Assembly: GCF_036687315.1 (NCBI RefSeq)
Contig: NZ_CP144683.1
Coordinates: 2,922,001-2,986,000 of the forward strand
DNA from: Sphingopyxis sp. TUF1
Lineage (GTDB): Bacteria > Pseudomonadota > Alphaproteobacteria > Sphingomonadales > Sphingomonadaceae
Direction: 5' to 3'
DNA: 64,000 bases
Shown: piece by piece, positions 1 through 64,000 of the stretch
How positions within the stretch are numbered: position 1 is the first letter of the stretch
Layout: the number at the start of each line of letters is the position of its first letter
The notes under the pieces: model-generated
What the model saw: the letters and a program-made list of their open reading frames with translations, nothing else
The model's database searches: none
Told to the model about the DNA's origin: nothing
Program-made: the position numbers and the translations under genes

Positions 1-123
1 CAAGAGCTTGAATTGCGCGCCGAGGGATTCGACTTGTGGGAGCGCCACCTTCTGGCACGCGCGCGTGTCGCGGGCGTGGCTGAAGCTTTGCTTGCACCTC
101 CGGACGCAGCTGCTGCCGAGTAG
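1..123 (+). CDS. C-terminal end of an unidentified protein (partial)
   Basis: The first frame is open from the window edge and ends with TAG, giving about 40 residues that look like real coding sequence: charged and leucine-rich (LWERHLLARARVAG) with an alanine/proline-rich tail. The start lies outside the window. I do not recognise the family. It sits beside a decayed gene and accessory functions, so a plasmid- or island-type gene is possible, but that is a guess. Confidence 0.4.
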   Translation, partial: QELELRAEGFDLWERHLLARARVAGVAEALLAPPDAAAAE

Positions 124-252
124 GACGCGTCAGTGCTCGAATCACGGACCACTGAGCGGCGCGCTGAGATTTCGGCGCGCCGCTTGAGCGAGCCGCTGAA
201 TCCGCAGCCGATACGATGGCAACGCCAAGCCACCCCACCTAATATTTTGTAA

Positions 253-704
253 TTCACCGCCTGTGTGGCAGCGCTTGCTCGCGCGTTCCTGTTTGAAGCC
301 TACCACAACAGCTGGCTTGGCCTCAATGGAGGCCGGACGTTGGGGCGCGGTCAAATCGGTAACTACGCCTAACTCCTGCTATCTCGCATTCCATCTAAAA
401 GCTGCCTGTCCGCAATCGTCAGCTTCGACTTCGGCGGGCGCTTGGAAAGCTTCGAGGACTACTCATCGGACGAACAGTTCACGGTGGCGGTCGCTCGCCT
501 CGCCTGAAGGGGTGCCGACGAAGCACAGCGACTTGCGGCAATGTTTAATCCTCCAGCCGACACGGCCGAGATGCTCCTGGGACAGGCACGACGAACCGAA
601 GCACGGCAGAGACCGGGACATCCCGGTTGGCCTACAACGCAGGGATCGCCGCAGCGCTGGCCAGGCGTGACGATGAAGCAGCCGAAATGTTCGGGCGTGT
701 GTAG
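253..704 (+). pseudogene. Frameshifted relic of an unidentified gene
   Basis: No single frame is open, but protein-like stretches follow one another in different forward frames: frame 1 from 253 (AYHNSWLGLNGGRTLGRG), frame 1 again up to TGA at 505 (SFEDYSSDEQFTVAVARLA), frame 2 from about 511 (GADEAQRLAAMFNPPAD), then frame 3 ending in TAG at 702 (YNAGIAAALARRDDEAAE). This is what a gene with several indels looks like. The family is not recognised. The longest open frame here, about 135 codons, reads as low-quality sequence and is not called as a gene. Confidence 0.35.
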
Positions 705-803
705 AATAGCTGCCGAGGTCACCTTTGAGCGGACCCCACATTAATTCGGGTTGCGGTGACGGCCCGAACTGCCGAAAAGCTTCTCGGGGAGCGGCGTTCG
801 GGC

Positions 804-1421
804 ATGATGATGAAACACAATATTCTGATCGTGGATGACCACCGCATTACGCAGAGCGGTCTCCAGTTCCTCTTCGCGTCGCTCGATCGCTACGCCGTAG
901 TCGGCGCGCTCGACCGCGGAGCGATGGTAAATGCCTTTGTTCAGTCCCAAGCCGTCGATCTTGTCATCCTTGACCTCAACCTGCCCGACGTTCGCGGGAT
1001 TAACGTCCTCGCCGAAATTGTCGGATCGCGCGACATGACGGTGATCATCCTGACGGGCGAGACGCATCTCGGCGAGATCCATTCGGCACTTAAGCTGGGC
1101 GCGCGGGCAGTGGTCAGTAAGTCCGACCCGCTCGATCACATTGTCGCGGCGTGCGATGCGGCGCTGGCCGGAGAGGTATATATTTCACCGCACATCGGCG
1201 AGGCGCTCGGCAAGTTTCAGCAGCCGCCTGTCGCGCTCTCGTCCCGGCAGATGGCGATCCTCCATTATCTTGCGCAGGGGGAGACGAACAAGGAGATAGC
1301 CTACCGCCTCGCGATTGCGCCGCCGACCGTCTCCTTTCACATTGCGGAGCTGCGACGCAAACTCGACGCGCCGCATAACCGTAAAATCGTCGAACGGGCG
1401 AACGAACTAAACCTGCTTTAA
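804..1421 (+). CDS. LuxR/NarL-family response regulator
   Basis: Cytoplasmic two-component response regulator of 205 aa. The N-terminal receiver domain has the acidic pair D11-D12 (ILIVDDH), the phospho-acceptor D57 (VILDLNLPD), the conserved T in VIILTGE and the K in AVVSKSD. The C-terminal LuxR-type helix-turn-helix runs from about residue 140 (LSSRQMAIL, then GETNKEIAYRLAIAPPTVS). Three consecutive ATGs start at 804, 807 and 810. A longer frame from 756 would add 16 residues not expected of a receiver domain. It converges on the sensor kinase gene and overlaps its 3' end by 15 bases, so the two are probably a cognate pair though not co-transcribed. Targets unknown; the adjacent autotransporter is one candidate. 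Confidence 0.85.
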   Translation: MMMKHNILIVDDHRITQSGLQFLFASLDRYAVVGALDRGAMVNAFVQSQAVDLVILDLNLPDVRGINVLAEIVGSRDMTVIILTGETHLGEIHSALKLGARAVVSKSDPLDHIVAACDAALAGEVYISPHIGEALGKFQQPPVALSSRQMAILHYLAQGETNKEIAYRLAIAPPTVSFHIAELRRKLDAPHNRKIVERANELNLL

Positions 1422-3656
1422 CGGCTCCGCCAGAAGAGGATGTCCGATTAATTCGCGGCACGCCGGTTTGATCAGGACCATCGCGACCAGATCGCTGAGG
1501 CGACCGCGCGTGACGGTCGTGTCGTCATAGGTCAGCGCAATGCTTCGTTCCTTGACGCTTCCCGATGCAGCCATTTTTTGCTCGAAGTCGCCTCGTTGAT
1601 CGAAATCGAAAAGCGTCCACCCGCGCAGCCGCGCTTGCAACTCATCGATGGCGATCGGCGAAGTCGTGGCATAGGCAGAGGGCAGGGTGATACGAATTTC
1701 CGTGCCTTCAGCCGTTGAGGCGATGATTTTGATCTTCCCTCGCAGCCTTTCGATTATCCGCTTCGCGGAGCGATAGCCCGACCCGGTACCGGGCGCCGCC
1801 TCGTTGGCGCGAATTCGCGTGACGGCACCACCGTTCAAAGCCGCCGCGACTTCTGCAGGCATTCCGCCGCCGCTGTCGCTGATCGTGATCACGGCCTGCC
1901 CGTTTTCCAGGGCGAGTTCGATACAGGCTCCGCCCTCCTGGGTATATTGGTAGCTATTGCTGAGCAGATTGGCGAGTGCGCGCATCAGTAGCGGCCGGTC
2001 CGAAATGATCGTCACATCATCCGTAATACGGACGTCAAGCTTCAGCTTCTTGTTTGCGAAAGGCGTCTTAAACATCATTGATAACGGCTCAACGAGCGCC
2101 TGACCGCGAAAAGCGCTAAGTGCGATGAAGTCGGCATCGTTCGCGGCGATGTTGGCGCCCGAGATTGTCGTTGAGACAATCTCGTTCAGATAATCGGCCG
2201 AGCTTTCAAGCATCTCGATCAGAGCAATATCCGCACCGGCTCTGTCCTGCCGCTTGAGGACGTCTACAGCGCTGTTGAGCGCGAGGATGACCTGTCGGCT
2301 GTCATGTCCCGACGAATGGAGTAGCGAATTCTGATTGTTCACGGTCTCGAGCGCGAATGCCTTTTCTTCCGCCAGGCGCTTTGCCCGCTCGCTGATGATG
2401 AGACGCTCGGTGAGCGAATGCGCGTAATTTGCGTCGGCGACGAGCTTGTCTTGCTGGATTTTTTTGAGATTGAGCCCGAGTGCCAGCGTGACCATGACCG
2501 ATTCAAAAAGCCCCACCGGGCCGGCGAGGTGCCAGTTGATCGGCAGCCATGTGAAGACGCCCATTGAAGCAACTGCGGCATAGACAATGAACAGGGCAAG
2601 GCTGGCCCATCCCACGAATAACGGCCAGAGCTGGAATCCCAACTGCCTCATGGCGGCGTAGCCGACGAAGGGAAGAAAGAGGGCCACGGCGACCGCGACG
2701 ATCCACGCCGCCAGATGCAGGCAGAACCGCAACTCGGGTGGATATAGCGGCAGTCCGGGCTGAAGAAGCATAACGGCGATGGTGAACAGTACGAGCGCCT
2801 TCAATACGAAGTCGCTTTTCGGAAAATTGTTCGCCGTCTTGACGAAGCTCCGGCAAAATTGGGCCATCGCAGCGGCAAATCCGCATTTGAAGAAATCCTC
2901 GACGGCAACGCCCGTGAGCGGCTTATCGTAGAGGAAAAAGATGGTGATATAGCCTTCGGAATGAACCGTGTTCAGTGCGAAAAATGCTTCGGCGACGGCC
3001 AGCCACAGAAACTCCCTGAATCCTGTGATCGAGAAGAACAGGAAGTTGAGGAGCAGCAGTGTCAGTGCGCCGATGACGACCCCTGACACCATCGAGATGT
3101 TGGCGCGACGCTCCTTGAAGAAAGTCCCGTAGGTTTCGATTTCGAGCGGCATGTAGGTCGAATTTTCGGAAATAAATTCGATTGCTATCAGTTTTTCCTG
3201 GAACGGGGCCAACACGAGTTCGGAGCTGAACGCCTGATAGGTGCCCAAATTATCCCGCGCGACCTGCGGATCGGTGCCGTCGACAATCAGCGCGAGCGGC
3301 CCTCCAGCCGTCTCATAGAGACGGAAATGCTTCAGGGAACCGCGACCGGTCGTCAGGATCCAGCTACCCTGTTGATCGCTGGCGTTGCGAACCTTGAGCA
3401 AGACGACGGTACGCGTTCCCGGCGGACCAAAGTGGATGGTCGAACCTTTGATGCGTTGGAGCGGACCGGCAAGAATGGCGCTTATTTGCGGTGTTCGCGT
3501 TGCCCCCGGGCGCTCGGCATAACGAACAAAAGCCGCGAGTCCCGGCGCGTCTTCGCCCGCTTGAAGATCGAGCCGGGGCAGCTTTTCGAGCTGTGCACGC
3601 GCGGGTTGCGCATTCAGAAGGATGAGGAGGCTGAGAACGGCATACAGGATTCGCAT
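1407..3656 (-). CDS. 7TMR-DISM type sensor histidine kinase
   Basis: Inner-membrane sensor kinase of 749 aa. Order: signal peptide (1-21); periplasmic 7TMR-DISMED2-like sensor (about 40-180); seven hydrophobic helices (about 187-397); a helical linker; an H-box with His451 in GHDSRQ; the N-box around 563-567 (LLSNS); the G1 box DSGGG (594-598); and a G2-like GTGSG (623-627). An unrecognised tail of about 90 residues follows. The H-box resembles the HDLRQ variant of some 7TM kinases. ATG is preceded by GGGGAG. Family members of this type often sense carbohydrates or other small periplasmic ligands. It faces the response regulator, with overlapping 3' ends. Ligand unknown. Confidence 0.88.
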   Translation of the reverse strand: MRILYAVLSLLILLNAQPARAQLEKLPRLDLQAGEDAPGLAAFVRYAERPGATRTPQISAILAGPLQRIKGSTIHFGPPGTRTVVLLKVRNASDQQGSWILTTGRGSLKHFRLYETAGGPLALIVDGTDPQVARDNLGTYQAFSSELVLAPFQEKLIAIEFISENSTYMPLEIETYGTFFKERRANISMVSGVVIGALTLLLLNFLFFSITGFREFLWLAVAEAFFALNTVHSEGYITIFFLYDKPLTGVAVEDFFKCGFAAAMAQFCRSFVKTANNFPKSDFVLKALVLFTIAVMLLQPGLPLYPPELRFCLHLAAWIVAVAVALFLPFVGYAAMRQLGFQLWPLFVGWASLALFIVYAAVASMGVFTWLPINWHLAGPVGLFESVMVTLALGLNLKKIQQDKLVADANYAHSLTERLIISERAKRLAEEKAFALETVNNQNSLLHSSGHDSRQVILALNSAVDVLKRQDRAGADIALIEMLESSADYLNEIVSTTISGANIAANDADFIALSAFRGQALVEPLSMMFKTPFANKKLKLDVRITDDVTIISDRPLLMRALANLLSNSYQYTQEGGACIELALENGQAVITISDSGGGMPAEVAAALNGGAVTRIRANEAAPGTGSGYRSAKRIIERLRGKIKIIASTAEGTEIRITLPSAYATTSPIAIDELQARLRGWTLFDFDQRGDFEQKMAASGSVKERSIALTYDDTTVTRGRLSDLVAMVLIKPACRELIGHPLLAEPLKQV

Positions 3657-4009
3657 CGATACTCCCCGCGCCGGACGGGGACTGGATGCATAACCTCGCT
3701 ATACGCAGGCGCACGGGCGTTCCCAGTGCGTGTAGCCTTGACCACCCCCCCGGTGATTCTGTCCCCGTAAATGCGCGGGTCGCTACGATGCAAGGGCTAG
3801 CGCCAACCGTTCATCGCAAAATTACCCTAAAAAACATTGGGTAGACGCTTTGCGGCGCCTGCTTCTAGTCATCGCGCACAAAGTCGCGGGTGACGTCGCC
3901 CGATCGGCCGGGGGACGCAATTTTCGCGGGGTGGACGGAGCCGGGGAGCCCAACAGCTCTCCGGCGAACCTCTTGCCTTGCCTGTACCGTCAATGGGGGA
4001 CTCTCAAAA
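3657..4009. other. Divergent promoter region, no gene
   Basis: This stretch separates the kinase (leftward) from the autotransporter (rightward). It must hold both promoters. A small inverted repeat, TACCC (3823-3827) and GGGTA (3839-3843), flanks an A-rich spacer and could be a regulator site. The autotransporter frame stays open upstream to 3890, but those codons do not look like a signal peptide. Nothing else was seen. Confidence 0.4.
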
Positions 4010-7000
4010 ATGTCACGCATCTCGAAATCTCGCCTTCTCGCCACCAGCGCGATCGTCGGCTTCTCGATCCTCCATGTTATGCCGGCCGCCGCCCAAAATG
4101 CGTTCGGCGTCCATAATGATCAGCCCGAGCGGCTCGAGATCGAAGTCGACATCGGAGAGGTTGTTGAAGGTGATATCATCGGCATCTATGCCGACAATGG
4201 CCCGGTCACCGTCGGCAATGCCGGGACGATTCGTGGCAATGGTACCGACGTAGGCGGGATCGACAGCCGGCCGGGCGGTGGTATCGTTATCGCGCAGCCC
4301 GATTCCACCGTCACCAACGCCGGCCAGATCACCGGCGCTTCGAATGGCGTGGTCACTACCTATTTCTTCAGCGAAGACGCAAATGGCAACGATCTCCCGC
4401 CGGAGCCGCTGGCGGCCAATACGCAGGTGTTCAATAGTGGACTGATCCGCGGCGAGGCCGGATCGGGTGTCGCACTGGTGGGCGGTGGCAGCGTCACAAA
4501 CGGCGGCACTATCTCCGGGCTCAGTGGCAGCCCGGGCGGCACAATTATGGGGACGGGGGTGTCGATTTCGGAATTCCCGGGCGCCGCCGCCAATGTCACC
4601 GGCGTCGGCACGATCACGAATAATGACGGCGGCGTCATCGAGGGGCAAGTCTTCGGCGCCGTGCTGCAAGTTGGCGGGACCGTTACCAACATGGGCACGA
4701 TCCGCAGCACGGGTAATCCGAACCCCGCGACGCCGACCGTCAGCCCATTTGGACTCATCCTTGGTGCAAATACGGATCAAACGGGCCGTATCGGCACTCT
4801 CAATAACAGCGGCACGGTTCAGGGCTTTCTGGGCATCCTTGCGGGCGGTGCGCTCAGCAGTGCTCTAATCGAGAACGAGGGGCTCATCAGCGGTCAGGCG
4901 GCCGCCATCATTGGCCAGTCGACAGGCGTGCTCACCATCCACAATCATGATGACGGTGAGATTATCGCCAACGGGACGGCGATCCGTTCGAACGAAGGTT
5001 CGCTGATCGTTGACAATGGGGGGCTGATAAGCGCCGGCGCCCAGGACGCGATCGTTATTACCACGGCGGACGCGGCGATCGTCAACAGCGGTCGGATCAT
5101 CGGCGGCCAATATGCGATCGTCACCACGCCGATGGCCGATGGGACAGGCCGCGCTGTCAATACTTCGATCACCAACAGCGGCGAAATCATCGGGCTCAAT
5201 AATGATGCCATACGCCTCGCGGGTGGCGGAAGCGTTATCAACAGCGGCTTCATCGTCGGCGTCAACCCAGGCGCACAGGGCACTGATGGCATCTCGATGT
5301 TCGCGCATGTCGATCAATCCAACGAGGATTATTCGGCGCACGTAACCAACGATGAGAACGGCCGCATCGAAGGCCAGCGATTCGCAGTTATCCTGTCCGG
5401 CGGCGGCGAGGTCGTGAACGCCGGCGAAATCGAAGGCGTCAACGGCGGCGTCTACATCCAGGGAACCGCGCTCAATACCGACCCCAGTGAGGATCGCAGC
5501 GGTCTCACCGCCAGCGTCGTCAACACGGGCGACATTCGCGGCACCAGCGACCTCGGTGGAAGCGGCGGCGATGGTTTCGGCGTTGGTTTCGGCAGCGATA
5601 TGGCGAGCGCCATCCTCGATAACAGCGGTACAATCAGCAGCGATTTCGGCGCTGGCATTTCGCAGGGTTCGCTCGCCGATGTGACGATCACCAATGCTGC
5701 GGGCGGAACGATCACTGGCGGCACGTCAGGCATTTATTCTTTCGCGACGGGCACGCTCGTCGTGAACAATGCCGGTGTGATCCGCGGCCGAGGGACCTAT
5801 GACGGCTTTGACGCCGCTCCCGACGCGGGCGTGACGATCACTACCGCCGTGTCGAGCGTCACCAACAGCGGCACGATTTCAGGCGCCGGCGCGGGCATTA
5901 CGACGGCCTATCAGTTCGACGAGAACATCGGTGCAATTGTCGGGATCGCCATCGGTACGCAAGTTACGAACAGCGGCACCATTCTTGGCGAAACGAACGA
6001 TGGCGTTCGCCTGATCGGCGGTGGCACGGTCAGCAACAGCGGGACGATCCGCGGCGAGGGCAGCGCGCTTGCCGACGGCATCTCGATCTATCCCTACGAC
6101 GGCCAGACGCTTGCTGGCTACGTCGGTGCCGTCACGAACAGCGCGAGCGGAGAGATCAGCGGAACGCGTTTCGGTATCATCATGTCGGCTGGCGGGAGCG
6201 TCGACAACGCGGGTGCCATTACCGGTGAAGGTCCGGGCGGGGTGCTTATCCAGCGTGGCATCGCGCTCGCGCAAGAGACAGGCTATGATGGCACGCTGAC
6301 CAACGCGGGAACGATCACAGGCACGAACGGCTATGGTGCGGTGCTTCTCGTCACCGACGCCGCGGCAATCAACAACAGCGGCACGATTTCTGGCGCCACG
6401 TCAGGTGCAGTGATCGAAGGGCTGCAGGTCACGGCCGATATTGTGCAGACTGGCACGATCACGAATGCCGCAGGCGGAACGATCGCGGGAAAGGGTACCT
6501 TTGGCGCGGCGGTCGCAGGATTTCTGGATACCGCGGAAATCGTAAACGGCGGGACGATCACCGGTGCCACTGACGGGGTTATCCTGGGTAATTTCGGAAC
6601 CGCGACTCTCGTCAACACCGGTACCATCACGGGCAGCGGTCGCGGCGTCTGGGGCGACGACAGCGGTGCTGTCGTGCTCGACAACGCCGGTGCGATCACC
6701 GGCGAAGGCGGGATAGCGGTCCAGCTTGGCAGTTTCGACGACCGCGTGACACTCCGGACCGGCAGCGCGATTTCAGGGCGCGTCGATGCAGGCGCGGGCA
6801 CCGACAGCCTGTCGCTCGACGGTGACATGCTCGAACTCACGGATGCGCAACGAATAACCGAAGTGAGCGGCTTTGAGACTCTGAGTGTCGCCGCGGGCTA
6901 TTGGTCCACCTCGGGCGTCGTCGGCGCGTTCGACAGCGTCACAATCGATGAAGGCGCCGCACTCCGCGTCAACGAAGTCGAGATTGGCGGAGAAGCAAGC

Positions 7001-9217
7001 TCGCCGATCCTGACGCCAGCGGTCCGCACTAACGGGCTACTCGTCCTCAATTTCGGCGCCGATGAAACGGTATCGGCGCTCGACGATCTGACGATCGACG
7101 GAACCGGACAACTGCAGCTCGTGGGCGACGCTGTATTCACGGTCGACACCGCAAATATCGCGCACACCGGCGGCACGATCGTCTCCAACGGCGGCCTCGT
7201 GCTGACCGGACTGCTCCAAGGCGATGTGAAGACCGAGGGCAACGGCTTCTTCGAACTCGGCGTCGGCGGAACCGAAGGAAGCTTCTCCGGCGATATCGTC
7301 AACGACGGTCGCTTCGTCTTCAACCGTTCGGACGACTATGACTTCCTCGGTGCCTTCTCGGGCAGCGGCGTCCTCGACAAGATGGGCGATGGCGCGCTGA
7401 CCTTCATGGGCGATTATGCTTTCCAGGGCGTGACGAACATCCTCGGCGGTTCGGTGCGCATAGGCGGCACCATCGATCCCGGCACCGAATTTGACCTCGG
7501 CGCGGGCGGCACGCTCGACATCACGGGTAAGGACCAGACGATCGGGGGTCTCGAGGGTGATGCGGGGTCGAACGTCGTGATCGGCGATAGCCAGCTGACA
7601 GTCGCCCAGAACGGCGACACATCCTTCGGCGGCGATATCTCGGGTAATGGCAGCCTCGTGAAGGAAGGCGATGGCACGCTAAACCTGACGGGCAACAGCA
7701 GCTACACGGGGCCGACCTCGGTCAACAGCGGCACGCTCGCGGTCAATGGTTCAATCATTTCGCCGGTCACGATCAATAGCGGCGGCACCCTTGGCGGCAA
7801 CGGTTCTGTCGGCACGACGTCGGTCGGAAACGGCGGAACGATCGCACCGGGTAATTCCATCGGCCAGTTGACTGTCAACGGCGACCTCGCGTTTGCCGCG
7901 GGCTCAATCTATGAGGTCGAAGTCAATGCTGCGGGAGCGGCCGACCGTCTCGATGCGACTGGCGCCGTGACGATCGCCGACACGGCAAGCGTTTCGGTTC
8001 TGGCCGAGGATGGCAATTATAGCCCGCGAACCGATTATGTCATCCTGACCGGGGCGGGCGGGATCACCGGGACATTTGGTTCGGTGACGACCGATCTGGC
8101 CTTTCTCGACCCGTTGCTGCGCTACAGCGCCAATATGGTGACGCTGTCGCTCTACCGGAACGACATCGATTTCGCCGATATCGCAGTGGGCTTCAACCAG
8201 GCCAGCGTTGCGGCAGCCGTTCAGGCGCTTGGCGTAGACAACCCACTGTACGAAACGGTTCTTATCCAGAATGCGGCGGGCGCGCAGGCGAGCTTCGGCG
8301 ACCTGTCGGGCGAAATTCTAGCTAGCACGATCAGCGGCCTGACCGACGATAGCCGTCATCTCCGCAACGCGCTGATGGAGATGAAGGCGCCCGAAGAGGG
8401 CGGAGCCTTCGTATGGGGCTCGGCTTTCGGCGGCTGGGGTGAATTTGATGCTAATCGCGGCAATTTCGCCATGGATACCGATCATAACGGGCTGATCGCA
8501 GGCTTCGGCTTTGGCGGCAACGGTTTCGCCGCCGCGCTTTCGGCCGGTATAGGAAACTCGGACTTCCGCTTCGGCGGGCGCGGCGACCATGCCGATGCCG
8601 AAAGCAAATATATCGCGGCGCACGCCACCTATGGCGCCGACGGCGGTTTGCGCGGCACGATCGGGATCAGCTATGCTTGGCACAAGATCGATACGACGCG
8701 AGCCATCAGCGTTGCGCCGCTCGCGCAAACGCTGACTTCGAAGCGCGATGCCGACACGCTGCAGGTCTTCGGCGAGATCGGTTATGACATCGTCACCGGC
8801 AATATGGCTATCACGCCGTTTGCCCGGCTGGCGCACGTCGATACCGGTAGCGATGCTTTCGCGGAGGCGGGCGGCAACGCGGCGCTGACGGTGGCCAAGG
8901 CGGATCAGAAAACGACCTTTCTCAGCCTCGGCGGACGGGCGCAGTTCAACGCCGGTCAGCCCGGCTTCCAACCCTATGTATCGGCTGCTTGGAACCTTGC
9001 GCTGAACGATCGGAGCGCGCCGATCGTGTCGCGGTTCACGACTGCGGGACCGGCGTTCGACATCCTCGGCACAGCAATTCCGAAACACTCGGCCGAGGTC
9101 GAGGCCGGATTTGAATATGCCGCGGGTTCGTTCCGGCTTGGCGCTGCTTACACGGGCACGCTGGCGCCGGATCGCAGCACCCACGGTGCAAGGATAACTG
9201 CGCGTTTCGCCTTCTGA
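4010..9217 (+). CDS. Large autotransporter (type Va) with beta-helical passenger
   Basis: Surface or secreted protein of 1735 aa. The ATG at 4010 opens a clear signal peptide (residues 1-29, cleavage after PAAAQ). The passenger, to about residue 1440, is built from dozens of short repeats of the form NSGTIxG / NxGxIxG, as expected for a right-handed beta-helix. Toward its end is a PATR-like segment (LVKEGDGTLNLTGNSSYTG). The last 280 or so residues form the beta-barrel autotransporter domain, ending in FAF with the terminal aromatic residue needed for outer-membrane insertion. No protease triad or lipase motif was seen, so adhesion or surface coating is more likely than enzymatic activity. 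It stands alone, followed by a terminator. Confidence 0.9.
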   Translation: MSRISKSRLLATSAIVGFSILHVMPAAAQNAFGVHNDQPERLEIEVDIGEVVEGDIIGIYADNGPVTVGNAGTIRGNGTDVGGIDSRPGGGIVIAQPDSTVTNAGQITGASNGVVTTYFFSEDANGNDLPPEPLAANTQVFNSGLIRGEAGSGVALVGGGSVTNGGTISGLSGSPGGTIMGTGVSISEFPGAAANVTGVGTITNNDGGVIEGQVFGAVLQVGGTVTNMGTIRSTGNPNPATPTVSPFGLILGANTDQTGRIGTLNNSGTVQGFLGILAGGALSSALIENEGLISGQAAAIIGQSTGVLTIHNHDDGEIIANGTAIRSNEGSLIVDNGGLISAGAQDAIVITTADAAIVNSGRIIGGQYAIVTTPMADGTGRAVNTSITNSGEIIGLNNDAIRLAGGGSVINSGFIVGVNPGAQGTDGISMFAHVDQSNEDYSAHVTNDENGRIEGQRFAVILSGGGEVVNAGEIEGVNGGVYIQGTALNTDPSEDRSGLTASVVNTGDIRGTSDLGGSGGDGFGVGFGSDMASAILDNSGTISSDFGAGISQGSLADVTITNAAGGTITGGTSGIYSFATGTLVVNNAGVIRGRGTYDGFDAAPDAGVTITTAVSSVTNSGTISGAGAGITTAYQFDENIGAIVGIAIGTQVTNSGTILGETNDGVRLIGGGTVSNSGTIRGEGSALADGISIYPYDGQTLAGYVGAVTNSASGEISGTRFGIIMSAGGSVDNAGAITGEGPGGVLIQRGIALAQETGYDGTLTNAGTITGTNGYGAVLLVTDAAAINNSGTISGATSGAVIEGLQVTADIVQTGTITNAAGGTIAGKGTFGAAVAGFLDTAEIVNGGTITGATDGVILGNFGTATLVNTGTITGSGRGVWGDDSGAVVLDNAGAITGEGGIAVQLGSFDDRVTLRTGSAISGRVDAGAGTDSLSLDGDMLELTDAQRITEVSGFETLSVAAGYWSTSGVVGAFDSVTIDEGAALRVNEVEIGGEASSPILTPAVRTNGLLVLNFGADETVSALDDLTIDGTGQLQLVGDAVFTVDTANIAHTGGTIVSNGGLVLTGLLQGDVKTEGNGFFELGVGGTEGSFSGDIVNDGRFVFNRSDDYDFLGAFSGSGVLDKMGDGALTFMGDYAFQGVTNILGGSVRIGGTIDPGTEFDLGAGGTLDITGKDQTIGGLEGDAGSNVVIGDSQLTVAQNGDTSFGGDISGNGSLVKEGDGTLNLTGNSSYTGPTSVNSGTLAVNGSIISPVTINSGGTLGGNGSVGTTSVGNGGTIAPGNSIGQLTVNGDLAFAAGSIYEVEVNAAGAADRLDATGAVTIADTASVSVLAEDGNYSPRTDYVILTGAGGITGTFGSVTTDLAFLDPLLRYSANMVTLSLYRNDIDFADIAVGFNQASVAAAVQALGVDNPLYETVLIQNAAGAQASFGDLSGEILASTISGLTDDSRHLRNALMEMKAPEEGGAFVWGSAFGGWGEFDANRGNFAMDTDHNGLIAGFGFGGNGFAAALSAGIGNSDFRFGGRGDHADAESKYIAAHATYGADGGLRGTIGISYAWHKIDTTRAISVAPLAQTLTSKRDADTLQVFGEIGYDIVTGNMAITPFARLAHVDTGSDAFAEAGGNAALTVAKADQKTTFLSLGGRAQFNAGQPGFQPYVSAAWNLALNDRSAPIVSRFTTAGPAFDILGTAIPKHSAEVEAGFEYAAGSFRLGAAYTGTLAPDRSTHGARITARFAF

Positions 9218-9251
9218 TTTACGACCCGTCAGAAAAGCGAGCTTGCAGTAA

Positions 9252-9286
9252 GGCCGGGGTGACAAACGTCACCTCGGCCTCTTCTT
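9252..9286 (+). terminator. Rho-independent terminator after the autotransporter
   Basis: A 12-bp stem with one mismatch (GGCCGGGGTGAC / GTCACCTCGGCC) and an AAAC loop is followed by TCTTCTT. It lies 35 bases after the stop codon. Confidence 0.75.
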
Positions 9287-9482
9287 GTCCGGGGAAATTA
9301 TTCGAAACACCACCTCATCGGTTGTCTCCTTTCGGCAAGATCTGGCTCCAAAGCTGTCAGTCCGCTTTCGTTGAGAGTTTCGGACGCCGATAGGCGTCGG
9401 AAAGTCTTCGATGCCCGAACCGCGGGGGTCATAGGCTGAGAGCTATGGGGAAAGCGGTTTTGAGCGTGGCCTGGGGCTGACG

Positions 9483-9602
9483 GATGCTGCCCAAAATCGG
9501 ACGCATCTGAGATCGGACCGTCTGGATTTAGATTGCAAAAGCGGACGCCGAAAAGCGGACGGACCGGTTTTGATAGAGCGACGTCTGCTTTTGGGCAGCA
9601 TC
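9483..9602. repeat. Long-spaced 14-bp inverted repeat
   Basis: GATGCTGCCCAAAA at 9483-9496 is matched perfectly in reverse by TTTTGGGCAGCATC at 9589-9602. The 92-base spacer has GCGGACG-type direct repeats. It may be a dispersed palindromic repeat or part of the IS91 element end. Confidence 0.6.
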
Positions 9603-9669
9603 GGCGCGAGCGCGTCCGCTTCCAGGTGCGGGTCCGCCCTGGATCGTGTCTGCGCCAGGCCGTGCCGGG

Positions 9670-10860
9670 TCACGGCGCCTGTATCCCGGATGAGAGTACG
9701 GACGGTGGCGGCGCGCGAGGCTGATAGCGGCGCTCGAAGACCTCGATGATGATCATCGTACCGCCGCAGCACGGACAGGTCGGTCGGGGCTCTGCATCGT
9801 CGGTCGGTTCCTCGGTCGGTGGAGGTGCGACATCGAGCAGGCGGCGGGCCCGTTCGAGATGATCCTTGCGCCTGGCGCTGGCGAGGAGGCCATAGTGGCG
9901 GATGCGGTGGAACCCGCGCGGCAGGGCGTGGAGAAGAAAGCGGCGGATGAACTCGTCGGCGGCGAGGGTCATGACCTGCTGCCGTCCGGCGCCGGCCTTG
10001 CGGTAGTCCTTGTAGCGGAAGGTGACCCCGGCTTCGTCGAACCGGAGGAGGCGGCTGTTCGATATCGCAACGCGGTGGGTGTAGCGCGCGAGGTAAGCGA
10101 GCACGGCCTCGGGCCCGGCGAACGGGGCCTTGGCATAAACGACCCAGCGCTTTTTGCGGACCGGCGAGAGGTGCCGCAGGAATGCGCGTCGTTCGGCGAG
10201 ATGCGTGAGGCTGCCAAAGAAGGCGAGCTTGCCGGCATCGTGCAGCGCGCGAAGGCGGGTCAGGAACAGCCGGCGGAACAGGGCGCCGAGCACGCGGACC
10301 GGCAGCAGGAAGGCCGGGCGTGCCGATATCCAGCGTGTCCCATCGCGCGAGATGCCGCCGCCGGGCACGATCATGTGGATGTGCGGATGATGGGTCAGCG
10401 CCGAGCCCCAGGTGTGGAGGACGGCGGTGATGCCGATCCGGGCGCCGAGGTGCCTGGGGTCGGCGGCGATGGTCAGCATCGTGTCGGCCGCGGCCTTGAA
10501 CAGCAGGTCATAGACGAGCGCCTTGTTGTGGAAGGCGATCGCGGCGACCTCGGCAGGGAGGGTGAACACGACGTGGAAATAGCCGACCGGGAGCAGGTCG
10601 GCCTCGCGGGCCTCGAGCCAGGTGCGTGCAGCAGCGCCCTGGCACCTCGGGCAATGCCGGTTGCGGCAGCTGTTGTACGCGATCCGCCAGTTCCCGCAGT
10701 CGGTGCAGGCCTCGACGTGGCCACCTAGGGCGGCGGTGCGGCAATGCTCGATCGCCGACATGATCTTGAGCTGGTGCAGGCTCAGATGCCCGGCATGGGC
10801 GGCGCGATACGCGGGCCCTGCGGCCCGGAAGATGTCGGCGACCTCGAGTGAGGCGCGCAT
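9670..10860 (-). CDS. IS91-family transposase
   Basis: Rolling-circle (HUH/Y) transposase of 396 aa. The N-terminal zinc-binding part has CTDC and CRNRHCPRC cysteine pairs. The metal-binding HUH motif appears as HHPHIHM in the middle. The catalytic tyrosine region is YLARYTHRVAISNSRL. A second cysteine cluster, CPCCGG, lies near the C-terminus. Length and motif order fit complete family members. It follows the tyrosine recombinase gene closely and is probably co-transcribed with it. Confidence 0.92.
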   Translation of the reverse strand: MRASLEVADIFRAAGPAYRAAHAGHLSLHQLKIMSAIEHCRTAALGGHVEACTDCGNWRIAYNSCRNRHCPRCQGAAARTWLEAREADLLPVGYFHVVFTLPAEVAAIAFHNKALVYDLLFKAAADTMLTIAADPRHLGARIGITAVLHTWGSALTHHPHIHMIVPGGGISRDGTRWISARPAFLLPVRVLGALFRRLFLTRLRALHDAGKLAFFGSLTHLAERRAFLRHLSPVRKKRWVVYAKAPFAGPEAVLAYLARYTHRVAISNSRLLRFDEAGVTFRYKDYRKAGAGRQQVMTLAADEFIRRFLLHALPRGFHRIRHYGLLASARRKDHLERARRLLDVAPPPTEEPTDDAEPRPTCPCCGGTMIIIEVFERRYQPRAPPPSVLSSGIQAP

Positions 10861-10865
10861 CGGCC

Positions 10866-11774
10866 TCAGCCGTCAGCCGCCTCCTCGCTCGGCGATGCGA
10901 GCGCGAGCCTGTCGAGCGGGCTGATGATCGACCGCACCGTCTTGGTCGCAACCTGGGTATAGAAGGCGGTGGTGTTTAGCTTGGCATGACCGAGCAATGC
11001 CTGGATGACGCGGATATCGACACCGTCCTCGAGCAGGTGGGTGGCGAAGCTGTGGCGGAGCGTATGCGGTCCGACGCGCTTGTCGATGTCGGCCGCCTCC
11101 GCGGCCTCGACAACGACACGGTAGAGCTGGCGGGTGCTGATCGGCGCCGCGGCGCTCTGTCCGGGAAAGAGCCAGCCGTCGGGAACGAGGATGCCCTGCT
11201 GCCGCCCCGCGCGCCACCAGTCGCGCAGCAGCAGGAGCAGCCCTTCGGGCAGCATGGCGTTGCGGTAGCGGCCGCCTTTGCCGCGCTCGATCCGCAGCAG
11301 CATCCGCTTGCTGTCGATATCGCTGACCTTCAGCGCCGACACCTCGGCGACGCGCAGCCCCGCGCCGTACGCCACCGACAGCGCCGCCTGGTGCTTGAGC
11401 GAGCGGGTCGCATCGAGCAGCCGCTTCACCTCGGCCATGGTCAGAACGACGGGGATCTTGCGAACCTGCCTGGTGCGGATCAGCTTACGCGCGAGATCGG
11501 GGCGGTCGAGGGTATGCGTGAAGAAGAACCTCAGCGCACCCACGATGCTGTTCATCGTCGGTGCGGGGACGCCCGCCTGTTGCTGCTCGATCTGGAACTG
11601 CCGGACATCCTCGGCGCTCGCGGTGTGGGGCGAGCGTCCGAGCCAGGTCGCGAACCGTCCGACATCGCGAAGATAGTTACGCTGCGTCTCCTTCGAGAAG
11701 CGGCGCATGGTCATGTCGTCGATCAGGCGCTGGCGCAGCGGGCTGATCGGGCCAATCTGGATAAGCTCGTCCAT
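10866..11774 (-). CDS. Tyrosine recombinase of the IS91 element
   Basis: Site-specific recombinase of 302 aa. It has an N-terminal SAM-like core-binding domain (about 10-100) and a C-terminal catalytic domain with the expected Arg in GAGLRVAE, HTLRHSFATHLLEDG (His-x-x-Arg), the second His in LLGHAKL and the nucleophile Tyr in TAFYTQV. All active-site residues are present, so it looks functional. Its position just upstream of an IS91 transposase suggests it belongs to the element rather than to a prophage. Its exact role in transposition is not settled. Confidence 0.9.
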   Translation of the reverse strand: MDELIQIGPISPLRQRLIDDMTMRRFSKETQRNYLRDVGRFATWLGRSPHTASAEDVRQFQIEQQQAGVPAPTMNSIVGALRFFFTHTLDRPDLARKLIRTRQVRKIPVVLTMAEVKRLLDATRSLKHQAALSVAYGAGLRVAEVSALKVSDIDSKRMLLRIERGKGGRYRNAMLPEGLLLLLRDWWRAGRQQGILVPDGWLFPGQSAAAPISTRQLYRVVVEAAEAADIDKRVGPHTLRHSFATHLLEDGVDIRVIQALLGHAKLNTTAFYTQVATKTVRSIISPLDRLALASPSEEAADG

Positions 11775-11964
11775 CGTTCGACTCCTCAGGTAAAGGAGCC
11801 GAAAGGGTCTGCCTGCGGCAGCCCGCGTTCAATCAGGTGCGGCGCTCGCTGGGCCGCTTTACATCGAGGCTAGCACCAATCCGCGGAGCGGTTCGTGCAG
11901 CGGCCATCCTGCGACGGCACAAAATGGGACCGGCCGCGTGGCCGGCCCTACTTTGAAACAGGGG

Positions 11965-12660
11965 TTAGCGCAGAGCTGCGAGAACGGCCTCGGCTAGTGG
12001 CAAGCTGGAGGCCGGGTTCTGGCCGGTCAGCAGATTACCGTCGCGCACGACATGGGCGCCCCAGTTAGGGCCCTTTTCATACCGCGCGCCGGATTTGCGA
12101 AGTGTGTCGGCAAGCAGCCAGGGTGCGTTGTCGGCAGTCCCGAGTTCGACCTCCTCTTCGTCGCTGAACGAGGTCATCGCGCGTCCGGCGAACGGCCAAC
12201 TCCCGTCAGGTTCGCGAGTGGCCAGCAGGGCAGCTTGGCCATGGCAGACGGGGGCGATGAGGATGCCGGCACGATCGGCCTCGACGAGTATGCGGCCCAT
12301 GTCGGCGTCCTTGTAAAGATCCTCAACCGGACCATGACCGCCGGGAATGACGATCGCGTCGTATCGGCGGCCATCGATATCGGCGAGGACGACCGGGCTG
12401 GCGAGCCGATCGGCAATGCTGTCGAGATAGGCACGGAAATGATCGACATTGTCCTGGCCGACGACGTCGGGGTTCATGCTGTGCGGGTCGATCTTCGGCG
12501 CGACGCCGCCCGGGGTGGCGATATCGACCGTGCAGCCTTCGGCGATGAACTTCTCGTCCATCACGACGAATTATTCGGCCCACACGCCGCTTTCATATTT
12601 GGAACCGTCGGCGCGGGTCCAGGTGTCGGCGGCGGACAGGACGATCAGGATCTTGGTCAT
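11965..12660 (-). pseudogene. DJ-1/PfpI (type 1 glutamine amidotransferase-like) gene with in-frame stop
   Basis: Reading from ATG at 12660, the protein begins MTKILIVLSAADTWTRADG and continues in one frame for 231 codons, but codon 30 is TAA (plus-strand TTA at 12571-12573). A single base change from a sense codon such as GAA would explain it. After the stop comes the family core: IVIPGGHGPVEDL, the nucleophile elbow APVCHGQAALL and a tail with NWGAHVV. Members are cysteine-dependent chaperones, deglycases or glyoxalase-III-like enzymes. Translation could restart at the ATG at 12564, giving 199 aa without the first strand. It is divergent from a LysR gene. A sequencing error is the main alternative. 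Confidence 0.75.
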
Positions 12661-12827
12661 TGCTCTTCTCCTAACTGGGGTCTTCGGGCGCGATTAGCCC
12701 CCCCGGCCGCAAAGACGCATGGGACGAATCTTCCGAGAGGGATGACGATCAAGTGCACATGACTATCGGCGAACGAACGGCATTGCGTCCGCCAGCAACC
12801 CATAATGCTTTGGCTTATTCATTCCCC

Positions 12828-12843
12828 TGAGGCAGGTGCCTCA
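12828..12843. promoter_or_regulatory. Inverted repeat, candidate LysR operator
   Basis: TGAGGCA-GG-TGCCTCA is a perfect 7-2-7 inverted repeat in the 268-base gap between the divergent DJ-1/PfpI and LysR genes. LysR proteins usually bind such sites next to their own gene. Confidence 0.4.
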
Positions 12844-12928
12844 TGCTCGGTGGCCCTGAGATACGCTCTGAAATAGCCGCTCACAAAGACTTTGCTTCTA
12901 GGCCAGCCATGCCTATGAAGCATAGCTG

Positions 12929-13831
12929 ATGGAACTGCGCCATCTTCGCTATTTCGTGGCCGTGGCCGAAACTGGCAGCCTTACCGAAGCCGCCGAGAAG
13001 CGGCTGCATACCTCACAGCCGTCACTCAGCCGCCAACTTAAGGACCTTGAGGTCGAGGTCGGCGCCGATCTCTTTCTCCGCGGGCCGCGCGGGATCGCAC
13101 TGACACCTGCGGGGATCGCTTTCCTCGACCACGCCCGGCTCGCCCTTGCTCAGGCAGGCGAAGCTATCGCCGCGGCGCGGCGGGCGGCACGACCTGCCAA
13201 GGCGAGTTTCGCCGTCGGCTTTCTCACGGGTCACGAAGTCGAGTGGTTGCGACATGTCACGAGCCTGCTCCGCGACGAACTCCAAGCGACGGACTTTCGC
13301 GTTACGAGCGACTTCTCGCCAGCGATCGGTGCGGCGGTCCAGCGCGGCGAGATCGATCTTGGCTTTTCGCGGATCGAGCCGCAGCCGAACGTGGTCTACA
13401 AGGTGATCGACTATGAGCCGATTCTCGTAATCCTGCCGCGCGAGCATCCGCTTGCCGCAAAATCGAAGATTGATCCGCGCGAGATCGATCCCGCGTCTTT
13501 CATCGGATATTCCGACACCCCGCACGTCCTGCGCGACATCGTGCGTCGCTATTTTCGCGAACGCGGGCTGGCGATGACACCGACGCACTTCCTCGACGGC
13601 TATGCCACGGGTATATCGCTCGTCGCATCAACCCGCGGAGTCACGCTCTTGCCCGCCTATGTCGAAGCGCTGCTCCCGGCCTCACTGGTCAGCCGACCGC
13701 TTATCGAGAACGGGCCGGTTATCGAGGTAGCTGCGGGGTACCGGGCCGACAATCCTTCACCGGTTCTCGCGGCGTTCCTACGCAATATTGACTGCCTGGT
13801 ATCGGCGCGGCGGGCCGAGCGACAGATTTAG
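12929..13831 (+). CDS. LysR-family transcriptional regulator
   Basis: DNA-binding regulator of 300 aa. The N-terminal winged helix-turn-helix (1-60) is typical: MELRHLRYFVAVAETGSLTE, then HTSQPSLSRQLKDLE. A LysR substrate-binding domain follows (about 90-290). It is transcribed away from the broken DJ-1/PfpI gene, the usual arrangement for a regulator controlling its divergent neighbour. If that neighbour is inactive, the regulator may have lost its main target. The ligand cannot be told from sequence. Confidence 0.9.
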   Translation: MELRHLRYFVAVAETGSLTEAAEKRLHTSQPSLSRQLKDLEVEVGADLFLRGPRGIALTPAGIAFLDHARLALAQAGEAIAAARRAARPAKASFAVGFLTGHEVEWLRHVTSLLRDELQATDFRVTSDFSPAIGAAVQRGEIDLGFSRIEPQPNVVYKVIDYEPILVILPREHPLAAKSKIDPREIDPASFIGYSDTPHVLRDIVRRYFRERGLAMTPTHFLDGYATGISLVASTRGVTLLPAYVEALLPASLVSRPLIENGPVIEVAAGYRADNPSPVLAAFLRNIDCLVSARRAERQI

Positions 13832-14022
13832 CTTCATCGCGCCTCGCGCGTTCCTGCAGGCAAGTGGCTTTATCCACCAATCCAATATCGTCGGATTGTT
13901 TCCCAGCGCCAAGGGATATGACGACTGCTTCTCCCCAACCAACCCTAAAGCTTATCGTCGGCAATCGGCCAAACTCGGGCAATAGAGACCGTCCCTTGGG
14001 ATAAATCCGAGAAGATCGCGTA

Positions 14023-14217
14023 TTATCGCTCCGCGCGGACTTCGTTTATGGTCTTTCCCGTCCATCGCCTAACAGCGCGGCGTAGGTTCGCGCTGTCGCT
14101 GAAACCGACTTTCCAGGCGACGTCGTCGACACTCATCCGGGTGGTCTGCAGATACTCGATCGTGAGCTTGCGGCGGACGTCATCGACGATCTCACCATAG
14201 CTGGCGAGATGGCGCAC
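14023..14217 (-). pseudogene. C-terminal fragment of an AraC-family regulator
   Basis: About 64 codons match the AraC-type double helix-turn-helix end: RKLTIEYLQTTRMSVDDVAW, KVGFSDSANLRRAV, RWTGKTINEVR. The N-terminal effector domain is missing and the frame is closed by a TAG just upstream, so this is a truncated remnant. A similar shorter remnant occurs near 23.96-24.04 kb. Confidence 0.65.
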
Positions 14218-14331
14218 GAAGCTGCCATTCTACCGGGGCTGTCAAATCCGCCAAGAGAAGCAGGACTATCGACGCCTCGGCTGGCGTTGCGCCCCCTCGA
14301 AAAGATCCAACCGCACTTAGTGACCTGGGCG

Positions 14332-15552
14332 TTAGCCTGCGCCGGTCATGATCGCGGAGGCGCTCAATTTTCGGTCCATGACGAAGCAATTCCGGCCCCT
14401 GCGCTTGGCTTCGTACAGCGCTCGATCGGCCGCCTCGAAAGTGGCCGCTTGCGACGCGGCTCTTCCGGCCTGCTTGAAGGCCACGCCGACACTGACTGTC
14501 ACGACGCCGATACCGTCCGATCGTCCGGGATGAACGATAGCCAGACCCTCGACGGCCTGGGTGATCCGGCGTGCGAGTCGGGCGGCTGTCAGCTCGTCGG
14601 CGCCCTTCACCGCGACCGTGAACTCTTCGCCGCCGAACCGTGCGCACACTATATCTCTTCCCTGCGATATCTCGATGAACAGGGCTGCGACGCTGCGCAG
14701 GCAGTCATCGCCCGCCGGGTGCCCGAGCACGTCGTTGAAAAGCTTGAAATGATCGATGTCGATCATCATCACCGCAATGGGTGTGTCCTCGCTGAACCAC
14801 TCGTCCATGCGCTCCGTCAGAAGCCGCCGGTTCGGCAAGCCGGTAAGAGCATCCGTCCGCGACAGGTCCTGAAACTGCTTGCGGGCGGCCTCGGCGGCTT
14901 CGGCGTCCAGCCGCGCCCGCAGTGAGGTCAGATAATCCAGACATCTGCGGCGTTCGGTGCGGTAGTTCGCGTAGAGGCTGAAGAGGCATGCGGTCGCAAT
15001 TTGAACGGTAAAGGCAAGCCTCAGCATCGGATCCAGCTCGGACTTGGCAAAGATCGCGACGAGGGTGACGACGAAGGCCGAGCAGGTGAAAACGACGGCA
15101 TGGCGGAAGCGAAGCGGGAGAAGCATGTTCCCGAAAATGAGTGTGAGCGAAAACTCCCCGAAGGTGAAGGCCCCCAATGGTTCGCTGGTCAGCCAGAACA
15201 GGAAAACCGGGACGAAATATGCGCCCATGAGCGCGGCGAGAACAAGCGGCTCACGCCGATGCGAGGGGAGGCGGCGGATCGACCAGGCCAGCGCGAGGGC
15301 AATCGGCGTGACCAGAAGGACCCGAAGTACCACCGATAGCCCGAGGATATCGTGAAGCAAGACGATGCTGGTGAGATTATACGCATTGTAAAGAACAAGT
15401 CCGGTGTAGATCGCCGCGCGGAGAGCTGCGATGCGCTCGGCGCCGTGCTCGATCTCGTACCGATGGCGCGTTTTCGGATCAAAGCGTAGCCAGCCGTTCA
15501 ATGACGGATTGGATTCCTCACCCGACGCGTGGCTCGATTCGGTCTTCGGCAC
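14332..15552 (-). CDS. Membrane-bound diguanylate cyclase (GGDEF)
   Basis: Inner-membrane enzyme of 406 aa making cyclic di-GMP from two GTP. About six hydrophobic helices lie between residues 45 and 195. A short coiled linker leads to a complete GGDEF domain (about 232-395) with DALTGLPNRR, MMIDIDHFK and the active-site loop GGEEF (307-311). The canonical RxxD inhibitory site before the loop was not seen, so product inhibition may be weak. No EAL domain is present. It is a single gene, with no clear operon partner. It would affect attachment or motility. Confidence 0.9.
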   Translation of the reverse strand: MPKTESSHASGEESNPSLNGWLRFDPKTRHRYEIEHGAERIAALRAAIYTGLVLYNAYNLTSIVLLHDILGLSVVLRVLLVTPIALALAWSIRRLPSHRREPLVLAALMGAYFVPVFLFWLTSEPLGAFTFGEFSLTLIFGNMLLPLRFRHAVVFTCSAFVVTLVAIFAKSELDPMLRLAFTVQIATACLFSLYANYRTERRRCLDYLTSLRARLDAEAAEAARKQFQDLSRTDALTGLPNRRLLTERMDEWFSEDTPIAVMMIDIDHFKLFNDVLGHPAGDDCLRSVAALFIEISQGRDIVCARFGGEEFTVAVKGADELTAARLARRITQAVEGLAIVHPGRSDGIGVVTVSVGVAFKQAGRAASQAATFEAADRALYEAKRRGRNCFVMDRKLSASAIMTGAG

Positions 15553-15891
15553 GAGATCCTACCTTCGTCGGCATGCTTGCATGACGCGCATTAAAGTTTG
15601 GCAAAGATTTGCATCGCGGATGATCGGTGAACCCGACCCGCCGGGCGGCCAAGCGCCGGAGTCGCCGCGCGAAGTTAGCGGCGTTGCCAGCGGATCGCGC
15701 AGACGGCCGCTATCTCTGCTCCAAATCTAAAAAGGAGACGGCCTCAGATCGGTCATTGCGTGTGTGTTCAACTACTGTTCTCTCGCCCGAGAGACTGAAG
15801 CGGCCTCCCACGACAGTCGTCAGGCAACAGTCCAGGAAAATCGGTTCTGGGCAAGCTCGGCGGCTTTCGGGCGTTTGATGGATTCCTGTCC
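15553..15891. other. Intergenic stretch, no gene seen
   Basis: It holds the promoter region of the diguanylate cyclase and lies downstream of the DUF3237 gene. Short open frames occur, but none has a convincing start or recognisable sequence. Nothing else was seen. Confidence 0.4.
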
Positions 15892-16362
15892 CTAAAGCAC
15901 TTCAAAGACATCGTAGCGCACTGCTCCGCCAATGCTGGCGCCGAGTCCGATGGTGACGATATCGTTGAGCCACCGGTAACGCTCGTCGCCGGTTTCGAAC
16001 ATCGGAGTCGTACGAAAATAGACTTCCGCTCTGTCCTCGGGCGTTTGCGGGCCGCCGCTACGCGCATGTTTGTGTGCGGCCGACAAGGGGCGCAGCACGC
16101 CGCGATAGGAAACATAGATCAGCGCCCCGTCGTGCGTTTCCATCGTGATGCGCGCGTCGAGCCGCAGCGTGTCGTATTCGTCGATCGTCGCCCAGTCGCC
16201 GCCGCTCGGCATCACGCGGCCACGCAGCCGCTCGCCCTCGACTTCGCCGCCGGTCAGGGCAGCGATCATCCGCCTGCCGAAATGCGCTTTGCCGATCTGT
16301 TGCTGCGGTTCGGTGAAACTCGCCCGGTACGAGCAGAGATAGCGGAAACGGGGCTCTTCCAT
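15892..16362 (-). CDS. DUF3237 family protein (first copy)
   Basis: Protein of 156 aa of the DUF3237 family, a small beta-barrel fold of unknown function often found in catabolic clusters. Recognisable parts are RVMPSGGDWATI, LIYVSYRGVL and YRWLNDIVTIGLGA. The ATG at 16362 is preceded by AAGGA at good spacing; the upstream extension to 16407 lacks family-like sequence. It follows the TonB receptor gene on the same strand and is probably co-transcribed with it. A second family member lies in the right-hand island beside another TonB receptor, suggesting linked roles. Confidence 0.8.
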   Translation of the reverse strand: MEEPRFRYLCSYRASFTEPQQQIGKAHFGRRMIAALTGGEVEGERLRGRVMPSGGDWATIDEYDTLRLDARITMETHDGALIYVSYRGVLRPLSAAHKHARSGGPQTPEDRAEVYFRTTPMFETGDERYRWLNDIVTIGLGASIGGAVRYDVFEVL

Positions 16363-16425
16363 CGATCGATCCTTGACTTGGCAGCGAAATGGGAGCGGCG
16401 GCGCCAAGACGCCGCCGCGTCGTGG

Positions 16426-18606
16426 TCAAATCTTGAATGCAACCGTCACGCCATAGGTGCGCGGCGGCGCATAGGGCGTCAGGATCTGACGAAAGGGCCC
16501 AAAATAGGTGACATAAGTCGGCGTCAGCTCGTCGGTCAGATTCTTCCCCCACAGCGACAGTTCCCAGCGATCGCCGGGACCTGACAGCGACAGGCGCGCG
16601 TCGAGATTTTCGTGCGAAGGCCACAGCTGCTGCGGAATGTTCGACGCCTCGAAAAAGGCATCGTCGACCCAGCTGTAATCAACCCGGAGCTTTGCCGACA
16701 TGTCGCCGACCGGGGTTTCGAACTGACCGCCGACGTTGAACTTGTTCTTCGGCGAGCGCGGCAACTGGTTGCCCGTGTAATTCTGCCCAGGGATCGTATA
16801 TTCGGTGAACTTCGCGTCGAGCCAGGCATAGCTGCCGTCGAGCTGGAAGCCCTCGAATGGCCGCACCACCGCTTCAACCTCGACCCCCTTAATTCGCGCC
16901 TTTGCGGCGTTGCTGACGACGACGCAGCACAGCGGCACGAGTTGCGAAATCTGGAGGTCTGAATAGTCGGTCCGGAATGCCGCGATATTCAGCCGCAGGC
17001 GCCGGTCAAACCAGTCGGTTTTGGCGCCAAGTTCATAGCTCCAGGCGAATTCGGGATCATAAGGGGTCGAAGCGCCCGCCGCAGTACCCGAAAGCCCTTG
17101 GAAGCCGCCGCTCTTGTAACCGCGCGCAACCGAGCCGTAGAGCAGCACGTCGTCGGTCGCTTTCCAGTTGAGCGCGAAACGCGGCGTAAAGGCTTTCCAG
17201 CTTTTCTTGCCGGTAACATCATAGCCGGCGAGCGATCCGAGCGGCGGCGGCAGGCCCGGGCCATCATCGGCCTTGAAGCCGGCGAAGCGGCCACTCTTGC
17301 GCTCCCACGTCATGCGCGCGCCGACGGTGGCGATCAGCGCGGGAACGATTTCATAATCGAGCTGGCCGAAGACCGCGATGCTGCGCGCGTTGACCGACTG
17401 CGGATAGATGCCCGTTCCCGAACCCGCAGGGGTGGGGAAGTCCTGGATTTGCCCCTCGATACGGTCGTTGTTCTCCTTGAGGTAATAGACGCCCGTCTGC
17501 CCTTTTAGCTTACCGTCGAAGGCGTCGAAGCTCAGCCGGAGTTCCTGGCTGAACTGGCTGTTATCCTCTTCGCCGAAGCTCGTCGATTCGATCTGCGCGG
17601 GCGGATTGATCGGATTGCTGAAGAAGGGGGTGACGAAATTGAACTTCACCTTGCGCAGCGCGGTGAGCGAGGTCAGCGTGCCGAACGGCAGGTCGAGGTT
17701 GACCTCTGCCGAGTAGGTCTGGATCGTCCGTTTGACCTCACCGTCGATATAGGCGTTTACGACGCGCGGATCGGGGTTGATGCCAACGCAGTGAATGCCG
17801 CCCTGAAAGCTGGTATCGCAATTGTTGTCGCGCGGATTGCCCTTCTGGTCCTGATGCGACACATCGGCGCGCAGGATGATGTCGAGCGCGTCGGTCGGCA
17901 CCAAACGCAGCGCGATACGCCCGGTCGTCAGGTTGAGGTCGTTGACGTCGTTCCCCGTCGTCTCGTTATATTCGAACCCGTCGCGCTGCTTGTGTGAAAG
18001 CCCGGCCGACAGATAGATATTGTCAGTCAACGCCAGATTGCCGCGCGCGATCACCCCGACGCGGTCGTAATTGCCGTAGGTGCCCTCGAAATAGAAGCTT
18101 TCCTCGTCGGTCGGCTTGCGGCTGATGAACTGAACGAGACCGCCGATCGCGTTCTTGCCGAACAAAGTGCCTTGCGGCCCGCGCAGCACTTCGACGCGTT
18201 CGAGGTCGAGCGCGTCGAGATCGGGCGTGCCCCCGCGACCGGCATAGACGCCGTCGACGAAGACGACCACGGACGGATCGCCGCCGGCGTTCTGGCTGAT
18301 TCCCGGCGCGCTGCCGATGCCGCGCATCGCGAAATTGGTATTAACCGGATCTACCGCGCTGACCGCGAGGCCGGGGGTGCGGATGGCGATGTCCTGCACC
18401 GTTTCGATGCTGTTGTCGCGAAGCTGTTCGGCTCCGAAGGCGGTGACCGAGACGGGAACGTCCTGCAGCCTTTGCTCCTGCCGCTGTGCGGTTACGATGA
18501 TGTCGCCGCTCGTGTCGTCGTCTTGTGCCGCGGCGGCGACAGGCAGAGCGGCGACGGCCACCCCGGTAAGGAAAAGGACGGACAGCTTCCTTTGGAAATA
18601 GGTCAT
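16426..18606 (-). CDS. TonB-dependent outer-membrane receptor (first copy)
   Basis: Outer-membrane active transporter of 726 aa. The ATG at 18606 follows GGGAG and opens a signal peptide ending near AAAAQ. A TonB-box-like region (DIIVTAQRQEQRLQDVPVSV) leads to the plug domain and a 22-strand barrel that ends with the typical aromatic C-terminus (YGVTVAFKI). This DIIVTAQ/LQDVP type is the expanded sphingomonad receptor family, often for catabolic substrates rather than iron. It shares a promoter region, with an ACTTAG-N4-CTAAGT palindrome, with the divergent MFS gene. Substrate unknown. Confidence 0.92.
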   Translation of the reverse strand: MTYFQRKLSVLFLTGVAVAALPVAAAAQDDDTSGDIIVTAQRQEQRLQDVPVSVTAFGAEQLRDNSIETVQDIAIRTPGLAVSAVDPVNTNFAMRGIGSAPGISQNAGGDPSVVVFVDGVYAGRGGTPDLDALDLERVEVLRGPQGTLFGKNAIGGLVQFISRKPTDEESFYFEGTYGNYDRVGVIARGNLALTDNIYLSAGLSHKQRDGFEYNETTGNDVNDLNLTTGRIALRLVPTDALDIILRADVSHQDQKGNPRDNNCDTSFQGGIHCVGINPDPRVVNAYIDGEVKRTIQTYSAEVNLDLPFGTLTSLTALRKVKFNFVTPFFSNPINPPAQIESTSFGEEDNSQFSQELRLSFDAFDGKLKGQTGVYYLKENNDRIEGQIQDFPTPAGSGTGIYPQSVNARSIAVFGQLDYEIVPALIATVGARMTWERKSGRFAGFKADDGPGLPPPLGSLAGYDVTGKKSWKAFTPRFALNWKATDDVLLYGSVARGYKSGGFQGLSGTAAGASTPYDPEFAWSYELGAKTDWFDRRLRLNIAAFRTDYSDLQISQLVPLCCVVVSNAAKARIKGVEVEAVVRPFEGFQLDGSYAWLDAKFTEYTIPGQNYTGNQLPRSPKNKFNVGGQFETPVGDMSAKLRVDYSWVDDAFFEASNIPQQLWPSHENLDARLSLSGPGDRWELSLWGKNLTDELTPTYVTYFGPFRQILTPYAPPRTYGVTVAFKI

Positions 18607-18668
18607 CTCGCGTCTCCCAACACGTTGTTTTCGTTCGCCGCCGATCATGCTTGACTCGGATGCGAAAA

Positions 18669-18686
18669 TACTTAGTTTTCTAAGTA
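18669..18686. promoter_or_regulatory. Palindromic operator TACTTAG-N4-CTAAGTA (site 1)
   Basis: A perfect 7-4-7 inverted repeat, TACTTAG-TTTT-CTAAGTA, lies between the divergent TonB receptor and MFS genes, 63 bases from the receptor start. Near-copies are found at 55683, 60180 and 63621, always between divergent catabolic genes. Size and symmetry suit a TetR- or MarR-type dimer. Confidence 0.7.
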
Positions 18687-18750
18687 ACTGCTTCTATATA
18701 ACAGGCTGACCTGCAGCGCAAGAGCGGGCGGCATTCGGGAGGACGGATCG

Positions 18751-20124
18751 ATGGCGACCAAGATCGTAAGGAAGGCGCCCCAAGATGAGCCGATCGGTCA
18801 CGAGGACACGGGACCGCATTGGCCGCGTCCCGCCTATAGCTGGTACGTCGTCGGCGTCCTGTTGCTTGCCTATACGCTGTCCTTCATCGATCGCATGATC
18901 CTCACTCTGCTCGTTGCGCCAATCCGCGCCGCGCTCGAGATTTCGGATACGGAGGTCAGCCTGCTCATCGGGCTGGCCTTCGCGCTTTTCTATACCTTGC
19001 TCGGACTACCGATCGCGTGGATCGCCGACCGCTGGAGTCGCCGCAACCTGATCATGTCGGGGGTGGCATTGTGGAGCGTCATGACCGCGGCTTGCGGTTT
19101 TGCCGGAAGCTATGGGGCACTGTTTCTCGCACGCATGGGGGTCGGGGTGGGCGAGGCGGCGCTCTCGCCCGCCGCTTATTCGATGCTCAGCGATATGTTC
19201 CCGCGCGACAAGCTCGCGCGTGCGATGGCGGTCTATTCGATCGGCGTGCCGCTTGGATCGGGGGTCGCGATGATTCTCGGGTCCTTCGTCGTGCAAGCGG
19301 TGCTCGCGGCGCCAATGGTCAATCTGCCGCTGATCGGCCCCGTCGACGCGTGGCGCACGATCTTCCTGTGGGTCGCGGCGCCTGGGCTGCTGATTTGCTT
19401 GCTGCTGCTGACGATCCGCGAGCCGCTGCGGCGCGGAGTTGAGCAGGCCAGTTCACAGGGCACCGCGGCGCCCGGCTTCATCGCGCATCTGAGAGCGCAG
19501 CGCGCCGCATTAGGGGCGCTGTTTGCAGGCATGTCGTTGATCGGGCTCGTCATGTATGGCGTGATCGCATGGGTGCCGACCTTCTTCGCCCGCACTTATG
19601 GCATGGACGTATCACAGGCAGGACTGTGGTTTGGCATCATAATGGCGACCGGCGGCGCGGCCGGGCTCGTGATGGGCGGGACGCTTGCCGACCGGATGTT
19701 CGCTCGCGGCGTTCTCGACGCGCATCTGCGCGTGATGCGACTGTCGATCCTGCTCGGCGGGCCGTCCCTGCTTGCCGCCGCGCTGATGCCCAGCGCGACG
19801 CTCGCATTCCTATTGCTCGCGCTCGCTTTCCCGATGTTGACAATGCACGGCGTCGGCACGGTGGCGCTTCAGTTCATCACGCCGAACCAATATCGTGCCC
19901 GCGTCACGGCGCTGTATTTCTTCGTCGTCAATCTGATCGGGCTTGGTTTCGGCCCGCTGCTGATGGCGCTGCTCACCGACCATCTTTTCGGCGATGACGG
20001 CGCGCTGCGCTATTCGATCGCGCTCGTAACGGCGGCCGCACTGCCGCTTGCTGCGCTCATCCTGACCATGGGCTTCTCGGCCTTCGCCCGCGATCTTGCC
20101 AGAATGGCGAAGGAAACCGGCTGA
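18751..20124 (+). CDS. MFS transporter
   Basis: Inner-membrane carrier of 457 aa with 12 predicted helices. The motif-A-like loop IADRWSRRNLI (about 90-100) follows helix 2; FIDRMILTLL marks helix 1. It belongs to the group of major facilitator proteins that carry organic acids or aromatic compounds in sphingomonads. It is divergent from a TonB receptor and shares its operator region, so the pair could move the same compound across outer and inner membranes. The MFS gene at 54-55.6 kb has the same kind of context. Confidence 0.88.
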   Translation: MATKIVRKAPQDEPIGHEDTGPHWPRPAYSWYVVGVLLLAYTLSFIDRMILTLLVAPIRAALEISDTEVSLLIGLAFALFYTLLGLPIAWIADRWSRRNLIMSGVALWSVMTAACGFAGSYGALFLARMGVGVGEAALSPAAYSMLSDMFPRDKLARAMAVYSIGVPLGSGVAMILGSFVVQAVLAAPMVNLPLIGPVDAWRTIFLWVAAPGLLICLLLLTIREPLRRGVEQASSQGTAAPGFIAHLRAQRAALGALFAGMSLIGLVMYGVIAWVPTFFARTYGMDVSQAGLWFGIIMATGGAAGLVMGGTLADRMFARGVLDAHLRVMRLSILLGGPSLLAAALMPSATLAFLLLALAFPMLTMHGVGTVALQFITPNQYRARVTALYFFVVNLIGLGFGPLLMALLTDHLFGDDGALRYSIALVTAAALPLAALILTMGFSAFARDLARMAKETG

Positions 20125-20242
20125 TTCCTGCCCGACCGGCGAAAATCCCACTCGTCGGCGAGGGGCCGCCGGACTGGTTCCTCGCGAGGCCTTTATGCCA
20201 ACATGGATCAATTTCGGCGGGCAATCAGGCGCTGCACGCGCC

Positions 20243-20374
20243 CTATGGCGCAACGATGGCGAGTCCGCCGGTTGATGGGTCGAGGCCGATTTCGGAATAG
20301 ATCGGCTCGAACAATTTGAGCAACCGCTCGCGCTCGCTCTGCGGGAGCCGCCACCCGGTAATGGTGCGGCTCAT
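20243..20374 (-). CDS. Small protein of 43 aa coupled to exonuclease III gene
   Basis: The ATG at 20374 overlaps the exonuclease III stop codon (ATGA), which suggests translational coupling. The product begins MSRTITGWRLPQSERERLLK and ends with TAG after GGLAIVAP. The beginning resembles larger proteins of unknown function that may be cut short here; I do not recognise a domain. It may be a truncated gene. Confidence 0.45.
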   Translation of the reverse strand: MSRTITGWRLPQSERERLLKLFEPIYSEIGLDPSTGGLAIVAP

Positions 20375-21174
20375 GTGAGCTTTCGCTTTGGTTTGCCGGG
20401 GCGCCCGCCGAGTTCGATCCATGCCGGGGCATGGTCGCTCGTCTTTTCGAGCGCCCGCGGGCGCGTATCGACGCCCGCGGCGGTAAGACGCTTCGCCGCG
20501 GGCTTGTTGAGCAGCAGATGGTCGATCCGGATACCGGCATTGCGCTCGAACGAACGGCGCCAATAGGCCCAGAAGCTGTAGATGCGCTCGTCGGGATGAA
20601 GATGGCGGATTGCGTCGGTCCAGCCCTGGTCGAGGATGCGCTGGAAGGCGGCTTTCGCTTCCGGGGCGAAGAGCGCGTCCTTTTTCCAGTTCGCGGGCTT
20701 GTACACATCGAGGTCGGTCGGAATGACATTAAAGTCGCCGCACGCGACGACCGGCGCATCGAGGCGGAAGAGCGTTTCGAGATGCGCTTCAAGCCGCGCC
20801 ATCCACTGGAGCTTATACTCGAACTTGGGTCCCGGCCAGGGATTGCCGTTCGGGAGATAGAGGCTGGCGATGAGGATGCCGCCGACGGCAGCCTCGATAT
20901 ACCGGCTCTGCTCGTCGGTCGGATCGCCGGGAAGGCCGCGGCGCGTCTGGTGGATCTCGCCAACGCGGCTCAGCATCGCGACACCGTTCCAGCGGCTCTG
21001 GCCGTGCCAGATCACGTCATAGCCGGCGTCGCGGATCGCCTTTTCCGGGAACTTCTCGTGCGGCGCCTTGAGTTCCTGCAAACAGACGATGTCGGGCTCG
21101 GCAAGCTTGAGCCAATCGAGCAGGATAGCGAGCCGCCCGCCGATGCCATTCACATTATAGGTGGCGATTTTCAC
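20371..21174 (-). CDS. xth: Exodeoxyribonuclease III (AP endonuclease family)
   Basis: DNA repair nuclease of 267 aa that cuts at abasic sites and removes 3' blocks. It has the family motifs KIATYNVNGI at the N-terminus, LQELK (metal-binding Glu), ACGDFNVIP and the C-terminal SDHAP catalytic His. GTG at 21174 gives the normal family start; an upstream GTG at 21207 in the same frame would add 11 residues. A small coupled gene follows. Complete and probably functional. Confidence 0.9.
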   Translation of the reverse strand: MKIATYNVNGIGGRLAILLDWLKLAEPDIVCLQELKAPHEKFPEKAIRDAGYDVIWHGQSRWNGVAMLSRVGEIHQTRRGLPGDPTDEQSRYIEAAVGGILIASLYLPNGNPWPGPKFEYKLQWMARLEAHLETLFRLDAPVVACGDFNVIPTDLDVYKPANWKKDALFAPEAKAAFQRILDQGWTDAIRHLHPDERIYSFWAYWRRSFERNAGIRIDHLLLNKPAAKRLTAAGVDTRPRALEKTSDHAPAWIELGGRPGKPKRKLT

Positions 21175-21389
21175 AGGTCGAGCGGCATCTGGTCGGCGCG
21201 GCCCCACCCTTGCAACGATGAAGGGGTGTTTGCGGGGCAGGATCGGTCCGTCCTTGTTGCCATGGACTCTAGACCATCCCGCCGCCTAATCGTTCCCGAC
21301 ACTACGGCAACTTGCCTTGCCTGATGCGCGTTTCCACATGAGGAACGGGCAGCGAACACGCGGTGCTGCAAGAGATGTGGAGTTTTGAC

Positions 21390-21653
21390 ATGGCCAATGG
21401 CTGGGCACGTGACGGCGCCGTTCAGGACCAGATCGACGACACGGTGAGCGATGCCGTCAAGGAAGCGCGGCTGCGACTGCTGTCGGGGGCGGGAACCGAT
21501 TATTGCGATGATTGCGGTGAGCGCATTCCGGAGGCGCGCCGGAAGGCGCTGCCGGCGAGCCGTACCTGCGTTGGCTGCCAGACGGTGCGCGATGCCGAGC
21601 GGCGGCCCGCCGGATTCAACCGCCGTGGAAGCAAGGACAGCCAGCTTCGTTAA
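21390..21653 (+). CDS. DksA/TraR-type C4 zinc-finger protein
   Basis: Small protein of 87 aa with a C-terminal four-cysteine zinc finger, CDDCGERIPEARR then CVGCQ, as in the YbiI/TraR branch of the DksA family. These proteins can bind in the RNA polymerase secondary channel, but short members often have no known role. Start chosen at ATG 21390 after GGAG; an in-frame start at 21363 is less likely. Next comes a DUF2383 gene on the same strand. Confidence 0.8.
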   Translation: MANGWARDGAVQDQIDDTVSDAVKEARLRLLSGAGTDYCDDCGERIPEARRKALPASRTCVGCQTVRDAERRPAGFNRRGSKDSQLR

Positions 21654-21781
21654 CATAGGTCAATCGGGACGGTTTCGGTTTCGTGCGGAACGCCACCGCG
21701 CCGCAACTTTCATTTCAAGGACGTGTTGGTGGGGCAGGGCGCGCCGATGCCCGGCGCGTTGTTCTCCCGAAAGGAATGCCC

Positions 21782-22237
21782 ATGTTCGATAACAAGAATA
21801 TCGCGACCTTGAACTCACTCATCGCCACTACGCTTGACAGCGTCGACGGCTATCGCGCCGCGGCCGACGAAGCGAATGCATCGCAGTTCAGGGAAATGTT
21901 CCTCAGCCGCGCGAGCGAGCGTCAGGCGGTCGTTGCTGACTTCCAGGCGAAGGTCCGCGAGCTTGGCGGTAACCCCGAGGATGATGGAACGGTCCTCGCA
22001 TCGGCGCACCGTGCCTGGCTGGGTTTGCGCGACGCGCTCACCGGCGAGCGCGACGACAAGGCGGTGGTCGCCGAGGTCGAGCGCGGAGAGGATCACATCA
22101 AGTCGAAATTCGAAAGCGCGCTGTCGGAAACCGATCTCGATCCGTCGGTGCGCCAGCTGATCGAAGTCGGCTATGCCTCGGTACGCGCGGGCCATGACCA
22201 GATGTCGGCGCTCAAGCACGGGCTTGCGGCCGACTGA
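21782..22237 (+). CDS. DUF2383 / PA2169-type four-helix protein
   Basis: Protein of 151 aa, all-helical, matching the ferritin-like DUF2383 family (LNSLIATTLDSVDGYR, then RASERQAVVADFQ and VRAGHDQMSALK). Such proteins are usually stress- or stationary-phase-induced with no proven activity. The ATG at 21782 is preceded by AAAGGA; the frame extends upstream without family-like sequence. A strong terminator follows directly. Confidence 0.82.
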   Translation: MFDNKNIATLNSLIATTLDSVDGYRAAADEANASQFREMFLSRASERQAVVADFQAKVRELGGNPEDDGTVLASAHRAWLGLRDALTGERDDKAVVAEVERGEDHIKSKFESALSETDLDPSVRQLIEVGYASVRAGHDQMSALKHGLAAD

Positions 22238-22254
22238 GGCTGAACGATAAGGAG

Positions 22255-22286
22255 GCGGCGGCTCCGAAAGAGCCGCCGCTTCTTTT
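22255..22286 (+). terminator. Rho-independent terminator after DUF2383 gene
   Basis: GCGGCGGCTC and GAGCCGCCGC form a perfect 10-bp stem with a CGAAA loop, followed by TTCTTTT. Confidence 0.85.
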
Positions 22287-22355
22287 GCACGGCGGCGCAC
22301 GATGAACTTCGATTGAGCACGTCGTCCGCCGTGCAATACCAGTTCGATGTCGTGT

Positions 22356-22500
22356 TATTCAGACACTCGCCAGCGAGACACCACTGCCTTCGATGGGGCA
22401 TTCGGGAGACTGAACTTTCCAGCTTCGTGCCCGCGCGGATCGGCGGCGATCGCTTTGGCCAGCGGCAGATGCTCGCGAAGCGGTCTGGCGAACTGATCCT
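22356..22500 (-). pseudogene. Coding-like C-terminal fragment, unidentified
   Basis: One minus frame reads as plausible protein and ends in TAA: FARPLREHLPLAKAIAADPR, then GHEAGKFSLPNAP and VVSRWRVSE. There is no start with a ribosome site, and the frame loses protein character upstream. Probably a remnant of a deleted gene. Family not recognised. Confidence 0.25.
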
Positions 22501-22929
22501 ACCCCCCCCTCCACCGCGCAAAATTGGCCCAATATTGAGCAACTTCGGCATCGGCCACCGACGACCCGTTCGCCGGACCGTCTGGTTCGACCATCCGCCG
22601 CGCGGCTGTCGCGCGCTCATGGCTATTCGGTAAGATGAGCTCACTCATCGCGAGGCGCGTCGCATGTGGTGGCGAGCGGTGCCTCTCGTTACGAACGACG
22701 TGAAAGGGGCGGGGGCCGTCAGCCTGTTTTGAGGAACGGCGGGGTTTGACCGCGCGGCGAACATTGGAAGCGCCCTGCGGCAGTGAGCATGGCGAGCGGT
22801 TGTATCGCGCCGACGCGGCGACGCCCGCGCCATTTTTACCGACCGGCTCGGAAAAGCCGTCGGCGCCGCGACGGCGGTCGGGGCCGTTGGGCGGATGGAC
22901 TGGATATTTCACATAGGAGGTAAGTGACA

Positions 22930-23853
22930 ATGCTCGACACATCGGCGCAATATTGTCTGGGCATCTTCCAGGCCTTTCTGTTTTTCATCGCCGCCTCGGG
23001 CGGAACGCCGGAACAAGCGGAACGGTGGCAGCCGACGGCCGACAAGCGTCTCTCGCTCCACTGGGTCTTGGGCGGCCCCCTCAACATCAACAATCCGAAG
23101 CAGATGGGACTGCGGGATTTTGCCGGCAACCCGCTTCCCGAGCCCGACATTTACGATATCGACGGCGAGGCCAACAGCGCCGAAACCGTTCGCTTCCTCC
23201 ACAACCGCGGCAAAAAGGTCATCTGCTACTTCGACGCTGGCGTCTACGAAACCTATCGGGAGGACGCCTATAAATTCCAGGCTCTCACGCCGCAGATTTG
23301 GGGCAAGGACGACATTGGCTGGCCCGGCAGCTACTGGCTCGACATCCGCCGGATTTCGGAGCTCGAGCCGATCATGAAAGCGCGCATGCAGATGTGCAAG
23401 GACAAGGGGTTCGATGCCGTCGATCCCGACGAGATCAATGGCTGGGAGAACGACACCGGCTTCCCGCTCACTTTTGACGACCAGCTTGCCTACAATCGCG
23501 CCCTCGCCGGATGGGCGCATGACCTTGGCCTGTCGATCGGGCAGAAGGGCGATATCTCCCAGACGCGCCAGCTCGCCGACCATTTCGACTTCATGCTGAA
23601 CGAGGAATGTTTCCAGTATGACGAATGCACCGACCCCTGGGACCCCGTCGCCGGCGAGTTCGTCGTCGGCCTCCAACGCTATGTGGAGCAGAACAAGGCC
23701 GTCTTCATCGCCGAATATCGCAACTACAACGCAACGAAATGGGCCAAGATCTGCGCTACGTCGACTGCCCAGCGGTTCAATACCACCCGCTGGAAACTGG
23801 GCATGCCGAATAATGGCGGACGGATGCCCTGTTCGACCGCTACGGAATGGTAG
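22930..23853 (+). CDS. GH114 family endo-alpha-1,4-polygalactosaminidase-like hydrolase
   Basis: Glycoside hydrolase of 307 aa with the GH114 (TM1410-like) barrel. Visible family parts are VICYFDAGVYE, YWLDIRR, GFDAVDPDEINGW and DQLAYNRALAGWAHDLGLSI. Family members act on galactosaminogalactan-type polymers. The N-terminus has a hydrophobic stretch (CLGIFQAFLFFIAASGG) that could be a signal or anchor. ATG at 22930 follows AGGAGG with ideal spacing. It is a single gene with no polysaccharide operon around it. Substrate in this organism unknown. Confidence 0.8.
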   Translation: MLDTSAQYCLGIFQAFLFFIAASGGTPEQAERWQPTADKRLSLHWVLGGPLNINNPKQMGLRDFAGNPLPEPDIYDIDGEANSAETVRFLHNRGKKVICYFDAGVYETYREDAYKFQALTPQIWGKDDIGWPGSYWLDIRRISELEPIMKARMQMCKDKGFDAVDPDEINGWENDTGFPLTFDDQLAYNRALAGWAHDLGLSIGQKGDISQTRQLADHFDFMLNEECFQYDECTDPWDPVAGEFVVGLQRYVEQNKAVFIAEYRNYNATKWAKICATSTAQRFNTTRWKLGMPNNGGRMPCSTATEW

Positions 23854-24063
23854 GCGATCGACGGGAAAGGGCTCGGTGTCCGAAAGCTGACGGCCTCCAG
23901 CCGGCCAACGTCGGGGATCTGGATGGTCTCGCCGAGGTCCGAACAGTCGGCGCCTGATCCCGTCACGGTCTGACGGCACGACGCAGGTTCTCGCTGTCGC
24001 TGTCCCCAACTTTCCGGGAGACGGCGGGATGCTCTCTCGTAGCCTTCTATCGCTTCCGACGCC

Positions 24064-24094
24064 AAAAAGGCCGCGCCAGCGGGGCACGGCCTTT
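24064..24094. terminator. Bidirectional hairpin terminator
   Basis: GGCCGCGCC-AGCGG-GGCACGGCC is a 9-bp stem with one mismatch, preceded by AAAAA and followed by TTT. It can act in both directions but is strongest for minus-strand transcripts. Confidence 0.55.
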
Positions 24095-24175
24095 CCGGCA
24101 TTTATATGCTTCCCCCTCGGCGCATCGGGGTCGCGCGATTCGCCGAAGATCGTGACAAAGAGGAAATAGCCATTC

Positions 24176-24210
24176 GCACTCCAACGTCAATTGAATTGAC
24201 GATGGAGTGC
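24176..24210. promoter_or_regulatory. 35-bp palindrome with core GTCAAT-TGA-ATTGAC
   Basis: Two 17-base arms around G24193 are complementary except at one position. The core is GTCAATTGAATTGAC (24186-24200). It lies about 180 bases before the acyl-CoA dehydrogenase start. A palindrome of the same length and related arm sequence (CCAA-x-CGTCAA) lies before the GST gene at 51.4 kb. Confidence 0.6.
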
Positions 24211-24391
24211 GATCCAATTTGGGACAGGCAAAAATGGGGCATCTCAGGTATATGGGGTGCGCGGCGAGCCTGTTGGTTTCCCATGAAACGACCCGCTGAC
24301 CCTCGACGGCCGACGGATTATCTGGTCCAAAGGCGGAGCATGGTGTCGGCCGGCGCCCAGCGCGTACCGGACCGAAGTCGGGAGAGCAGCC

Positions 24392-25540
24392 TTGTTCGAT
24401 ACACTGATCCTTGCCGGGCTTCCGCAAGAGGATGAGGCGCTGCGCCTGGCGATCCGCGCGATTGCCGACACGGCAGCGACCGCCCCCGCCGACATCCGCG
24501 CGCGCTCCTGGTCGGGGTTCGACCGCGCCTTCTCGCGCCGTCTGGGAGACGCGGGTTTGCTCGGGCTGACTTTGCCCGAGCGGTACGGCGGCGGCGGGCG
24601 CGGGCCGTTTGCCCGGTTCGTCGTTGTCGAGGAGCTGTTGTCGGCGGGCGCTCCGGTCGCGGCACACTGGATCGCCGACCGGCAGAGCGCGCCGCTGCTC
24701 CTGAACTATGGGACCGAGGCGCAGCGTGAGGCCTTCATCCCCCGCATCTGCCGCGGCGAACTTGTCTTCTGCATCGGCATGAGCGAACCGGGGTCGGGAT
24801 CGGACCTGGCCAGCGTACGGACGCGCGCCGAACGCACGCCGGCCGGCTGGCGCGTCAACGGCCAGAAAATCTGGACGACCAATGCGATGCACGGCGATTA
24901 TATGATCGCACTCGTCCGCACATCGGGCAACAGCGACGACCGCCAGCGCGGGCTGTCGCAGCTCATCATCGACCTCAAAGCCCCCGGCGTCACGATCAGG
25001 CCAATCGTCGATCTGACCGGCGACGCGCATTTCGCCGAAGTGTTTTTCGAGGATGTCGATCTGCCCGCCGACGCGCTGGTCGGAAACGAAGGCGAGGGGT
25101 GGGCGCAGGTGACTGCCGAACTCGCCTTCGAACGCAGCGGCCCCGAGCGCATCTATTCGAGCGTGGTGCTGCTCGATGCCTGGATCGAACATTTGCAAGG
25201 CGTCGGCCGCGACGATCCCGCGACGCTCGCGCGCGTCGGCGACTTCACCGCGCGTCTCGCCACCCTTCGCGCAATGTCGATTGCCTGCACCGCGCGGCTG
25301 GCGCTCGGCGAAAGCCCGGTGGTCGAGGCATCGCTGGTGAAGGATCTGGGCACCAGCTTCGAACAGGAGCTGCCCGCCGCGATCGGCGACGATCTGGCCA
25401 GCCACCCCCACGAGCCGGTCGACGCCGAACTCTATCGAACGCTGCTTTATGTCACGCACATCGCCCCCAGCTTTTCGCTGCGCGGCGGGACGCGCGAAAT
25501 CCTGCGCGGGATCATCGCGCGCGGAATGGGGCTGCGCTGA
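24392..25540 (+). CDS. Acyl-CoA dehydrogenase (large-type subunit)
   Basis: FAD enzyme of 382 aa that introduces an alpha-beta double bond into an acyl-CoA. Typical segments: LGLTLPERYGG, FCIGMSEPGSGSDLASV (substrate/FAD loop), WRVNGQKIWTTNAM and the C-terminal GGTREILRGIIARGMG. The start is TTG, after GGGAGAG at proper spacing. The next gene, also of this family, overlaps by one base (TGATG). Such unequal pairs form heteromeric dehydrogenases in steroid and cyclic-acid degradation (FadE-type alpha2beta2), so a bulky acyl-CoA is a possible substrate. That is inference. Confidence 0.9.
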   Translation: MFDTLILAGLPQEDEALRLAIRAIADTAATAPADIRARSWSGFDRAFSRRLGDAGLLGLTLPERYGGGGRGPFARFVVVEELLSAGAPVAAHWIADRQSAPLLLNYGTEAQREAFIPRICRGELVFCIGMSEPGSGSDLASVRTRAERTPAGWRVNGQKIWTTNAMHGDYMIALVRTSGNSDDRQRGLSQLIIDLKAPGVTIRPIVDLTGDAHFAEVFFEDVDLPADALVGNEGEGWAQVTAELAFERSGPERIYSSVVLLDAWIEHLQGVGRDDPATLARVGDFTARLATLRAMSIACTARLALGESPVVEASLVKDLGTSFEQELPAAIGDDLASHPHEPVDAELYRTLLYVTHIAPSFSLRGGTREILRGIIARGMGLR

Positions 25541-26529
25541 TGGACTTTTCCGATCTCCTCGAACCCTTCGACCGGATGCTCGAAGCTGCCGCGTCGCCTG
25601 CGGCGGTGCGCGCGGTCGAGGGCGGCGGGTCAGCAGATGCGATGTGGGATGCCGCCCAGGCGTCGGGCTTTCTCGACGCGCTCGTCCCCGAAGCGGCCGG
25701 CGGCTTTGGGCTTCCCGCGGCGGCGGTGCAGCCCTTGTGGCAGGCGCTTGGCCGCCACGCCGTGCCGCTGCCGGTCGGCGAGACGATGATCGCGCGGGCA
25801 CTGCTGGCCGACGCGGGCGCGCCGATCCCTGATGGCCCGATCGTGCTTGCGGTCGCCGCGGCGGGACAGGTGGCCGTGGTCCCGTGCGGGCTGGTCGCGC
25901 GCCACGCGCTTGTCGAGCAGGGCGGACAAGTCGGGCTGGTCGCACTGGCGCCGGGCATGGCGGCTGCGACCGGCGTTGTCGGCAGCCTGGCGGCGCGGAT
26001 AAGCTTCCCGCCGCTGAGCCGGGGCTTTGCAGCGCCCCCGGGCGGGCTGCGCGCGCTCGGCGCGCTGCTCCGCGCTGCGCTGATCGCCGGAGCCGCCGAC
26101 CGACTGGTGACGATGACCACCGTATATGCCAACGAGCGCGTCCAGTTCGGCAAGCCGATCGGGCGGCAGCAGGCGTTGCAGCAGCAGATGGCGGTGATGG
26201 CGGAGGAAGCGGTTGCGGCGCGGATCGCGTCGCAGATCGGCTGCGCGGCGGGCCTTCCGCCGTCGCTTGCCGCCGTCGCCACTGCCAAATCGGTTGCCAG
26301 CCGCGCTGCGGCGACCATCGCGGCGACGGCGCACGCAGTGCATGGCGCGATCGGGATCAGCGAAGAGCATGACCTTCAGCTTTTCACGCGGCGGCTTCAC
26401 GAATGGCGACTGGCCGACGGCTCCGAAACATATTGGAACCGCCTGCTCGGCGCGGCGCGGTTGGCGAAGCCGGGGCGCTCGGTCGATTTTGTGCGCGCCG
26501 AGCTTCCTTCGGGCCCGTCAGCGGCTTGA
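25540..26529 (+). CDS. Acyl-CoA dehydrogenase (second, divergent subunit)
   Basis: Protein of 329 aa related to acyl-CoA dehydrogenases, shorter and more divergent than its neighbour. Recognisable parts are LVPEAAGGFGLP near the N-terminus and VYANERVQFGKPIGRQQALQ, then HAVHGAIGISEEHDL, toward the C-terminus. Its start codon overlaps the stop of the upstream gene (TGATG), so the two are translationally coupled and probably form one heteromeric enzyme. Its 3' end overlaps the convergent ATPase gene by 12 bases. Confidence 0.88.
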   Translation: MDFSDLLEPFDRMLEAAASPAAVRAVEGGGSADAMWDAAQASGFLDALVPEAAGGFGLPAAAVQPLWQALGRHAVPLPVGETMIARALLADAGAPIPDGPIVLAVAAAGQVAVVPCGLVARHALVEQGGQVGLVALAPGMAAATGVVGSLAARISFPPLSRGFAAPPGGLRALGALLRAALIAGAADRLVTMTTVYANERVQFGKPIGRQQALQQQMAVMAEEAVAARIASQIGCAAGLPPSLAAVATAKSVASRAAATIAATAHAVHGAIGISEEHDLQLFTRRLHEWRLADGSETYWNRLLGAARLAKPGRSVDFVRAELPSGPSAA

Positions 26530-27300
26530 CGGCGCGCGTCCCAGCGTCGTGATTGCGGGCCACGCCCCGCCGCTGTCGACGCGGGCTTCGATGCCGTAAA
26601 CCGCGCGCAGCCGCTCGGCCGTCAGCACCTCGGCGGGCGGGCCGTCGGCCACGGCTCGTCCGCCGTCGATCAGCAGCAACCGGTCGCAATAGCGCGCCGC
26701 CATGGTGAGGTCGTGCAGCACCGCGATCACTGTCGCGCCCGCCGCGGCTTCGCCGCGCAGCAATTCCATGACGTCGATCTGGTGGCCGGGATCGAGGCTG
26801 GCGAGCGGTTCGTCGGCGATCAGTGCCGCGGCCTCGACCGCGAGCGCGCGGGCGAATAGCGCGCGCGCGCGCTCGCCCCCCGACAATTCGGTGGCTACCC
26901 GGTCGCGCAGGTCAAGGACGTCGGCGCGCGCCATCGCGCGTTCTATCGCGGCGGCGTCGGCGGCGCTGATCCGCGACATCGGCGCAAGGTGCGGCAGACG
27001 GCCGAGCCCGACGAGGCGCTCGACGGTGAGCGGCCAGTGCAATAGCTGGCCCTGCGGCACATAAGCGATGCGACGCGCGAGTTCGGCGCGCAGCATTGTG
27101 GCAGCCTCGACGCCATCGACCCGCACCGAGCCGGTGGCCGGGATCAGCGCGAGCAGCGCGCGCACCAGCGTCGACTTGCCCGCGCCGTTCGGGCCGACGA
27201 TGGCGGTCAGCGTGCCCGGCGCAAAAGTCGCGCTGACGTCGTGCAGCACGGCGCGGCGGCCGAGCGTGACGCCGACCCGATCGAGCGCGAGGGTCACCAC
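26518..27300 (-). CDS. btuD: Cobalamin ABC transporter ATP-binding protein
   Basis: Cytoplasmic ATPase of 260 aa powering cobalamin import. It has Walker A GPNGAGKST (36-44), a Q-loop (VPQGQ), signature LSGGERARA, Walker B ALIADEP with SLDPG, and switch His in VLHDLT. GTG at 27300 overlaps the permease stop codon; the frame extends far upstream but that part is the permease gene read in another frame. Last gene of the btuB-btuF-btuC-btuD set. By sequence alone a heme or siderophore ATPase would look similar; the riboswitch upstream supports cobalamin. Confidence 0.88.
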   Translation of the reverse strand: MVTLALDRVGVTLGRRAVLHDVSATFAPGTLTAIVGPNGAGKSTLVRALLALIPATGSVRVDGVEAATMLRAELARRIAYVPQGQLLHWPLTVERLVGLGRLPHLAPMSRISAADAAAIERAMARADVLDLRDRVATELSGGERARALFARALAVEAAALIADEPLASLDPGHQIDVMELLRGEAAAGATVIAVLHDLTMAARYCDRLLLIDGGRAVADGPPAEVLTAERLRAVYGIEARVDSGGAWPAITTLGRAPSSR

Positions 27301-28295
27301 AGGCGTCGCTCCCGCATCAGGTGGACCAGAAAGACCGGCACGCCAAGGAAGGCGGTGACGACGCCGAGTTTGAGCTCGTTCGTCGCCGGGATGACGCGCA
27401 CGCCGATGTCGGCGAGCGTCAATAGCGCCGCGCCGCCGATTGCCGAGGGGAGCAGGATCGCCGACGGGCTGCGGTCGGTGAAGGGACGGATCAGGTGCGG
27501 GACGATCAGCCCGACAAAACCGATTGCGCCCGACACCGCGACCGCGCCGCCGACGCCGATTGCGGTGCCCAGCAGCAGCCGCGCGCGCGTGCGCCGCAAG
27601 TCGGTGCCCAGCGCCTGCGCGGCATCCTCGCCGAGCGATAGCGCGTCGAGCGCGCGGCCGTTCCACAGCAGCATCGCCATGCCCGCGGCGATGCAGGGGA
27701 GCGCGATCCACAGATGGCCGAAAGAGCGGTTCTCGAGACTGCCGAGCAGCCAGGTCATGATCTCCATCGCCGCGAAGGGATTGGGCGACAGGTTGAGCGC
27801 GAGGCTGGTCCCCGCGACCGCGAGCGCACTGACCGCGATGCCGGCGAGGATAAGGGTCAGCGGGCTTTCGGCCTTGCCTGCCAGCGAAACGAGAAGCGCG
27901 AGCGAGACGAGCGCGCTGCCGGTGGCGAGCAGCGGCAGCATCGCCGGATGCAGCTCGGCGAGCCCGAAATAGAGCGCCGCGACGCCGCCGAGCGCCGCGG
28001 CGTTCGATGTGCCGAGCACCGATGGTTCGGCGAGCGGGTTGCGCAAATAGCCCTGCAACGCTGCCCCCGCGAGCCCAAGCATCGCCCCGATGGCGAGTGC
28101 GAGCAGGGTGCGCGGCAGGCGCAGCTCAAAGAGGATGATCGAGGCGATCGGGTCACCGCCGCCCGTCGCGGCGGCAAGGAGGCGGCCGGGCGACAGCCCG
28201 ACGGTGCCGAAGAGCAGCGATGCAACCGCTGCCGCTAGCGTGAGCGCAATGAGCGCGGTCATCAGCGACCAGCGGGGCATGGTGAATCGGCTCAT
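27294..28295 (-). CDS. btuC: Cobalamin ABC transporter permease
   Basis: Inner-membrane permease of 333 aa of the FecCD/BtuC type with about ten helices. Landmarks are RLPRTLLALAIGAMLGLAGA, LRNPLAEPSVLG and VGLIVPHLIR. ATG at 28295 overlaps the btuF stop (ATGA). It works with the ATPase downstream and the binding protein upstream. Confidence 0.9.
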   Translation of the reverse strand: MSRFTMPRWSLMTALIALTLAAAVASLLFGTVGLSPGRLLAAATGGGDPIASIILFELRLPRTLLALAIGAMLGLAGAALQGYLRNPLAEPSVLGTSNAAALGGVAALYFGLAELHPAMLPLLATGSALVSLALLVSLAGKAESPLTLILAGIAVSALAVAGTSLALNLSPNPFAAMEIMTWLLGSLENRSFGHLWIALPCIAAGMAMLLWNGRALDALSLGEDAAQALGTDLRRTRARLLLGTAIGVGGAVAVSGAIGFVGLIVPHLIRPFTDRSPSAILLPSAIGGAALLTLADIGVRVIPATNELKLGVVTAFLGVPVFLVHLMRERRLW

Positions 28296-29152
28296 GCGCC
28301 GCCGCCGTCGTGCTGCGCGATCTGTGCCGCGATACTGCGCGCCGCGCGCACATAGGCCGGGCCGCCGCACACCGTCCACGCCTGCTGAACGGAGATGCGC
28401 GGAATATGCTTGAGCGCCGGATGGTGCAGCATCTCGCTCCCCTGATCGGTGACCGTATCCGTGGCGCTTTCGACGATCAGGAAGTCAGGATCGGCGGCGA
28501 CGATTTCTTCGAGGCTGACCTGCGCGAGCGGCGGCTTGCCGAGCGTCGCCGCCAGATTGACGAGGCCCACCCGCTTCATGAGATCGTCGACCAGCGTGCC
28601 GGTGCCCGTCATATAGCCGCGGCGCTGATAATAGGCCGCAACGCGGCCGCGGCCGGGGCTGGGCAGGGCGGCAAGGTCACGCTGCATGTCGGCAATTAGC
28701 GCCGCGCCGCGTTCCGCGTGGCCGACCGCGGCGGCGGTCTGGTGGATGGCGCGATAAATGTCGTCGGGATGGTTGGCGTGGGGTACGTCGAGCAAGGCGT
28801 AATGATTACGGGGAAGCGCGACGAGCGGCGCGCTGCCGCTGGCCGGCATTCCGACGACGAGGTCGGGGTTGATTACAAGCAGTTGTTCGGCCGAACCGCG
28901 ATGCAGCGGGAGGCCGCGCGCGAGCGTCGGCACCGCCGACAGGTCGGGATCGGCGACATTGTGCGTCAAACCCGCGATCTGGCTGCGGTCCGCGAGCGCG
29001 AGAAGCAATTGATCGGTGCAGAGGTTCAGCGACATGATGCGCTGCGGCGCGTTGTTCTGGCGAGCGACGCCGCGATCCGCGGGCGCCGCCGACAGCGCGC
29101 CCGCGGCGCCGAGCAACGCCGCGCCGATCAGCATCGGCTTGACCACCGTCAT
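28292..29152 (-). CDS. btuF: Cobalamin-binding periplasmic protein
   Basis: Periplasmic binding protein of 286 aa with a signal peptide (about 1-23, ALSAAPA). It is a class III (BtuF/FhuD-like) protein: RIMSLNLCTDQLLLALADR at the start, LLVINPDLVVG, and a C-terminal lobe with ADPDFLIVESA. It delivers cobalamin from the outer-membrane receptor to the permease. It lies 71 bases after btuB and overlaps btuC. Confidence 0.88.
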   Translation of the reverse strand: MTVVKPMLIGAALLGAAGALSAAPADRGVARQNNAPQRIMSLNLCTDQLLLALADRSQIAGLTHNVADPDLSAVPTLARGLPLHRGSAEQLLVINPDLVVGMPASGSAPLVALPRNHYALLDVPHANHPDDIYRAIHQTAAAVGHAERGAALIADMQRDLAALPSPGRGRVAAYYQRRGYMTGTGTLVDDLMKRVGLVNLAATLGKPPLAQVSLEEIVAADPDFLIVESATDTVTDQGSEMLHHPALKHIPRISVQQAWTVCGGPAYVRAARSIAAQIAQHDGGGA

Positions 29153-29223
29153 GTCGCTATCCCGCTCATACTGTTATCCCGCAGTACGGGCGCTGCCGGC
29201 CGTAACCGGCAGCGCCGCGCCAT

Positions 29224-31077
29224 TCAGAACCGCGCCCGCACGCCGCCATAGGCAGCGCGGCCATAGGTGCCATAATTGAACGCCGTCGCATAATCGGCGT
29301 CGAACAGATTATCGACGCGGCCATGGACTTCGATCCGCTCGGTTACGGCGAAGGATGCGCGCACCCCGGCGAGCGCATAGCCATCGAGCCGCACCGTGTT
29401 GGCGGCATTGTCGAAACTGTCGCCGACCATCGTGATCGTCGCGCCGGTCGACAGGCCGAACGACCAGTCATAATCGGCCGACAGGCTGATCGCATGGTCG
29501 GCGCGGCGCGGCAGGCGCTTGCCGTCGAACGCGGGGCGCCCCGACCGGTCGCGCGCGTCGATATAGCTGTAGGACGCGGTGACGTTCAGCGCATCGACGG
29601 GGCGCAGCGCCAGCGTCGCTTCGATCCCCTTGGCGCGGGTGCGGTCGATATTGCCATAGGTGAAGGTCGCATTGTCATAATTGATCTGATCGGTCGTGTT
29701 GCGCAGGAAGGCGGTGAGCGAGACCAGCGCGCGGCCGTCGGCGAGGCTCTGGTCGATGCCGACGTCATAGCTTTTCGACCGTTCGGGGCGCAGCGCGGCA
29801 TTGCCGCTGAAGCTGTCGTAAAGTTGATAGAGCGACGGTGCCTTGAACCCTTCGCCATAGCTTATCCGGACATTTGTGGCGCCGCCGTTGGGCGAATAAT
29901 TGGCGTTGGCGCCAAGCGTTGTGGCGCCGCCGAACTGGCTGTGGTCGTCGTGACGGACGCCGCCGGTCAGCGACAGACCGGTCACCGGCTGAACGATGCC
30001 CAGCGCGTAAACGCTGTCGATATTGGCTTTCTGGCTGTCGGTCGAACCGAAACCGAAAAAGTCGTAATCGGGGCGCTCATGCTCGTAACCGAACACCAGC
30101 TTCGCGGCGTCGGCGGGTGTGACGACGCCCTGATATTCGAAACGCAGGTTCGTGCCCTTGTAACCATAGTCGGGCGCAGTGCCGCGCACGAAGAAATAAT
30201 CACGCTCGTTGCGCATCCACGTCACCGCCGCACGGCTGGTGAAGCGGCCGTCGAACAGGCCAAGGTTGAGCCCTGCATAGCCGACATATTGATCTAGCTT
30301 GGCGACGTCGGCGCTGTCGGCAGGGGCGCCGAAGAAGCTGTCATAATCGAGGTCGGCGTTGATGTAATAGCCGCGCAGATCAAGGCTCAGCGTATCGCTG
30401 AATGCGATTTTCAGCCGCGCGTTGCCCGCGAAATTCTTATAGCCGTCGCGCTCGTTGCCGGCCGCTGCGGACGAAATGCCGTCGGTGCGGAAATATGCGC
30501 CGCCGATGCCCCCCGACAACGCCCCGGTGCTGCCCGACAGGTCCGCTTTCGCGTTCACCGTATCGCTGTAGCCATATTCGGCCGACGCGCGCCCGGCGAG
30601 GCCTGCTTCGGGCGCCTCGGTCATCAGATTGACCACGCCGCCGATCGCCTGGCTGCCATGCACGACCGAGTTCGATCCGCGCAGCACCTCGATGCGGCGG
30701 ATGTTGCCCGTCAGCAGGTGGCCAAAATCATAGCCGTCGCCGATACCGCTCGGATCGTTGACCTTGACCCCGTCGATCAACACCAAAGTCTGCGTCGTTT
30801 CCGCCCCGCGGATCGATATGCCCGCGGCCGAGCCGGTGCTGCCCGTGCGGTTGAAGCGAACGCCGGGCGTGGTCGCGAGCAGATCGACGACGTCGGTCGT
30901 CTGCCGCGTTTCTATCGTATCGGCGTCGATCACGGTGATCGCCTGACCGACCTCGTCCCTCGATTGTTCGATGCCCGATGCGGTGACGACAATGTCGTCC
31001 GAACCGGAAACGTCCTGCGCGGCGACGGGCGTCGCTGCTACAAGGGCAAGAAGAGAAATGCTCGAATATTTCAACAT
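29224..31077 (-). CDS. btuB: TonB-dependent vitamin B12 receptor
   Basis: Outer-membrane receptor of 617 aa. ATG at 31077 opens a signal peptide (ending TPVAAQ). A TonB-box-like DDIVVTASGIEQ is followed by a plug with ISIRGAETTQTLVLIDGVKV and GSNSVVHGSQAIGGVVN, and a barrel ending GGVRARF. The longer open frame to 31266 lies in the mRNA leader and is not coding. A cobalamin riboswitch precedes it, which fixes the substrate class. First gene of the uptake operon. Confidence 0.93.
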   Translation of the reverse strand: MLKYSSISLLALVAATPVAAQDVSGSDDIVVTASGIEQSRDEVGQAITVIDADTIETRQTTDVVDLLATTPGVRFNRTGSTGSAAGISIRGAETTQTLVLIDGVKVNDPSGIGDGYDFGHLLTGNIRRIEVLRGSNSVVHGSQAIGGVVNLMTEAPEAGLAGRASAEYGYSDTVNAKADLSGSTGALSGGIGGAYFRTDGISSAAAGNERDGYKNFAGNARLKIAFSDTLSLDLRGYYINADLDYDSFFGAPADSADVAKLDQYVGYAGLNLGLFDGRFTSRAAVTWMRNERDYFFVRGTAPDYGYKGTNLRFEYQGVVTPADAAKLVFGYEHERPDYDFFGFGSTDSQKANIDSVYALGIVQPVTGLSLTGGVRHDDHSQFGGATTLGANANYSPNGGATNVRISYGEGFKAPSLYQLYDSFSGNAALRPERSKSYDVGIDQSLADGRALVSLTAFLRNTTDQINYDNATFTYGNIDRTRAKGIEATLALRPVDALNVTASYSYIDARDRSGRPAFDGKRLPRRADHAISLSADYDWSFGLSTGATITMVGDSFDNAANTVRLDGYALAGVRASFAVTERIEVHGRVDNLFDADYATAFNYGTYGRAAYGGVRARF

Positions 31078-31265
31078 GGGAGACTCCCGCACGCCGGCAA
31101 CGATGGCGGAGCCTGCCGAAACGCACGCGCGATCGACCGATGCCGTGTCGCAAGCGGCGTAAAGCCTGCGGCCCCGGCACCGAAGCGGCTCCAGCCGCTT
31201 GGTCGTCGCTCGACGGAATTCTCCGTGCCGCGGCCTTTCCCTGGACCATGGCATTGAGCGACCCA

Positions 31266-31455
31266 CGCCGGCAGGTCTCCTGGCTCGCGGGTCACGGCTT
31301 GATGCACGCCTTCCCAGGTTGCCCCAGTGGCTGATCCGAAAGCTTCGGATCGGTGCATCTCGCTCGCCGCTTACAGTTGCAGGGACAGCCTCGGCTTCGG
31401 GGGTTCGGCAAGAACCCCGTTACCGCGTTCCCATTTTAAGCCCTTTCGGGCACCG
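31266..31455 (-). promoter_or_regulatory. Cobalamin (AdoCbl) riboswitch
   Basis: On the minus strand the leader contains the family landmarks in order: GGTGCC...AAGGG near 31454-31440, AATGGGAA, CTGCAACTGTAAGC, GCCACTGGG, and the B12 box GCCAGGAGACCTGCC (31284-31270). It lies about 190 bases upstream of btuB on the same strand. High cobalamin should lower expression of the btu operon. Confidence 0.92.
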
Positions 31456-31592
31456 GCGCGATCATGCGCGGGGCAAGCCCCGCACGCGCCGCCCATAGCG
31501 GAATGCAGGGCGGGTGCAACGGGGATTTGCGTCAATGATCCTCCCTGCCGCGAAGGCATGGGGGCGGCGGATCAAAGAAGTGCGCCGATCCG

Positions 31593-34477
<2,885 letters not shown>

Positions 34478-34484
34478 GGTGTTC

Positions 34485-34577
34485 CGTCATTGCGAGGAGC
34501 GAAGCGACGAAGCAATCCCCAGCGAGCGCCCATCCAGGTCGTTAGCTGGAGATTGCTTCGCTTCGCTCGCAATGACG
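34485..34577. repeat. Palindromic repeat, GTCATTGCGAG family (copy 1)
   Basis: Arms CGTCATTGCGAGGAGCGAAG and its near reverse complement ending CGCAATGACG enclose a short centre. Related copies are at 43682-43775 and 56528-56618. It sits in the guaB-rsmB gap and can form a long hairpin in RNA. Confidence 0.85.
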
Positions 34578-34593
34578 CACTAGGAAGACTTTA

Positions 34594-35784
34594 ATGACCC
34601 CCGCCGCGCGCATCCAGACCGCGATCGAAATCCTCGACGCCATCGCCGCGGCCGCGCGCGAGGGCGGGGCGCCTGCGGACGCAATCATCGCCGACGCGAT
34701 GCGCGCGCGCCGCTATGCGGGGTCAAAGGACCGCCGCGCGATCCGCGCGCTCGCCTACGACGCCATCCGCGCCGTGCGCTCGGCGCCCGAATCGGGCCGC
34801 GCGGCGATGCTCGCGCTTGCCGATGCGCAGCCCGATCTTGCCGCGCTGTTCGACGGTTCGGCCTATGGCCCGGCGCCGATCGCCGCCGACGAGCCGCGCG
34901 CGCAGACGGGCGTTGCCGCCGGGGCGCTGATGGACCTCTTCGACCCGCTCGTCGGTGAAGGGGAGTATGACGCCTTGCTGGCGCGCGCGCCGCTCGATCT
35001 GCGCGCCAACCGGATCAAGGCTGCAGTCGATAATCTTGCCACGCTGTTTCCCGAAGCCGCGCCCATCCCCGGGACGTCCGACGGATGGCGCCTGCCGCCC
35101 GAAACCGCGGCGGTTCAGCACCCGGCCTATACCGAAGGCGCGTTCGAGGTGCAGGACGCCGCAAGCCAATATGCGTCGGCGGCGCTGGACGCCGCGCGCG
35201 GCCAGGCGATCGTCGATCTTTGCGCGGGCGGCGGCGGCAAGACGCTCGCCATCGCCTCGCTGACCGCGAACGATGCGGACATCCTGGCGTGCGACACAAA
35301 CCGCGCGCGGCTTCAGCAACTCCCGCCGCGCGCCGAACGCGCGGGCGCGACGCGGATCGAAACGCGGTTGCTCAATCCGGGTCAGGAAGTCGCGATGCTT
35401 GCCGACTGGCAGGGGAGGGCGGATCGCGTCTTCGTCGACGCGCCGTGTTCGGGCAGCGGCACCTGGCGCCGCAGCCCCGAACTTCGCTGGCGGCTCACTC
35501 CCGCTCGGCTCGAAAGCCATCTTGCCGACCAGGCGAAGCTGATCGACATCGGCGCCGATCTTGTGGCGCCCGGCGGCAAACTCCTTTATGCCGTCTGTTC
35601 GATTATCGCGCGCGAGGGGCGGGCACAGGTGGATGAATTTCTGAACCGGAACGCCGGATGGACGGCGGACGTCGGCTATCTTCCCGCGGGTATCGGACGC
35701 GCCGCGGGTGCGGGTTTTCTGCTGACCCCGGCGCACGACGGCTGCGACGGATTTTTTCTCGCACGGCTGACATCGCCATGTTAG
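34594..35784 (+). CDS. rsmB: 16S rRNA m5C967 methyltransferase-like protein
   Basis: SAM-dependent RNA cytosine methyltransferase of 396 aa. An N-terminal NusB-like helical domain (about 1-130) precedes the Rossmann domain with the SAM loop DLCAGGGGKTLA, motif IV DAPCSGSGTWRR and motif VI YAVCSI, which carries the second conserved Cys. It modifies the ribosome small subunit if it is true RsmB; other m5C methyltransferases share the motifs. It follows guaB on the same strand. Confidence 0.88.
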   Translation: MTPAARIQTAIEILDAIAAAAREGGAPADAIIADAMRARRYAGSKDRRAIRALAYDAIRAVRSAPESGRAAMLALADAQPDLAALFDGSAYGPAPIAADEPRAQTGVAAGALMDLFDPLVGEGEYDALLARAPLDLRANRIKAAVDNLATLFPEAAPIPGTSDGWRLPPETAAVQHPAYTEGAFEVQDAASQYASAALDAARGQAIVDLCAGGGGKTLAIASLTANDADILACDTNRARLQQLPPRAERAGATRIETRLLNPGQEVAMLADWQGRADRVFVDAPCSGSGTWRRSPELRWRLTPARLESHLADQAKLIDIGADLVAPGGKLLYAVCSIIAREGRAQVDEFLNRNAGWTADVGYLPAGIGRAAGAGFLLTPAHDGCDGFFLARLTSPC

Positions 35785-35816
35785 CATCCCCCTCAATCAA
35801 GCGATGGGAGAATGCG

Positions 35817-36347
35817 ATGCGCATCAGTTTACTGGCCCTTGGCGCCGGTCTTGTCCTGGCCAGCCTGCCGACCGCCTCCGATGCCCAACGCGCCGACAAC
35901 GACATCCTCCCGCGCTCGATCGCGCTACAGGCGGAGGGGCAGCAGGCGCAGGAAGCAGGCGACCTGAACCTTGCGATCGACTATTATGAATCGGCGCTCG
36001 CGGCCGACCCGCGCAACCGGTCGGCGATCATCGCGCTGGCGCAGGTCGCACGCGCGCAGGGTCTGCCCGGCAAGGCGATCGGCCTATATCGCGAAGCGCA
36101 GATTCTGGAGCCCAACGACATTGTCGCGCTGACGGGCGAGGGCGAAGCGCTTGCCGACAAGGGCGCGCTCGAACTGGCGCGCGAAAAGCTCGCTGAGGCT
36201 GCGCGGGTCTGTCAGGGTAAATGCCCGCAGGTTGTAGCACTGGAAAAAACGATCGCTTCGAGCGCGTCGAAGCGCGTCGTTGCCGCCGAAGCGCTGGTGC
36301 CGAAGCCGGTGGTCGCCACGGTAAAGCCCGCCAGCGGCCAGAATTGA
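35817..36347 (+). CDS. Tetratricopeptide repeat protein, exported
   Basis: Protein of 176 aa with a signal peptide (about 1-24, LPTASDA) and two to three TPR units (AIDYYESALAADPRNRSAI, then KAIGLYREAQILEPND). ATG at 35817 follows GGGAG. TPR proteins scaffold complexes; the partner is unknown. It lies 32 bases after rsmB and may be co-transcribed. Confidence 0.82.
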   Translation: MRISLLALGAGLVLASLPTASDAQRADNDILPRSIALQAEGQQAQEAGDLNLAIDYYESALAADPRNRSAIIALAQVARAQGLPGKAIGLYREAQILEPNDIVALTGEGEALADKGALELAREKLAEAARVCQGKCPQVVALEKTIASSASKRVVAAEALVPKPVVATVKPASGQN

Positions 36348-36467
36348 TCAGCGCACCTGCGAAGGTTGCTCGGCCCAGGTGTATTCGGAAGGGCGGATAG
36401 CGACCGATTGTCGGCTTCCCAACAACCTGCCAAGCTCGACTCAAGGTAAATTTGGAGTGCCTGACCG

Positions 36468-36896
36468 ATGATTGGTTCAATTCTAGTGGCCGTAGTGGCC
36501 GCGGCTGCTCCAGTTTCGGCGCACCGCGACGACGAGGCGGTGATGCGCACTTTTCTCGCAGCATTGGTCGCTGGCAACTCGGACCATCTTGAAAAGAACG
36601 TTCATGTTGAGCTGCGATACGATGCCGAGTTTCGCGCTCGGCACACGCCTGGACAGTTAGAAACCACCGCCCATGCAGTCATAGAGAAAACGAAGGATTG
36701 CGATGTAGGCGCAGTGATACGCGGCGTCGGGTCGCTGAACTATACAGTTAACTGGTGGTGCAAATATCGCGATGAAGCCGAGGGCTCTCCGCTCGAAGGA
36801 GCGGCAGCGGTTTTCCGCGTTAGAAAGGGATTGGTCGAGGTCAGCAATTTTAGCTGGCAGCAACCTTATGCGGTGTGGCCGAGAACGTCGAATTGA
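36468..36896 (+). CDS. Hypothetical exported protein
   Basis: Protein of 142 aa with a signal peptide (about 1-18, APVSA) and a small domain of about 120 residues. It contains two cysteines (in KDCDVG and WWCKYRD) that could form a disulfide in the periplasm. The lower GC and codon use differ from the neighbours. The beginning (DDEAVMRTFLAALVAGNSDH) resembles NTF2-like proteins, but this is weak. Function unknown. Confidence 0.6.
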   Translation: MIGSILVAVVAAAAPVSAHRDDEAVMRTFLAALVAGNSDHLEKNVHVELRYDAEFRARHTPGQLETTAHAVIEKTKDCDVGAVIRGVGSLNYTVNWWCKYRDEAEGSPLEGAAAVFRVRKGLVEVSNFSWQQPYAVWPRTSN

Positions 36897-37240
36897 AGAC
36901 TAGGCGTTCGCTCGTATACTGTTCAATGGCATCATGATCGCCAGCCAACGACGAGGACTATATCCGCTTTCCACCCCAAAGCCGACGTTCACCGCAAAAA
37001 AACGCTGTCCTACATGATCCGACTGTGCCAGCGTTCACCCCGCTCTTTCAATGTGGACAAAAGCGATTGCCGCCGCCGGAGGTCGACAAATCGCGAAAGG
37101 CTGACTTTTACTGACCTTTGAGCAGATTTCGCGCCTCGTGCGCGATGGCGCCCGCGCAAGGCTGATCTTTCCTGACCTTTGGGATGTTTCCGCAACTTTT
37201 TGCCTCTGACTTCGCGGCGGCCGACCACCTCCCGGGCGAC
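36897..37240. other. Gap with two imperfect direct repeats, no gene
   Basis: Downstream of rsmA and of the exported protein, the genes converge here. Two 24-base repeats starting AAGGCTGA and ending CTGACCTTTG lie at 37097-37120 and 37158-37181, differing at three positions. No gene was seen. Confidence 0.45.
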
Positions 37241-38080
37241 TCAGCGACCCAGCGCGCGGGCCAACGCCATCCACTCGCCGACGCTCACCGTTTCGGCGCG
37301 GCGCGTCGGGTCGATTCCCAGCATTTCCGCGGCCGCAACCGCGCCATCGACGCCTTTCAGGCTCTGCCGCAGCATCTTGCGCCGCTGGCCAAAGCCCTTT
37401 TCGGTGAGGCGCGACAGGAGGCGCGGGTCAATGCCTTTGGGCTGTTCGGCGGGCGTCACATGGACGATCGCCGACATGACCTTGGGCGGCGGAGTGAAGG
37501 CCGAGCGATGTACCTTCATTGCGATCTTCGTATTGGCACGCCACTGCGCGAGCACGGCGAGCCGGCCATAGGCGTTGGTGCCCACCGGCGCGACGATGCG
37601 TTCGGCGACCTCGAGCTGGAACATCAGCGTCAGCGACAGCCAGCGCGGCGGCCACTCCATCGGCTCCAGCCAGCGCGTAAATAGCGCGGTCCCGACATTA
37701 TAGGGCAGGTTGGCGACGATATGATAAGGCTCGCCGCCGGTTACGGCATCTACATCGACTGCCATCGCATCGTCGGCGATGACCGTCAGCTGCGCCGGAA
37801 ACGCCTCCGCCAGCTCGGCAAGCAGGGGCAGGCAGCGATCGTCGCGCTCGACCGCGATGACCTTTGCGCCCGCGCGGAGCAGCGCGCGCGTCAGGCCGCC
37901 CGGACCAGGGCCCACTTCAAACACCGTCGCCCCGTTAAGATCGCCGGGGATCGCGGCGATGCGGTCGAGCAATTGCTCGTCGAACAGGAAATTCTGCCCC
38001 AGCGCCTTGCTCGCCGACAGGCCGTGAGCGCGCACCGTTTCGCGCAGCGGCGGCAGCGGCGTCTTCGGTTGCAGGGTCAC
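37241..38080 (-). CDS. rsmA: 16S rRNA dimethyladenosine transferase
   Basis: Enzyme of 279 aa that dimethylates two adjacent adenosines near the 3' end of 16S rRNA. Motifs: KALGQNFLFD, the SAM site FEVGPGPGGLTRALL, VERDDRC, catalytic NLPYNVG, and a C-terminal helical domain with GFGQRRKMLRQSL. ATG overlaps the pdxA stop (ATGA). Third gene of the surA-pdxA-rsmA set. Confidence 0.96.
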   Translation of the reverse strand: MTLQPKTPLPPLRETVRAHGLSASKALGQNFLFDEQLLDRIAAIPGDLNGATVFEVGPGPGGLTRALLRAGAKVIAVERDDRCLPLLAELAEAFPAQLTVIADDAMAVDVDAVTGGEPYHIVANLPYNVGTALFTRWLEPMEWPPRWLSLTLMFQLEVAERIVAPVGTNAYGRLAVLAQWRANTKIAMKVHRSAFTPPPKVMSAIVHVTPAEQPKGIDPRLLSRLTEKGFGQRRKMLRQSLKGVDGAVAAAEMLGIDPTRRAETVSVGEWMALARALGR

Positions 38081-39096
38081 TTCGCCGGGGCGCAGCTACG
38101 TTCGCGCGCCGCCGCCATGCGCGCGGCCATGGCTATCGCGGCGATGGTCGGGCCGGGATCGGCGCGGCCGGTGCCCGCGATATTGAACGCCGTGCCATGG
38201 TCGGGTGAGGTGCGGATGATCGGCAGCCCCAGTGTCAGATTGACGCCGTCATGAAAATGCAGCGCCTTGAACGGCGCCAGCGCCTGATCGTGATAACAGC
38301 AGAGCACGGCGTCATAGCGGTCGCGGATGCCCGGCGCGAACAGGGCATCGGCGGCGGCGGGGCCGTCGATGACGAGACCCTCGTCCGCGAGCTGCGCGAC
38401 CGCGGGCTGCATGATGCGGATTTCCTCGTCGCCCAGCTGGCCGCTTTCCCCGGCATGGGGGTTCAGCCCGGCGAGCGCGATCCGTGGCGCCTCGATCCCG
38501 AAATCGCGGCGCAGCCCGCGCGCGACGATCCGGGCCTTGGCAATGATAAGGTCGCTCGTCAGTCGCTCGGGAACCTCGGCGAGCGGAATATGGGCCGTCA
38601 GCGGAACGACGCGCAGCGACGGTCCCGCGAGCATCATCACCGCGTTGGTCGCGGTGACGCCGCAGCGCTCGGCAATGAATTCGGTCTGCCCGGGATGCGT
38701 ATAGCCGATGCCGTGCAGCGCGTGTTTCGAAACGGATCCGGTGACGAGCGCCGCGCTCGCCTGGTTGCGCGTCAGCCCAATGCCCGTTTCGAGCGCATGC
38801 AGCGCGCACGTCGCACCTGCCGCAGTCGGCGATCCGGGGGTCAGCGGGCCGCTGTCTTCCAGATGCCAGACGGGCAGCGCCCCGGCAAAGGTGCGGCCCA
38901 CCTCTTCCATGTCGCCGACCCGGGCGACCGGGCCGTCCCAGACCGCCTCGATCGCGGCGATGTCGCCGATGGCGACGAAAGGCGGCAAATCATGGTCGCG
39001 GCGCGCGGCCCAGGCTCGCGCGGTAACTTCGGGGCCGACGCCCGCCGGGTCGCCCATGGTGACCGCGATCGGGCGCCGAAGGTCGCTCATCGGCAT
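38077..39096 (-). CDS. pdxA: 4-hydroxythreonine-4-phosphate dehydrogenase
   Basis: Enzyme of 339 aa in pyridoxal-phosphate synthesis, oxidising 4-phosphohydroxy-threonine. Family segments: VTMGDPAGVGPEV at the start, YTHPGQTEFIAE, LNPHAGESGQLG and CCYHDQALAPFK, including the metal-binding His residues. The ATG at 39096 overlaps the surA stop (TGATG); a second ATG six bases later is possible. Part of the surA-pdxA-rsmA operon. Confidence 0.95.
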   Translation of the reverse strand: MPMSDLRRPIAVTMGDPAGVGPEVTARAWAARRDHDLPPFVAIGDIAAIEAVWDGPVARVGDMEEVGRTFAGALPVWHLEDSGPLTPGSPTAAGATCALHALETGIGLTRNQASAALVTGSVSKHALHGIGYTHPGQTEFIAERCGVTATNAVMMLAGPSLRVVPLTAHIPLAEVPERLTSDLIIAKARIVARGLRRDFGIEAPRIALAGLNPHAGESGQLGDEEIRIMQPAVAQLADEGLVIDGPAAADALFAPGIRDRYDAVLCCYHDQALAPFKALHFHDGVNLTLGLPIIRTSPDHGTAFNIAGTGRADPGPTIAAIAMAARMAAARERSCAPAK

Positions 39097-40436
39097 CAGC
39101 TATATTCGATCACCGCGTCGCGGCGCAGGTCGCGCAAGTAGCGCTGGGCGCGCTTGTTGACCTTGTCTTCCAGCAATTTCGCCTCGATCTGCTCGACATT
39201 CGGCGCGGTCGCCGTCTCCGGCATGTCGCGGCCGCAGAGAACCAGAACGCTGACGCCCTCGTTCGCGGCGCCGAACGGCTGCGTCGTCTGGCCGATCTGC
39301 AGATTGACCAGCGTCGATTGAAGCGGAGCAGGCAGTACGCGCATCGCGATATTGTCGCGCGAGACCACGCTGGCCCCCAATTGCTGCGCCACCGTGTCGG
39401 CAGCGCCGCAACCGGCGATCGTGCGTGTCGCCTCGGCAAACTTTGCGGCGAGTTCGGACGCCCGTGCCTCAGTCGTTCCGGCCGGGAAATCGAGCGAAAT
39501 CTGCTTCAGACTGAGAACGGCGTCGCGCGGATCGGCGGTCAATACCTGTCTCCGGTCGATCAGCAACATGATCGAAACGCCGCCGGGTACTTCGATCGGC
39601 CCGACGAGCTGGCCGGGCTGCATCTGCGTGGCGGCTTCGCCCATCGACGCGGGAAGCTGCGCCGCCTTCACCCAGCCGAGGTCGCCGCCGACAACCGCGG
39701 TCGAGGCTTCCGAAAACTGGCGTGCATAGGCAGCAAAGCTGCCGCCTGCCTGTAACGCCTGGATGATTTTCTGGGCATTTTGGGTAACGGCGGCAATATT
39801 GTCGGGGGTTGCGGACAGATAGATTTCACCGAGATGAAATTCGTCCTGACCTTTTGAGGCTTCCATCTGCTTGACGATAAGATCGACCTCTTCCGTCGAA
39901 ACATTGGTCGTCGATTGAATGTTGCGCGACAGCAACCGGTCCCAGGCAAATTCGCCGCGAATCTGCTGCTTCACCGCAGCCGCCGACGACCCCTTGGACG
40001 CCAGATAGGTGGCGAACTGTTCGGGCGTCTGTTTGAAGCGCGTGGCGAGGCGGGCGAACTGCGCATCCACGACATTTTCATCGATGGTGATGTCGGCGGC
40101 GCGCGCCGCCTGGATTTGCAATTTTTCGTCGATCAGGTTGCTGAACACCTGATTGCGCAGCCGCTGTTCCTCTTCCGGAGGCAGTTTGACATCATTGTTG
40201 GCGATGCGGATCAGCGCCATCCGTTGTTCGATGTCGGTGGCGGTGATGATCTCGCCGTTGACGGTGGCCGAGGGGCGATAGACATTGGACCGGCTGTCGC
40301 CGTAAAGCTGCACATTGCCCGGAATTGTGAGGCTGGTAGTCGGAACTTCGGTGTCGGCGACGGTCTGCGCGAGCACCGGAGTAATGCCGGCGGCCGCCAG
40401 CGCGATCAGCCCGGTCATGGTCGAAAATTTGGTCAT
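39096..40436 (-). CDS. surA: Periplasmic chaperone / peptidyl-prolyl isomerase SurA
   Basis: Periplasmic protein of 446 aa assisting outer-membrane protein folding. It has a signal peptide (about 1-23, TPVLAQ), a helical SurA N-terminal domain (about 55-210) and a parvulin-type domain (about 213-310; EFHLGEIYLSA, GGDLGWVKAAQLP). A second, weaker parvulin-like part follows. In many relatives lptD lies upstream; here biotin genes do. Likely essential for the abundant TonB receptors and the autotransporter. Confidence 0.92.
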   Translation of the reverse strand: MTKFSTMTGLIALAAAGITPVLAQTVADTEVPTTSLTIPGNVQLYGDSRSNVYRPSATVNGEIITATDIEQRMALIRIANNDVKLPPEEEQRLRNQVFSNLIDEKLQIQAARAADITIDENVVDAQFARLATRFKQTPEQFATYLASKGSSAAAVKQQIRGEFAWDRLLSRNIQSTTNVSTEEVDLIVKQMEASKGQDEFHLGEIYLSATPDNIAAVTQNAQKIIQALQAGGSFAAYARQFSEASTAVVGGDLGWVKAAQLPASMGEAATQMQPGQLVGPIEVPGGVSIMLLIDRRQVLTADPRDAVLSLKQISLDFPAGTTEARASELAAKFAEATRTIAGCGAADTVAQQLGASVVSRDNIAMRVLPAPLQSTLVNLQIGQTTQPFGAANEGVSVLVLCGRDMPETATAPNVEQIEAKLLEDKVNKRAQRYLRDLRRDAVIEYS

Positions 40437-40573
40437 CTTTACCCTATTCGAAAAGCTCCGGACGCTCCGTATCAGCGGATACGCCCGATGGTCCAGCGCA
40501 ATCCGCCATCGGCGCCATTTGTCTTGCGGCCGATAGCGGGACCACGCTGAACCTAGGCTGAGCGGGGCGCGCG

Positions 40574-41827
40574 TCAGACGCTATCGAGCGATGCCGCGAT
40601 CGCATCCCATATCTGCGCCAGTTCCTGCGCGTCGGTGCAATAGGGCGGCATCACATAGATAGTGTTGCCGAGCGGACGAAGGAGGACGCCCTGATCGCGA
40701 CAAACGGCAGCGAGCCGGGGGGCGAGACTAGAAAGATAGCCTGAATCGGGCACCACCACGTCGACCGCGGCGATCGTGCCGAGGCGACGGGGGTCGCCGA
40801 CGCGCGGATGGTGCGAAAGGAGTGCGAGATGAGCGGCCTGTGCTTCTGCCAGCGTGTCGATGCGCTGCTGCACCGGCTCGTCGCGCCAGATGGCGAGATT
40901 CGCGTTCGCCGCGGCACAGGCGATCGGGTTCGCGGTATAGCTCGACGAATGATAAAAGGTCTTGCTGCGATCGGTGGAAAGATGCGCGGTGAAAACCGGC
41001 TCGATGCACAGCGTCACGGCGAGCGGGAGCGAACCGCCCGTAAGCCCCTTCGACAGGCAGAGGATGTCGGGGATCACTCCCGCCTGGTCGCACGCGAAGC
41101 GCGTGCCGGTGCGGCCCCAGCCGGTCATGACCTCGTCGGCGATGAACAGGACGCCGTAGTGTGCGCAAATCGCGCGCATTTCGGCGAGCACCCACGCCGG
41201 ATAGATCAGCATCCCGCCCGCCCCGAGGATCAGCGGTTCGACGATGAAGGCGGCAGGCCTGGCAGCGCAGGCGGCCTCCAATGCGTCGAGCGTGCTCTGT
41301 TCCATACCTTTGTGCGGGAAGGGGATCGAGCCGACGTCGAAGAGCAGGGGTTGCCAAGCGCGGTTATAGACACCGCGTTCGCCCACCGACATCGTTCCGA
41401 TGGTATCGCCGTGATAGCCATGTTCGAGAACGAGGATGCGGCTTCGCGCCTCGCCGATGTTGAACCAGTAGCCGAGCGCCATCTTCAAGGCGACCTCGAC
41501 GCTGGTCGAACCGGAGTCCGAGAAGAAGACGCGGGTGAGCTGATCGGGAGTGATGCGGATCAGTTCGGCGGCGAGTGTCTCGGCGGGTTCGTGCGTCCAG
41601 CCCGCGAAAATGATCTGGTCGAGCTTTTCAGCCTGTTCGCGGATCGCGGCCATGATGCGCGGGTGCGCGTGGCCGTGGGTGGTGACCCACCAGCTGGAAA
41701 TGGCATCGATCCAGCTGTTGCCACTGGCGTCATAAAGGCGCGCACCGTCGCTGCGGGCGATCAGCGGGATCGGATCGCCCAGGCCATGCTGGGTGAAGGG
41801 GTGCCAGATGGGGGAATGGGCTGCCAT
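40574..41827 (-). CDS. bioA: Adenosylmethionine-8-amino-7-oxononanoate aminotransferase
   Basis: PLP enzyme of 417 aa that turns KAPA into DAPA in biotin synthesis using S-adenosylmethionine. Landmarks: PIWHPFTQHGLGDP, FFSDSGSTSVEVALKMAL, GYHGDTIGTMSVG, LFIADEVMTGWGRTG and the PLP lysine in LCLSKGLTGG. ATG at 41827 follows GGAAA; the frame open to 41881 covers a dispersed repeat and is not coding. Last of bioF-bioD-bioA. Confidence 0.95.
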   Translation of the reverse strand: MAAHSPIWHPFTQHGLGDPIPLIARSDGARLYDASGNSWIDAISSWWVTTHGHAHPRIMAAIREQAEKLDQIIFAGWTHEPAETLAAELIRITPDQLTRVFFSDSGSTSVEVALKMALGYWFNIGEARSRILVLEHGYHGDTIGTMSVGERGVYNRAWQPLLFDVGSIPFPHKGMEQSTLDALEAACAARPAAFIVEPLILGAGGMLIYPAWVLAEMRAICAHYGVLFIADEVMTGWGRTGTRFACDQAGVIPDILCLSKGLTGGSLPLAVTLCIEPVFTAHLSTDRSKTFYHSSSYTANPIACAAANANLAIWRDEPVQQRIDTLAEAQAAHLALLSHHPRVGDPRRLGTIAAVDVVVPDSGYLSSLAPRLAAVCRDQGVLLRPLGNTIYVMPPYCTDAQELAQIWDAIAASLDSV

Positions 41828-41842
41828 CTCGATTTCCGTTTG

Positions 41843-41916
41843 TGCTGAGCTTGTCGAAGCACCGTTTTTTCCATCCTTCAAAATGAGGACGGCCCTTTGA
41901 CAAGCTCAGGGCGAAC
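41843..41916. repeat. Palindromic repeat, CTGAGCTTGTCGAAG family
   Basis: TGAGCTTGTCGAAG near 41845 pairs with CTTTGACAAGCTCA near 41896, one mismatch, followed by GGGCGAAC. This is a common dispersed repeat type in sphingomonads. It lies between bioD and bioA and could weaken read-through. Confidence 0.7.
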
Positions 41917-41925
41917 GGCTTTGGA

Positions 41926-42534
41926 TTAGATGAAATCTGCCGGATCGAAGTTCGCGCTGAACGCGGCGGCGAGCGTTTCGGGCGTCAGCGGGTCGATGAC
42001 AGGCAGCCGCCCCAACCGGCGTACCCCGCCGATGTCGCAGATGATCGCTTCGCTGTCCTCTACCGCGTCGCCCAGGAAGGCGAGGCCGTGGATGGGGACT
42101 TTGCGGCTCCTGAGCGCTTCGATAGTCAGCAGGCTATGGTTGATCGTGCCGAGCGCGGTGCGAGCGCAGACGATGACGGGTATCTGCCACGTGGCGAACA
42201 GGTCGGCGTAAAGGGTCGTTCGGGTGACCGGAACCAGCGCGCCGCCCGCGCCCTCGACGATCAATTCGCCTGAAGGCGGGGTCAGCCTTTCGATGTCGAT
42301 GGTGATGCCGTCAATTTCGGCCGCGCGATGTGGCGAGGCGGGGGTGACGAGGCGGTACGCTTCCGGCAGCACCGGCACATCGGCGAGGCGCGCGACGGCT
42401 TCGCTGTCGGTTTCGTCTTCAAGACCCGACTGGACAGGTTTCCAATAGGGCGTCCGCGTCGCGCCTGCCAAAGCGGCGGAAAAGACGGTCTTCCCGATCC
42501 CGGTGTCGGTGCCCGTAACCACGAAACGTGTCAT
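41926..42534 (-). CDS. bioD: Dethiobiotin synthetase
   Basis: ATP-dependent enzyme of 202 aa closing the ureido ring of dethiobiotin from DAPA and CO2. It has the P-loop [28 protein letters not shown] and the second site [14 protein letters not shown] at 42534 overlaps the bioF stop (ATGA); the much longer open frame upstream is antisense-like shadow of bioF. Middle gene of the biotin operon. Confidence 0.94.
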
Positions 42535-43667
42535 GCTGCGGCCATGGCTTCGGCAAGGGTGTCGGCCATGTCGTCGATGTCGGCTTCGTCGACATTGAGC
42601 GTAATCGCGATGCGGAGGCGCGCCGTGCCTTGGGCGACGGTCGGCGGACGGATACCGCGGATGTCGAAGCCGGCTTCGCGCAAGCTTCCCGCAACACGCA
42701 TCGTGCGGTCGTTGTCGCCGATGATCACAGGCAGGATCTGGGTTCCGCTGGCGGGAATGCCGAGCGGGACAAGCCGTTCGGCGGCATGGCGGACGAGCGC
42801 GTGGAGGCGTGCCTGGCGCTCGGGTTCGTTCGCGACGATCTCGATCGCCTGACGGACGAGCCACGCGATCAGCGGCGACGGCGCGGTCGAAAAAATGAAG
42901 GGGCGGCCGCGGTTGACAAGGAAATCGGTGGCGACCGCGGGGGCGCAGAGAAGGGCGCCTTCGACCCCCAAGGCCTTGCCGCAGGTGTGGAGGGTGACGA
43001 GGTTGTCGCGGCGCGGCAGGGCGTGTGCGAGGCCGGCGCCGCCGGGTCCGAAAACGCCGGTTGCGTGCGCTTCGTCGACGACGAGTATGGCGTCGTGACG
43101 GTCGGCGACATCGGCGAGCTGGGCGAGCGGGGCGCGGTCGCCGTCCATGCTGTAGAGGCTTTCGACGGCGATCCACGGCGTTCCGGCACCGCCGCCCGCG
43201 CGCCAGCGGACGATGATGTCCTCGAACGTCTGCACGTCGTTGTGGGTCGCGGCGACATGCCCGGCGCGGCCGAGCTTCATTCCGTCGTGCGCGCTGGCGT
43301 GGATCAGCTCGTCGTGGACGACGAGGTCGCCGCGCTGGGGCAATGTCGCGAACAGCGCGGCGTTGGCGGCGAAGCCGGTGGAGAAAAACAAGGCGGCCTC
43401 GCTGCCATAATGGCGCGCGGCGTGTGTTTCGAGCGCCTCATGCTCGGCGTGATTGCCACGGAGCAGGCGTGATCCGCCCGATCCGGCAGGAAGGCCGCGT
43501 TCGAGGCCTGCGGCGAGCGCGCTGCGCAGGACGTCGGAATTGGCGAGACCGAGATAGTCGTTCGACGCAAAATCGCGCCCGGTGCGCGGCGCGAGAGTGC
43601 GGCGGCGGCTTTGGGCCGCGAGCGCGGCCAAATCCTTGCGGTGGGTGTCGAAGGGAGAGTTCGGCAT
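42531..43667 (-). CDS. bioF: 8-amino-7-oxononanoate synthase
   Basis: PLP enzyme of 378 aa condensing pimeloyl thioester with alanine, the first ring-carbon step of biotin synthesis. Landmarks: [46 protein letters not shown] and the PLP lysine in [11 protein letters not shown]. First gene of bioF-bioD-bioA. bioB and a pimeloyl-forming gene are not in the window. Confidence 0.95.
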
Positions 43668-43681
43668 GCCTATCTCATTTT

Positions 43682-43775
43682 GTCATTGCGAGCGAAGCGA
43701 AGCAATCTCCAGCCCGCGAAATTGCACGAGGCTGATGGCTGGAGATTGCTTCGTCGCTGCGCTCCTCGCAATGAC
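43682..43775. repeat. Palindromic repeat, GTCATTGCGAG family (copy 2)
   Basis: GTCATTGCGAGCGAAGCGAA and AATCTCCAG pair with CTGGAGATTGCTTCG and CTCCTCGCAATGAC. It lies between ilvC and bioF and closely matches the copy at 56528-56618. Confidence 0.88.
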
Positions 43776-43791
43776 GAGGTGTGTTGGCAGT

Positions 43792-44929
<1,138 letters not shown>

Positions 44930-44955
44930 GATAGTTGGACCTTGGTTCTATAAAC

Positions 44956-45471
44956 TCAGAGCGCCTCCGGCCCGCGGGCGATGGCGACGACGCCGGTGCG
45001 GCCGACCTCGACCAACCCGCATTCGCGCATCAAGGCGATGAAGCGGTCGACCTTGTCGCTCGTCCCGGTGATTTCGAAGATGAAGCTCGTCAGCGTGGTA
45101 TCGACGACCTTGGCGCGGAACACGTCGGCCATGCGCAGCGCCTCGATCCTTTTGTCACCAGTGCCCGCGACCTTTACCAGCGCGATCTCGCGCTCGACAT
45201 GCGCGCCTTGATCCATGAGGTCGGTGACGCTGTGCACGGGCACTAGCCGTTCGAGCTGCGCGATGATCTGGTCGATCACCGCTGGCGGGCCGCTCGTGAC
45301 GATGGTGATGCGCGACAGCGCATGATCGGCGCTGATGTCGGCGACGGTCAGGCTCTCGATATTATAGCCGCGGGCTGAGAACATGCCGGTGATCTTTGCG
45401 AGAATACCGGACTCGTTATCGACCGTGACTGCGAGCACATGACGCTCGCCGGCTTCGGTTTTGATTTTCAT
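44956..45471 (-). CDS. ilvN: Acetolactate synthase small (regulatory) subunit
   Basis: Regulatory subunit of 171 aa that gives valine feedback to acetolactate synthase. It carries an N-terminal ACT domain (VLAVTVDNESGILAKITGMF, ARGYNIESLTV) and a C-terminal ACT-like part (KVVDTTLTSFIFEITG). The ATG at 45471 lies just after the ilvB stop, so translation is probably coupled. Confidence 0.94.
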   Translation of the reverse strand: MKIKTEAGERHVLAVTVDNESGILAKITGMFSARGYNIESLTVADISADHALSRITIVTSGPPAVIDQIIAQLERLVPVHSVTDLMDQGAHVEREIALVKVAGTGDKRIEALRMADVFRAKVVDTTLTSFIFEITGTSDKVDRFIALMRECGLVEVGRTGVVAIARGPEAL

Positions 45472-45475
45472 GGGA

Positions 45476-47230
45476 TTACACCAGCGCTTTCGCTTCGTCG
45501 TCCATTGTGCCGACAATGTCGTTCGGCTGAAGGATCATGTCGGTGTGCGCGGCGCCCGACGGGATCATCGGGAAGCAATTGGCAAGCTGTGCGACGCGGC
45601 AGTCGACGATCACCGGACCTGGCGTGTCGATCATCGTCTGGATGCCCGCTTCGAGTTCACCCAGCGTGTCAATGCGCAGCCCTGTCCAGCCATAGGCGTC
45701 GGCGAGTTTCACAAAATCGGGCAGGCTGTCCGAATAGCTGTTCGAATAGCGGCTTTCATAGGTCAGTTCCTGCCACTGGCGGACCATCCCCATCCATTCA
45801 TTGTTGAGGATGAAGATCTTTACCGGCAGGCGGTATTGGCTGACCGTACCCATTTCCTGAATGTTCATCTGCAGCGAGGCTTCGCCCGCGATGCAAATAA
45901 CGAGGCGGTTCGGGTTGGCGATCTGCGCGCCCACCGCGGCGGGAAAGCCGTAACCCATCGTGCCGAGCCCGCCGCTGGTCAGCCAGCGGTTGGGCGCCGA
46001 AAAGCCGAAATGCTGCGCGGCCCACATCTGATGCTGACCGACTTCGGTCGTGATGATCGGGTCGTGCCCGCGCGTCGCGTCGAACAATGCCTTCACCGCG
46101 CGCTGCGGCATGATGTCGGCGTCCGGTTCCTTCTTTTCGGGGAAGTCGAGGCAGCGCGTCGCGCGCCAGCCGTCGACGCGGCGCCACCATTCGCCCAGGT
46201 CCCGCGCCTTATGGCCCTTGTCGGCCCACGCGGCGATCAGGGCGTCGAGTGCGCGGCCCGCGTCGCCGACGATCGCGAGATCGACGGGGACGATCTTGTT
46301 GATCGAGCTGCGGTCGATGTCGATATGTATCTTTTTGGAACCGGGCGAGAAAGCATCGAGACGGCCGGTCACGCGATCGTCGAAGCGCGCGCCGACCGCG
46401 ATGATCAGGTCGGCGCGGTTCATCGCCATATTGGCTTCATAGGTTCCGTGCATCCCGAGCATACCGAGCCATTTGGGATCGTCGGCGGGAAAAGCGCCGA
46501 GCCCCATCAAGGTCGAGGTGATCGGCGCGCCGGTCAGCGACACGAGCTGGCGCAAGGCAGCGCTTGCGTCGGGGCCCGCATTGATGACGCCGCCGCCGGT
46601 ATAGAAGATCGGGCGCTCGGCCGCGGCGATCATGTCGATCGCCTGCGCGATGGCATCGGCGTCGGGTTCGACCTGTGGGCGATAGCTGTTGTGCTGGATG
46701 AATTCGGGCACGCTATAGGTGCCGGTCGCGACCTGCACATTCTTCGGAATGTCGATCACCACCGGGCCGGGGCGGCCGTGCGTTGCGATGTGAAACGCCT
46801 CGTGCATGATCGGCCCCAAACGGTCAGGGTCCATGACGAGATAATTATGCTTGGTGCAGTGACGCGTGATGCCGACCGTGTCGCATTCCTGAAAGGCGTC
46901 GGTGCCGATCAGCGTGGTGGGAACCTGCCCAGTAAGCACAACCATCGGAATGGAGTCGAGCAAAGCGTCGGTGATGCCAGTGACGGCGTTCGTCGCGCCG
47001 GGGCCCGAGGTGACGAGCACGACGCCGGGCTTACCGGTCGAGCGCGCATAGCCCTCCGCTGCGTGGGTCGCGGCCTGTTCGTGGCGGACGAGGATATGCT
47101 TGATCGTCGGGTGCTTGTAGAGCGCGTCATAGATCGGAAGCACCGCGCCGCCCGGATAGCCGAACACTGTGTCGACGCCAAGGTCGACCAGCGCCTGAAC
47201 CACCATGTCGGCACCGCTCATTTCCGTCAC
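45476..47230 (-). CDS. ilvB: Acetolactate synthase large (catalytic) subunit
   Basis: ThDP/FAD enzyme of 584 aa joining two pyruvates, or pyruvate and 2-oxobutyrate, first step of branched-chain amino acid synthesis. Landmarks: VFGYPGGAVLPIYDAL, the catalytic Glu in RHEQAATHAAEGYAR, LTSGGLGTMGYGFPAA and the ThDP site GEASLQMNIQEM...LNNEWMG. This site reads GEAS where many relatives have GDGS. Start set at GTG 47230 after AAAGG; another GTG lies at 47248. Operon with ilvN and ilvC. Confidence 0.94.
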   Translation of the reverse strand: MTEMSGADMVVQALVDLGVDTVFGYPGGAVLPIYDALYKHPTIKHILVRHEQAATHAAEGYARSTGKPGVVLVTSGPGATNAVTGITDALLDSIPMVVLTGQVPTTLIGTDAFQECDTVGITRHCTKHNYLVMDPDRLGPIMHEAFHIATHGRPGPVVIDIPKNVQVATGTYSVPEFIQHNSYRPQVEPDADAIAQAIDMIAAAERPIFYTGGGVINAGPDASAALRQLVSLTGAPITSTLMGLGAFPADDPKWLGMLGMHGTYEANMAMNRADLIIAVGARFDDRVTGRLDAFSPGSKKIHIDIDRSSINKIVPVDLAIVGDAGRALDALIAAWADKGHKARDLGEWWRRVDGWRATRCLDFPEKKEPDADIMPQRAVKALFDATRGHDPIITTEVGQHQMWAAQHFGFSAPNRWLTSGGLGTMGYGFPAAVGAQIANPNRLVICIAGEASLQMNIQEMGTVSQYRLPVKIFILNNEWMGMVRQWQELTYESRYSNSYSDSLPDFVKLADAYGWTGLRIDTLGELEAGIQTMIDTPGPVIVDCRVAQLANCFPMIPSGAAHTDMILQPNDIVGTMDDEAKALV

Positions 47231-47304
47231 GACAAAACACCTTTCCACACAAAAACGCAGCGCTTGTGCGCTGCAACAGGGCTGCGGGCAATAGTTGCAT
47301 GATT

Positions 47305-48264
47305 CTATCTTGTCAACAGCATATCACGTAATTTTATTACTAAATCGTCGATGTTGTCGTTGTTTAATGACTCGGTGGAGCGTGACCAGCTCGCCGGGGG
47401 CTGATGGCGGAACCAGGTGAACTGGCGTTTGGCATATTGGCGCGTCGCCGCCTGCGCGGCCGCGAGCGCCTCGTCGCGGCTCGCCGTGCCATCGAGGAAG
47501 GCCGCGATCTGCGGGACACCGATCGCGCGCATGACGGGAAGGTCGGGATCGAGGCCGCGGGCGAGCAGCGCTTCGACTTCGCCGATGGCGCCGCCATCGA
47601 ACATTTGCACCAGCCGCGCATCGCAGCGTGCCCGCAGCCAGTCGCGCGGTGGCAACAGGACCAGCGGGGCAAGGGCGACACGGTCGGCGATGCCGCCTTC
47701 GCGCGCCTGCTGCCAGCTTGCCAGCGTGCGCCCGGTCGAACGCACAACTTCGAGCGCGCGCGCGACGCGGGTGATGTCGGCGGGGTTCAGCCGCGCCGCC
47801 GCCGCCGGGTCGGCGACCGCGAGGGCCGCGTGGGCTTCGCCGACCGGAAGCGTGCGCACGGCCTGGCGGACGGCGGGATCGATTTCAGGGACCGGCGCAA
47901 TGCCGAAAAGGAGCGTGCGCAGATAAAGCCCGGTGCCGCCGACGAGAACGGGCACACGGTTTGCGCGATGGGCAGACTCGATCTCGGCGCGCGCTTCGGC
48001 GGCCCAGCGTGCGGCGTTACAGGCCTCCGCGCCGTCGATGTGACCGAACAGGCGATGCGACACGCCCGCCATTTCGGTGTCGGTCGGCCGCGCCGAGAGT
48101 ATCCGCAGATCGGTATAGACCTGGCTGGCATCGGCGTTGATCACGACCGCGTCGCCCAGCGCCCTGGCCAGGCCGACGGCCAGCGCGCTTTTGCCGCTGG
48201 CTGTCGGCCCCGCGATGATCGCGAGCGGCAAGGGCGTGGGGGGCGGGGTCGATGAAACAGCCAT
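47305..48264 (-). CDS. miaA: tRNA dimethylallyltransferase
   Basis: Enzyme of 319 aa adding dimethylallyl to A37 of tRNAs reading UNN codons. P-loop [36 protein letters not shown], and [14 protein letters not shown] are family motifs; the tail has [14 protein letters not shown]. It lies 74 bases upstream of ilvB on the same strand and may share transcription. Confidence 0.95.
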
Positions 48265-48324
48265 TCCGCTCGCGCGATAGCAGGCCCCGCGCGTGCAGGC
48301 GAGACGGCGCTTCGGCCCGGCGCC

Positions 48325-48957
48325 CTAACGGCGCGCTTCGGTCGCCATCCGCACGGCCAGCCCGGCGAGCACGGTTCCCATGATCCACCGCTGGACCCGC
48401 GCGAACGACGGGCGGTCGACCAGAAATCTGGCGAAGCCCGCGGCGGAAAAGATGATCGCCATATTCACCAGCGCGCTGATGAGGATCTGCACCGTCCCCA
48501 GAGCGAGCGCCTGCCCGAGGATGCTTCCGCTGGTAGGGGTGATGAATTGCGGCAGCAGCGACAGATACATCACGGCGATTTTCGGGTTCAGCAGGTTGGT
48601 GAGGAACCCCATCAGGAACAGCTTGGACGGCGGGTCCGCATTTAGCTGTTTCACCTCGAACGGCGATCGGCCACCCGGCCGCACCGCCTGCCACGCGAGC
48701 CACAGCAGATAGAGCGCGCCCGCGAAGCGTATCGCGTCATAGGCAAAGGGGATCGCCATCACGAGCGCGGTGATACCGAAGGCCGCGCACAGCATGTAGA
48801 AAACGAAACCGAGCGCGACGCCGCCCAGCGAAATCATCCCCGCCGCGCGGCCCTGACAGATGGCGCGCGAAATCAGATAGACCATATTGGGCCCGGGCGT
48901 CACGACCATGGCAAAGGCAATGAGGGCGAAGGCGAGCAGATTATCGGGTTCGGGCAT
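48325..48957 (-). CDS. LysE/RhtB family translocator
   Basis: Inner-membrane exporter of 210 aa with six helices, of the amino-acid efflux family (MVVTPGPNMVYLISRAICQG, GFLTNLLNPKIAVMYLSLLP). ATG at 48957 follows AGGAGG. It sits between miaA and serB. Likely cargo is an amino acid or homoserine-like compound, but this is not readable from sequence. Confidence 0.87.
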   Translation of the reverse strand: MPEPDNLLAFALIAFAMVVTPGPNMVYLISRAICQGRAAGMISLGGVALGFVFYMLCAAFGITALVMAIPFAYDAIRFAGALYLLWLAWQAVRPGGRSPFEVKQLNADPPSKLFLMGFLTNLLNPKIAVMYLSLLPQFITPTSGSILGQALALGTVQILISALVNMAIIFSAAGFARFLVDRPSFARVQRWIMGTVLAGLAVRMATEARR

Positions 48958-49258
48958 TGCATTCCTCCTGACAGAATCGATGCCCAGACGCGCGGCGGCA
49001 AGTCCCCGCGCTTCCCGATGGTGACCCATCTCCAGCGTCAGTCACGCGGGTGAAAGGCGTCATCGGTCAATCGGATTGGCCCGGCAACCCGAAAGCATCG
49101 CTATTCGGTAAAGCTTTGCTTTCAGGGCAGGAAGTACGGTTTGATTGCGGCCTGCGTCGGCAAAGCCGACTTGCCGGGCATCCGATCGCTCTTGCCGCTG
49201 GGCGCGGCGGCCGCGATAAGCTGGCTATCGAGGCTGTGAAAGACCGAAAGGACCCGCC
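48958..49258. other. Divergent promoter gap, no gene
   Basis: Separates the LysE-type gene from serB. It contains a short hairpin GTCGGC-AAA-GCCGAC near 49156 without a T-run. Nothing else was seen. Confidence 0.4.
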
Positions 49259-50143
49259 ATGTTCGTCGCCACATTGATTGCAGCCGGAAAGCTGACCGAC
49301 GAGGTGGTTCGCGAAGCGATCGACCGGCTCGACGCAACGGGGCACGACGTCGGCGCGCCGCACTGGCTGGATGTCGGCGACGCCGCTGACATCGTTTTTC
49401 AGGGCAGCCTGGTCAGTGCGCGCAGCGAATTGATGCTGATGGATCACGGCGCGCTCGACATCGTCGTTCAGCCGCTGGGCGATCGCACCAAGAAACTCAT
49501 CATCGCCGACATGGACTCGACGATGATCACCGTCGAATGCATCGACGAACTCGCCGACTATGCAGGACTGAAACCGCAGATCGCGGCGATTACCGAGCGG
49601 GCGATGAACGGCGAGCTCGATTTTCGCGCAGCGCTGGAGGAGCGCGTGGGCCTGCTCGCAGGGATGGACGAAGCGGTGCTTGCCGAATGCCGGATGGAGC
49701 GCGTGCGGCTGACGCGCGGCGCGCGGACGCTCGTGCAGACGATGAAGGCGCATGGCGCTTTTTCGGTGCTCGTGTCGGGCGGCTTCATGCCCTTTGCCGG
49801 GCCCGTTGGCGAAGCCGTCGGGTTCGACAAGGTTGTCGCGAACGAACTGGAGATCGCGGGCGGCAGGCTCACGGGCAAGGTGCTCGAACCGATCGTCGAC
49901 AGCGCGGCCAAGCTCGACACGCTCAAGGCCGAAGCCGCAGCGCACGGCCTGCCGCTTGCCGACACACTGGCGGTGGGCGATGGCGCAAACGACATTCCGA
50001 TGATTACGGCGGCGGGTCTCGGTATCGGCTATCATCCGCATCCCGCGGCGGCCGAGGCAGCGGCGGCGGTGATCTGCCACCATGATCTGACCGCTTTGCT
50101 CTGGGCGCAGGGTTATCCGCGACGCAGCTGGGTGCTGGGATAA
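49259..50143 (+). CDS. serB: Phosphoserine phosphatase
   Basis: HAD-family phosphatase of 294 aa, last step of serine synthesis. An N-terminal ACT-like regulatory part (about 1-75) precedes the catalytic domain with the nucleophile motif DMDSTMI, VLVSGGFMPFA (motif II), the Lys region and DGANDIPMI (motif III). ATG at 49259 follows AAAGGA at good spacing. Single gene facing the catabolic island. Confidence 0.95.
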   Translation: MFVATLIAAGKLTDEVVREAIDRLDATGHDVGAPHWLDVGDAADIVFQGSLVSARSELMLMDHGALDIVVQPLGDRTKKLIIADMDSTMITVECIDELADYAGLKPQIAAITERAMNGELDFRAALEERVGLLAGMDEAVLAECRMERVRLTRGARTLVQTMKAHGAFSVLVSGGFMPFAGPVGEAVGFDKVVANELEIAGGRLTGKVLEPIVDSAAKLDTLKAEAAAHGLPLADTLAVGDGANDIPMITAAGLGIGYHPHPAAAEAAAAVICHHDLTALLWAQGYPRRSWVLG

Positions 50144-50166
50144 AAAGAACCCGGCCAATGGCCGGG
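50142..50166 (-). terminator. Rho-independent terminator of the VOC-end operon
   Basis: On the minus strand CCCGGCC-ATT-GGCCGGG is followed by TTCTTTTTA. It ends the seven-gene leftward operon and lies at the serB 3' end. Confidence 0.8.
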
Positions 50167-50210
50167 CTCAGGAGGAGTTCCCGCAAGCGGAAATCCAGTG
50201 GATCGAAAAG

Positions 50211-50801
50211 CTATTCGGCGGGCACGGGTGTGCGGCCGGTGATCATGCCCGTGGCTCGCGTGCCGTCGGCCTGCATCGGATCGTGCGCGACGTCGCGGTC
50301 GTCGAACGTCTTGGTCCAGGCAGCAAATTCCAGGCATACGCCGTCGGGGTCGAAGAAATAGACCGAGCGCACGAAGACATCGTCGTTCATTTGGTCCGAC
50401 GACTGTGTTGGCGAATTGTCGTGATTGAGGATCTTGGTGACCTCGACGCCTTTGTCTACGAGCCGCTGATAATATTCATCGAAGCGTTCGGCGGGGACAT
50501 TGATTGCGATATGGTTCATCGATCCGTGCGCCGAGACGAAACTGCCCTTCGTCGGCAGCGCGGCGGGGGCGGAAATGCCGGGCACGGCTTCGGGCGCATC
50601 GGGAAACCAGAAAAAGGCCAGGCTGTCGCCGTTGCCCATGTCGAAAAAGAAATGCTGACCGCGCCCGCCAGGCAGGTCGATCGTCTTGGTCAGCGGCATA
50701 CCGAGGATGTCGCGATAAAAGGCAACCGTCTTTGCCATATCCTTGCACACGAGGGCGAGGTGGTTGACCCCGCAGAATTCAAATTCCTTGTTGGCAGCCA
50801 T
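50211..50801 (-). CDS. VOC family (glyoxalase/dioxygenase fold) protein
   Basis: Protein of 196 aa with a vicinal-oxygen-chelate fold. Metal ligands are probably His in VNHLALVCKD, His in SMNHIAINVP and Glu in VCLEFAAW. Members include glyoxalase I, extradiol dioxygenases and isomerases. Two ATGs are adjacent (50804, 50801); the second has better spacing to AAGGAG. Last gene of the leftward operon, directly after a GST gene, so a glutathione adduct is a plausible substrate. Confidence 0.85.
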   Translation of the reverse strand: MAANKEFEFCGVNHLALVCKDMAKTVAFYRDILGMPLTKTIDLPGGRGQHFFFDMGNGDSLAFFWFPDAPEAVPGISAPAALPTKGSFVSAHGSMNHIAINVPAERFDEYYQRLVDKGVEVTKILNHDNSPTQSSDQMNDDVFVRSVYFFDPDGVCLEFAAWTKTFDDRDVAHDPMQADGTRATGMITGRTPVPAE

Positions 50802-50815
50802 CATCCGTCTCCTTG

Positions 50816-51433
50816 TCAGCTTATCTGGGCACTGGGGCGGCTTTTCATCCGCTCGAACCAGCGCAAAACATGTGTGCAGGCAGGATCGACCGGCTGGCCG
50901 ACCGACGCGCCGAAATCGAGGAAGGCAAAGAGCATGACGTCGGCAAGGCTGATCGTATCGCCTGCGATATAATCGCGCCCCGCGATCAGCGGATCGAGCC
51001 AGCGGATGCCGTCCTGCGCAATCGCCTTGAGTCCCGCCGCCGCTTCGGGCAGGCAGCGCGTCCGCGGCTGAAACAGCGCGAGACCTTCGGCAAAGCGAAA
51101 GCCGTTTGTAAGCGGCTCGCAAATCTTGAGATCGACCCGGCGCGTCCACATACGAGTGGTCGCGCGCGTCTCGGCGGTCGTGCCGATCAGCGCGGGCTCG
51201 GGAAAACGCTCTTCCAGATATTCGCAGATGGCGGTCACTTCGTTCAGCATCGACCCGTCGTCAAGCTGAAGCGCCGGGGTCTGCCCCGCCGGATTGACGT
51301 CGATATTATAGGGAGCGCGCCGGTTCTCGCCGCCGCGCAGGTCGATCATGACCTCCGGAAGCTCGATACCCTTTTCCGCCATGAACAGCTTCACGACGCG
51401 CGGGTTGGGGCCGACGCTGTTATAGAATTCCAT
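50816..51433 (-). CDS. Glutathione S-transferase (GST 1)
   Basis: Cytosolic GST of 205 aa: thioredoxin-fold domain (1-80; VGPNPRVVKLFMAEKGIE, NPAGQTPALQL, glutathione gamma-Glu site LNEVTAICEYLEE) and an all-helical domain (about 90-200; AGDTISLADVMLFAFLDFG). The first-domain class cannot be named with certainty; it is different from the three Nu-like GSTs further right. Its promoter region overlaps a 35-bp palindrome at the end of the upstream gene. Confidence 0.88.
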   Translation of the reverse strand: MEFYNSVGPNPRVVKLFMAEKGIELPEVMIDLRGGENRRAPYNIDVNPAGQTPALQLDDGSMLNEVTAICEYLEERFPEPALIGTTAETRATTRMWTRRVDLKICEPLTNGFRFAEGLALFQPRTRCLPEAAAGLKAIAQDGIRWLDPLIAGRDYIAGDTISLADVMLFAFLDFGASVGQPVDPACTHVLRWFERMKSRPSAQIS

Positions 51434-51464
51434 CCTGTCCTCTCACGACTCTTATAGCATCACC

Positions 51465-51499
51465 CTCGCCAATCGTCAATTTAGTTGACGATTGGCGAG
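51465..51499. promoter_or_regulatory. 35-bp palindrome with core GTCAAT-TTA-GTTGAC
   Basis: Arms CTCGCCAATCGTCAA (51465-51479) and its exact reverse complement (51485-51499) surround TTTAG. It overlaps the stop of the SMP-30 gene and lies 32 bases before GST 1. No T-run follows, so an operator is more likely than a terminator. Related to the palindrome at 24176-24210. Confidence 0.65.
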
Positions 51500-52404
51500 A
51501 TAAGTCCCGGTCGCGGCCAGCGAACGCGGTAAAGCGTGCCCGTCGTCGATGCGGTGATATAGGCATCGCGCCGGTCGGCGCCGCCGAAGGCGATGTTGGT
51601 GATCCCGACGTCGGGCAGCGGCACGAACTCCGACCCGCCGCCGTCGGGGTCAAAGACGGTGACCCCGCCTTCGACCATCGTGCCGACGCAGATACGTCCG
51701 CTTTCCTCGACGGCGAGGCTGTCGAGGAGGCGAAAGGCGGGCGGCGTGCCGACAAAGCGGCCCGGCGCCCACGGCGGCGGTGGGGCGAGGGTGCCCGGCG
51801 CGACGATGTCCATCGCCCACAGACGCGCAGTCATCGTCTCGCTGACATAGAGCGCCCGCCCGTCGGGGGAGAGCCCGATGCCGTTCGGCCCCATCATGTC
51901 GGCGCGCTGGCGGCTGATACCCGATCCATCGGCGGCTGCGTAAAAGATCGCACCATGGTCGCGGCCAGACTCGCGGACCTGGCCATGGTCGGTGAACCAG
52001 AAGCCGCCATGTGCATCGAAAATAAGATCGTTCGGACCTTTGAACCGCTCACCCTCGAAGCTGTCGTAGAGCGTCGTGACAATACCCGTGGCAAGGTCGA
52101 CCCGCTGGATCGACCCGCACGCTTCGGGGTTCGCGGCGTGGCCGGGGAACAGCAGGGAACCTGCCTCGATCCATTCGAACCCGCCATTGTTGCAGACATA
52201 GGCGGCGCCGTCGGGGCCGATCGCTAGTCCGTTCGGCCCGCCCCCCAGTTCGGCAACGACCGACAGTTCGCCGTCGGGTGCCACGCGGGTCAGGGTCCCG
52301 CGCGCGATCTCGACGAGCAGCACCGACCCGTCGGCCATCGGCACCGGCCCCTCGGGAAAGCGAAGGCCCGTGGCGACGACCGCGGGTGCGCCATAGCCGC
52401 TCAT
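51481..52404 (-). CDS. SMP-30/gluconolactonase family lactonase
   Basis: Six-bladed beta-propeller hydrolase of 307 aa. Family segments: GLRFPEGPVP at the start, GGGPNGLAIGPDG, KGPNDLIFDAHGG with FTDHG (metal ligands Asn and Asp), and MGPNGIGLSPDGRALYVSET. Members open sugar or aromatic-derived lactones. ATG overlaps the stop of the CMD-like gene (ATGA). The neighbouring CMD-like gene fits a muconolactone or similar lactone step, though that is inference. Confidence 0.88.
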   Translation of the reverse strand: MSGYGAPAVVATGLRFPEGPVPMADGSVLLVEIARGTLTRVAPDGELSVVAELGGGPNGLAIGPDGAAYVCNNGGFEWIEAGSLLFPGHAANPEACGSIQRVDLATGIVTTLYDSFEGERFKGPNDLIFDAHGGFWFTDHGQVRESGRDHGAIFYAAADGSGISRQRADMMGPNGIGLSPDGRALYVSETMTARLWAMDIVAPGTLAPPPPWAPGRFVGTPPAFRLLDSLAVEESGRICVGTMVEGGVTVFDPDGGGSEFVPLPDVGITNIAFGGADRRDAYITASTTGTLYRVRWPRPGLISPIVN

Positions 52405-53048
52405 TCCTGCGGCGGTCGCGGCGCGCTGAGGAAATCGGCGGCGCTGAACCCTTCGGGCGCGGCGATCTCGACGATGGGGTCTTCGCGCGCGTCATATTCC
52501 ATGCGGAGCGCGCGGGTGATGACCGCGTGCATATCGTAAAGACAGGTGATGTAGGTGAATTCGAAAATCTGCTCGTCGTTCCAGAAGGTCTTGAGCTTGT
52601 CGAACACTTCGAGTGGCACGCGGCCGCCGGCCTGGCTCAGGCAATCGGCATAGGCCAGCACGGTGCGTTCCTGATCGTCATAGCAATCCGCGACCGGCCA
52701 ATGCGCAATGGCTGCAATCTTTTCCTCGCTGACGCCGAGGCCGCGGAGTGACTTGCAATGCTGCGAAAATACGAACTGGCTGCCTTTGACCCAGCCCGCG
52801 CGCGTCTGTCCCAGCTCGCGCAGCACCGGATCGATCGTGCGGGCAGGGTTGCGATAGACCGCGAAGCCCTTGACGGCATGTTCGAAGATGTCGGGCGACA
52901 GCGCAAAAACGGTCCACCAGTCGCCGGGCGTGCCCGTCGCGGTGCCGGGTTCGGCAACCGGATCGCGGTCGCCGAAAAGGCGGTTGTAATAGGCAAGGAC
53001 GGTCTCGTCGGTGACTTCGGATCGGGGAACCTGACGCAGGACGGGCAT
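52401..53048 (-). CDS. Carboxymuconolactone decarboxylase-like (AhpD fold) protein
   Basis: All-helical protein of 215 aa with the CMD/AhpD fold (RTIDPVLRELGQTRAGWV, FVFSQHCKSLRGLGVSEEKI). Members are either 4-carboxymuconolactone decarboxylases or peroxidase-like; this one has only one Cys in the core (QHCKS), so it lacks the AhpD CxxC pair. ATG at 53048 follows GAGGAG; the longer open frame is not supported. Operon position between SnoaL-like and SMP-30 genes. Confidence 0.82.
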   Translation of the reverse strand: MPVLRQVPRSEVTDETVLAYYNRLFGDRDPVAEPGTATGTPGDWWTVFALSPDIFEHAVKGFAVYRNPARTIDPVLRELGQTRAGWVKGSQFVFSQHCKSLRGLGVSEEKIAAIAHWPVADCYDDQERTVLAYADCLSQAGGRVPLEVFDKLKTFWNDEQIFEFTYITCLYDMHAVITRALRMEYDAREDPIVEIAAPEGFSAADFLSAPRPPQE

Positions 53049-53058
53049 GGAATACTCC

Positions 53059-53454
53059 TCAGGCGTTCGCAAATTTGCGGAATTCGGCGACATGCGCGCT
53101 GTCGAAATATTCGTCGAGCCGCGTGATCTTGCCATTTTCGACCTTACAGATGATCGCGCAGGGCAGGCGCACCGGGCCGTCGTCGTGGACGCGGACGCCC
53201 TTGAGCACATGCTGCTGAACGAAGCCGCCGGGAAAGGTGGTGAGGCGGCGATCGGCGTATTCGCGGTTCTTGATCCGCGTCACCATGCCGGTCAGCGTCT
53301 GCGCAGTGTGTGCGGGAGTGACGATCAGCTCGTCAGTATTGTGCCAGATTTCGGCGTCGGGCGTGAAGCTGTTCTGCATCGTTTCGATGTCCCCTGCCTC
53401 GATCGCGTCGAAAAAGCGCGTCGCCATCGCGCGGATGTCATCCTGTTCGCTCAT
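53059..53454 (-). CDS. SnoaL-like (NTF2 fold) protein
   Basis: Protein of 131 aa with the NTF2/SnoaL fold: ATRFFDAIEAGDIETMQNSF, AEIWHNTDELIV, and a C-terminal strand (VENGKITRLDEYFD). Relatives are isomerases, cyclases or dehydratases on ring compounds. ATG at 53454 follows GAGGAG. Neighbours are a SDR gene upstream and a CMD-like gene downstream, all in one operon. Confidence 0.82.
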   Translation of the reverse strand: MSEQDDIRAMATRFFDAIEAGDIETMQNSFTPDAEIWHNTDELIVTPAHTAQTLTGMVTRIKNREYADRRLTTFPGGFVQQHVLKGVRVHDDGPVRLPCAIICKVENGKITRLDEYFDSAHVAEFRKFANA

Positions 53455-53464
53455 ATTGTTCTCC

Positions 53465-54352
53465 TCAGATCTTGGCGCCGAACATGCGGCCGCCATTGGC
53501 GGCGATCAGTCCATTGATGTCGTCGCCGCGATAGTCGGGATCAGCCGACGGACCGAAGGCAGCCAGCATGTCCTGCGTCACCAGTTCGGCCATCTTTTTC
53601 CATTCGGGATGGGTGAAGATCCAGTAGTCGCCATTCTCGATGGCCTGCACGACGCGCGCGCCGACCTTGGCGGGGTCCATCCCGCCAGCGAGTACGCCCT
53701 GCATCGCCTGACTCGTCGCCGCAGCCTTGCCGACCTCGACCTCCACGGGCCGCAGGTCGCGTGTCGTTTCGACGATCCGCGTCGCCGACATACCCGGCAT
53801 CAGCACTGAAATATCGACGCAGGTCTCGGCCAGCTCGTTCCGCAGCGCCATCGCGATGCCGAGCGTCGCATATTTGGAACTGATATAAGCGACCGAGATC
53901 GGCGGCGGCACGATCGCGACCATCGACGATGTGATGACGAGATGCGATGGCTCGCCGCTCGCCTTCATGTCGCCGAGGAAAGTGCGACACGCATAAAGAT
54001 GCGCGTGCGCGTTGACCGCATAGTTCCAGCGCCACACGTCGGTGTCATAGCGCTCGAAAGGCCCCGACCCGCCGCCGACCCCGGCGTTGCTGAACAGGAT
54101 GCGTACCGGTCCAAAAATCTGCGCTTTTTCTGCGGCTTCCGCCCAGCTTTCTTCGCTGGTGACGTCGAGGCGGAGGCCGATTGCGTTTGCACCCTCGCCA
54201 CGCAACGCCGCTGCCGCGGCTTCGGCGCCAGCTCCGTCGATGTCGGCGAGAATGACCGAGGCCCCATTGGCGACGAGCGCTTTCGCGGTGGCGAGGCCGA
54301 GGCCGCTGGCGCCGCCGGTGACGAAGGCCGTCTTGCCTGCGACGTCGGTCAT
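53465..54352 (-). CDS. Short-chain dehydrogenase/reductase (SDR 1)
   Basis: NAD(P)-dependent oxidoreductase of 295 aa. Classical motifs: TGGASGLG cofactor site (about 12-19), NAG in LFSNAGVGGG, and catalytic Ser plus YISSK (Tyr-x-x-x-Lys). An acidic residue after the second strand (LADID) suggests NAD(H). ATG at 54352 overlaps the stop of the MFS gene (ATGA). It probably oxidises an alcohol of the imported compound. Confidence 0.9.
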   Translation of the reverse strand: MTDVAGKTAFVTGGASGLGLATAKALVANGASVILADIDGAGAEAAAAALRGEGANAIGLRLDVTSEESWAEAAEKAQIFGPVRILFSNAGVGGGSGPFERYDTDVWRWNYAVNAHAHLYACRTFLGDMKASGEPSHLVITSSMVAIVPPPISVAYISSKYATLGIAMALRNELAETCVDISVLMPGMSATRIVETTRDLRPVEVEVGKAAATSQAMQGVLAGGMDPAKVGARVVQAIENGDYWIFTHPEWKKMAELVTQDMLAAFGPSADPDYRGDDINGLIAANGGRMFGAKI

Positions 54353-55644
54353 TCGGCGAAATCCTTTTCGAGATGGCGCGTCATCCGATACTGCGCGATG
54401 CCCGCCGCCGCCGCGAAGGGCATCAGCGCCATCAGCGCCCAGCGCAGGCTGTCGACGCCGTGCGCATCCATCAGCGCGTCGCTGACGATGCCGGCGAACA
54501 GCGGACCAAGGCCAAGGCCGATGATGTTGAACATCAGCATAAGCACCGCGGCAGCCGTGGCGCGGCTGCGCGGCGGGGTCAGGTTTTGCACGAGCGCGAG
54601 CGCCGGGGCGACATAGGCTGTGCACGCCGCCATCGGGATCAGCATCAGCGCGAGCGACAGCTGCCAGCTATCGACGAGCAAGGCTGCGATGAAGGTCGGG
54701 ATCAGCACCGCCGTCGCCAGTGCAGGGATGGTGCCATAGGCGCGCGCCGAGGTCTTGGCGCGGTGGCTGACCAGCCAGCCGCCGCCGAGGATGCCGATAC
54801 CGAAAGTGATGCCCGCGGCGGGCGCGAACCATGTCGCCATCGCCTCCAACGGCATATTTTGCGTGCGCATCAGAAAAGCGGGAATCCAGTTGAGCATCCC
54901 GTAGCTGACGAAGGCCGCGAGCCCGCTGCCGATCATCACCATGCGCAGCGACGGGCGGCGGATGAACATCGCGAGGCTCTGGCTGAAAGGCAGTGCTTCG
55001 TCGGCGGGTTTGTGGGTATCCATCGCGCCGCGCGCAGGCTCGCGGACGAGCCAGATCAGCAGCGGGGCGACAAGGATGCCAACGATGCCGATGACGATAA
55101 AGGCATTGCGCCAGCCGATATTGGCGGCGGCCCATGCACCGAAGGCCGCGCCGACGAAGACGCCGAACGGCCCGTTACAGGTAAAGATCCCGATTGCGAG
55201 CGGCCGCTGCGCGGAGGGATAATAGTCGGCAAGCACCGACAGCGACGGTGCGGTGCCGCCCGCTTCGCCTGCACCGACGCCGAAACGCATCAGCGCCAAT
55301 TGCCAGAAATTCGACGCCAGGCCGCACGCCGCCGTAAAGCCGCTCCAAACGATGCAGGCGATGCCGATCAGCCGGATGCGGTTCCAGCGGTCGGCGATCA
55401 TCGCGACAGGAACGCCCATTGCCGCATAGAAAAGCGCGAAGGCGAGGCCGGTCAGCAGGCCGAACTGCGTATCGCTGAAATTCATGTCGGCGCGGATCGG
55501 CTCGACGAGCACCGACAGCAGCTGACGATCGACGAAATTGATCGTGCCGACGATGAACAGCATCACCAGCGCGACGTTGCGGCGCAGCGCGAGGCCGCTT
55601 TCGTGCGCAGCTGCGCCGGCGGGAACGGCGGTGGCCTCGGTCAT
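54349..55644 (-). CDS. MFS transporter (island copy)
   Basis: Inner-membrane carrier of 431 aa with 12 helices: NFVDRQLLSVLVEPIRADM in helix 1, the loop IADRWNRIRLIG, and LMRFGVGAGEAGGTAPS. It belongs to the same sphingomonad group as the carrier at 18.75 kb. ATG at 55644 follows GGGGAG. First gene of a seven-gene leftward operon and divergent from SDR 2, with a shared palindromic operator between. Confidence 0.9.
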   Translation of the reverse strand: MTEATAVPAGAAAHESGLALRRNVALVMLFIVGTINFVDRQLLSVLVEPIRADMNFSDTQFGLLTGLAFALFYAAMGVPVAMIADRWNRIRLIGIACIVWSGFTAACGLASNFWQLALMRFGVGAGEAGGTAPSLSVLADYYPSAQRPLAIGIFTCNGPFGVFVGAAFGAWAAANIGWRNAFIVIGIVGILVAPLLIWLVREPARGAMDTHKPADEALPFSQSLAMFIRRPSLRMVMIGSGLAAFVSYGMLNWIPAFLMRTQNMPLEAMATWFAPAAGITFGIGILGGGWLVSHRAKTSARAYGTIPALATAVLIPTFIAALLVDSWQLSLALMLIPMAACTAYVAPALALVQNLTPPRSRATAAAVLMLMFNIIGLGLGPLFAGIVSDALMDAHGVDSLRWALMALMPFAAAAGIAQYRMTRHLEKDFAE

Positions 55645-55682
55645 AACTCTCCCCAAATCGCGCGATTCTTCTATTCAAAAAA

Positions 55683-55700
55683 TACTTAGATATTTAAGTT
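55683..55700. promoter_or_regulatory. Palindromic operator TACTTAG-N4 (site 2)
   Basis: TACTTAG-ATAT-TTAAGTT matches the site at 18669 with two mismatches in the right arm. It lies between the divergent MFS and SDR 2 genes, 39 bases before the MFS start. Confidence 0.6.
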
Positions 55701-55750
55701 TATCTGTCAATGTGCTTTACGGTAGCGGGTAACTTGCCGGGAGAGAAGAG

Positions 55751-56518
55751 ATGGAGATCAAGGGCAAAAGCGCGATCGTCACGGGGGCGGCGGGCGGCAT
55801 CGGTCGCGCCACGGCGGTGATGCTGGCGGCACGCGGTGCGCGGGAGATTGCGCTTGTCGATGTCAACGAAGCGGGACTTGCCGAGACGGCGAAGCTGGTT
55901 GAAGGCGAGGGCGCGCGTGCGGGCATCCACCGGCTCGACCTTTCCGACATTCCAGCGACCGAGGCGTGGTTCCGTACGCATGGCGACGTCGACATATTGC
56001 ACAACAATGCCGGCGTTGTGTCGGGGCTGCCGCAATTTCCCGACGTCGATGCCGCCCGCCTGCGCTGGATCATCGACGTTAACTTGACCTCGCTCGTCGC
56101 GGCGACGCAGATCGCCGTGCAGGCGATGCGGAAAAATGGTGGGGGAGTCATCGTCAACACGGTCTCGACCGTCGCGCTCGGCACCGGGTTCTACGATGCC
56201 ATGTATGCGACGACCAAGGCGGCGGTGATGATGTTCACGCGCTGCTGCGCGCCGCTGAAAGACGAATGCAACGTCCGCGTCGCCGGGATGCTGCCGGGGC
56301 TGGTCGATACGCCGATCCTCGATACGACCGGGGCGGGCGGCAAATCCGAATGGATGAAGGCCGTGCTCGCGAACAACGAGGCGTGCGCGCCCGAGGATAT
56401 TGCGGGGGGCGTGATCGCGCTGATCGAGGACGACAGCCTAGCGGGTGGCGACTGGCTGGCAGTGCGGCGGCTGGGCGGTCAGATCGAATATCAGTGGGGG
56501 CACGCCGACACGATATAA
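55751..56518 (+). CDS. Short-chain dehydrogenase/reductase (SDR 2)
   Basis: NAD(P)-dependent oxidoreductase of 255 aa with TGAAGGIG (12-19), NNAG in LHNNAGVVSG, and YATTK as catalytic Tyr-Lys. The tail is acidic and ends WGHADTI. It is alone on its strand, divergent from the MFS operon, with its promoter containing the palindromic operator. A dispersed palindromic repeat follows and could serve as a terminator. Confidence 0.9.
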   Translation: MEIKGKSAIVTGAAGGIGRATAVMLAARGAREIALVDVNEAGLAETAKLVEGEGARAGIHRLDLSDIPATEAWFRTHGDVDILHNNAGVVSGLPQFPDVDAARLRWIIDVNLTSLVAATQIAVQAMRKNGGGVIVNTVSTVALGTGFYDAMYATTKAAVMMFTRCCAPLKDECNVRVAGMLPGLVDTPILDTTGAGGKSEWMKAVLANNEACAPEDIAGGVIALIEDDSLAGGDWLAVRRLGGQIEYQWGHADTI

Positions 56519-56527
56519 GATCAAAGC

Positions 56528-56618
56528 GTCATTGCGAGCGAAGCGAAGCAATCTCCAGCTCGCGTAGCACCCGGATGATGGCTGGAGGTTGCTTCGTCGC
56601 TGCGCTCCTCGCAATGAC
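56528..56618. repeat. Palindromic repeat, GTCATTGCGAG family (copy 3)
   Basis: GTCATTGCGAGCGAAGCGAA and its near complement CTCCTCGCAATGAC flank a variable centre. Nearly identical to copy 2 except in the centre. It fills the space between two convergent genes. Confidence 0.88.
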
Positions 56619-56623
56619 GAAGG

Positions 56624-57334
56624 CTAGCGCGTCGGCGCTTCCAGCATATTCTTGCCGAACAGATTCGACCATTGCTCCTCGGTGAGTACGGGGCGCGCGC
56701 TCGACAGGTTCGCGGCATTCTTGACGTCGGTGCCCGCGATCACCGCCGGTCGCTCGCCGATCCGCGCGAACCAGTTGGCGACCGCAGGATAATCGTCGAG
56801 CGTCAGCCCGATGGCGCGGATCGCGCGCGTCCATGGCCAGCAGGCGATGTCGGCGATCGAATATTCCTCGGCCAGATAGTCCGCCTCGCTCAGCCGGCCG
56901 TTAAGGACATGGAGCAGGCGCAGCGTCTCGTTGCGATAGCGCTCGACCGGATAGGCCTGCCCCTCGGGCGCATAGCGGATGAAATGATGCGCCTGTCCCT
57001 GCATCGGGCCAAAGCTCGCCATCTGCCACATCAGCCATTGCTGCGCCTGGCTGCGGCGCCGGGGATTTTCGGGGAGCAGCTGGCCGCTCTTTTCGGCGAG
57101 ATAGAGCAAAATGGCGCCGCTCTCGAATACCGGCAACGGTGCGCCGCCACCAGTGGGATCATGATCGACGATCGCGGGCAGGCGGCCGTTCGGATTGATG
57201 CGGCGATATTCCGGAGTCAGATGATCGCCTTCGAGCATGTTCATCGCGATCAGCCGGTGCTCCAGCCCGATCTCCTCCAGCATGATCGAAACCTTGTGGC
57301 CGTTCGGCGTGGGGGTGAAATAGACGTCGATCAT
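56624..57334 (-). CDS. Glutathione S-transferase, Nu-like (GST 2)
   Basis: GST of 236 aa with the N-terminal signature TPNGHKVSIMLEEIGLEHR, typical of the Nu (YghU/YfcG) class, where Thr and Asn act on glutathione. The substrate loop has NPNGRLPAIVDHD and the gamma-Glu site FESGAILLYLAEKSG. Nu GSTs use disulfide-bond reduction or glutathione-thioether removal. ATG overlaps the SnoaL-like gene stop (ATGA). Third gene of the TonB receptor operon. Confidence 0.9.
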   Translation of the reverse strand: MIDVYFTPTPNGHKVSIMLEEIGLEHRLIAMNMLEGDHLTPEYRRINPNGRLPAIVDHDPTGGGAPLPVFESGAILLYLAEKSGQLLPENPRRRSQAQQWLMWQMASFGPMQGQAHHFIRYAPEGQAYPVERYRNETLRLLHVLNGRLSEADYLAEEYSIADIACWPWTRAIRAIGLTLDDYPAVANWFARIGERPAVIAGTDVKNAANLSSARPVLTEEQWSNLFGKNMLEAPTR

Positions 57335-57831
57335 GCGGGGTTTTCTCCGGCGAAAATGGCGCGCGCGGCGGCAAAAGCGGCTTCAAATGCCTCTTTCCCC
57401 GCGGGATAGGCGACGACGGCCAACGTCACGCCCGCAATTTTCCACCCGTTCTGCCGCACCAGCCGATGCGTGTAACGGCCGATCAGATCGCCGAGCAGGG
57501 TGCGGTCCTCGACCCCGACGATATGGACGGCATCGACGACGCTGGTCACCGTCGCACGGTCGCCGTCGATGATGGCGCTGACGTTGTGCAACTGGTGTGC
57601 GGTCGCATCGAACCCTTCGAGCGTTCGGCAGCGGGTTGTCCACTCGTCCGCGGACACGGTCGCGACGAGCGAGCCGATCGCGCCATAGTCGATCGCGATT
57701 TCGTCGGCGAAGAGCGCGCGATAGGCGGCCCAGTCGCGCGCATCGAGCGCGGATGCGTAGCAGGTCACGACCGCCACCGCCGCTTCCCTGTCGAGGAAAG
57801 CTTCGATGGCGGCCGATCCCTGGGACATCAT
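57331..57831 (-). CDS. SnoaL-like (NTF2 fold) protein, second copy
   Basis: Protein of 166 aa with a SnoaL_4-like fold: VVTCYASALDARDWAAYRAL, FADEIAIDYG, and a Trp-rich strand near the C-terminus (RQNGWKIAGVTLAV). Relatives include ring-hydroxylating dioxygenase small-subunit-like and isomerase-like proteins. It lies 8 bases downstream of the TonB receptor gene and overlaps GST 2. Confidence 0.83.
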   Translation of the reverse strand: MMSQGSAAIEAFLDREAAVAVVTCYASALDARDWAAYRALFADEIAIDYGAIGSLVATVSADEWTTRCRTLEGFDATAHQLHNVSAIIDGDRATVTSVVDAVHIVGVEDRTLLGDLIGRYTHRLVRQNGWKIAGVTLAVVAYPAGKEAFEAAFAAARAIFAGENPA

Positions 57832-57839
57832 ATTCGGAC

Positions 57840-60110
57840 CTAGAACTTGATACCGGCCTCAACCGAAATGTTGCGCGTGGGCTCGAGATAAAGGATTGCG
57901 CGCGGAACCGGCGTGATCGGGAAGGGCAGGTTGAACGCGCTGCCGATCGTCTTCTGGTTGGTCAGATTCTTCCCGACCAGCGCGAGGTGCCAGCTATCAT
58001 CGCGATCGGCGAGCTGGACGCGCAGGTCGAGCTTCACATAGCCGTCCTGGACGCCGAAGATCGGGCTCTGGTTGTCCGAATTGAAATATTTCGAACGGCC
58101 CGCGGCGACGCCGGTGATATCCAGCTTCAAATCTTCCGACATGTCGAAACGCGCGTGCGCGGTGACGCTGCCTGTCCATTTCGACGAATAGGCTACCGGA
58201 TAACCGGCAAGATTGTTCGTCGCCGGCGTACAGCCGACTTGCGAGGCAAGACAGGCTGCGCCCGGATAATCGTCATATTTGATATCCGAGTAGGCGGCCG
58301 AGGCGCTGATATCGAAATTCTCGATCGGATAGATGCTGAGCGATCCTTCGATGCCCTTCGACGTCGCGGCCGCAGCGTTGCCGGTCAGATAGCTCGACGT
58401 CGCGGGCTGATAGACCGAAACCTGCAAGTCCTTGAACTTGGTGTGATAGAGCGAGACGTTCGCGACGACCTTGCCGTCGAACAGCGTCGATTTGACGCCC
58501 GCCTCGAAATTTTCCGACCGTTCGGGCTCAAAGGTGAAGGTCGCGTTCGTCGTACCGAGCGTGTTCGACACGAAACCGCCCGACTTCGAACCGCGGCCCC
58601 AGGTTCCGTAGATCATGATGCGCGGCGCGATATCGTACTGCAGTGTCACCGACGGATCGACATTGCCTTCGCTGATCTTGCCGACCGCGCTCGAAATCGG
58701 GCGTAGCGCAAAAGGCTGGCCGTTGAGGCCGTTCGATCCGTAGACCAGCCGGGCGGCGAAATCGCCTTCCTTCTTCGTATGCGAATAACGCAGGCTGCCG
58801 ATCGCGCGGAAGGCGTCGGTGACGTTGAAGGTGCCCTGTCCGAACACCGACCAGCTTTCGGCTTCCTGATTGAAGACGCTGTCGATGCGGCCGAAATAGG
58901 GTCCGGCAAAGACGCCAGGGATCGTCAGGCTCGGCAGGTTGAAGCCCTGATATTGTTCGAGCGTGTAGTTCGATTTGTCATAATAGGCGCCAACGATGAA
59001 TTCGAAGGTCTTGCCGGTCGGCGAAAGGATGCGAATTTCCTGCGAGATCTGGTCGAAACGTTCGGGGAAGGCGTTGTAGACCGAGTTTGCGGTGAACGCG
59101 CCGCCACTGTTCGGGATCGTCTGGTCGAACCCGTTGATAATCTTCGACTTGAACCAGCTGTACCCCGTTACCGAGGTCAGCGTGAAATCGCCGAGCGCGA
59201 GGTTGCCGACGCCCGAGATCATCACCGATTTATTGTCATTGCCCTCGTTGCCCAGCGCCGAGCGTTCGAGATAGCGCGTCGTCTGCGGATCCTGCCCGCT
59301 GGTCAGCGGGCTCGACACGGTGATGCCGCCGTTGACTTCGCGGTTCCCGTATTCGACCTTCGCGGTATAATCGAAATTGGCCGACGGCTCCCACTTCAGC
59401 GTCAGGCGCAGCAATTGCGACTTGATTTCGGGATCGTCGTGATCGGTCGCGCGGTTATAGATATAGCCGTCCTGATTGACGATCTTGTACGCGAGGCGCG
59501 CGCCCAGCGTGTCGCTGATCGGCCCCGACAGATAGCCTGAAAAATCGGTGCCTTTGTGATCGAAGTTGTAAAGTCCGGTCAGCGCGCCTTCGAATTCGCG
59601 CGTCGGTCCGGCCGAAACGACGCTCACCGCGCCCGCGGCCGTGTTCTTGCCGAAAAGCGCGCCCTGCGGACCGCGCAGCACCTCGACGCGCGCAAGGTCG
59701 AAGAAAGGCGCCTGCGCCTGCCGGTTGCGGCCGGCGTAGATGCCGTCGACATAGAGCGACACCGACTGGTCGAACGCGAAGTTTGCCGGCGGCGAACCGA
59801 AGCCGCGGATATAAATGACGTCGTTGCCCGCGGTCGATTGGACGAAGACGTTCGGCGTGTAGTTCATCACCGCCTTGATGTCGCTCGTGTTGAACTCGGC
59901 GAGCTTGGCGCCGCTCACCACTTCCATCGAGATCGGCACGTCCTGAAGGCTCTGTTCGCGCTTTTGCGCGGTGACGATGATTTCGTTGGTTGCGCTGTCG
60001 TCGTTATCCGCTGCTTCGGCAGGCGCTGTTTGCGCCCACGTCGGTGCGGCGTTGGCAAGCATCGCGAACGCTGCGACGCCCGACAGCAGAAACTGGTTAC
60101 GAGCCTTCAT
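57840..60110 (-). CDS. TonB-dependent outer-membrane receptor (island copy)
   Basis: Outer-membrane transporter of 756 aa. ATG at 60110 follows GGGAGGG and opens a signal peptide (ending APTWAQ). The TonB-box region NEIIVTAQKREQSLQDVPIS is very like that of the receptor at 16.4 kb. The plug and barrel are complete, with a terminal aromatic (VEAGIKF). It starts a three-gene operon with SnoaL-like and GST 2 genes, and shares an operator region with the divergent DUF3237 gene. Likely substrate importer for the island. Confidence 0.93.
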   Translation of the reverse strand: MKARNQFLLSGVAAFAMLANAAPTWAQTAPAEAADNDDSATNEIIVTAQKREQSLQDVPISMEVVSGAKLAEFNTSDIKAVMNYTPNVFVQSTAGNDVIYIRGFGSPPANFAFDQSVSLYVDGIYAGRNRQAQAPFFDLARVEVLRGPQGALFGKNTAAGAVSVVSAGPTREFEGALTGLYNFDHKGTDFSGYLSGPISDTLGARLAYKIVNQDGYIYNRATDHDDPEIKSQLLRLTLKWEPSANFDYTAKVEYGNREVNGGITVSSPLTSGQDPQTTRYLERSALGNEGNDNKSVMISGVGNLALGDFTLTSVTGYSWFKSKIINGFDQTIPNSGGAFTANSVYNAFPERFDQISQEIRILSPTGKTFEFIVGAYYDKSNYTLEQYQGFNLPSLTIPGVFAGPYFGRIDSVFNQEAESWSVFGQGTFNVTDAFRAIGSLRYSHTKKEGDFAARLVYGSNGLNGQPFALRPISSAVGKISEGNVDPSVTLQYDIAPRIMIYGTWGRGSKSGGFVSNTLGTTNATFTFEPERSENFEAGVKSTLFDGKVVANVSLYHTKFKDLQVSVYQPATSSYLTGNAAAATSKGIEGSLSIYPIENFDISASAAYSDIKYDDYPGAACLASQVGCTPATNNLAGYPVAYSSKWTGSVTAHARFDMSEDLKLDITGVAAGRSKYFNSDNQSPIFGVQDGYVKLDLRVQLADRDDSWHLALVGKNLTNQKTIGSAFNLPFPITPVPRAILYLEPTRNISVEAGIKF

Positions 60111-60162
60111 ATGCACCCTCCCATTGAGTGTATGTCGTCGGTTCCGGAGATATTTCCGATCC

Positions 60163-60177
60163 GTCAATCTGATTGAC
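60163..60177. promoter_or_regulatory. Palindrome GTCAAT-CTG-ATTGAC
   Basis: A perfect 6-3-6 inverted repeat matching the core of the palindromes at 24186 and 51475. It lies two bases from operator site 3 in the same divergent promoter region. Confidence 0.6.
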
Positions 60178-60179
60178 CC

Positions 60180-60191
60180 TTAGTATACTAA
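60180..60191. promoter_or_regulatory. Palindromic operator core TTAG-TATA-CTAA (site 3)
   Basis: A perfect 12-base palindrome equal to the core of the ACTTAG-N4-CTAAGT sites; the outer AC/GT bases are replaced. Located between the divergent TonB receptor and DUF3237 genes. Confidence 0.55.
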
Positions 60192-60232
60192 TTGTTTTAT
60201 GCTTGTCCATAGGCAGGAAGAGGATTCGTGGC

Positions 60233-60739
60233 ATGAGTGAAGAAATTAGGGACAGGGAACCCGCCGCGCTGGCAAGCCGGCATCTGTGCACCGTCGAGTT
60301 CGAAGTGGGCGGCGGAATCATAGGCATCGGCGCCTCGCCATTCGGCGACCAGCGGCTTGGGTATATTAGTGGAGGGCGCTTCTTCGGGCCGCGAATCAAC
60401 GGCATAGTCCTGTCAGGTGGCGGAAACTGGTCGCGCAGCGGGCGGCTCGGCGACACGGTATCGGTCGGCACCTTCGACGCGCGCGCAGTGTGGCAGACCG
60501 ATGACGGCGAACTCATCTATGTCAGCTACACGGGCCGCAACATCATTCCCGACGATGTGCGCACCACCTTCGCCGACCCCGCTGTGCCCGACGCCGACGC
60601 ATCGCGATATTATCTGCGAATCGCCCCCGTGTTCGAAACCGCGAGCGCGCAATATGGCTGGCTCAACGGCGTGCTGGCGGTGGGGGTCGGCGAGCGAACC
60701 GATTTTGGCGTCCGCCATGTAATCCACGAGATACTCTGA
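60233..60739 (+). CDS. DUF3237 family protein (island copy)
   Basis: Protein of 168 aa, DUF3237: LSGGGNWSRSGRLGDTVSVG, LIYVSYTGRNI and QYGWLNGVLAVGVGER are the matching parts of the family fold. ATG at 60233 follows AGGAAGAGGA. It is the first gene of a two-gene unit with GST 3, one base apart, and divergent from the TonB receptor. Pairing with a TonB receptor also occurs at 16 kb, which suggests a shared substrate class. Confidence 0.84.
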   Translation: MSEEIRDREPAALASRHLCTVEFEVGGGIIGIGASPFGDQRLGYISGGRFFGPRINGIVLSGGGNWSRSGRLGDTVSVGTFDARAVWQTDDGELIYVSYTGRNIIPDDVRTTFADPAVPDADASRYYLRIAPVFETASAQYGWLNGVLAVGVGERTDFGVRHVIHEIL

Positions 60740-60740
60740 A

Positions 60741-61466
60741 ATGATCGACCTGCATTATTCGGCGACGCCGAACGGACAGAAGATTGCCATCATGCTGGAG
60801 GAGATCGGCGCATCCTATCGCGTCATGCCCTATGACATCTTCAACGGCGACCAGCTGACCGCCGAGTTTGGCCGGATCAATCCCAACCATAAGCTGCCCG
60901 CGATCGTCGACCATAGTCCCGTGGACGGCCGTGATCCGATCACCGTCTTTGAATCGGGAGCGATCTTGCAATATCTGGCCGAAAAAAGCGGGCGCTTCCT
61001 TCCGTCATCGGGTGCCGCGCGCGCGGCTACATTGTCATGGCTGACGTGGCAGGTTGCGGGGCTGGGGCCGATGGGCGGACAGGCGAGTCATTTCTTGCGC
61101 TACGCTCCCACCGGGCAAGATTATGCGATCGAGCGCTATACGAAGGAACTGACGCGTCTGCTCAGCGTGCTCGAAAAACGGCTGGAGAAAAGTGCCTATG
61201 TCGCCGGCGAGGAATATACGATCGCCGATATGGCGATCTGGCCCGGCCGCGCATCGGCGTTCGTTATGGGAATGGCTCTCGACGAATGGCCCGCTATGCG
61301 GGGTTGGTTCGAACGCATCCGCGAGCGTCCGGCTGTCGCACGTATGATGGCGCGCGACGATCTGATGCCACCCGCGAAATATATCGGGCGGCACCAGCGG
61401 CTTGATGAAAAGGAATGGTCGAACATGTTCGGCGATGCGAACCAAGCGGCGGCGCGGGGGGACTGA
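60741..61466 (+). CDS. Glutathione S-transferase, Nu-like (GST 3)
   Basis: GST of 241 aa, paralogous to GST 2: ATPNGQKIAIMLEEIGASYR, INPNHKLPAIVDHS, FESGAILQYLAEKSGRFLP, and a helical domain with EEYTIADMAIWPG. The Nu-class signature is preserved. It is one base after the DUF3237 gene and surely co-transcribed. Fairly divergent from GST 2, so a different substrate or step is likely. Confidence 0.9.
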   Translation: MIDLHYSATPNGQKIAIMLEEIGASYRVMPYDIFNGDQLTAEFGRINPNHKLPAIVDHSPVDGRDPITVFESGAILQYLAEKSGRFLPSSGAARAATLSWLTWQVAGLGPMGGQASHFLRYAPTGQDYAIERYTKELTRLLSVLEKRLEKSAYVAGEEYTIADMAIWPGRASAFVMGMALDEWPAMRGWFERIRERPAVARMMARDDLMPPAKYIGRHQRLDEKEWSNMFGDANQAAARGD

Positions 61467-61501
61467 GGGCGAGAGGCTGGGAACACCGATTGCAGACAAT
61501 A

Positions 61502-61641
61502 AAATCCTCCCTGTCGCGAAGCGATGGGGAGGTGGCAGCGCGAAGCGCTGACGGAGGGGCTTTGGCGCTGCCGTCGCGGCCCCTCCACCACTCGCTGCGC
61601 GAGCGGTCCCCCTCCCCATGGCTTCGCCACAGGGAGGATTT
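61502..61641. repeat. Large palindromic repeat (AAATCCTCCCTG family)
   Basis: AAATCCTCCCTGTCGCGAAG at the left pairs with CTTCGCCACAGGGAGGATTT at the right, and inner arms GGGGAGGTGG / CCCCTCCCC continue the pairing with imperfections. It fills the space between two convergent GST genes and probably ends both transcripts. Confidence 0.85.
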
Positions 61642-61688
61642 AGCGGCAACTCCCCACCCTAAAGCCGCCATCATCCTTACGCACCCTC

Positions 61689-62393
61689 TCACCGCTTCGC
61701 ATGCTGCCGATCCCCCCACAAGATCGCGCGGTGCTCGTCGGTGAAGCCGGTGAGTCCACCCTCGATCGTTTCGGCACGCGCGACGCCGACTGTCATGCCC
61801 TCAGCGACCGCAGGACGCTCGAGCATCGCTGCGCCCCAGCGGTCGACATTCGGAAAACGTCCGGCCTTTTCGATCAGCTGGCGACGCAGATAAGGAAGCG
61901 TCGCCATATCGGCGATCGTATACTCGTCGCCCGCCAACCACTTGGCCTCGCCCAGCCTTTTGTCGAGGACCATCATCAACCGGTCGACCTCGCGGCTGTA
62001 ACGTTCGATCGCATATTCGTGCCGGTCCTTGGCATAATGGGTGAAATGCGCTTCCTGCCCGAACATCGGCCCGACGCCCGACACCTGGAACATCAGCCAT
62101 TGCCAGCAGATCGCGCGCGCTGCCGGATCGGTGGGCAGGAAGCGTCCGGTCTTTTCGGCGAGATAGAGCAAAATCGCGCCGGTCTCCCAAAGCACGAACC
62201 GCTCGCCATCCGGTCCTTTGTCGTCGACGATCACGGGCGTCTTGTTGTTTGGGTTGAGCGCGAGAAATTCGGGGGTCAGCTGATCGCCCGCCAGAATGTC
62301 GATATATTCGAGGCGCCAGTCGAGCCCCATCTCGAGAAGCGCGATCGCGATCTTGCGCGCATTGGGGGTCGGGCCGCCGTAGAGCGTGATCAT
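61689..62393 (-). CDS. Glutathione S-transferase, Nu-like (GST 4)
   Basis: GST of 234 aa: GGPTPNARKIAIALLEMGLD (Nu-like but GHK replaced by ARK), LNPNNKTPVIVDDK, WETGAILLYLAEKTGRFLP and DEYTIADMATLPYLRRQ. ATG at 62393 lies four bases after the CoA-transferase stop, with GGGAGG in that gene's end. Co-transcribed with the CoA transferase. Confidence 0.9.
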   Translation of the reverse strand: MITLYGGPTPNARKIAIALLEMGLDWRLEYIDILAGDQLTPEFLALNPNNKTPVIVDDKGPDGERFVLWETGAILLYLAEKTGRFLPTDPAARAICWQWLMFQVSGVGPMFGQEAHFTHYAKDRHEYAIERYSREVDRLMMVLDKRLGEAKWLAGDEYTIADMATLPYLRRQLIEKAGRFPNVDRWGAAMLERPAVAEGMTVGVARAETIEGGLTGFTDEHRAILWGDRQHAKR

Positions 62394-62397
62394 CGCC

Positions 62398-63561
62398 TCA
62401 ATCCTCCCGTCCGAGCCATCGTTTGATGACGTCGGCGCCGTCCTGTCCGACGCCAAGCGGGGCAGGGCGGCGAACGCTGCCCGGTGTCGCCGACAGTTTT
62501 GGAAATACGCCCTGCATCGTGATCTCGCCAAACTCGTCGTCGGCAACTTTCACCAGCGCGTCGCGTGCGGCAAAATGCGGGTCGGCGAGCATGTCTTCCG
62601 CGTCGAAGACGCGGCCCGCAGGGACGGCGGCCTCGACCATCTTCGCTTCAAGCTCGGCGATGGTCAGCGTTCTTGTCCATTCGCCAATGAGCGCATCGAG
62701 CTCTTCCTGCCTCGCGCCGCGCGCACGGTGCGTCGCATAGCGTTCGTCGCGCGCCAGTTCGGGCCGCCCCATCGCCGCGGCTAGCCGCGCAAAGACGCCA
62801 TCCTGATTGGCGCCAATCAGATATTCGCCATCCTTGCACGGATAGACGTTCGACGGCGCGATGCCGGGCAGCGTCGACCCGGTGCGGCGGCGCTTGGTGC
62901 CGCTCGCCGAATAGTCGGACACCGTCGATTCCATCACCTGCAACACCGCCTCATAAAGCGCCGAGTCGACGATCTGCCCTTCGCCGGTCTTGCCGCGGTG
63001 ATGGAGCGCCACGAGCGCGCCCATGCACCCGTAGGTCGCAGCGAGCGTATCGCCGATCGATACCCCCATGCGCGCGGGCGGCAGGTCCGGATAGCCGACG
63101 ATGCCGCGCCAGCCGCCCATCGCCTCGCCGATCCCGCCGAACCCGGCGCGCGCGGCATAGGGACCGGTCTGGCCGTAGCCCGAGACGCGCACGACGATCA
63201 GACCGGGGTTGGCCTTGCGAAGCTCGACGGGGTCGAGGTTCCATTTTTCGAGCGTGCCGGGACGGAAGTTTTCGATCAGGATGTCGGCCTTGGCGATCAA
63301 TTCGCGCGCGAGCGCCTGTCCATCTTTGGACCGCAGGTCGCACGCCACCGAAAATTTGTTGCGTGCGATGACGCGCCACCAGCTTGGCTTGTCACCCTGA
63401 CCCCAATGGCGCATCTGGTCGCCCGTCCCCGGTGGTTCGAGCTTAACGATTTCGGCGCCCATGTCGCCGAGCAGTTGGCCGCAGAAGGGGCCGGCGATCA
63501 GCTGCCCCATTTCGACGACCCTGATGCCTTCCAGCGCACCCCCGCTGCCCGTCTCGCCCAT
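62398..63561 (-). CDS. CaiB/BaiF (class III) CoA transferase
   Basis: Enzyme of 387 aa transferring CoA between carboxylic acids. Landmarks: IRVVEMGQLIAGPFCGQLLG, GDMGAEIVKLEPP, ENFRPGTLEKW, the catalytic Asp in SIGDTLAATYG, and the small-domain loop. ATG at 63561 follows AAAGGA. Divergent from the HMG-CoA-lyase-type gene: activation of a dicarboxylic or hydroxy acid followed by lyase cleavage is a known pairing (as for itaconate-type or HMG-type acids). The acid is unknown here. Confidence 0.92.
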   Translation of the reverse strand: MGETGSGGALEGIRVVEMGQLIAGPFCGQLLGDMGAEIVKLEPPGTGDQMRHWGQGDKPSWWRVIARNKFSVACDLRSKDGQALARELIAKADILIENFRPGTLEKWNLDPVELRKANPGLIVVRVSGYGQTGPYAARAGFGGIGEAMGGWRGIVGYPDLPPARMGVSIGDTLAATYGCMGALVALHHRGKTGEGQIVDSALYEAVLQVMESTVSDYSASGTKRRRTGSTLPGIAPSNVYPCKDGEYLIGANQDGVFARLAAAMGRPELARDERYATHRARGARQEELDALIGEWTRTLTIAELEAKMVEAAVPAGRVFDAEDMLADPHFAARDALVKVADDEFGEITMQGVFPKLSATPGSVRRPAPLGVGQDGADVIKRWLGRED

Positions 63562-63620
63562 ATCATTCCTTTCGCGGCCGACTCCGATAGAGACGACCTG
63601 CCTCGCCCATGGTCATTCTA

Positions 63621-63638
63621 TACTTAGAATGCTATGTA
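63621..63638. promoter_or_regulatory. Palindromic operator TACTTAG-N4 (site 4)
   Basis: TACTTAG-AATG-CTATGTA matches the site at 18669 with one mismatch in the arms. It lies between the divergent CoA transferase and HMG-CoA-lyase-type genes. Confidence 0.65.
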
Positions 63639-63679
63639 ATTTTCAACCTGCAAATGACCCGGAAAATTCAGGACGCAAG

Positions 63680-64000
63680 ATGTTGAAAAATCATGCCGTG
63701 GAAATCGTCGAGGTCGGCCCGCGTGACGGGCTTCAGAATGAGCCGGCGATCGTATCGACCGCCGACAAGCTCGATCTCGTCCGCCGCGCGATCGATTACG
63801 GCGTGCGCCGTATCGAGGTGACGAGTTTCGTCAATCCGAAGAAGGTGCCGCAACTCGCCGACGCCGAAGAGCTGGTCGCCATGCTTCCCGATCGCAATGA
63901 CGTGACCTACATTGGCCTCGTCCTCAACCGCCGCGGCGCCGAGCGCGCGCTGGCGACGGGGTGCATCGACGAGCTTGGCGCCGTGTGCGTCACCAGCGAC
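63680..64000 (+). CDS. HMG-CoA lyase-type aldolase (partial, runs off the window)
   Basis: The frame from ATG 63680 is open for 107 codons to the window end. It begins VEIVEVGPRDGLQNEP, the catalytic metal-binding motif of HMG-CoA lyase, followed by ADKLDLVRRAIDYGVRRIEV, TSFVNPKKVPQLADAEE and YIGLVLNRRGAERAL. Such enzymes cleave 3-hydroxy-3-methylglutaryl-CoA or similar acyl-CoAs to acetyl-CoA and an oxo acid. A weak AGGA lies upstream. The divergent CoA transferase would supply the CoA ester. Confidence 0.9.
   Translation, partial: MLKNHAVEIVEVGPRDGLQNEPAIVSTADKLDLVRRAIDYGVRRIEVTSFVNPKKVPQLADAEELVAMLPDRNDVTYIGLVLNRRGAERALATGCIDELGAVCVTSD

Follow-up and report, generated by a model that had tools for sequence, protein, structure and literature searches.

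Several MarR-family systems stand close to the locus considered here. SlyA recognizes an operator with the consensus TTAGCAAGCTAA, also given as TTAN6TAA (PMC5797941), through the base-contacting residues S62, V64, and R65 (PMC4737184). CouR of Rhodococcus jostii is a MarR repressor of p-hydroxycinnamate catabolism (PMC4737184), Saro_0803 of Novosphingobium aromaticivorans is a MarR-like regulator of nov1 (PMC10046596), and PA3458 of Pseudomonas aeruginosa is a MarR-type protein, the motif of which was likened by its authors to the SlyA site (PMC8070244). A MarR repressor paired with a SlyA-like operator is an already known kind of switch.

Sphingomonads are much used to degrade difficult compounds. 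In the window (i.e., the whole stretch of 64,000 nucleotides from Sphingopyxis sp. TUF1 analyzed here), four palindromes would very probably act as real switches before genes of one uncharacterized degradation pathway; their most likely reader is a single ordinary MarR-type regulator whose gene lies beyond the window. We hold with considerable confidence to a reading in which one regulator, MarR1, acts through a SlyA-like operator, its sites and their conservation being taken from sequence, and its binding, repression, ligand, and substrate being such as we infer.

Results

Operators and target genes in the window

A preliminary description of this DNA had placed four sites at 18669, 55683, 60180, and 63621 in the gaps between divergent genes, and a search by eye had revealed none inside a gene. 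All were found in place (Table 1), the divergent pairs being TonB/MFS, MFS/SDR, TonB/DUF3237, and CoA transferase/HMGL, and a scoring matrix derived from two relatives only gave exactly four matches above 8 bits in the 64-kb window, all four between called genes. With up to three mismatches to TACTTAG-N4-CTAAGTA, the window contains three matches (18669, 63621, and 55683) versus 0.08 expected, with three reached in none of 100 shuffles; at the remaining site (60177), the core is exact and the outer bases have diverged. The 18-mer may resemble the 18-bp operators of the HucR/UrtR type of MarR regulators, a type also marked by a urate pocket. With one mismatch allowed, the core alone is present at a chance-level count (five window matches versus 3.46 expected; at least five in 28 of 100 shuffles), and the fifth such match, at 9528, lies outside the operator set.

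Table 1. Operators and target genes in the window (window coordinates)
Feature	Position	Strand	Basis or score
Operator, perfect palindrome TACTTAG-TTTT-CTAAGTA, TonB1/MFS1	18669..18686		0 mismatches, 31.5 bits
Operator TACTTAGATATTTAAGTT, MFS2/SDR255	55683..55700		2 mismatches, 24.5 bits
Operator CCCTTAGTATACTAATTG, TonB2/DUF3237	60177..60194 (exact core 60180-60191)		22.9 bits
Operator TACTTAGAATGCTATGTA, CoA transferase/HMGL	63621..63638		1 mismatch, 28.2 bits
DUF3237 protein, downstream of TonB1	15892..16362	-	Pfam PF11578
TonB-dependent receptor TonB1	16426..18606	-	Pfam PF00593, PF07715
MFS carrier MFS1	18751..20124	+	Pfam PF07690
Row behind MFS2: SDR, SnoaL-like, CMD, SMP-30 lactonase-like, GST, glyoxalase/VOC	50211..54352	-	Pfam
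MFS carrier MFS2, heads operon-like row	54349..55644	-	Pfam PF07690
Short-chain dehydrogenase SDR255	55751..56518	+	Pfam PF00106
SnoaL-like protein and YfcG-like GST, behind TonB2	56624..57831	-	Pfam; GST by PDB sequence search
TonB-dependent receptor TonB2	57840..60110	-	Pfam PF00593, PF07715
DUF3237 protein and GST	60233..61466	+	Pfam
YfcG-like GST and class III CoA transferase	61689..63561	-	Pfam, PDB sequence searches
HMG-CoA-lyase-like enzyme (HMGL)	63680..64000, continuing beyond window to genome 2986582	+	PF00682; NCBIfam NF004283 above cut-off

The same description had proposed one regulon across 45 kb. The single regulon is supported by promoter positions, conservation, and co-occurrence with MarR1; the 45 kb are not a single block, the targets lying at ~15.9-20.1 kb and 50.2-64 kb. 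Of the genes in between, those searched with Pfam, at 37.2-50.1 kb, are mostly of housekeeping types (rsmA, pdxA, surA, ilv, and miaA).

The DUF3237 protein downstream of TonB1 accompanies this receptor in all six relatives read, and the gene order of the row behind MFS2 is identical in the Sphingopyxis genomes G009 and G023. Among 80 genomes of the genus, 20 contain a match to MFS1 at an E value of 1e-120 or better, and 59 contain MFS2. A search with the 377-aa hydrolase protein gave 5803 matches out of 8000 scored candidates, with the matches listed carrying generic names or none. The GSTs brought lignin beta-ether cleavage into consideration; the closest solved chains of the two GSTs searched are YfcG-like.

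At the level of transcription, a promoter scanner applied to the four regions returned a sigma-70-like match over the operator at one of the four window promoters. TTGAC-like boxes were also spotted by eye at the promoters. Given the single scanner match, occlusion of the promoters would be argued from family knowledge and from these boxes.

Sites across the genome

The genome, a single contig of 3.47 Mb, contains nine strong sites, i.e., the four in the window and five beyond it: two flanking MarR1, two before acyl-CoA ligase genes, and one before an APH-DUF6285 operon (117 kb). The exact core TTAG-N4-CTAA, which is of the SlyA type, is present five times in the whole genome (117480, 2770121, 2770838, 2940672, and 2982180), every time at a target promoter and twice flanking MarR1. 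All five places with at most two mismatches genome-wide are likewise target promoters. By contrast, the reversed control pattern gave 24 exact cores against the five, and 40 places at three mismatches against 14; what departs from chance is where the matches lie and how good they are, not how many there are. Nine matrix matches of at least 22.9 bits were obtained in 168 kb of own sequence, all nine intergenic (86% coding), compared to 18 of 18 in further regions of the genus (88% coding) and 29 of 30 in the site-carrying clusters of five other genera (92% coding), in a comparison of regions picked for holding a cluster or a site as opposed to a blind genome scan.

Weaker matches were not counted. 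At three mismatches, 417126 and 1439705 share an identical 18-mer and fall where no gene was called, one of them near a partial tRNA match, and their assignment to rRNA operons was unconfirmed by Rfam; 1853194 and 2296467 lie within called genes, 2300088 overlaps the 3' end of one, and 2171101 scores 12.9. Outside the count of nine, a match of 16.1 bits ahead of EamA2, at 2987555, could be a tenth site, and its 18-mer recurs as the reverse complement in the relative G038.

MarR1 as the candidate regulator

That no regulator of the set would be encoded in the window agrees with the location of the candidate: MarR1 (184 aa; genome 2770249-2770803) is encoded ~151 kb before it, and its gene is preceded by a site and separated by another from the next gene. 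The protein scores above cut-off for the MarR domain models PF01047 (54.6 bits; cut-off 24.6) and PF12802 (45.5; 27). It falls below that of the NCBIfam SlyA equivalog (47.6 bits versus 120), and none of the 17 NCBIfam families listed for it (HpaR, Saro_0803, BilQ, and others) reaches its cut-off, with 57.1 of 121.2 bits for HpaR and 63.3 of 240 for TIGR04472. With the own locus included, 29 of 30 loci have a site ahead of MarR1, a placement of the autoregulation type that is frequent in the MarR family and not strictly defining, and all three sites around MarR1 are present in 26 of 30.

The neighboring MarR2 (146 aa; gene 2771573-2772013) could also be the reader of the palindrome, by itself or jointly with MarR1, as 26 of 30 loci have a site at the MarR2/acyl-CoA ligase position, and a MarR1-like gene is likewise paired with a MarR2-like one in the paralogous cluster of the three genomes read. 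We consider this improbable: G152, from another genus, has no MarR2 match at an E value of 1e-12 genome-wide, yet its cluster carries eight sites, and in G001, where the part with MarR1 and the APH operon was examined, a strong site remains there, with MarR2 some 88 kb away.

Conservation in relatives

The core is present in 61 of the 62 Sphingopyxis genomes with a MarR1 ortholog versus 3 of the 18 without one, and at least two strand matches in 59 of 62 versus 0 of 18; the reversed control gave 12.6 versus 9.9 matches, and related species in this 80-genome count are not independent. The exceptions are G051 (ortholog, no core) and G030, G049, and G075 (core, no ortholog). MFS2 follows the same division, being present in 59 of the 62 genomes with MarR1 and in none of the 18 without it. 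As MarR1 and the pathway occupy approximately the same set of genomes, their co-occurrence alone is no proof that MarR1 is the binder.

Loss of the sites in gene-keeping relatives was seldom seen, with the MFS2 site kept at 28 of the 30 loci read, own included; in G038, MFS2 has come to follow another TonB gene, one carrying its own operator copy, and the G046 exception was seen only in nearly identical upstream sequence. The 60177 site keeps its place and its core in G009, G023, G004, G038, and G060, and the 63621 18-mer is identical in G009, G023, G060, and G450 (another genus) and is present as the reverse complement in G038. Among the loci of named records, which overlap with the genus genome set, 28 of 29 have at least one match above 17 bits. 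G327, from another genus, has only three sites above 17 bits, with the MFS2/SDR, TonB2/DUF3237, and CoA transferase promoters not among the sites listed.

A site precedes all 20 MFS1 orthologs (own included), with exact arms in 19. In an ungapped alignment of these 20 genomes anchored on the site, the 14 arm columns are 95-100% identical, compared to 45-85% for the spacer and 40-85% for the flanks, save three flanking columns at 90-95%. Such invariant arms amid a drifting spacer and drifting flanks, together with a core that tracks MarR1 and a placement repeated in relatives and other genera, lead us to regard as refuted, with a negligible residual probability, the notion that the palindromes are chance or AT-rich promoter by-products and not one operator, for which the lack of enrichment of the one-mismatch core and the genome-wide counts below the reversed control might have spoken.

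Nine relatives have a MarR1 paralog (46-56% identical) next to TonB1/MFS1 or no more than ~10 kb from it, such that another protein may formerly have read the 18669 operator. It could thus stem from a lost paralog (MarR3) and now be an orphan or have been taken over by MarR1; TonB1/MFS1 forms one row with the paralog in G026, G012, and G008, lies within ~10 kb of it by coordinates in six further genomes, and the own genome has MarR1 only at an E value of 1e-15. We find this origin unlikely, albeit less so than a role for MarR2. Six of the 20 MFS1 genomes have no MarR1 relative at 1e-15 besides MarR1, yet all six have exact arms, such that the 18669 site still looks selected; G152, moreover, holds a TonB1/MFS1-like module (50-54% identical) with a site inside its MarR1 cluster.

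Finally, a full reading of two relatives showed the target genes gathered in a single ~28-kb cluster, in which the corresponding promoters carry the same sites; in the own genome, the cluster is split and the pieces have retained their operators.

Discussion

A MarR1 dimer would bind TACTTAG-N4-CTAAGTA, with each half-site taking one winged helix, and bound MarR1 would block the divergent promoters on either side; here, we infer repression over activation. Further targets would be MarR1 itself, the flavin reductase behind it, MarR2 together with the acyl-CoA ligase next to it, and further parts of the catabolic pathway. MarR1 would probably be released by an intermediate of this pathway, for which an acyl-CoA thioester is a plausible candidate, given that the targets include a CoA transferase as well as two acyl-CoA ligases. 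The operators would have stayed with their genes after the cluster broke up, and the shared operator would keep the separated pieces as a single regulon.

As to the pathway itself, we can only tentatively suggest that the MarR1 regulon constitutes a complete, undescribed glutathione-dependent catabolic route for a substrate so large or so rare that two TonB receptors are needed, possibly with its own exit into central metabolism, in which a 2-hydroxyacid dehydrogenase, an APH-type kinase, and a second enolase would lead from hydroxypyruvate via glycerate and 2-phosphoglycerate to PEP (or follow an analogous course), from a supercluster that may have been broken up repeatedly within a single genus. 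Isoprene-type glutathione catabolism and itatartarate/citramalate-like lyase chemistry were considered for it as well. In the open-licence literature searched, we found no description of this regulon, operator, gene set, or pathway. Our analysis offers a candidate regulator, an operator, and a member list for genes otherwise labeled as, e.g., DUF3237, SnoaL-like, or GST, and links far-apart chromosomal regions to a single pathway. An operator with a putative ligand-responsive repressor provides a direct route to the inducer, and the occurrence of both split and intact clusters within one genus allows one to ask whether a regulon persists in trans after cluster loss.

The mechanism outlined for MarR1 is that of its family and operator type, as given in the CouR and SlyA papers (PMC4737184, PMC5797941). 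With SlyA, the Sphingopyxis system has in common the core TTAG-N4-CTAA, and MarR1 aligns to the SlyA chains 3q5f (E value 6.8e-10) and 3deu (8.7e-10); the Sphingopyxis palindrome is longer, however (TACTTAG-N4-CTAAGTA), and two of the three base-contact residues appear changed in MarR1 (T94, V96, and V97 aligned). As with CouR, a local MarR regulator would serve several catabolic promoters in CoA-thioester catabolism, with a single inverted repeat between divergent promoters overlapping the promoter boxes, whereas the CouR operator (cATTGA--TCAATg) and pathway are unlike those of MarR1 (PMC4737184); a CouR-like release of MarR1 by acyl-CoA is putative, judging from the target genes only. Saro_0803 likewise is a sphingomonad MarR regulator of a catabolic gene with an A/T-rich site near the -10 box, but its inverted repeat reads GCAATA--TATTGC (PMC10046596), and MarR1 scores 40.5 bits against the cut-off of 200 for its model. 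PA3458 also has sites close to the promoter boxes of repressed genes, with the motif TTHGNASDSRAARDA and >300 binding sites (PMC8070244), in contrast to the nine strong sites and extended exact palindrome of Sphingopyxis.

Operator placement and conservation

All four sites of the preliminary description lie at their reported positions in the window, where the full palindrome, TACTTAG-N4-CTAAGTA, has 3 matches with up to 3 mismatches (vs. 0.08 expected); at the fourth site (60180), the core TTAG-N4-CTAA is exact and the outer bases have diverged. The looser pattern, a core with one mismatch allowed, is not above chance by count (5 in the window vs. 3.46 expected). Across the genome (a single 3,470,982-bp contig; window, 2922001-2986000), palindrome and core counts show no excess and fall below the reversed control pattern. 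With counts weak, the case therefore rests on the placement of good matches and on conservation. Exact cores occur at only five genomic places: 117480, 2770121, 2770838, 2940672 (window 18672), and 2982180 (window 60180).

A site matrix built solely from 16 sites of two relatives (G009 and G023) detected nine sites of at least 22.9 bits in 168 kb of own-genome sequence, all intergenic, and nothing above 8 bits in the window beyond the original four; own-genome regions outside the window were picked for holding a motif match (L069 excepted), the scan being blind in the window part only. The earlier by-eye impression that sites avoid genes was borne out, with strong matches intergenic in 9/9 cases in own regions, 18/18 in further genus regions, and 29/30 in clusters from other genera, though the last are 92% coding. 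A possible tenth operator precedes an EamA carrier, its 18-mer recurring in G038 as the reverse complement.

Orthologs of the carrier MFS1 (E 1e-120 or better) are present in 20 of 80 genus genomes, and the palindrome precedes every one, with all 14 arm bases exact in 19. When the 20 copies are aligned ungapped on the site, identity is 95-100% in the arms, 45-85% across the four spacer positions, and 40-85% in the flanks, apart from three flanking columns at 90-95%. The MFS2 site is kept, off-consensus half included, in 28 of 30 loci read (26 AACTTAAATAYCTAAGTA, 2 AGCTTAAATACCTAAGTA). The exceptions are G038, in which intervening genes are lost and MFS2 stands behind a different TonB gene with the operator in that gene's promoter, and G046, judged solely from nearly identical upstream sequence. 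Placement and conservation of the operator can thus be regarded as established from sequence.

Coordinates and composition of features
Feature	Window	Genome	Stretch read	Basis
Operator, TonB1/MFS1	18669			
Operator, MFS2/SDR255	55683			
Operator, TonB2/DUF3237	60177 (core 60180)			
Operator, CoA transferase/HMGL	63621			
LysR-type regulator	12929-13831			
APH-DUF6285 fusion		116034-117377	L063:4035-5378	
MarR1 (184 aa)		2770249-2770803		
MarR2		2771573-2772013		
Second enolase, inside regulon		2776002-2777318	L061:16003-17319	Pfam, 278.3 bits
Possible tenth operator		2987555-2987572	L064:1555-1572	16.1 bits
Paralogous MarR/FMN reductase/MarR set near TonB1/MFS1, with TonB receptor			L183:6362-13475	
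Same			L184:11154-18218	
Same			L185:10983-17975	
G009/G023 block, first part: large and small aconitase subunits, MarR1, FMN reductase, MarR2, acyl-CoA ligase				Pfam
G009/G023 block, middle: two hydrolases, APH kinase, enolase, 2-hydroxyacid dehydrogenase, MetE-like protein, second ligase				Pfam
G009/G023 block, end: window genes VOC protein to HMGL, order and sites unchanged				Pfam

A candidate regulator outside the window

The MarR domains that Pfam searches placed on the genome include those at 2770435 and 2771750, which correspond to MarR1 and MarR2. One site lies ~115 bp before the called MarR1 start, another between MarR1 and the next gene (FMN reductase), and a third is common to MarR2 and a divergent acyl-CoA ligase. 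Among 30 genus loci (own included; 1.5 kb each side of MarR1), the first site is found in 29 and all three in 26; L092, L097, and L098 have the first only, and L075 has none, its genome (G001) retaining a single strong site, which precedes the APH-DUF6285/acyl-CoA dehydrogenase operon adjoining MarR1. In L220 (G002), the MarR1 ortholog match contains one internal stop, possibly only ahead of the real start; a 21.7-bit site persists nearby and other regulon genes are absent from the 19 kb read, such that this ortholog is perhaps a remnant after pathway loss.

An ortholog of MarR1 is encoded in 62 of 80 genus genomes; the other 18 have no match (14) or only matches below 40% identity (4). CTTAG-N4-CTAA occurs in 61/62 genomes with the ortholog vs. 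3/18 without (Fisher 1.9e-12, on an assumption of independent species that does not hold), and at least two strand matches in 59/62 vs. 0/18; restricted to genomes at least 90% complete, the former becomes 57/58 vs. 2/13. MFS2 is likewise found in 59/62 and 0/18, respectively; MarR1 travels with the pathway, which limits the co-occurrence test.

In G009 and G023, the targets form one block of ~28 kb with eight sites. Here, the block is in three places (~113-118 kb, 2.769-2.782 Mb, and 2.972-2.987 Mb), with TonB1/MFS1 apart from these at 2.94 Mb. Among 59 genomes having both MarR1 and MFS2, the two share a contig in 47 (within 30 kb in 39, not in 8); in the other 12 they are on different contigs, which says nothing certain about distance. 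Beyond the genus, a search of 397 family genomes found MarR1 (E 1e-40 or better) in 20 genomes of 7 genera, own genus (six matches) included. Clusters read from five other genera, one each, keep much of the gene set with 3 to 8 sites apiece; the weakest, G327, has three, none listed at promoters corresponding to those of the window. The single regulon with a regulator beyond the window, as originally proposed, is therefore upheld and extended to a conserved regulon with MarR1 as candidate.

Which protein would read the 18669 operator?

A MarR1 paralog adjoins the TonB1/MFS1 pair, or is no more than ~10 kb away from it, in nine relatives, and it has its own FMN reductase and MarR2-like gene in all three such relatives read; it is thus possible that this operator was formerly tied to the paralog. 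In L183, the one of the three covered by Pfam search, the set also includes genes for a sulfatase and an acyl-CoA dehydrogenase-like protein. MarR1 is the sole relative at E 1e-15 in this genome and in five others of the 20, all with exact arms kept at the MFS1 site; moreover, G152, from another genus, carries a TonB1/MFS1-like module, with a site, inside its MarR1 cluster. MarR1 is therefore the likeliest reader of the 18669 operator. Comparison with SlyA in the alignment places T94-T95-V96-V97 of MarR1 opposite the operator; the corresponding residues of three paralogs are T-T-A-V, T-T-T-I, and T-T-A-V. A LysR-type regulator is encoded ~2 kb from the TonB1/MFS1/DUF3237 module, with no link to the palindrome.

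Mechanism, pathway, and relation to known systems

MarR dimers bind inverted repeats and act mostly as repressors; a MarR1 dimer on the palindrome would thus repress the divergent promoters on both sides. By eye, the 55683 site is spanned by a TTGACA box 17 bp from AAGTAT (3/6 to TATAAT), and boxes resembling TTGAC are found next to 18669 and 60180. A promoter scanner backed one sigma-70-like pair only, over 60180, so that repression is inferred, on family knowledge and these boxes.

Of two enolases in the genome (Pfam), that of the cluster is a clear relative of true enolases; against the Pfam model it reaches 278.3 bits, and the other, at 618719, a much higher 430.9 bits. The best solved relative of the cluster 2-hydroxyacid dehydrogenase is glycerate dehydrogenase/glyoxylate reductase. 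Together with an APH-type kinase among the cluster genes, these suggest a putative exit to PEP via glycerate and 2-phosphoglycerate; combined with the CoA transferase, HMGL-type lyase, and aconitase-type hydratase, they suggest cleavage of a small hydroxy-diacid. Separately, an APH kinase is fused to DUF6285 at 116034-117377 and is followed by an acyl-CoA dehydrogenase and an aconitase; the arrangement is reminiscent of LvaA/LvaB of levulinate catabolism.

No description of the regulon itself was found in the literature searched. The kind of regulator and operator is already known, i.e., a MarR protein with a SlyA-like operator: the SlyA consensus is TTAGCAAGCTAA (PMC5797941), and CouR represses from a single repeat between divergent promoters until a CoA thioester frees it (PMC4737184).
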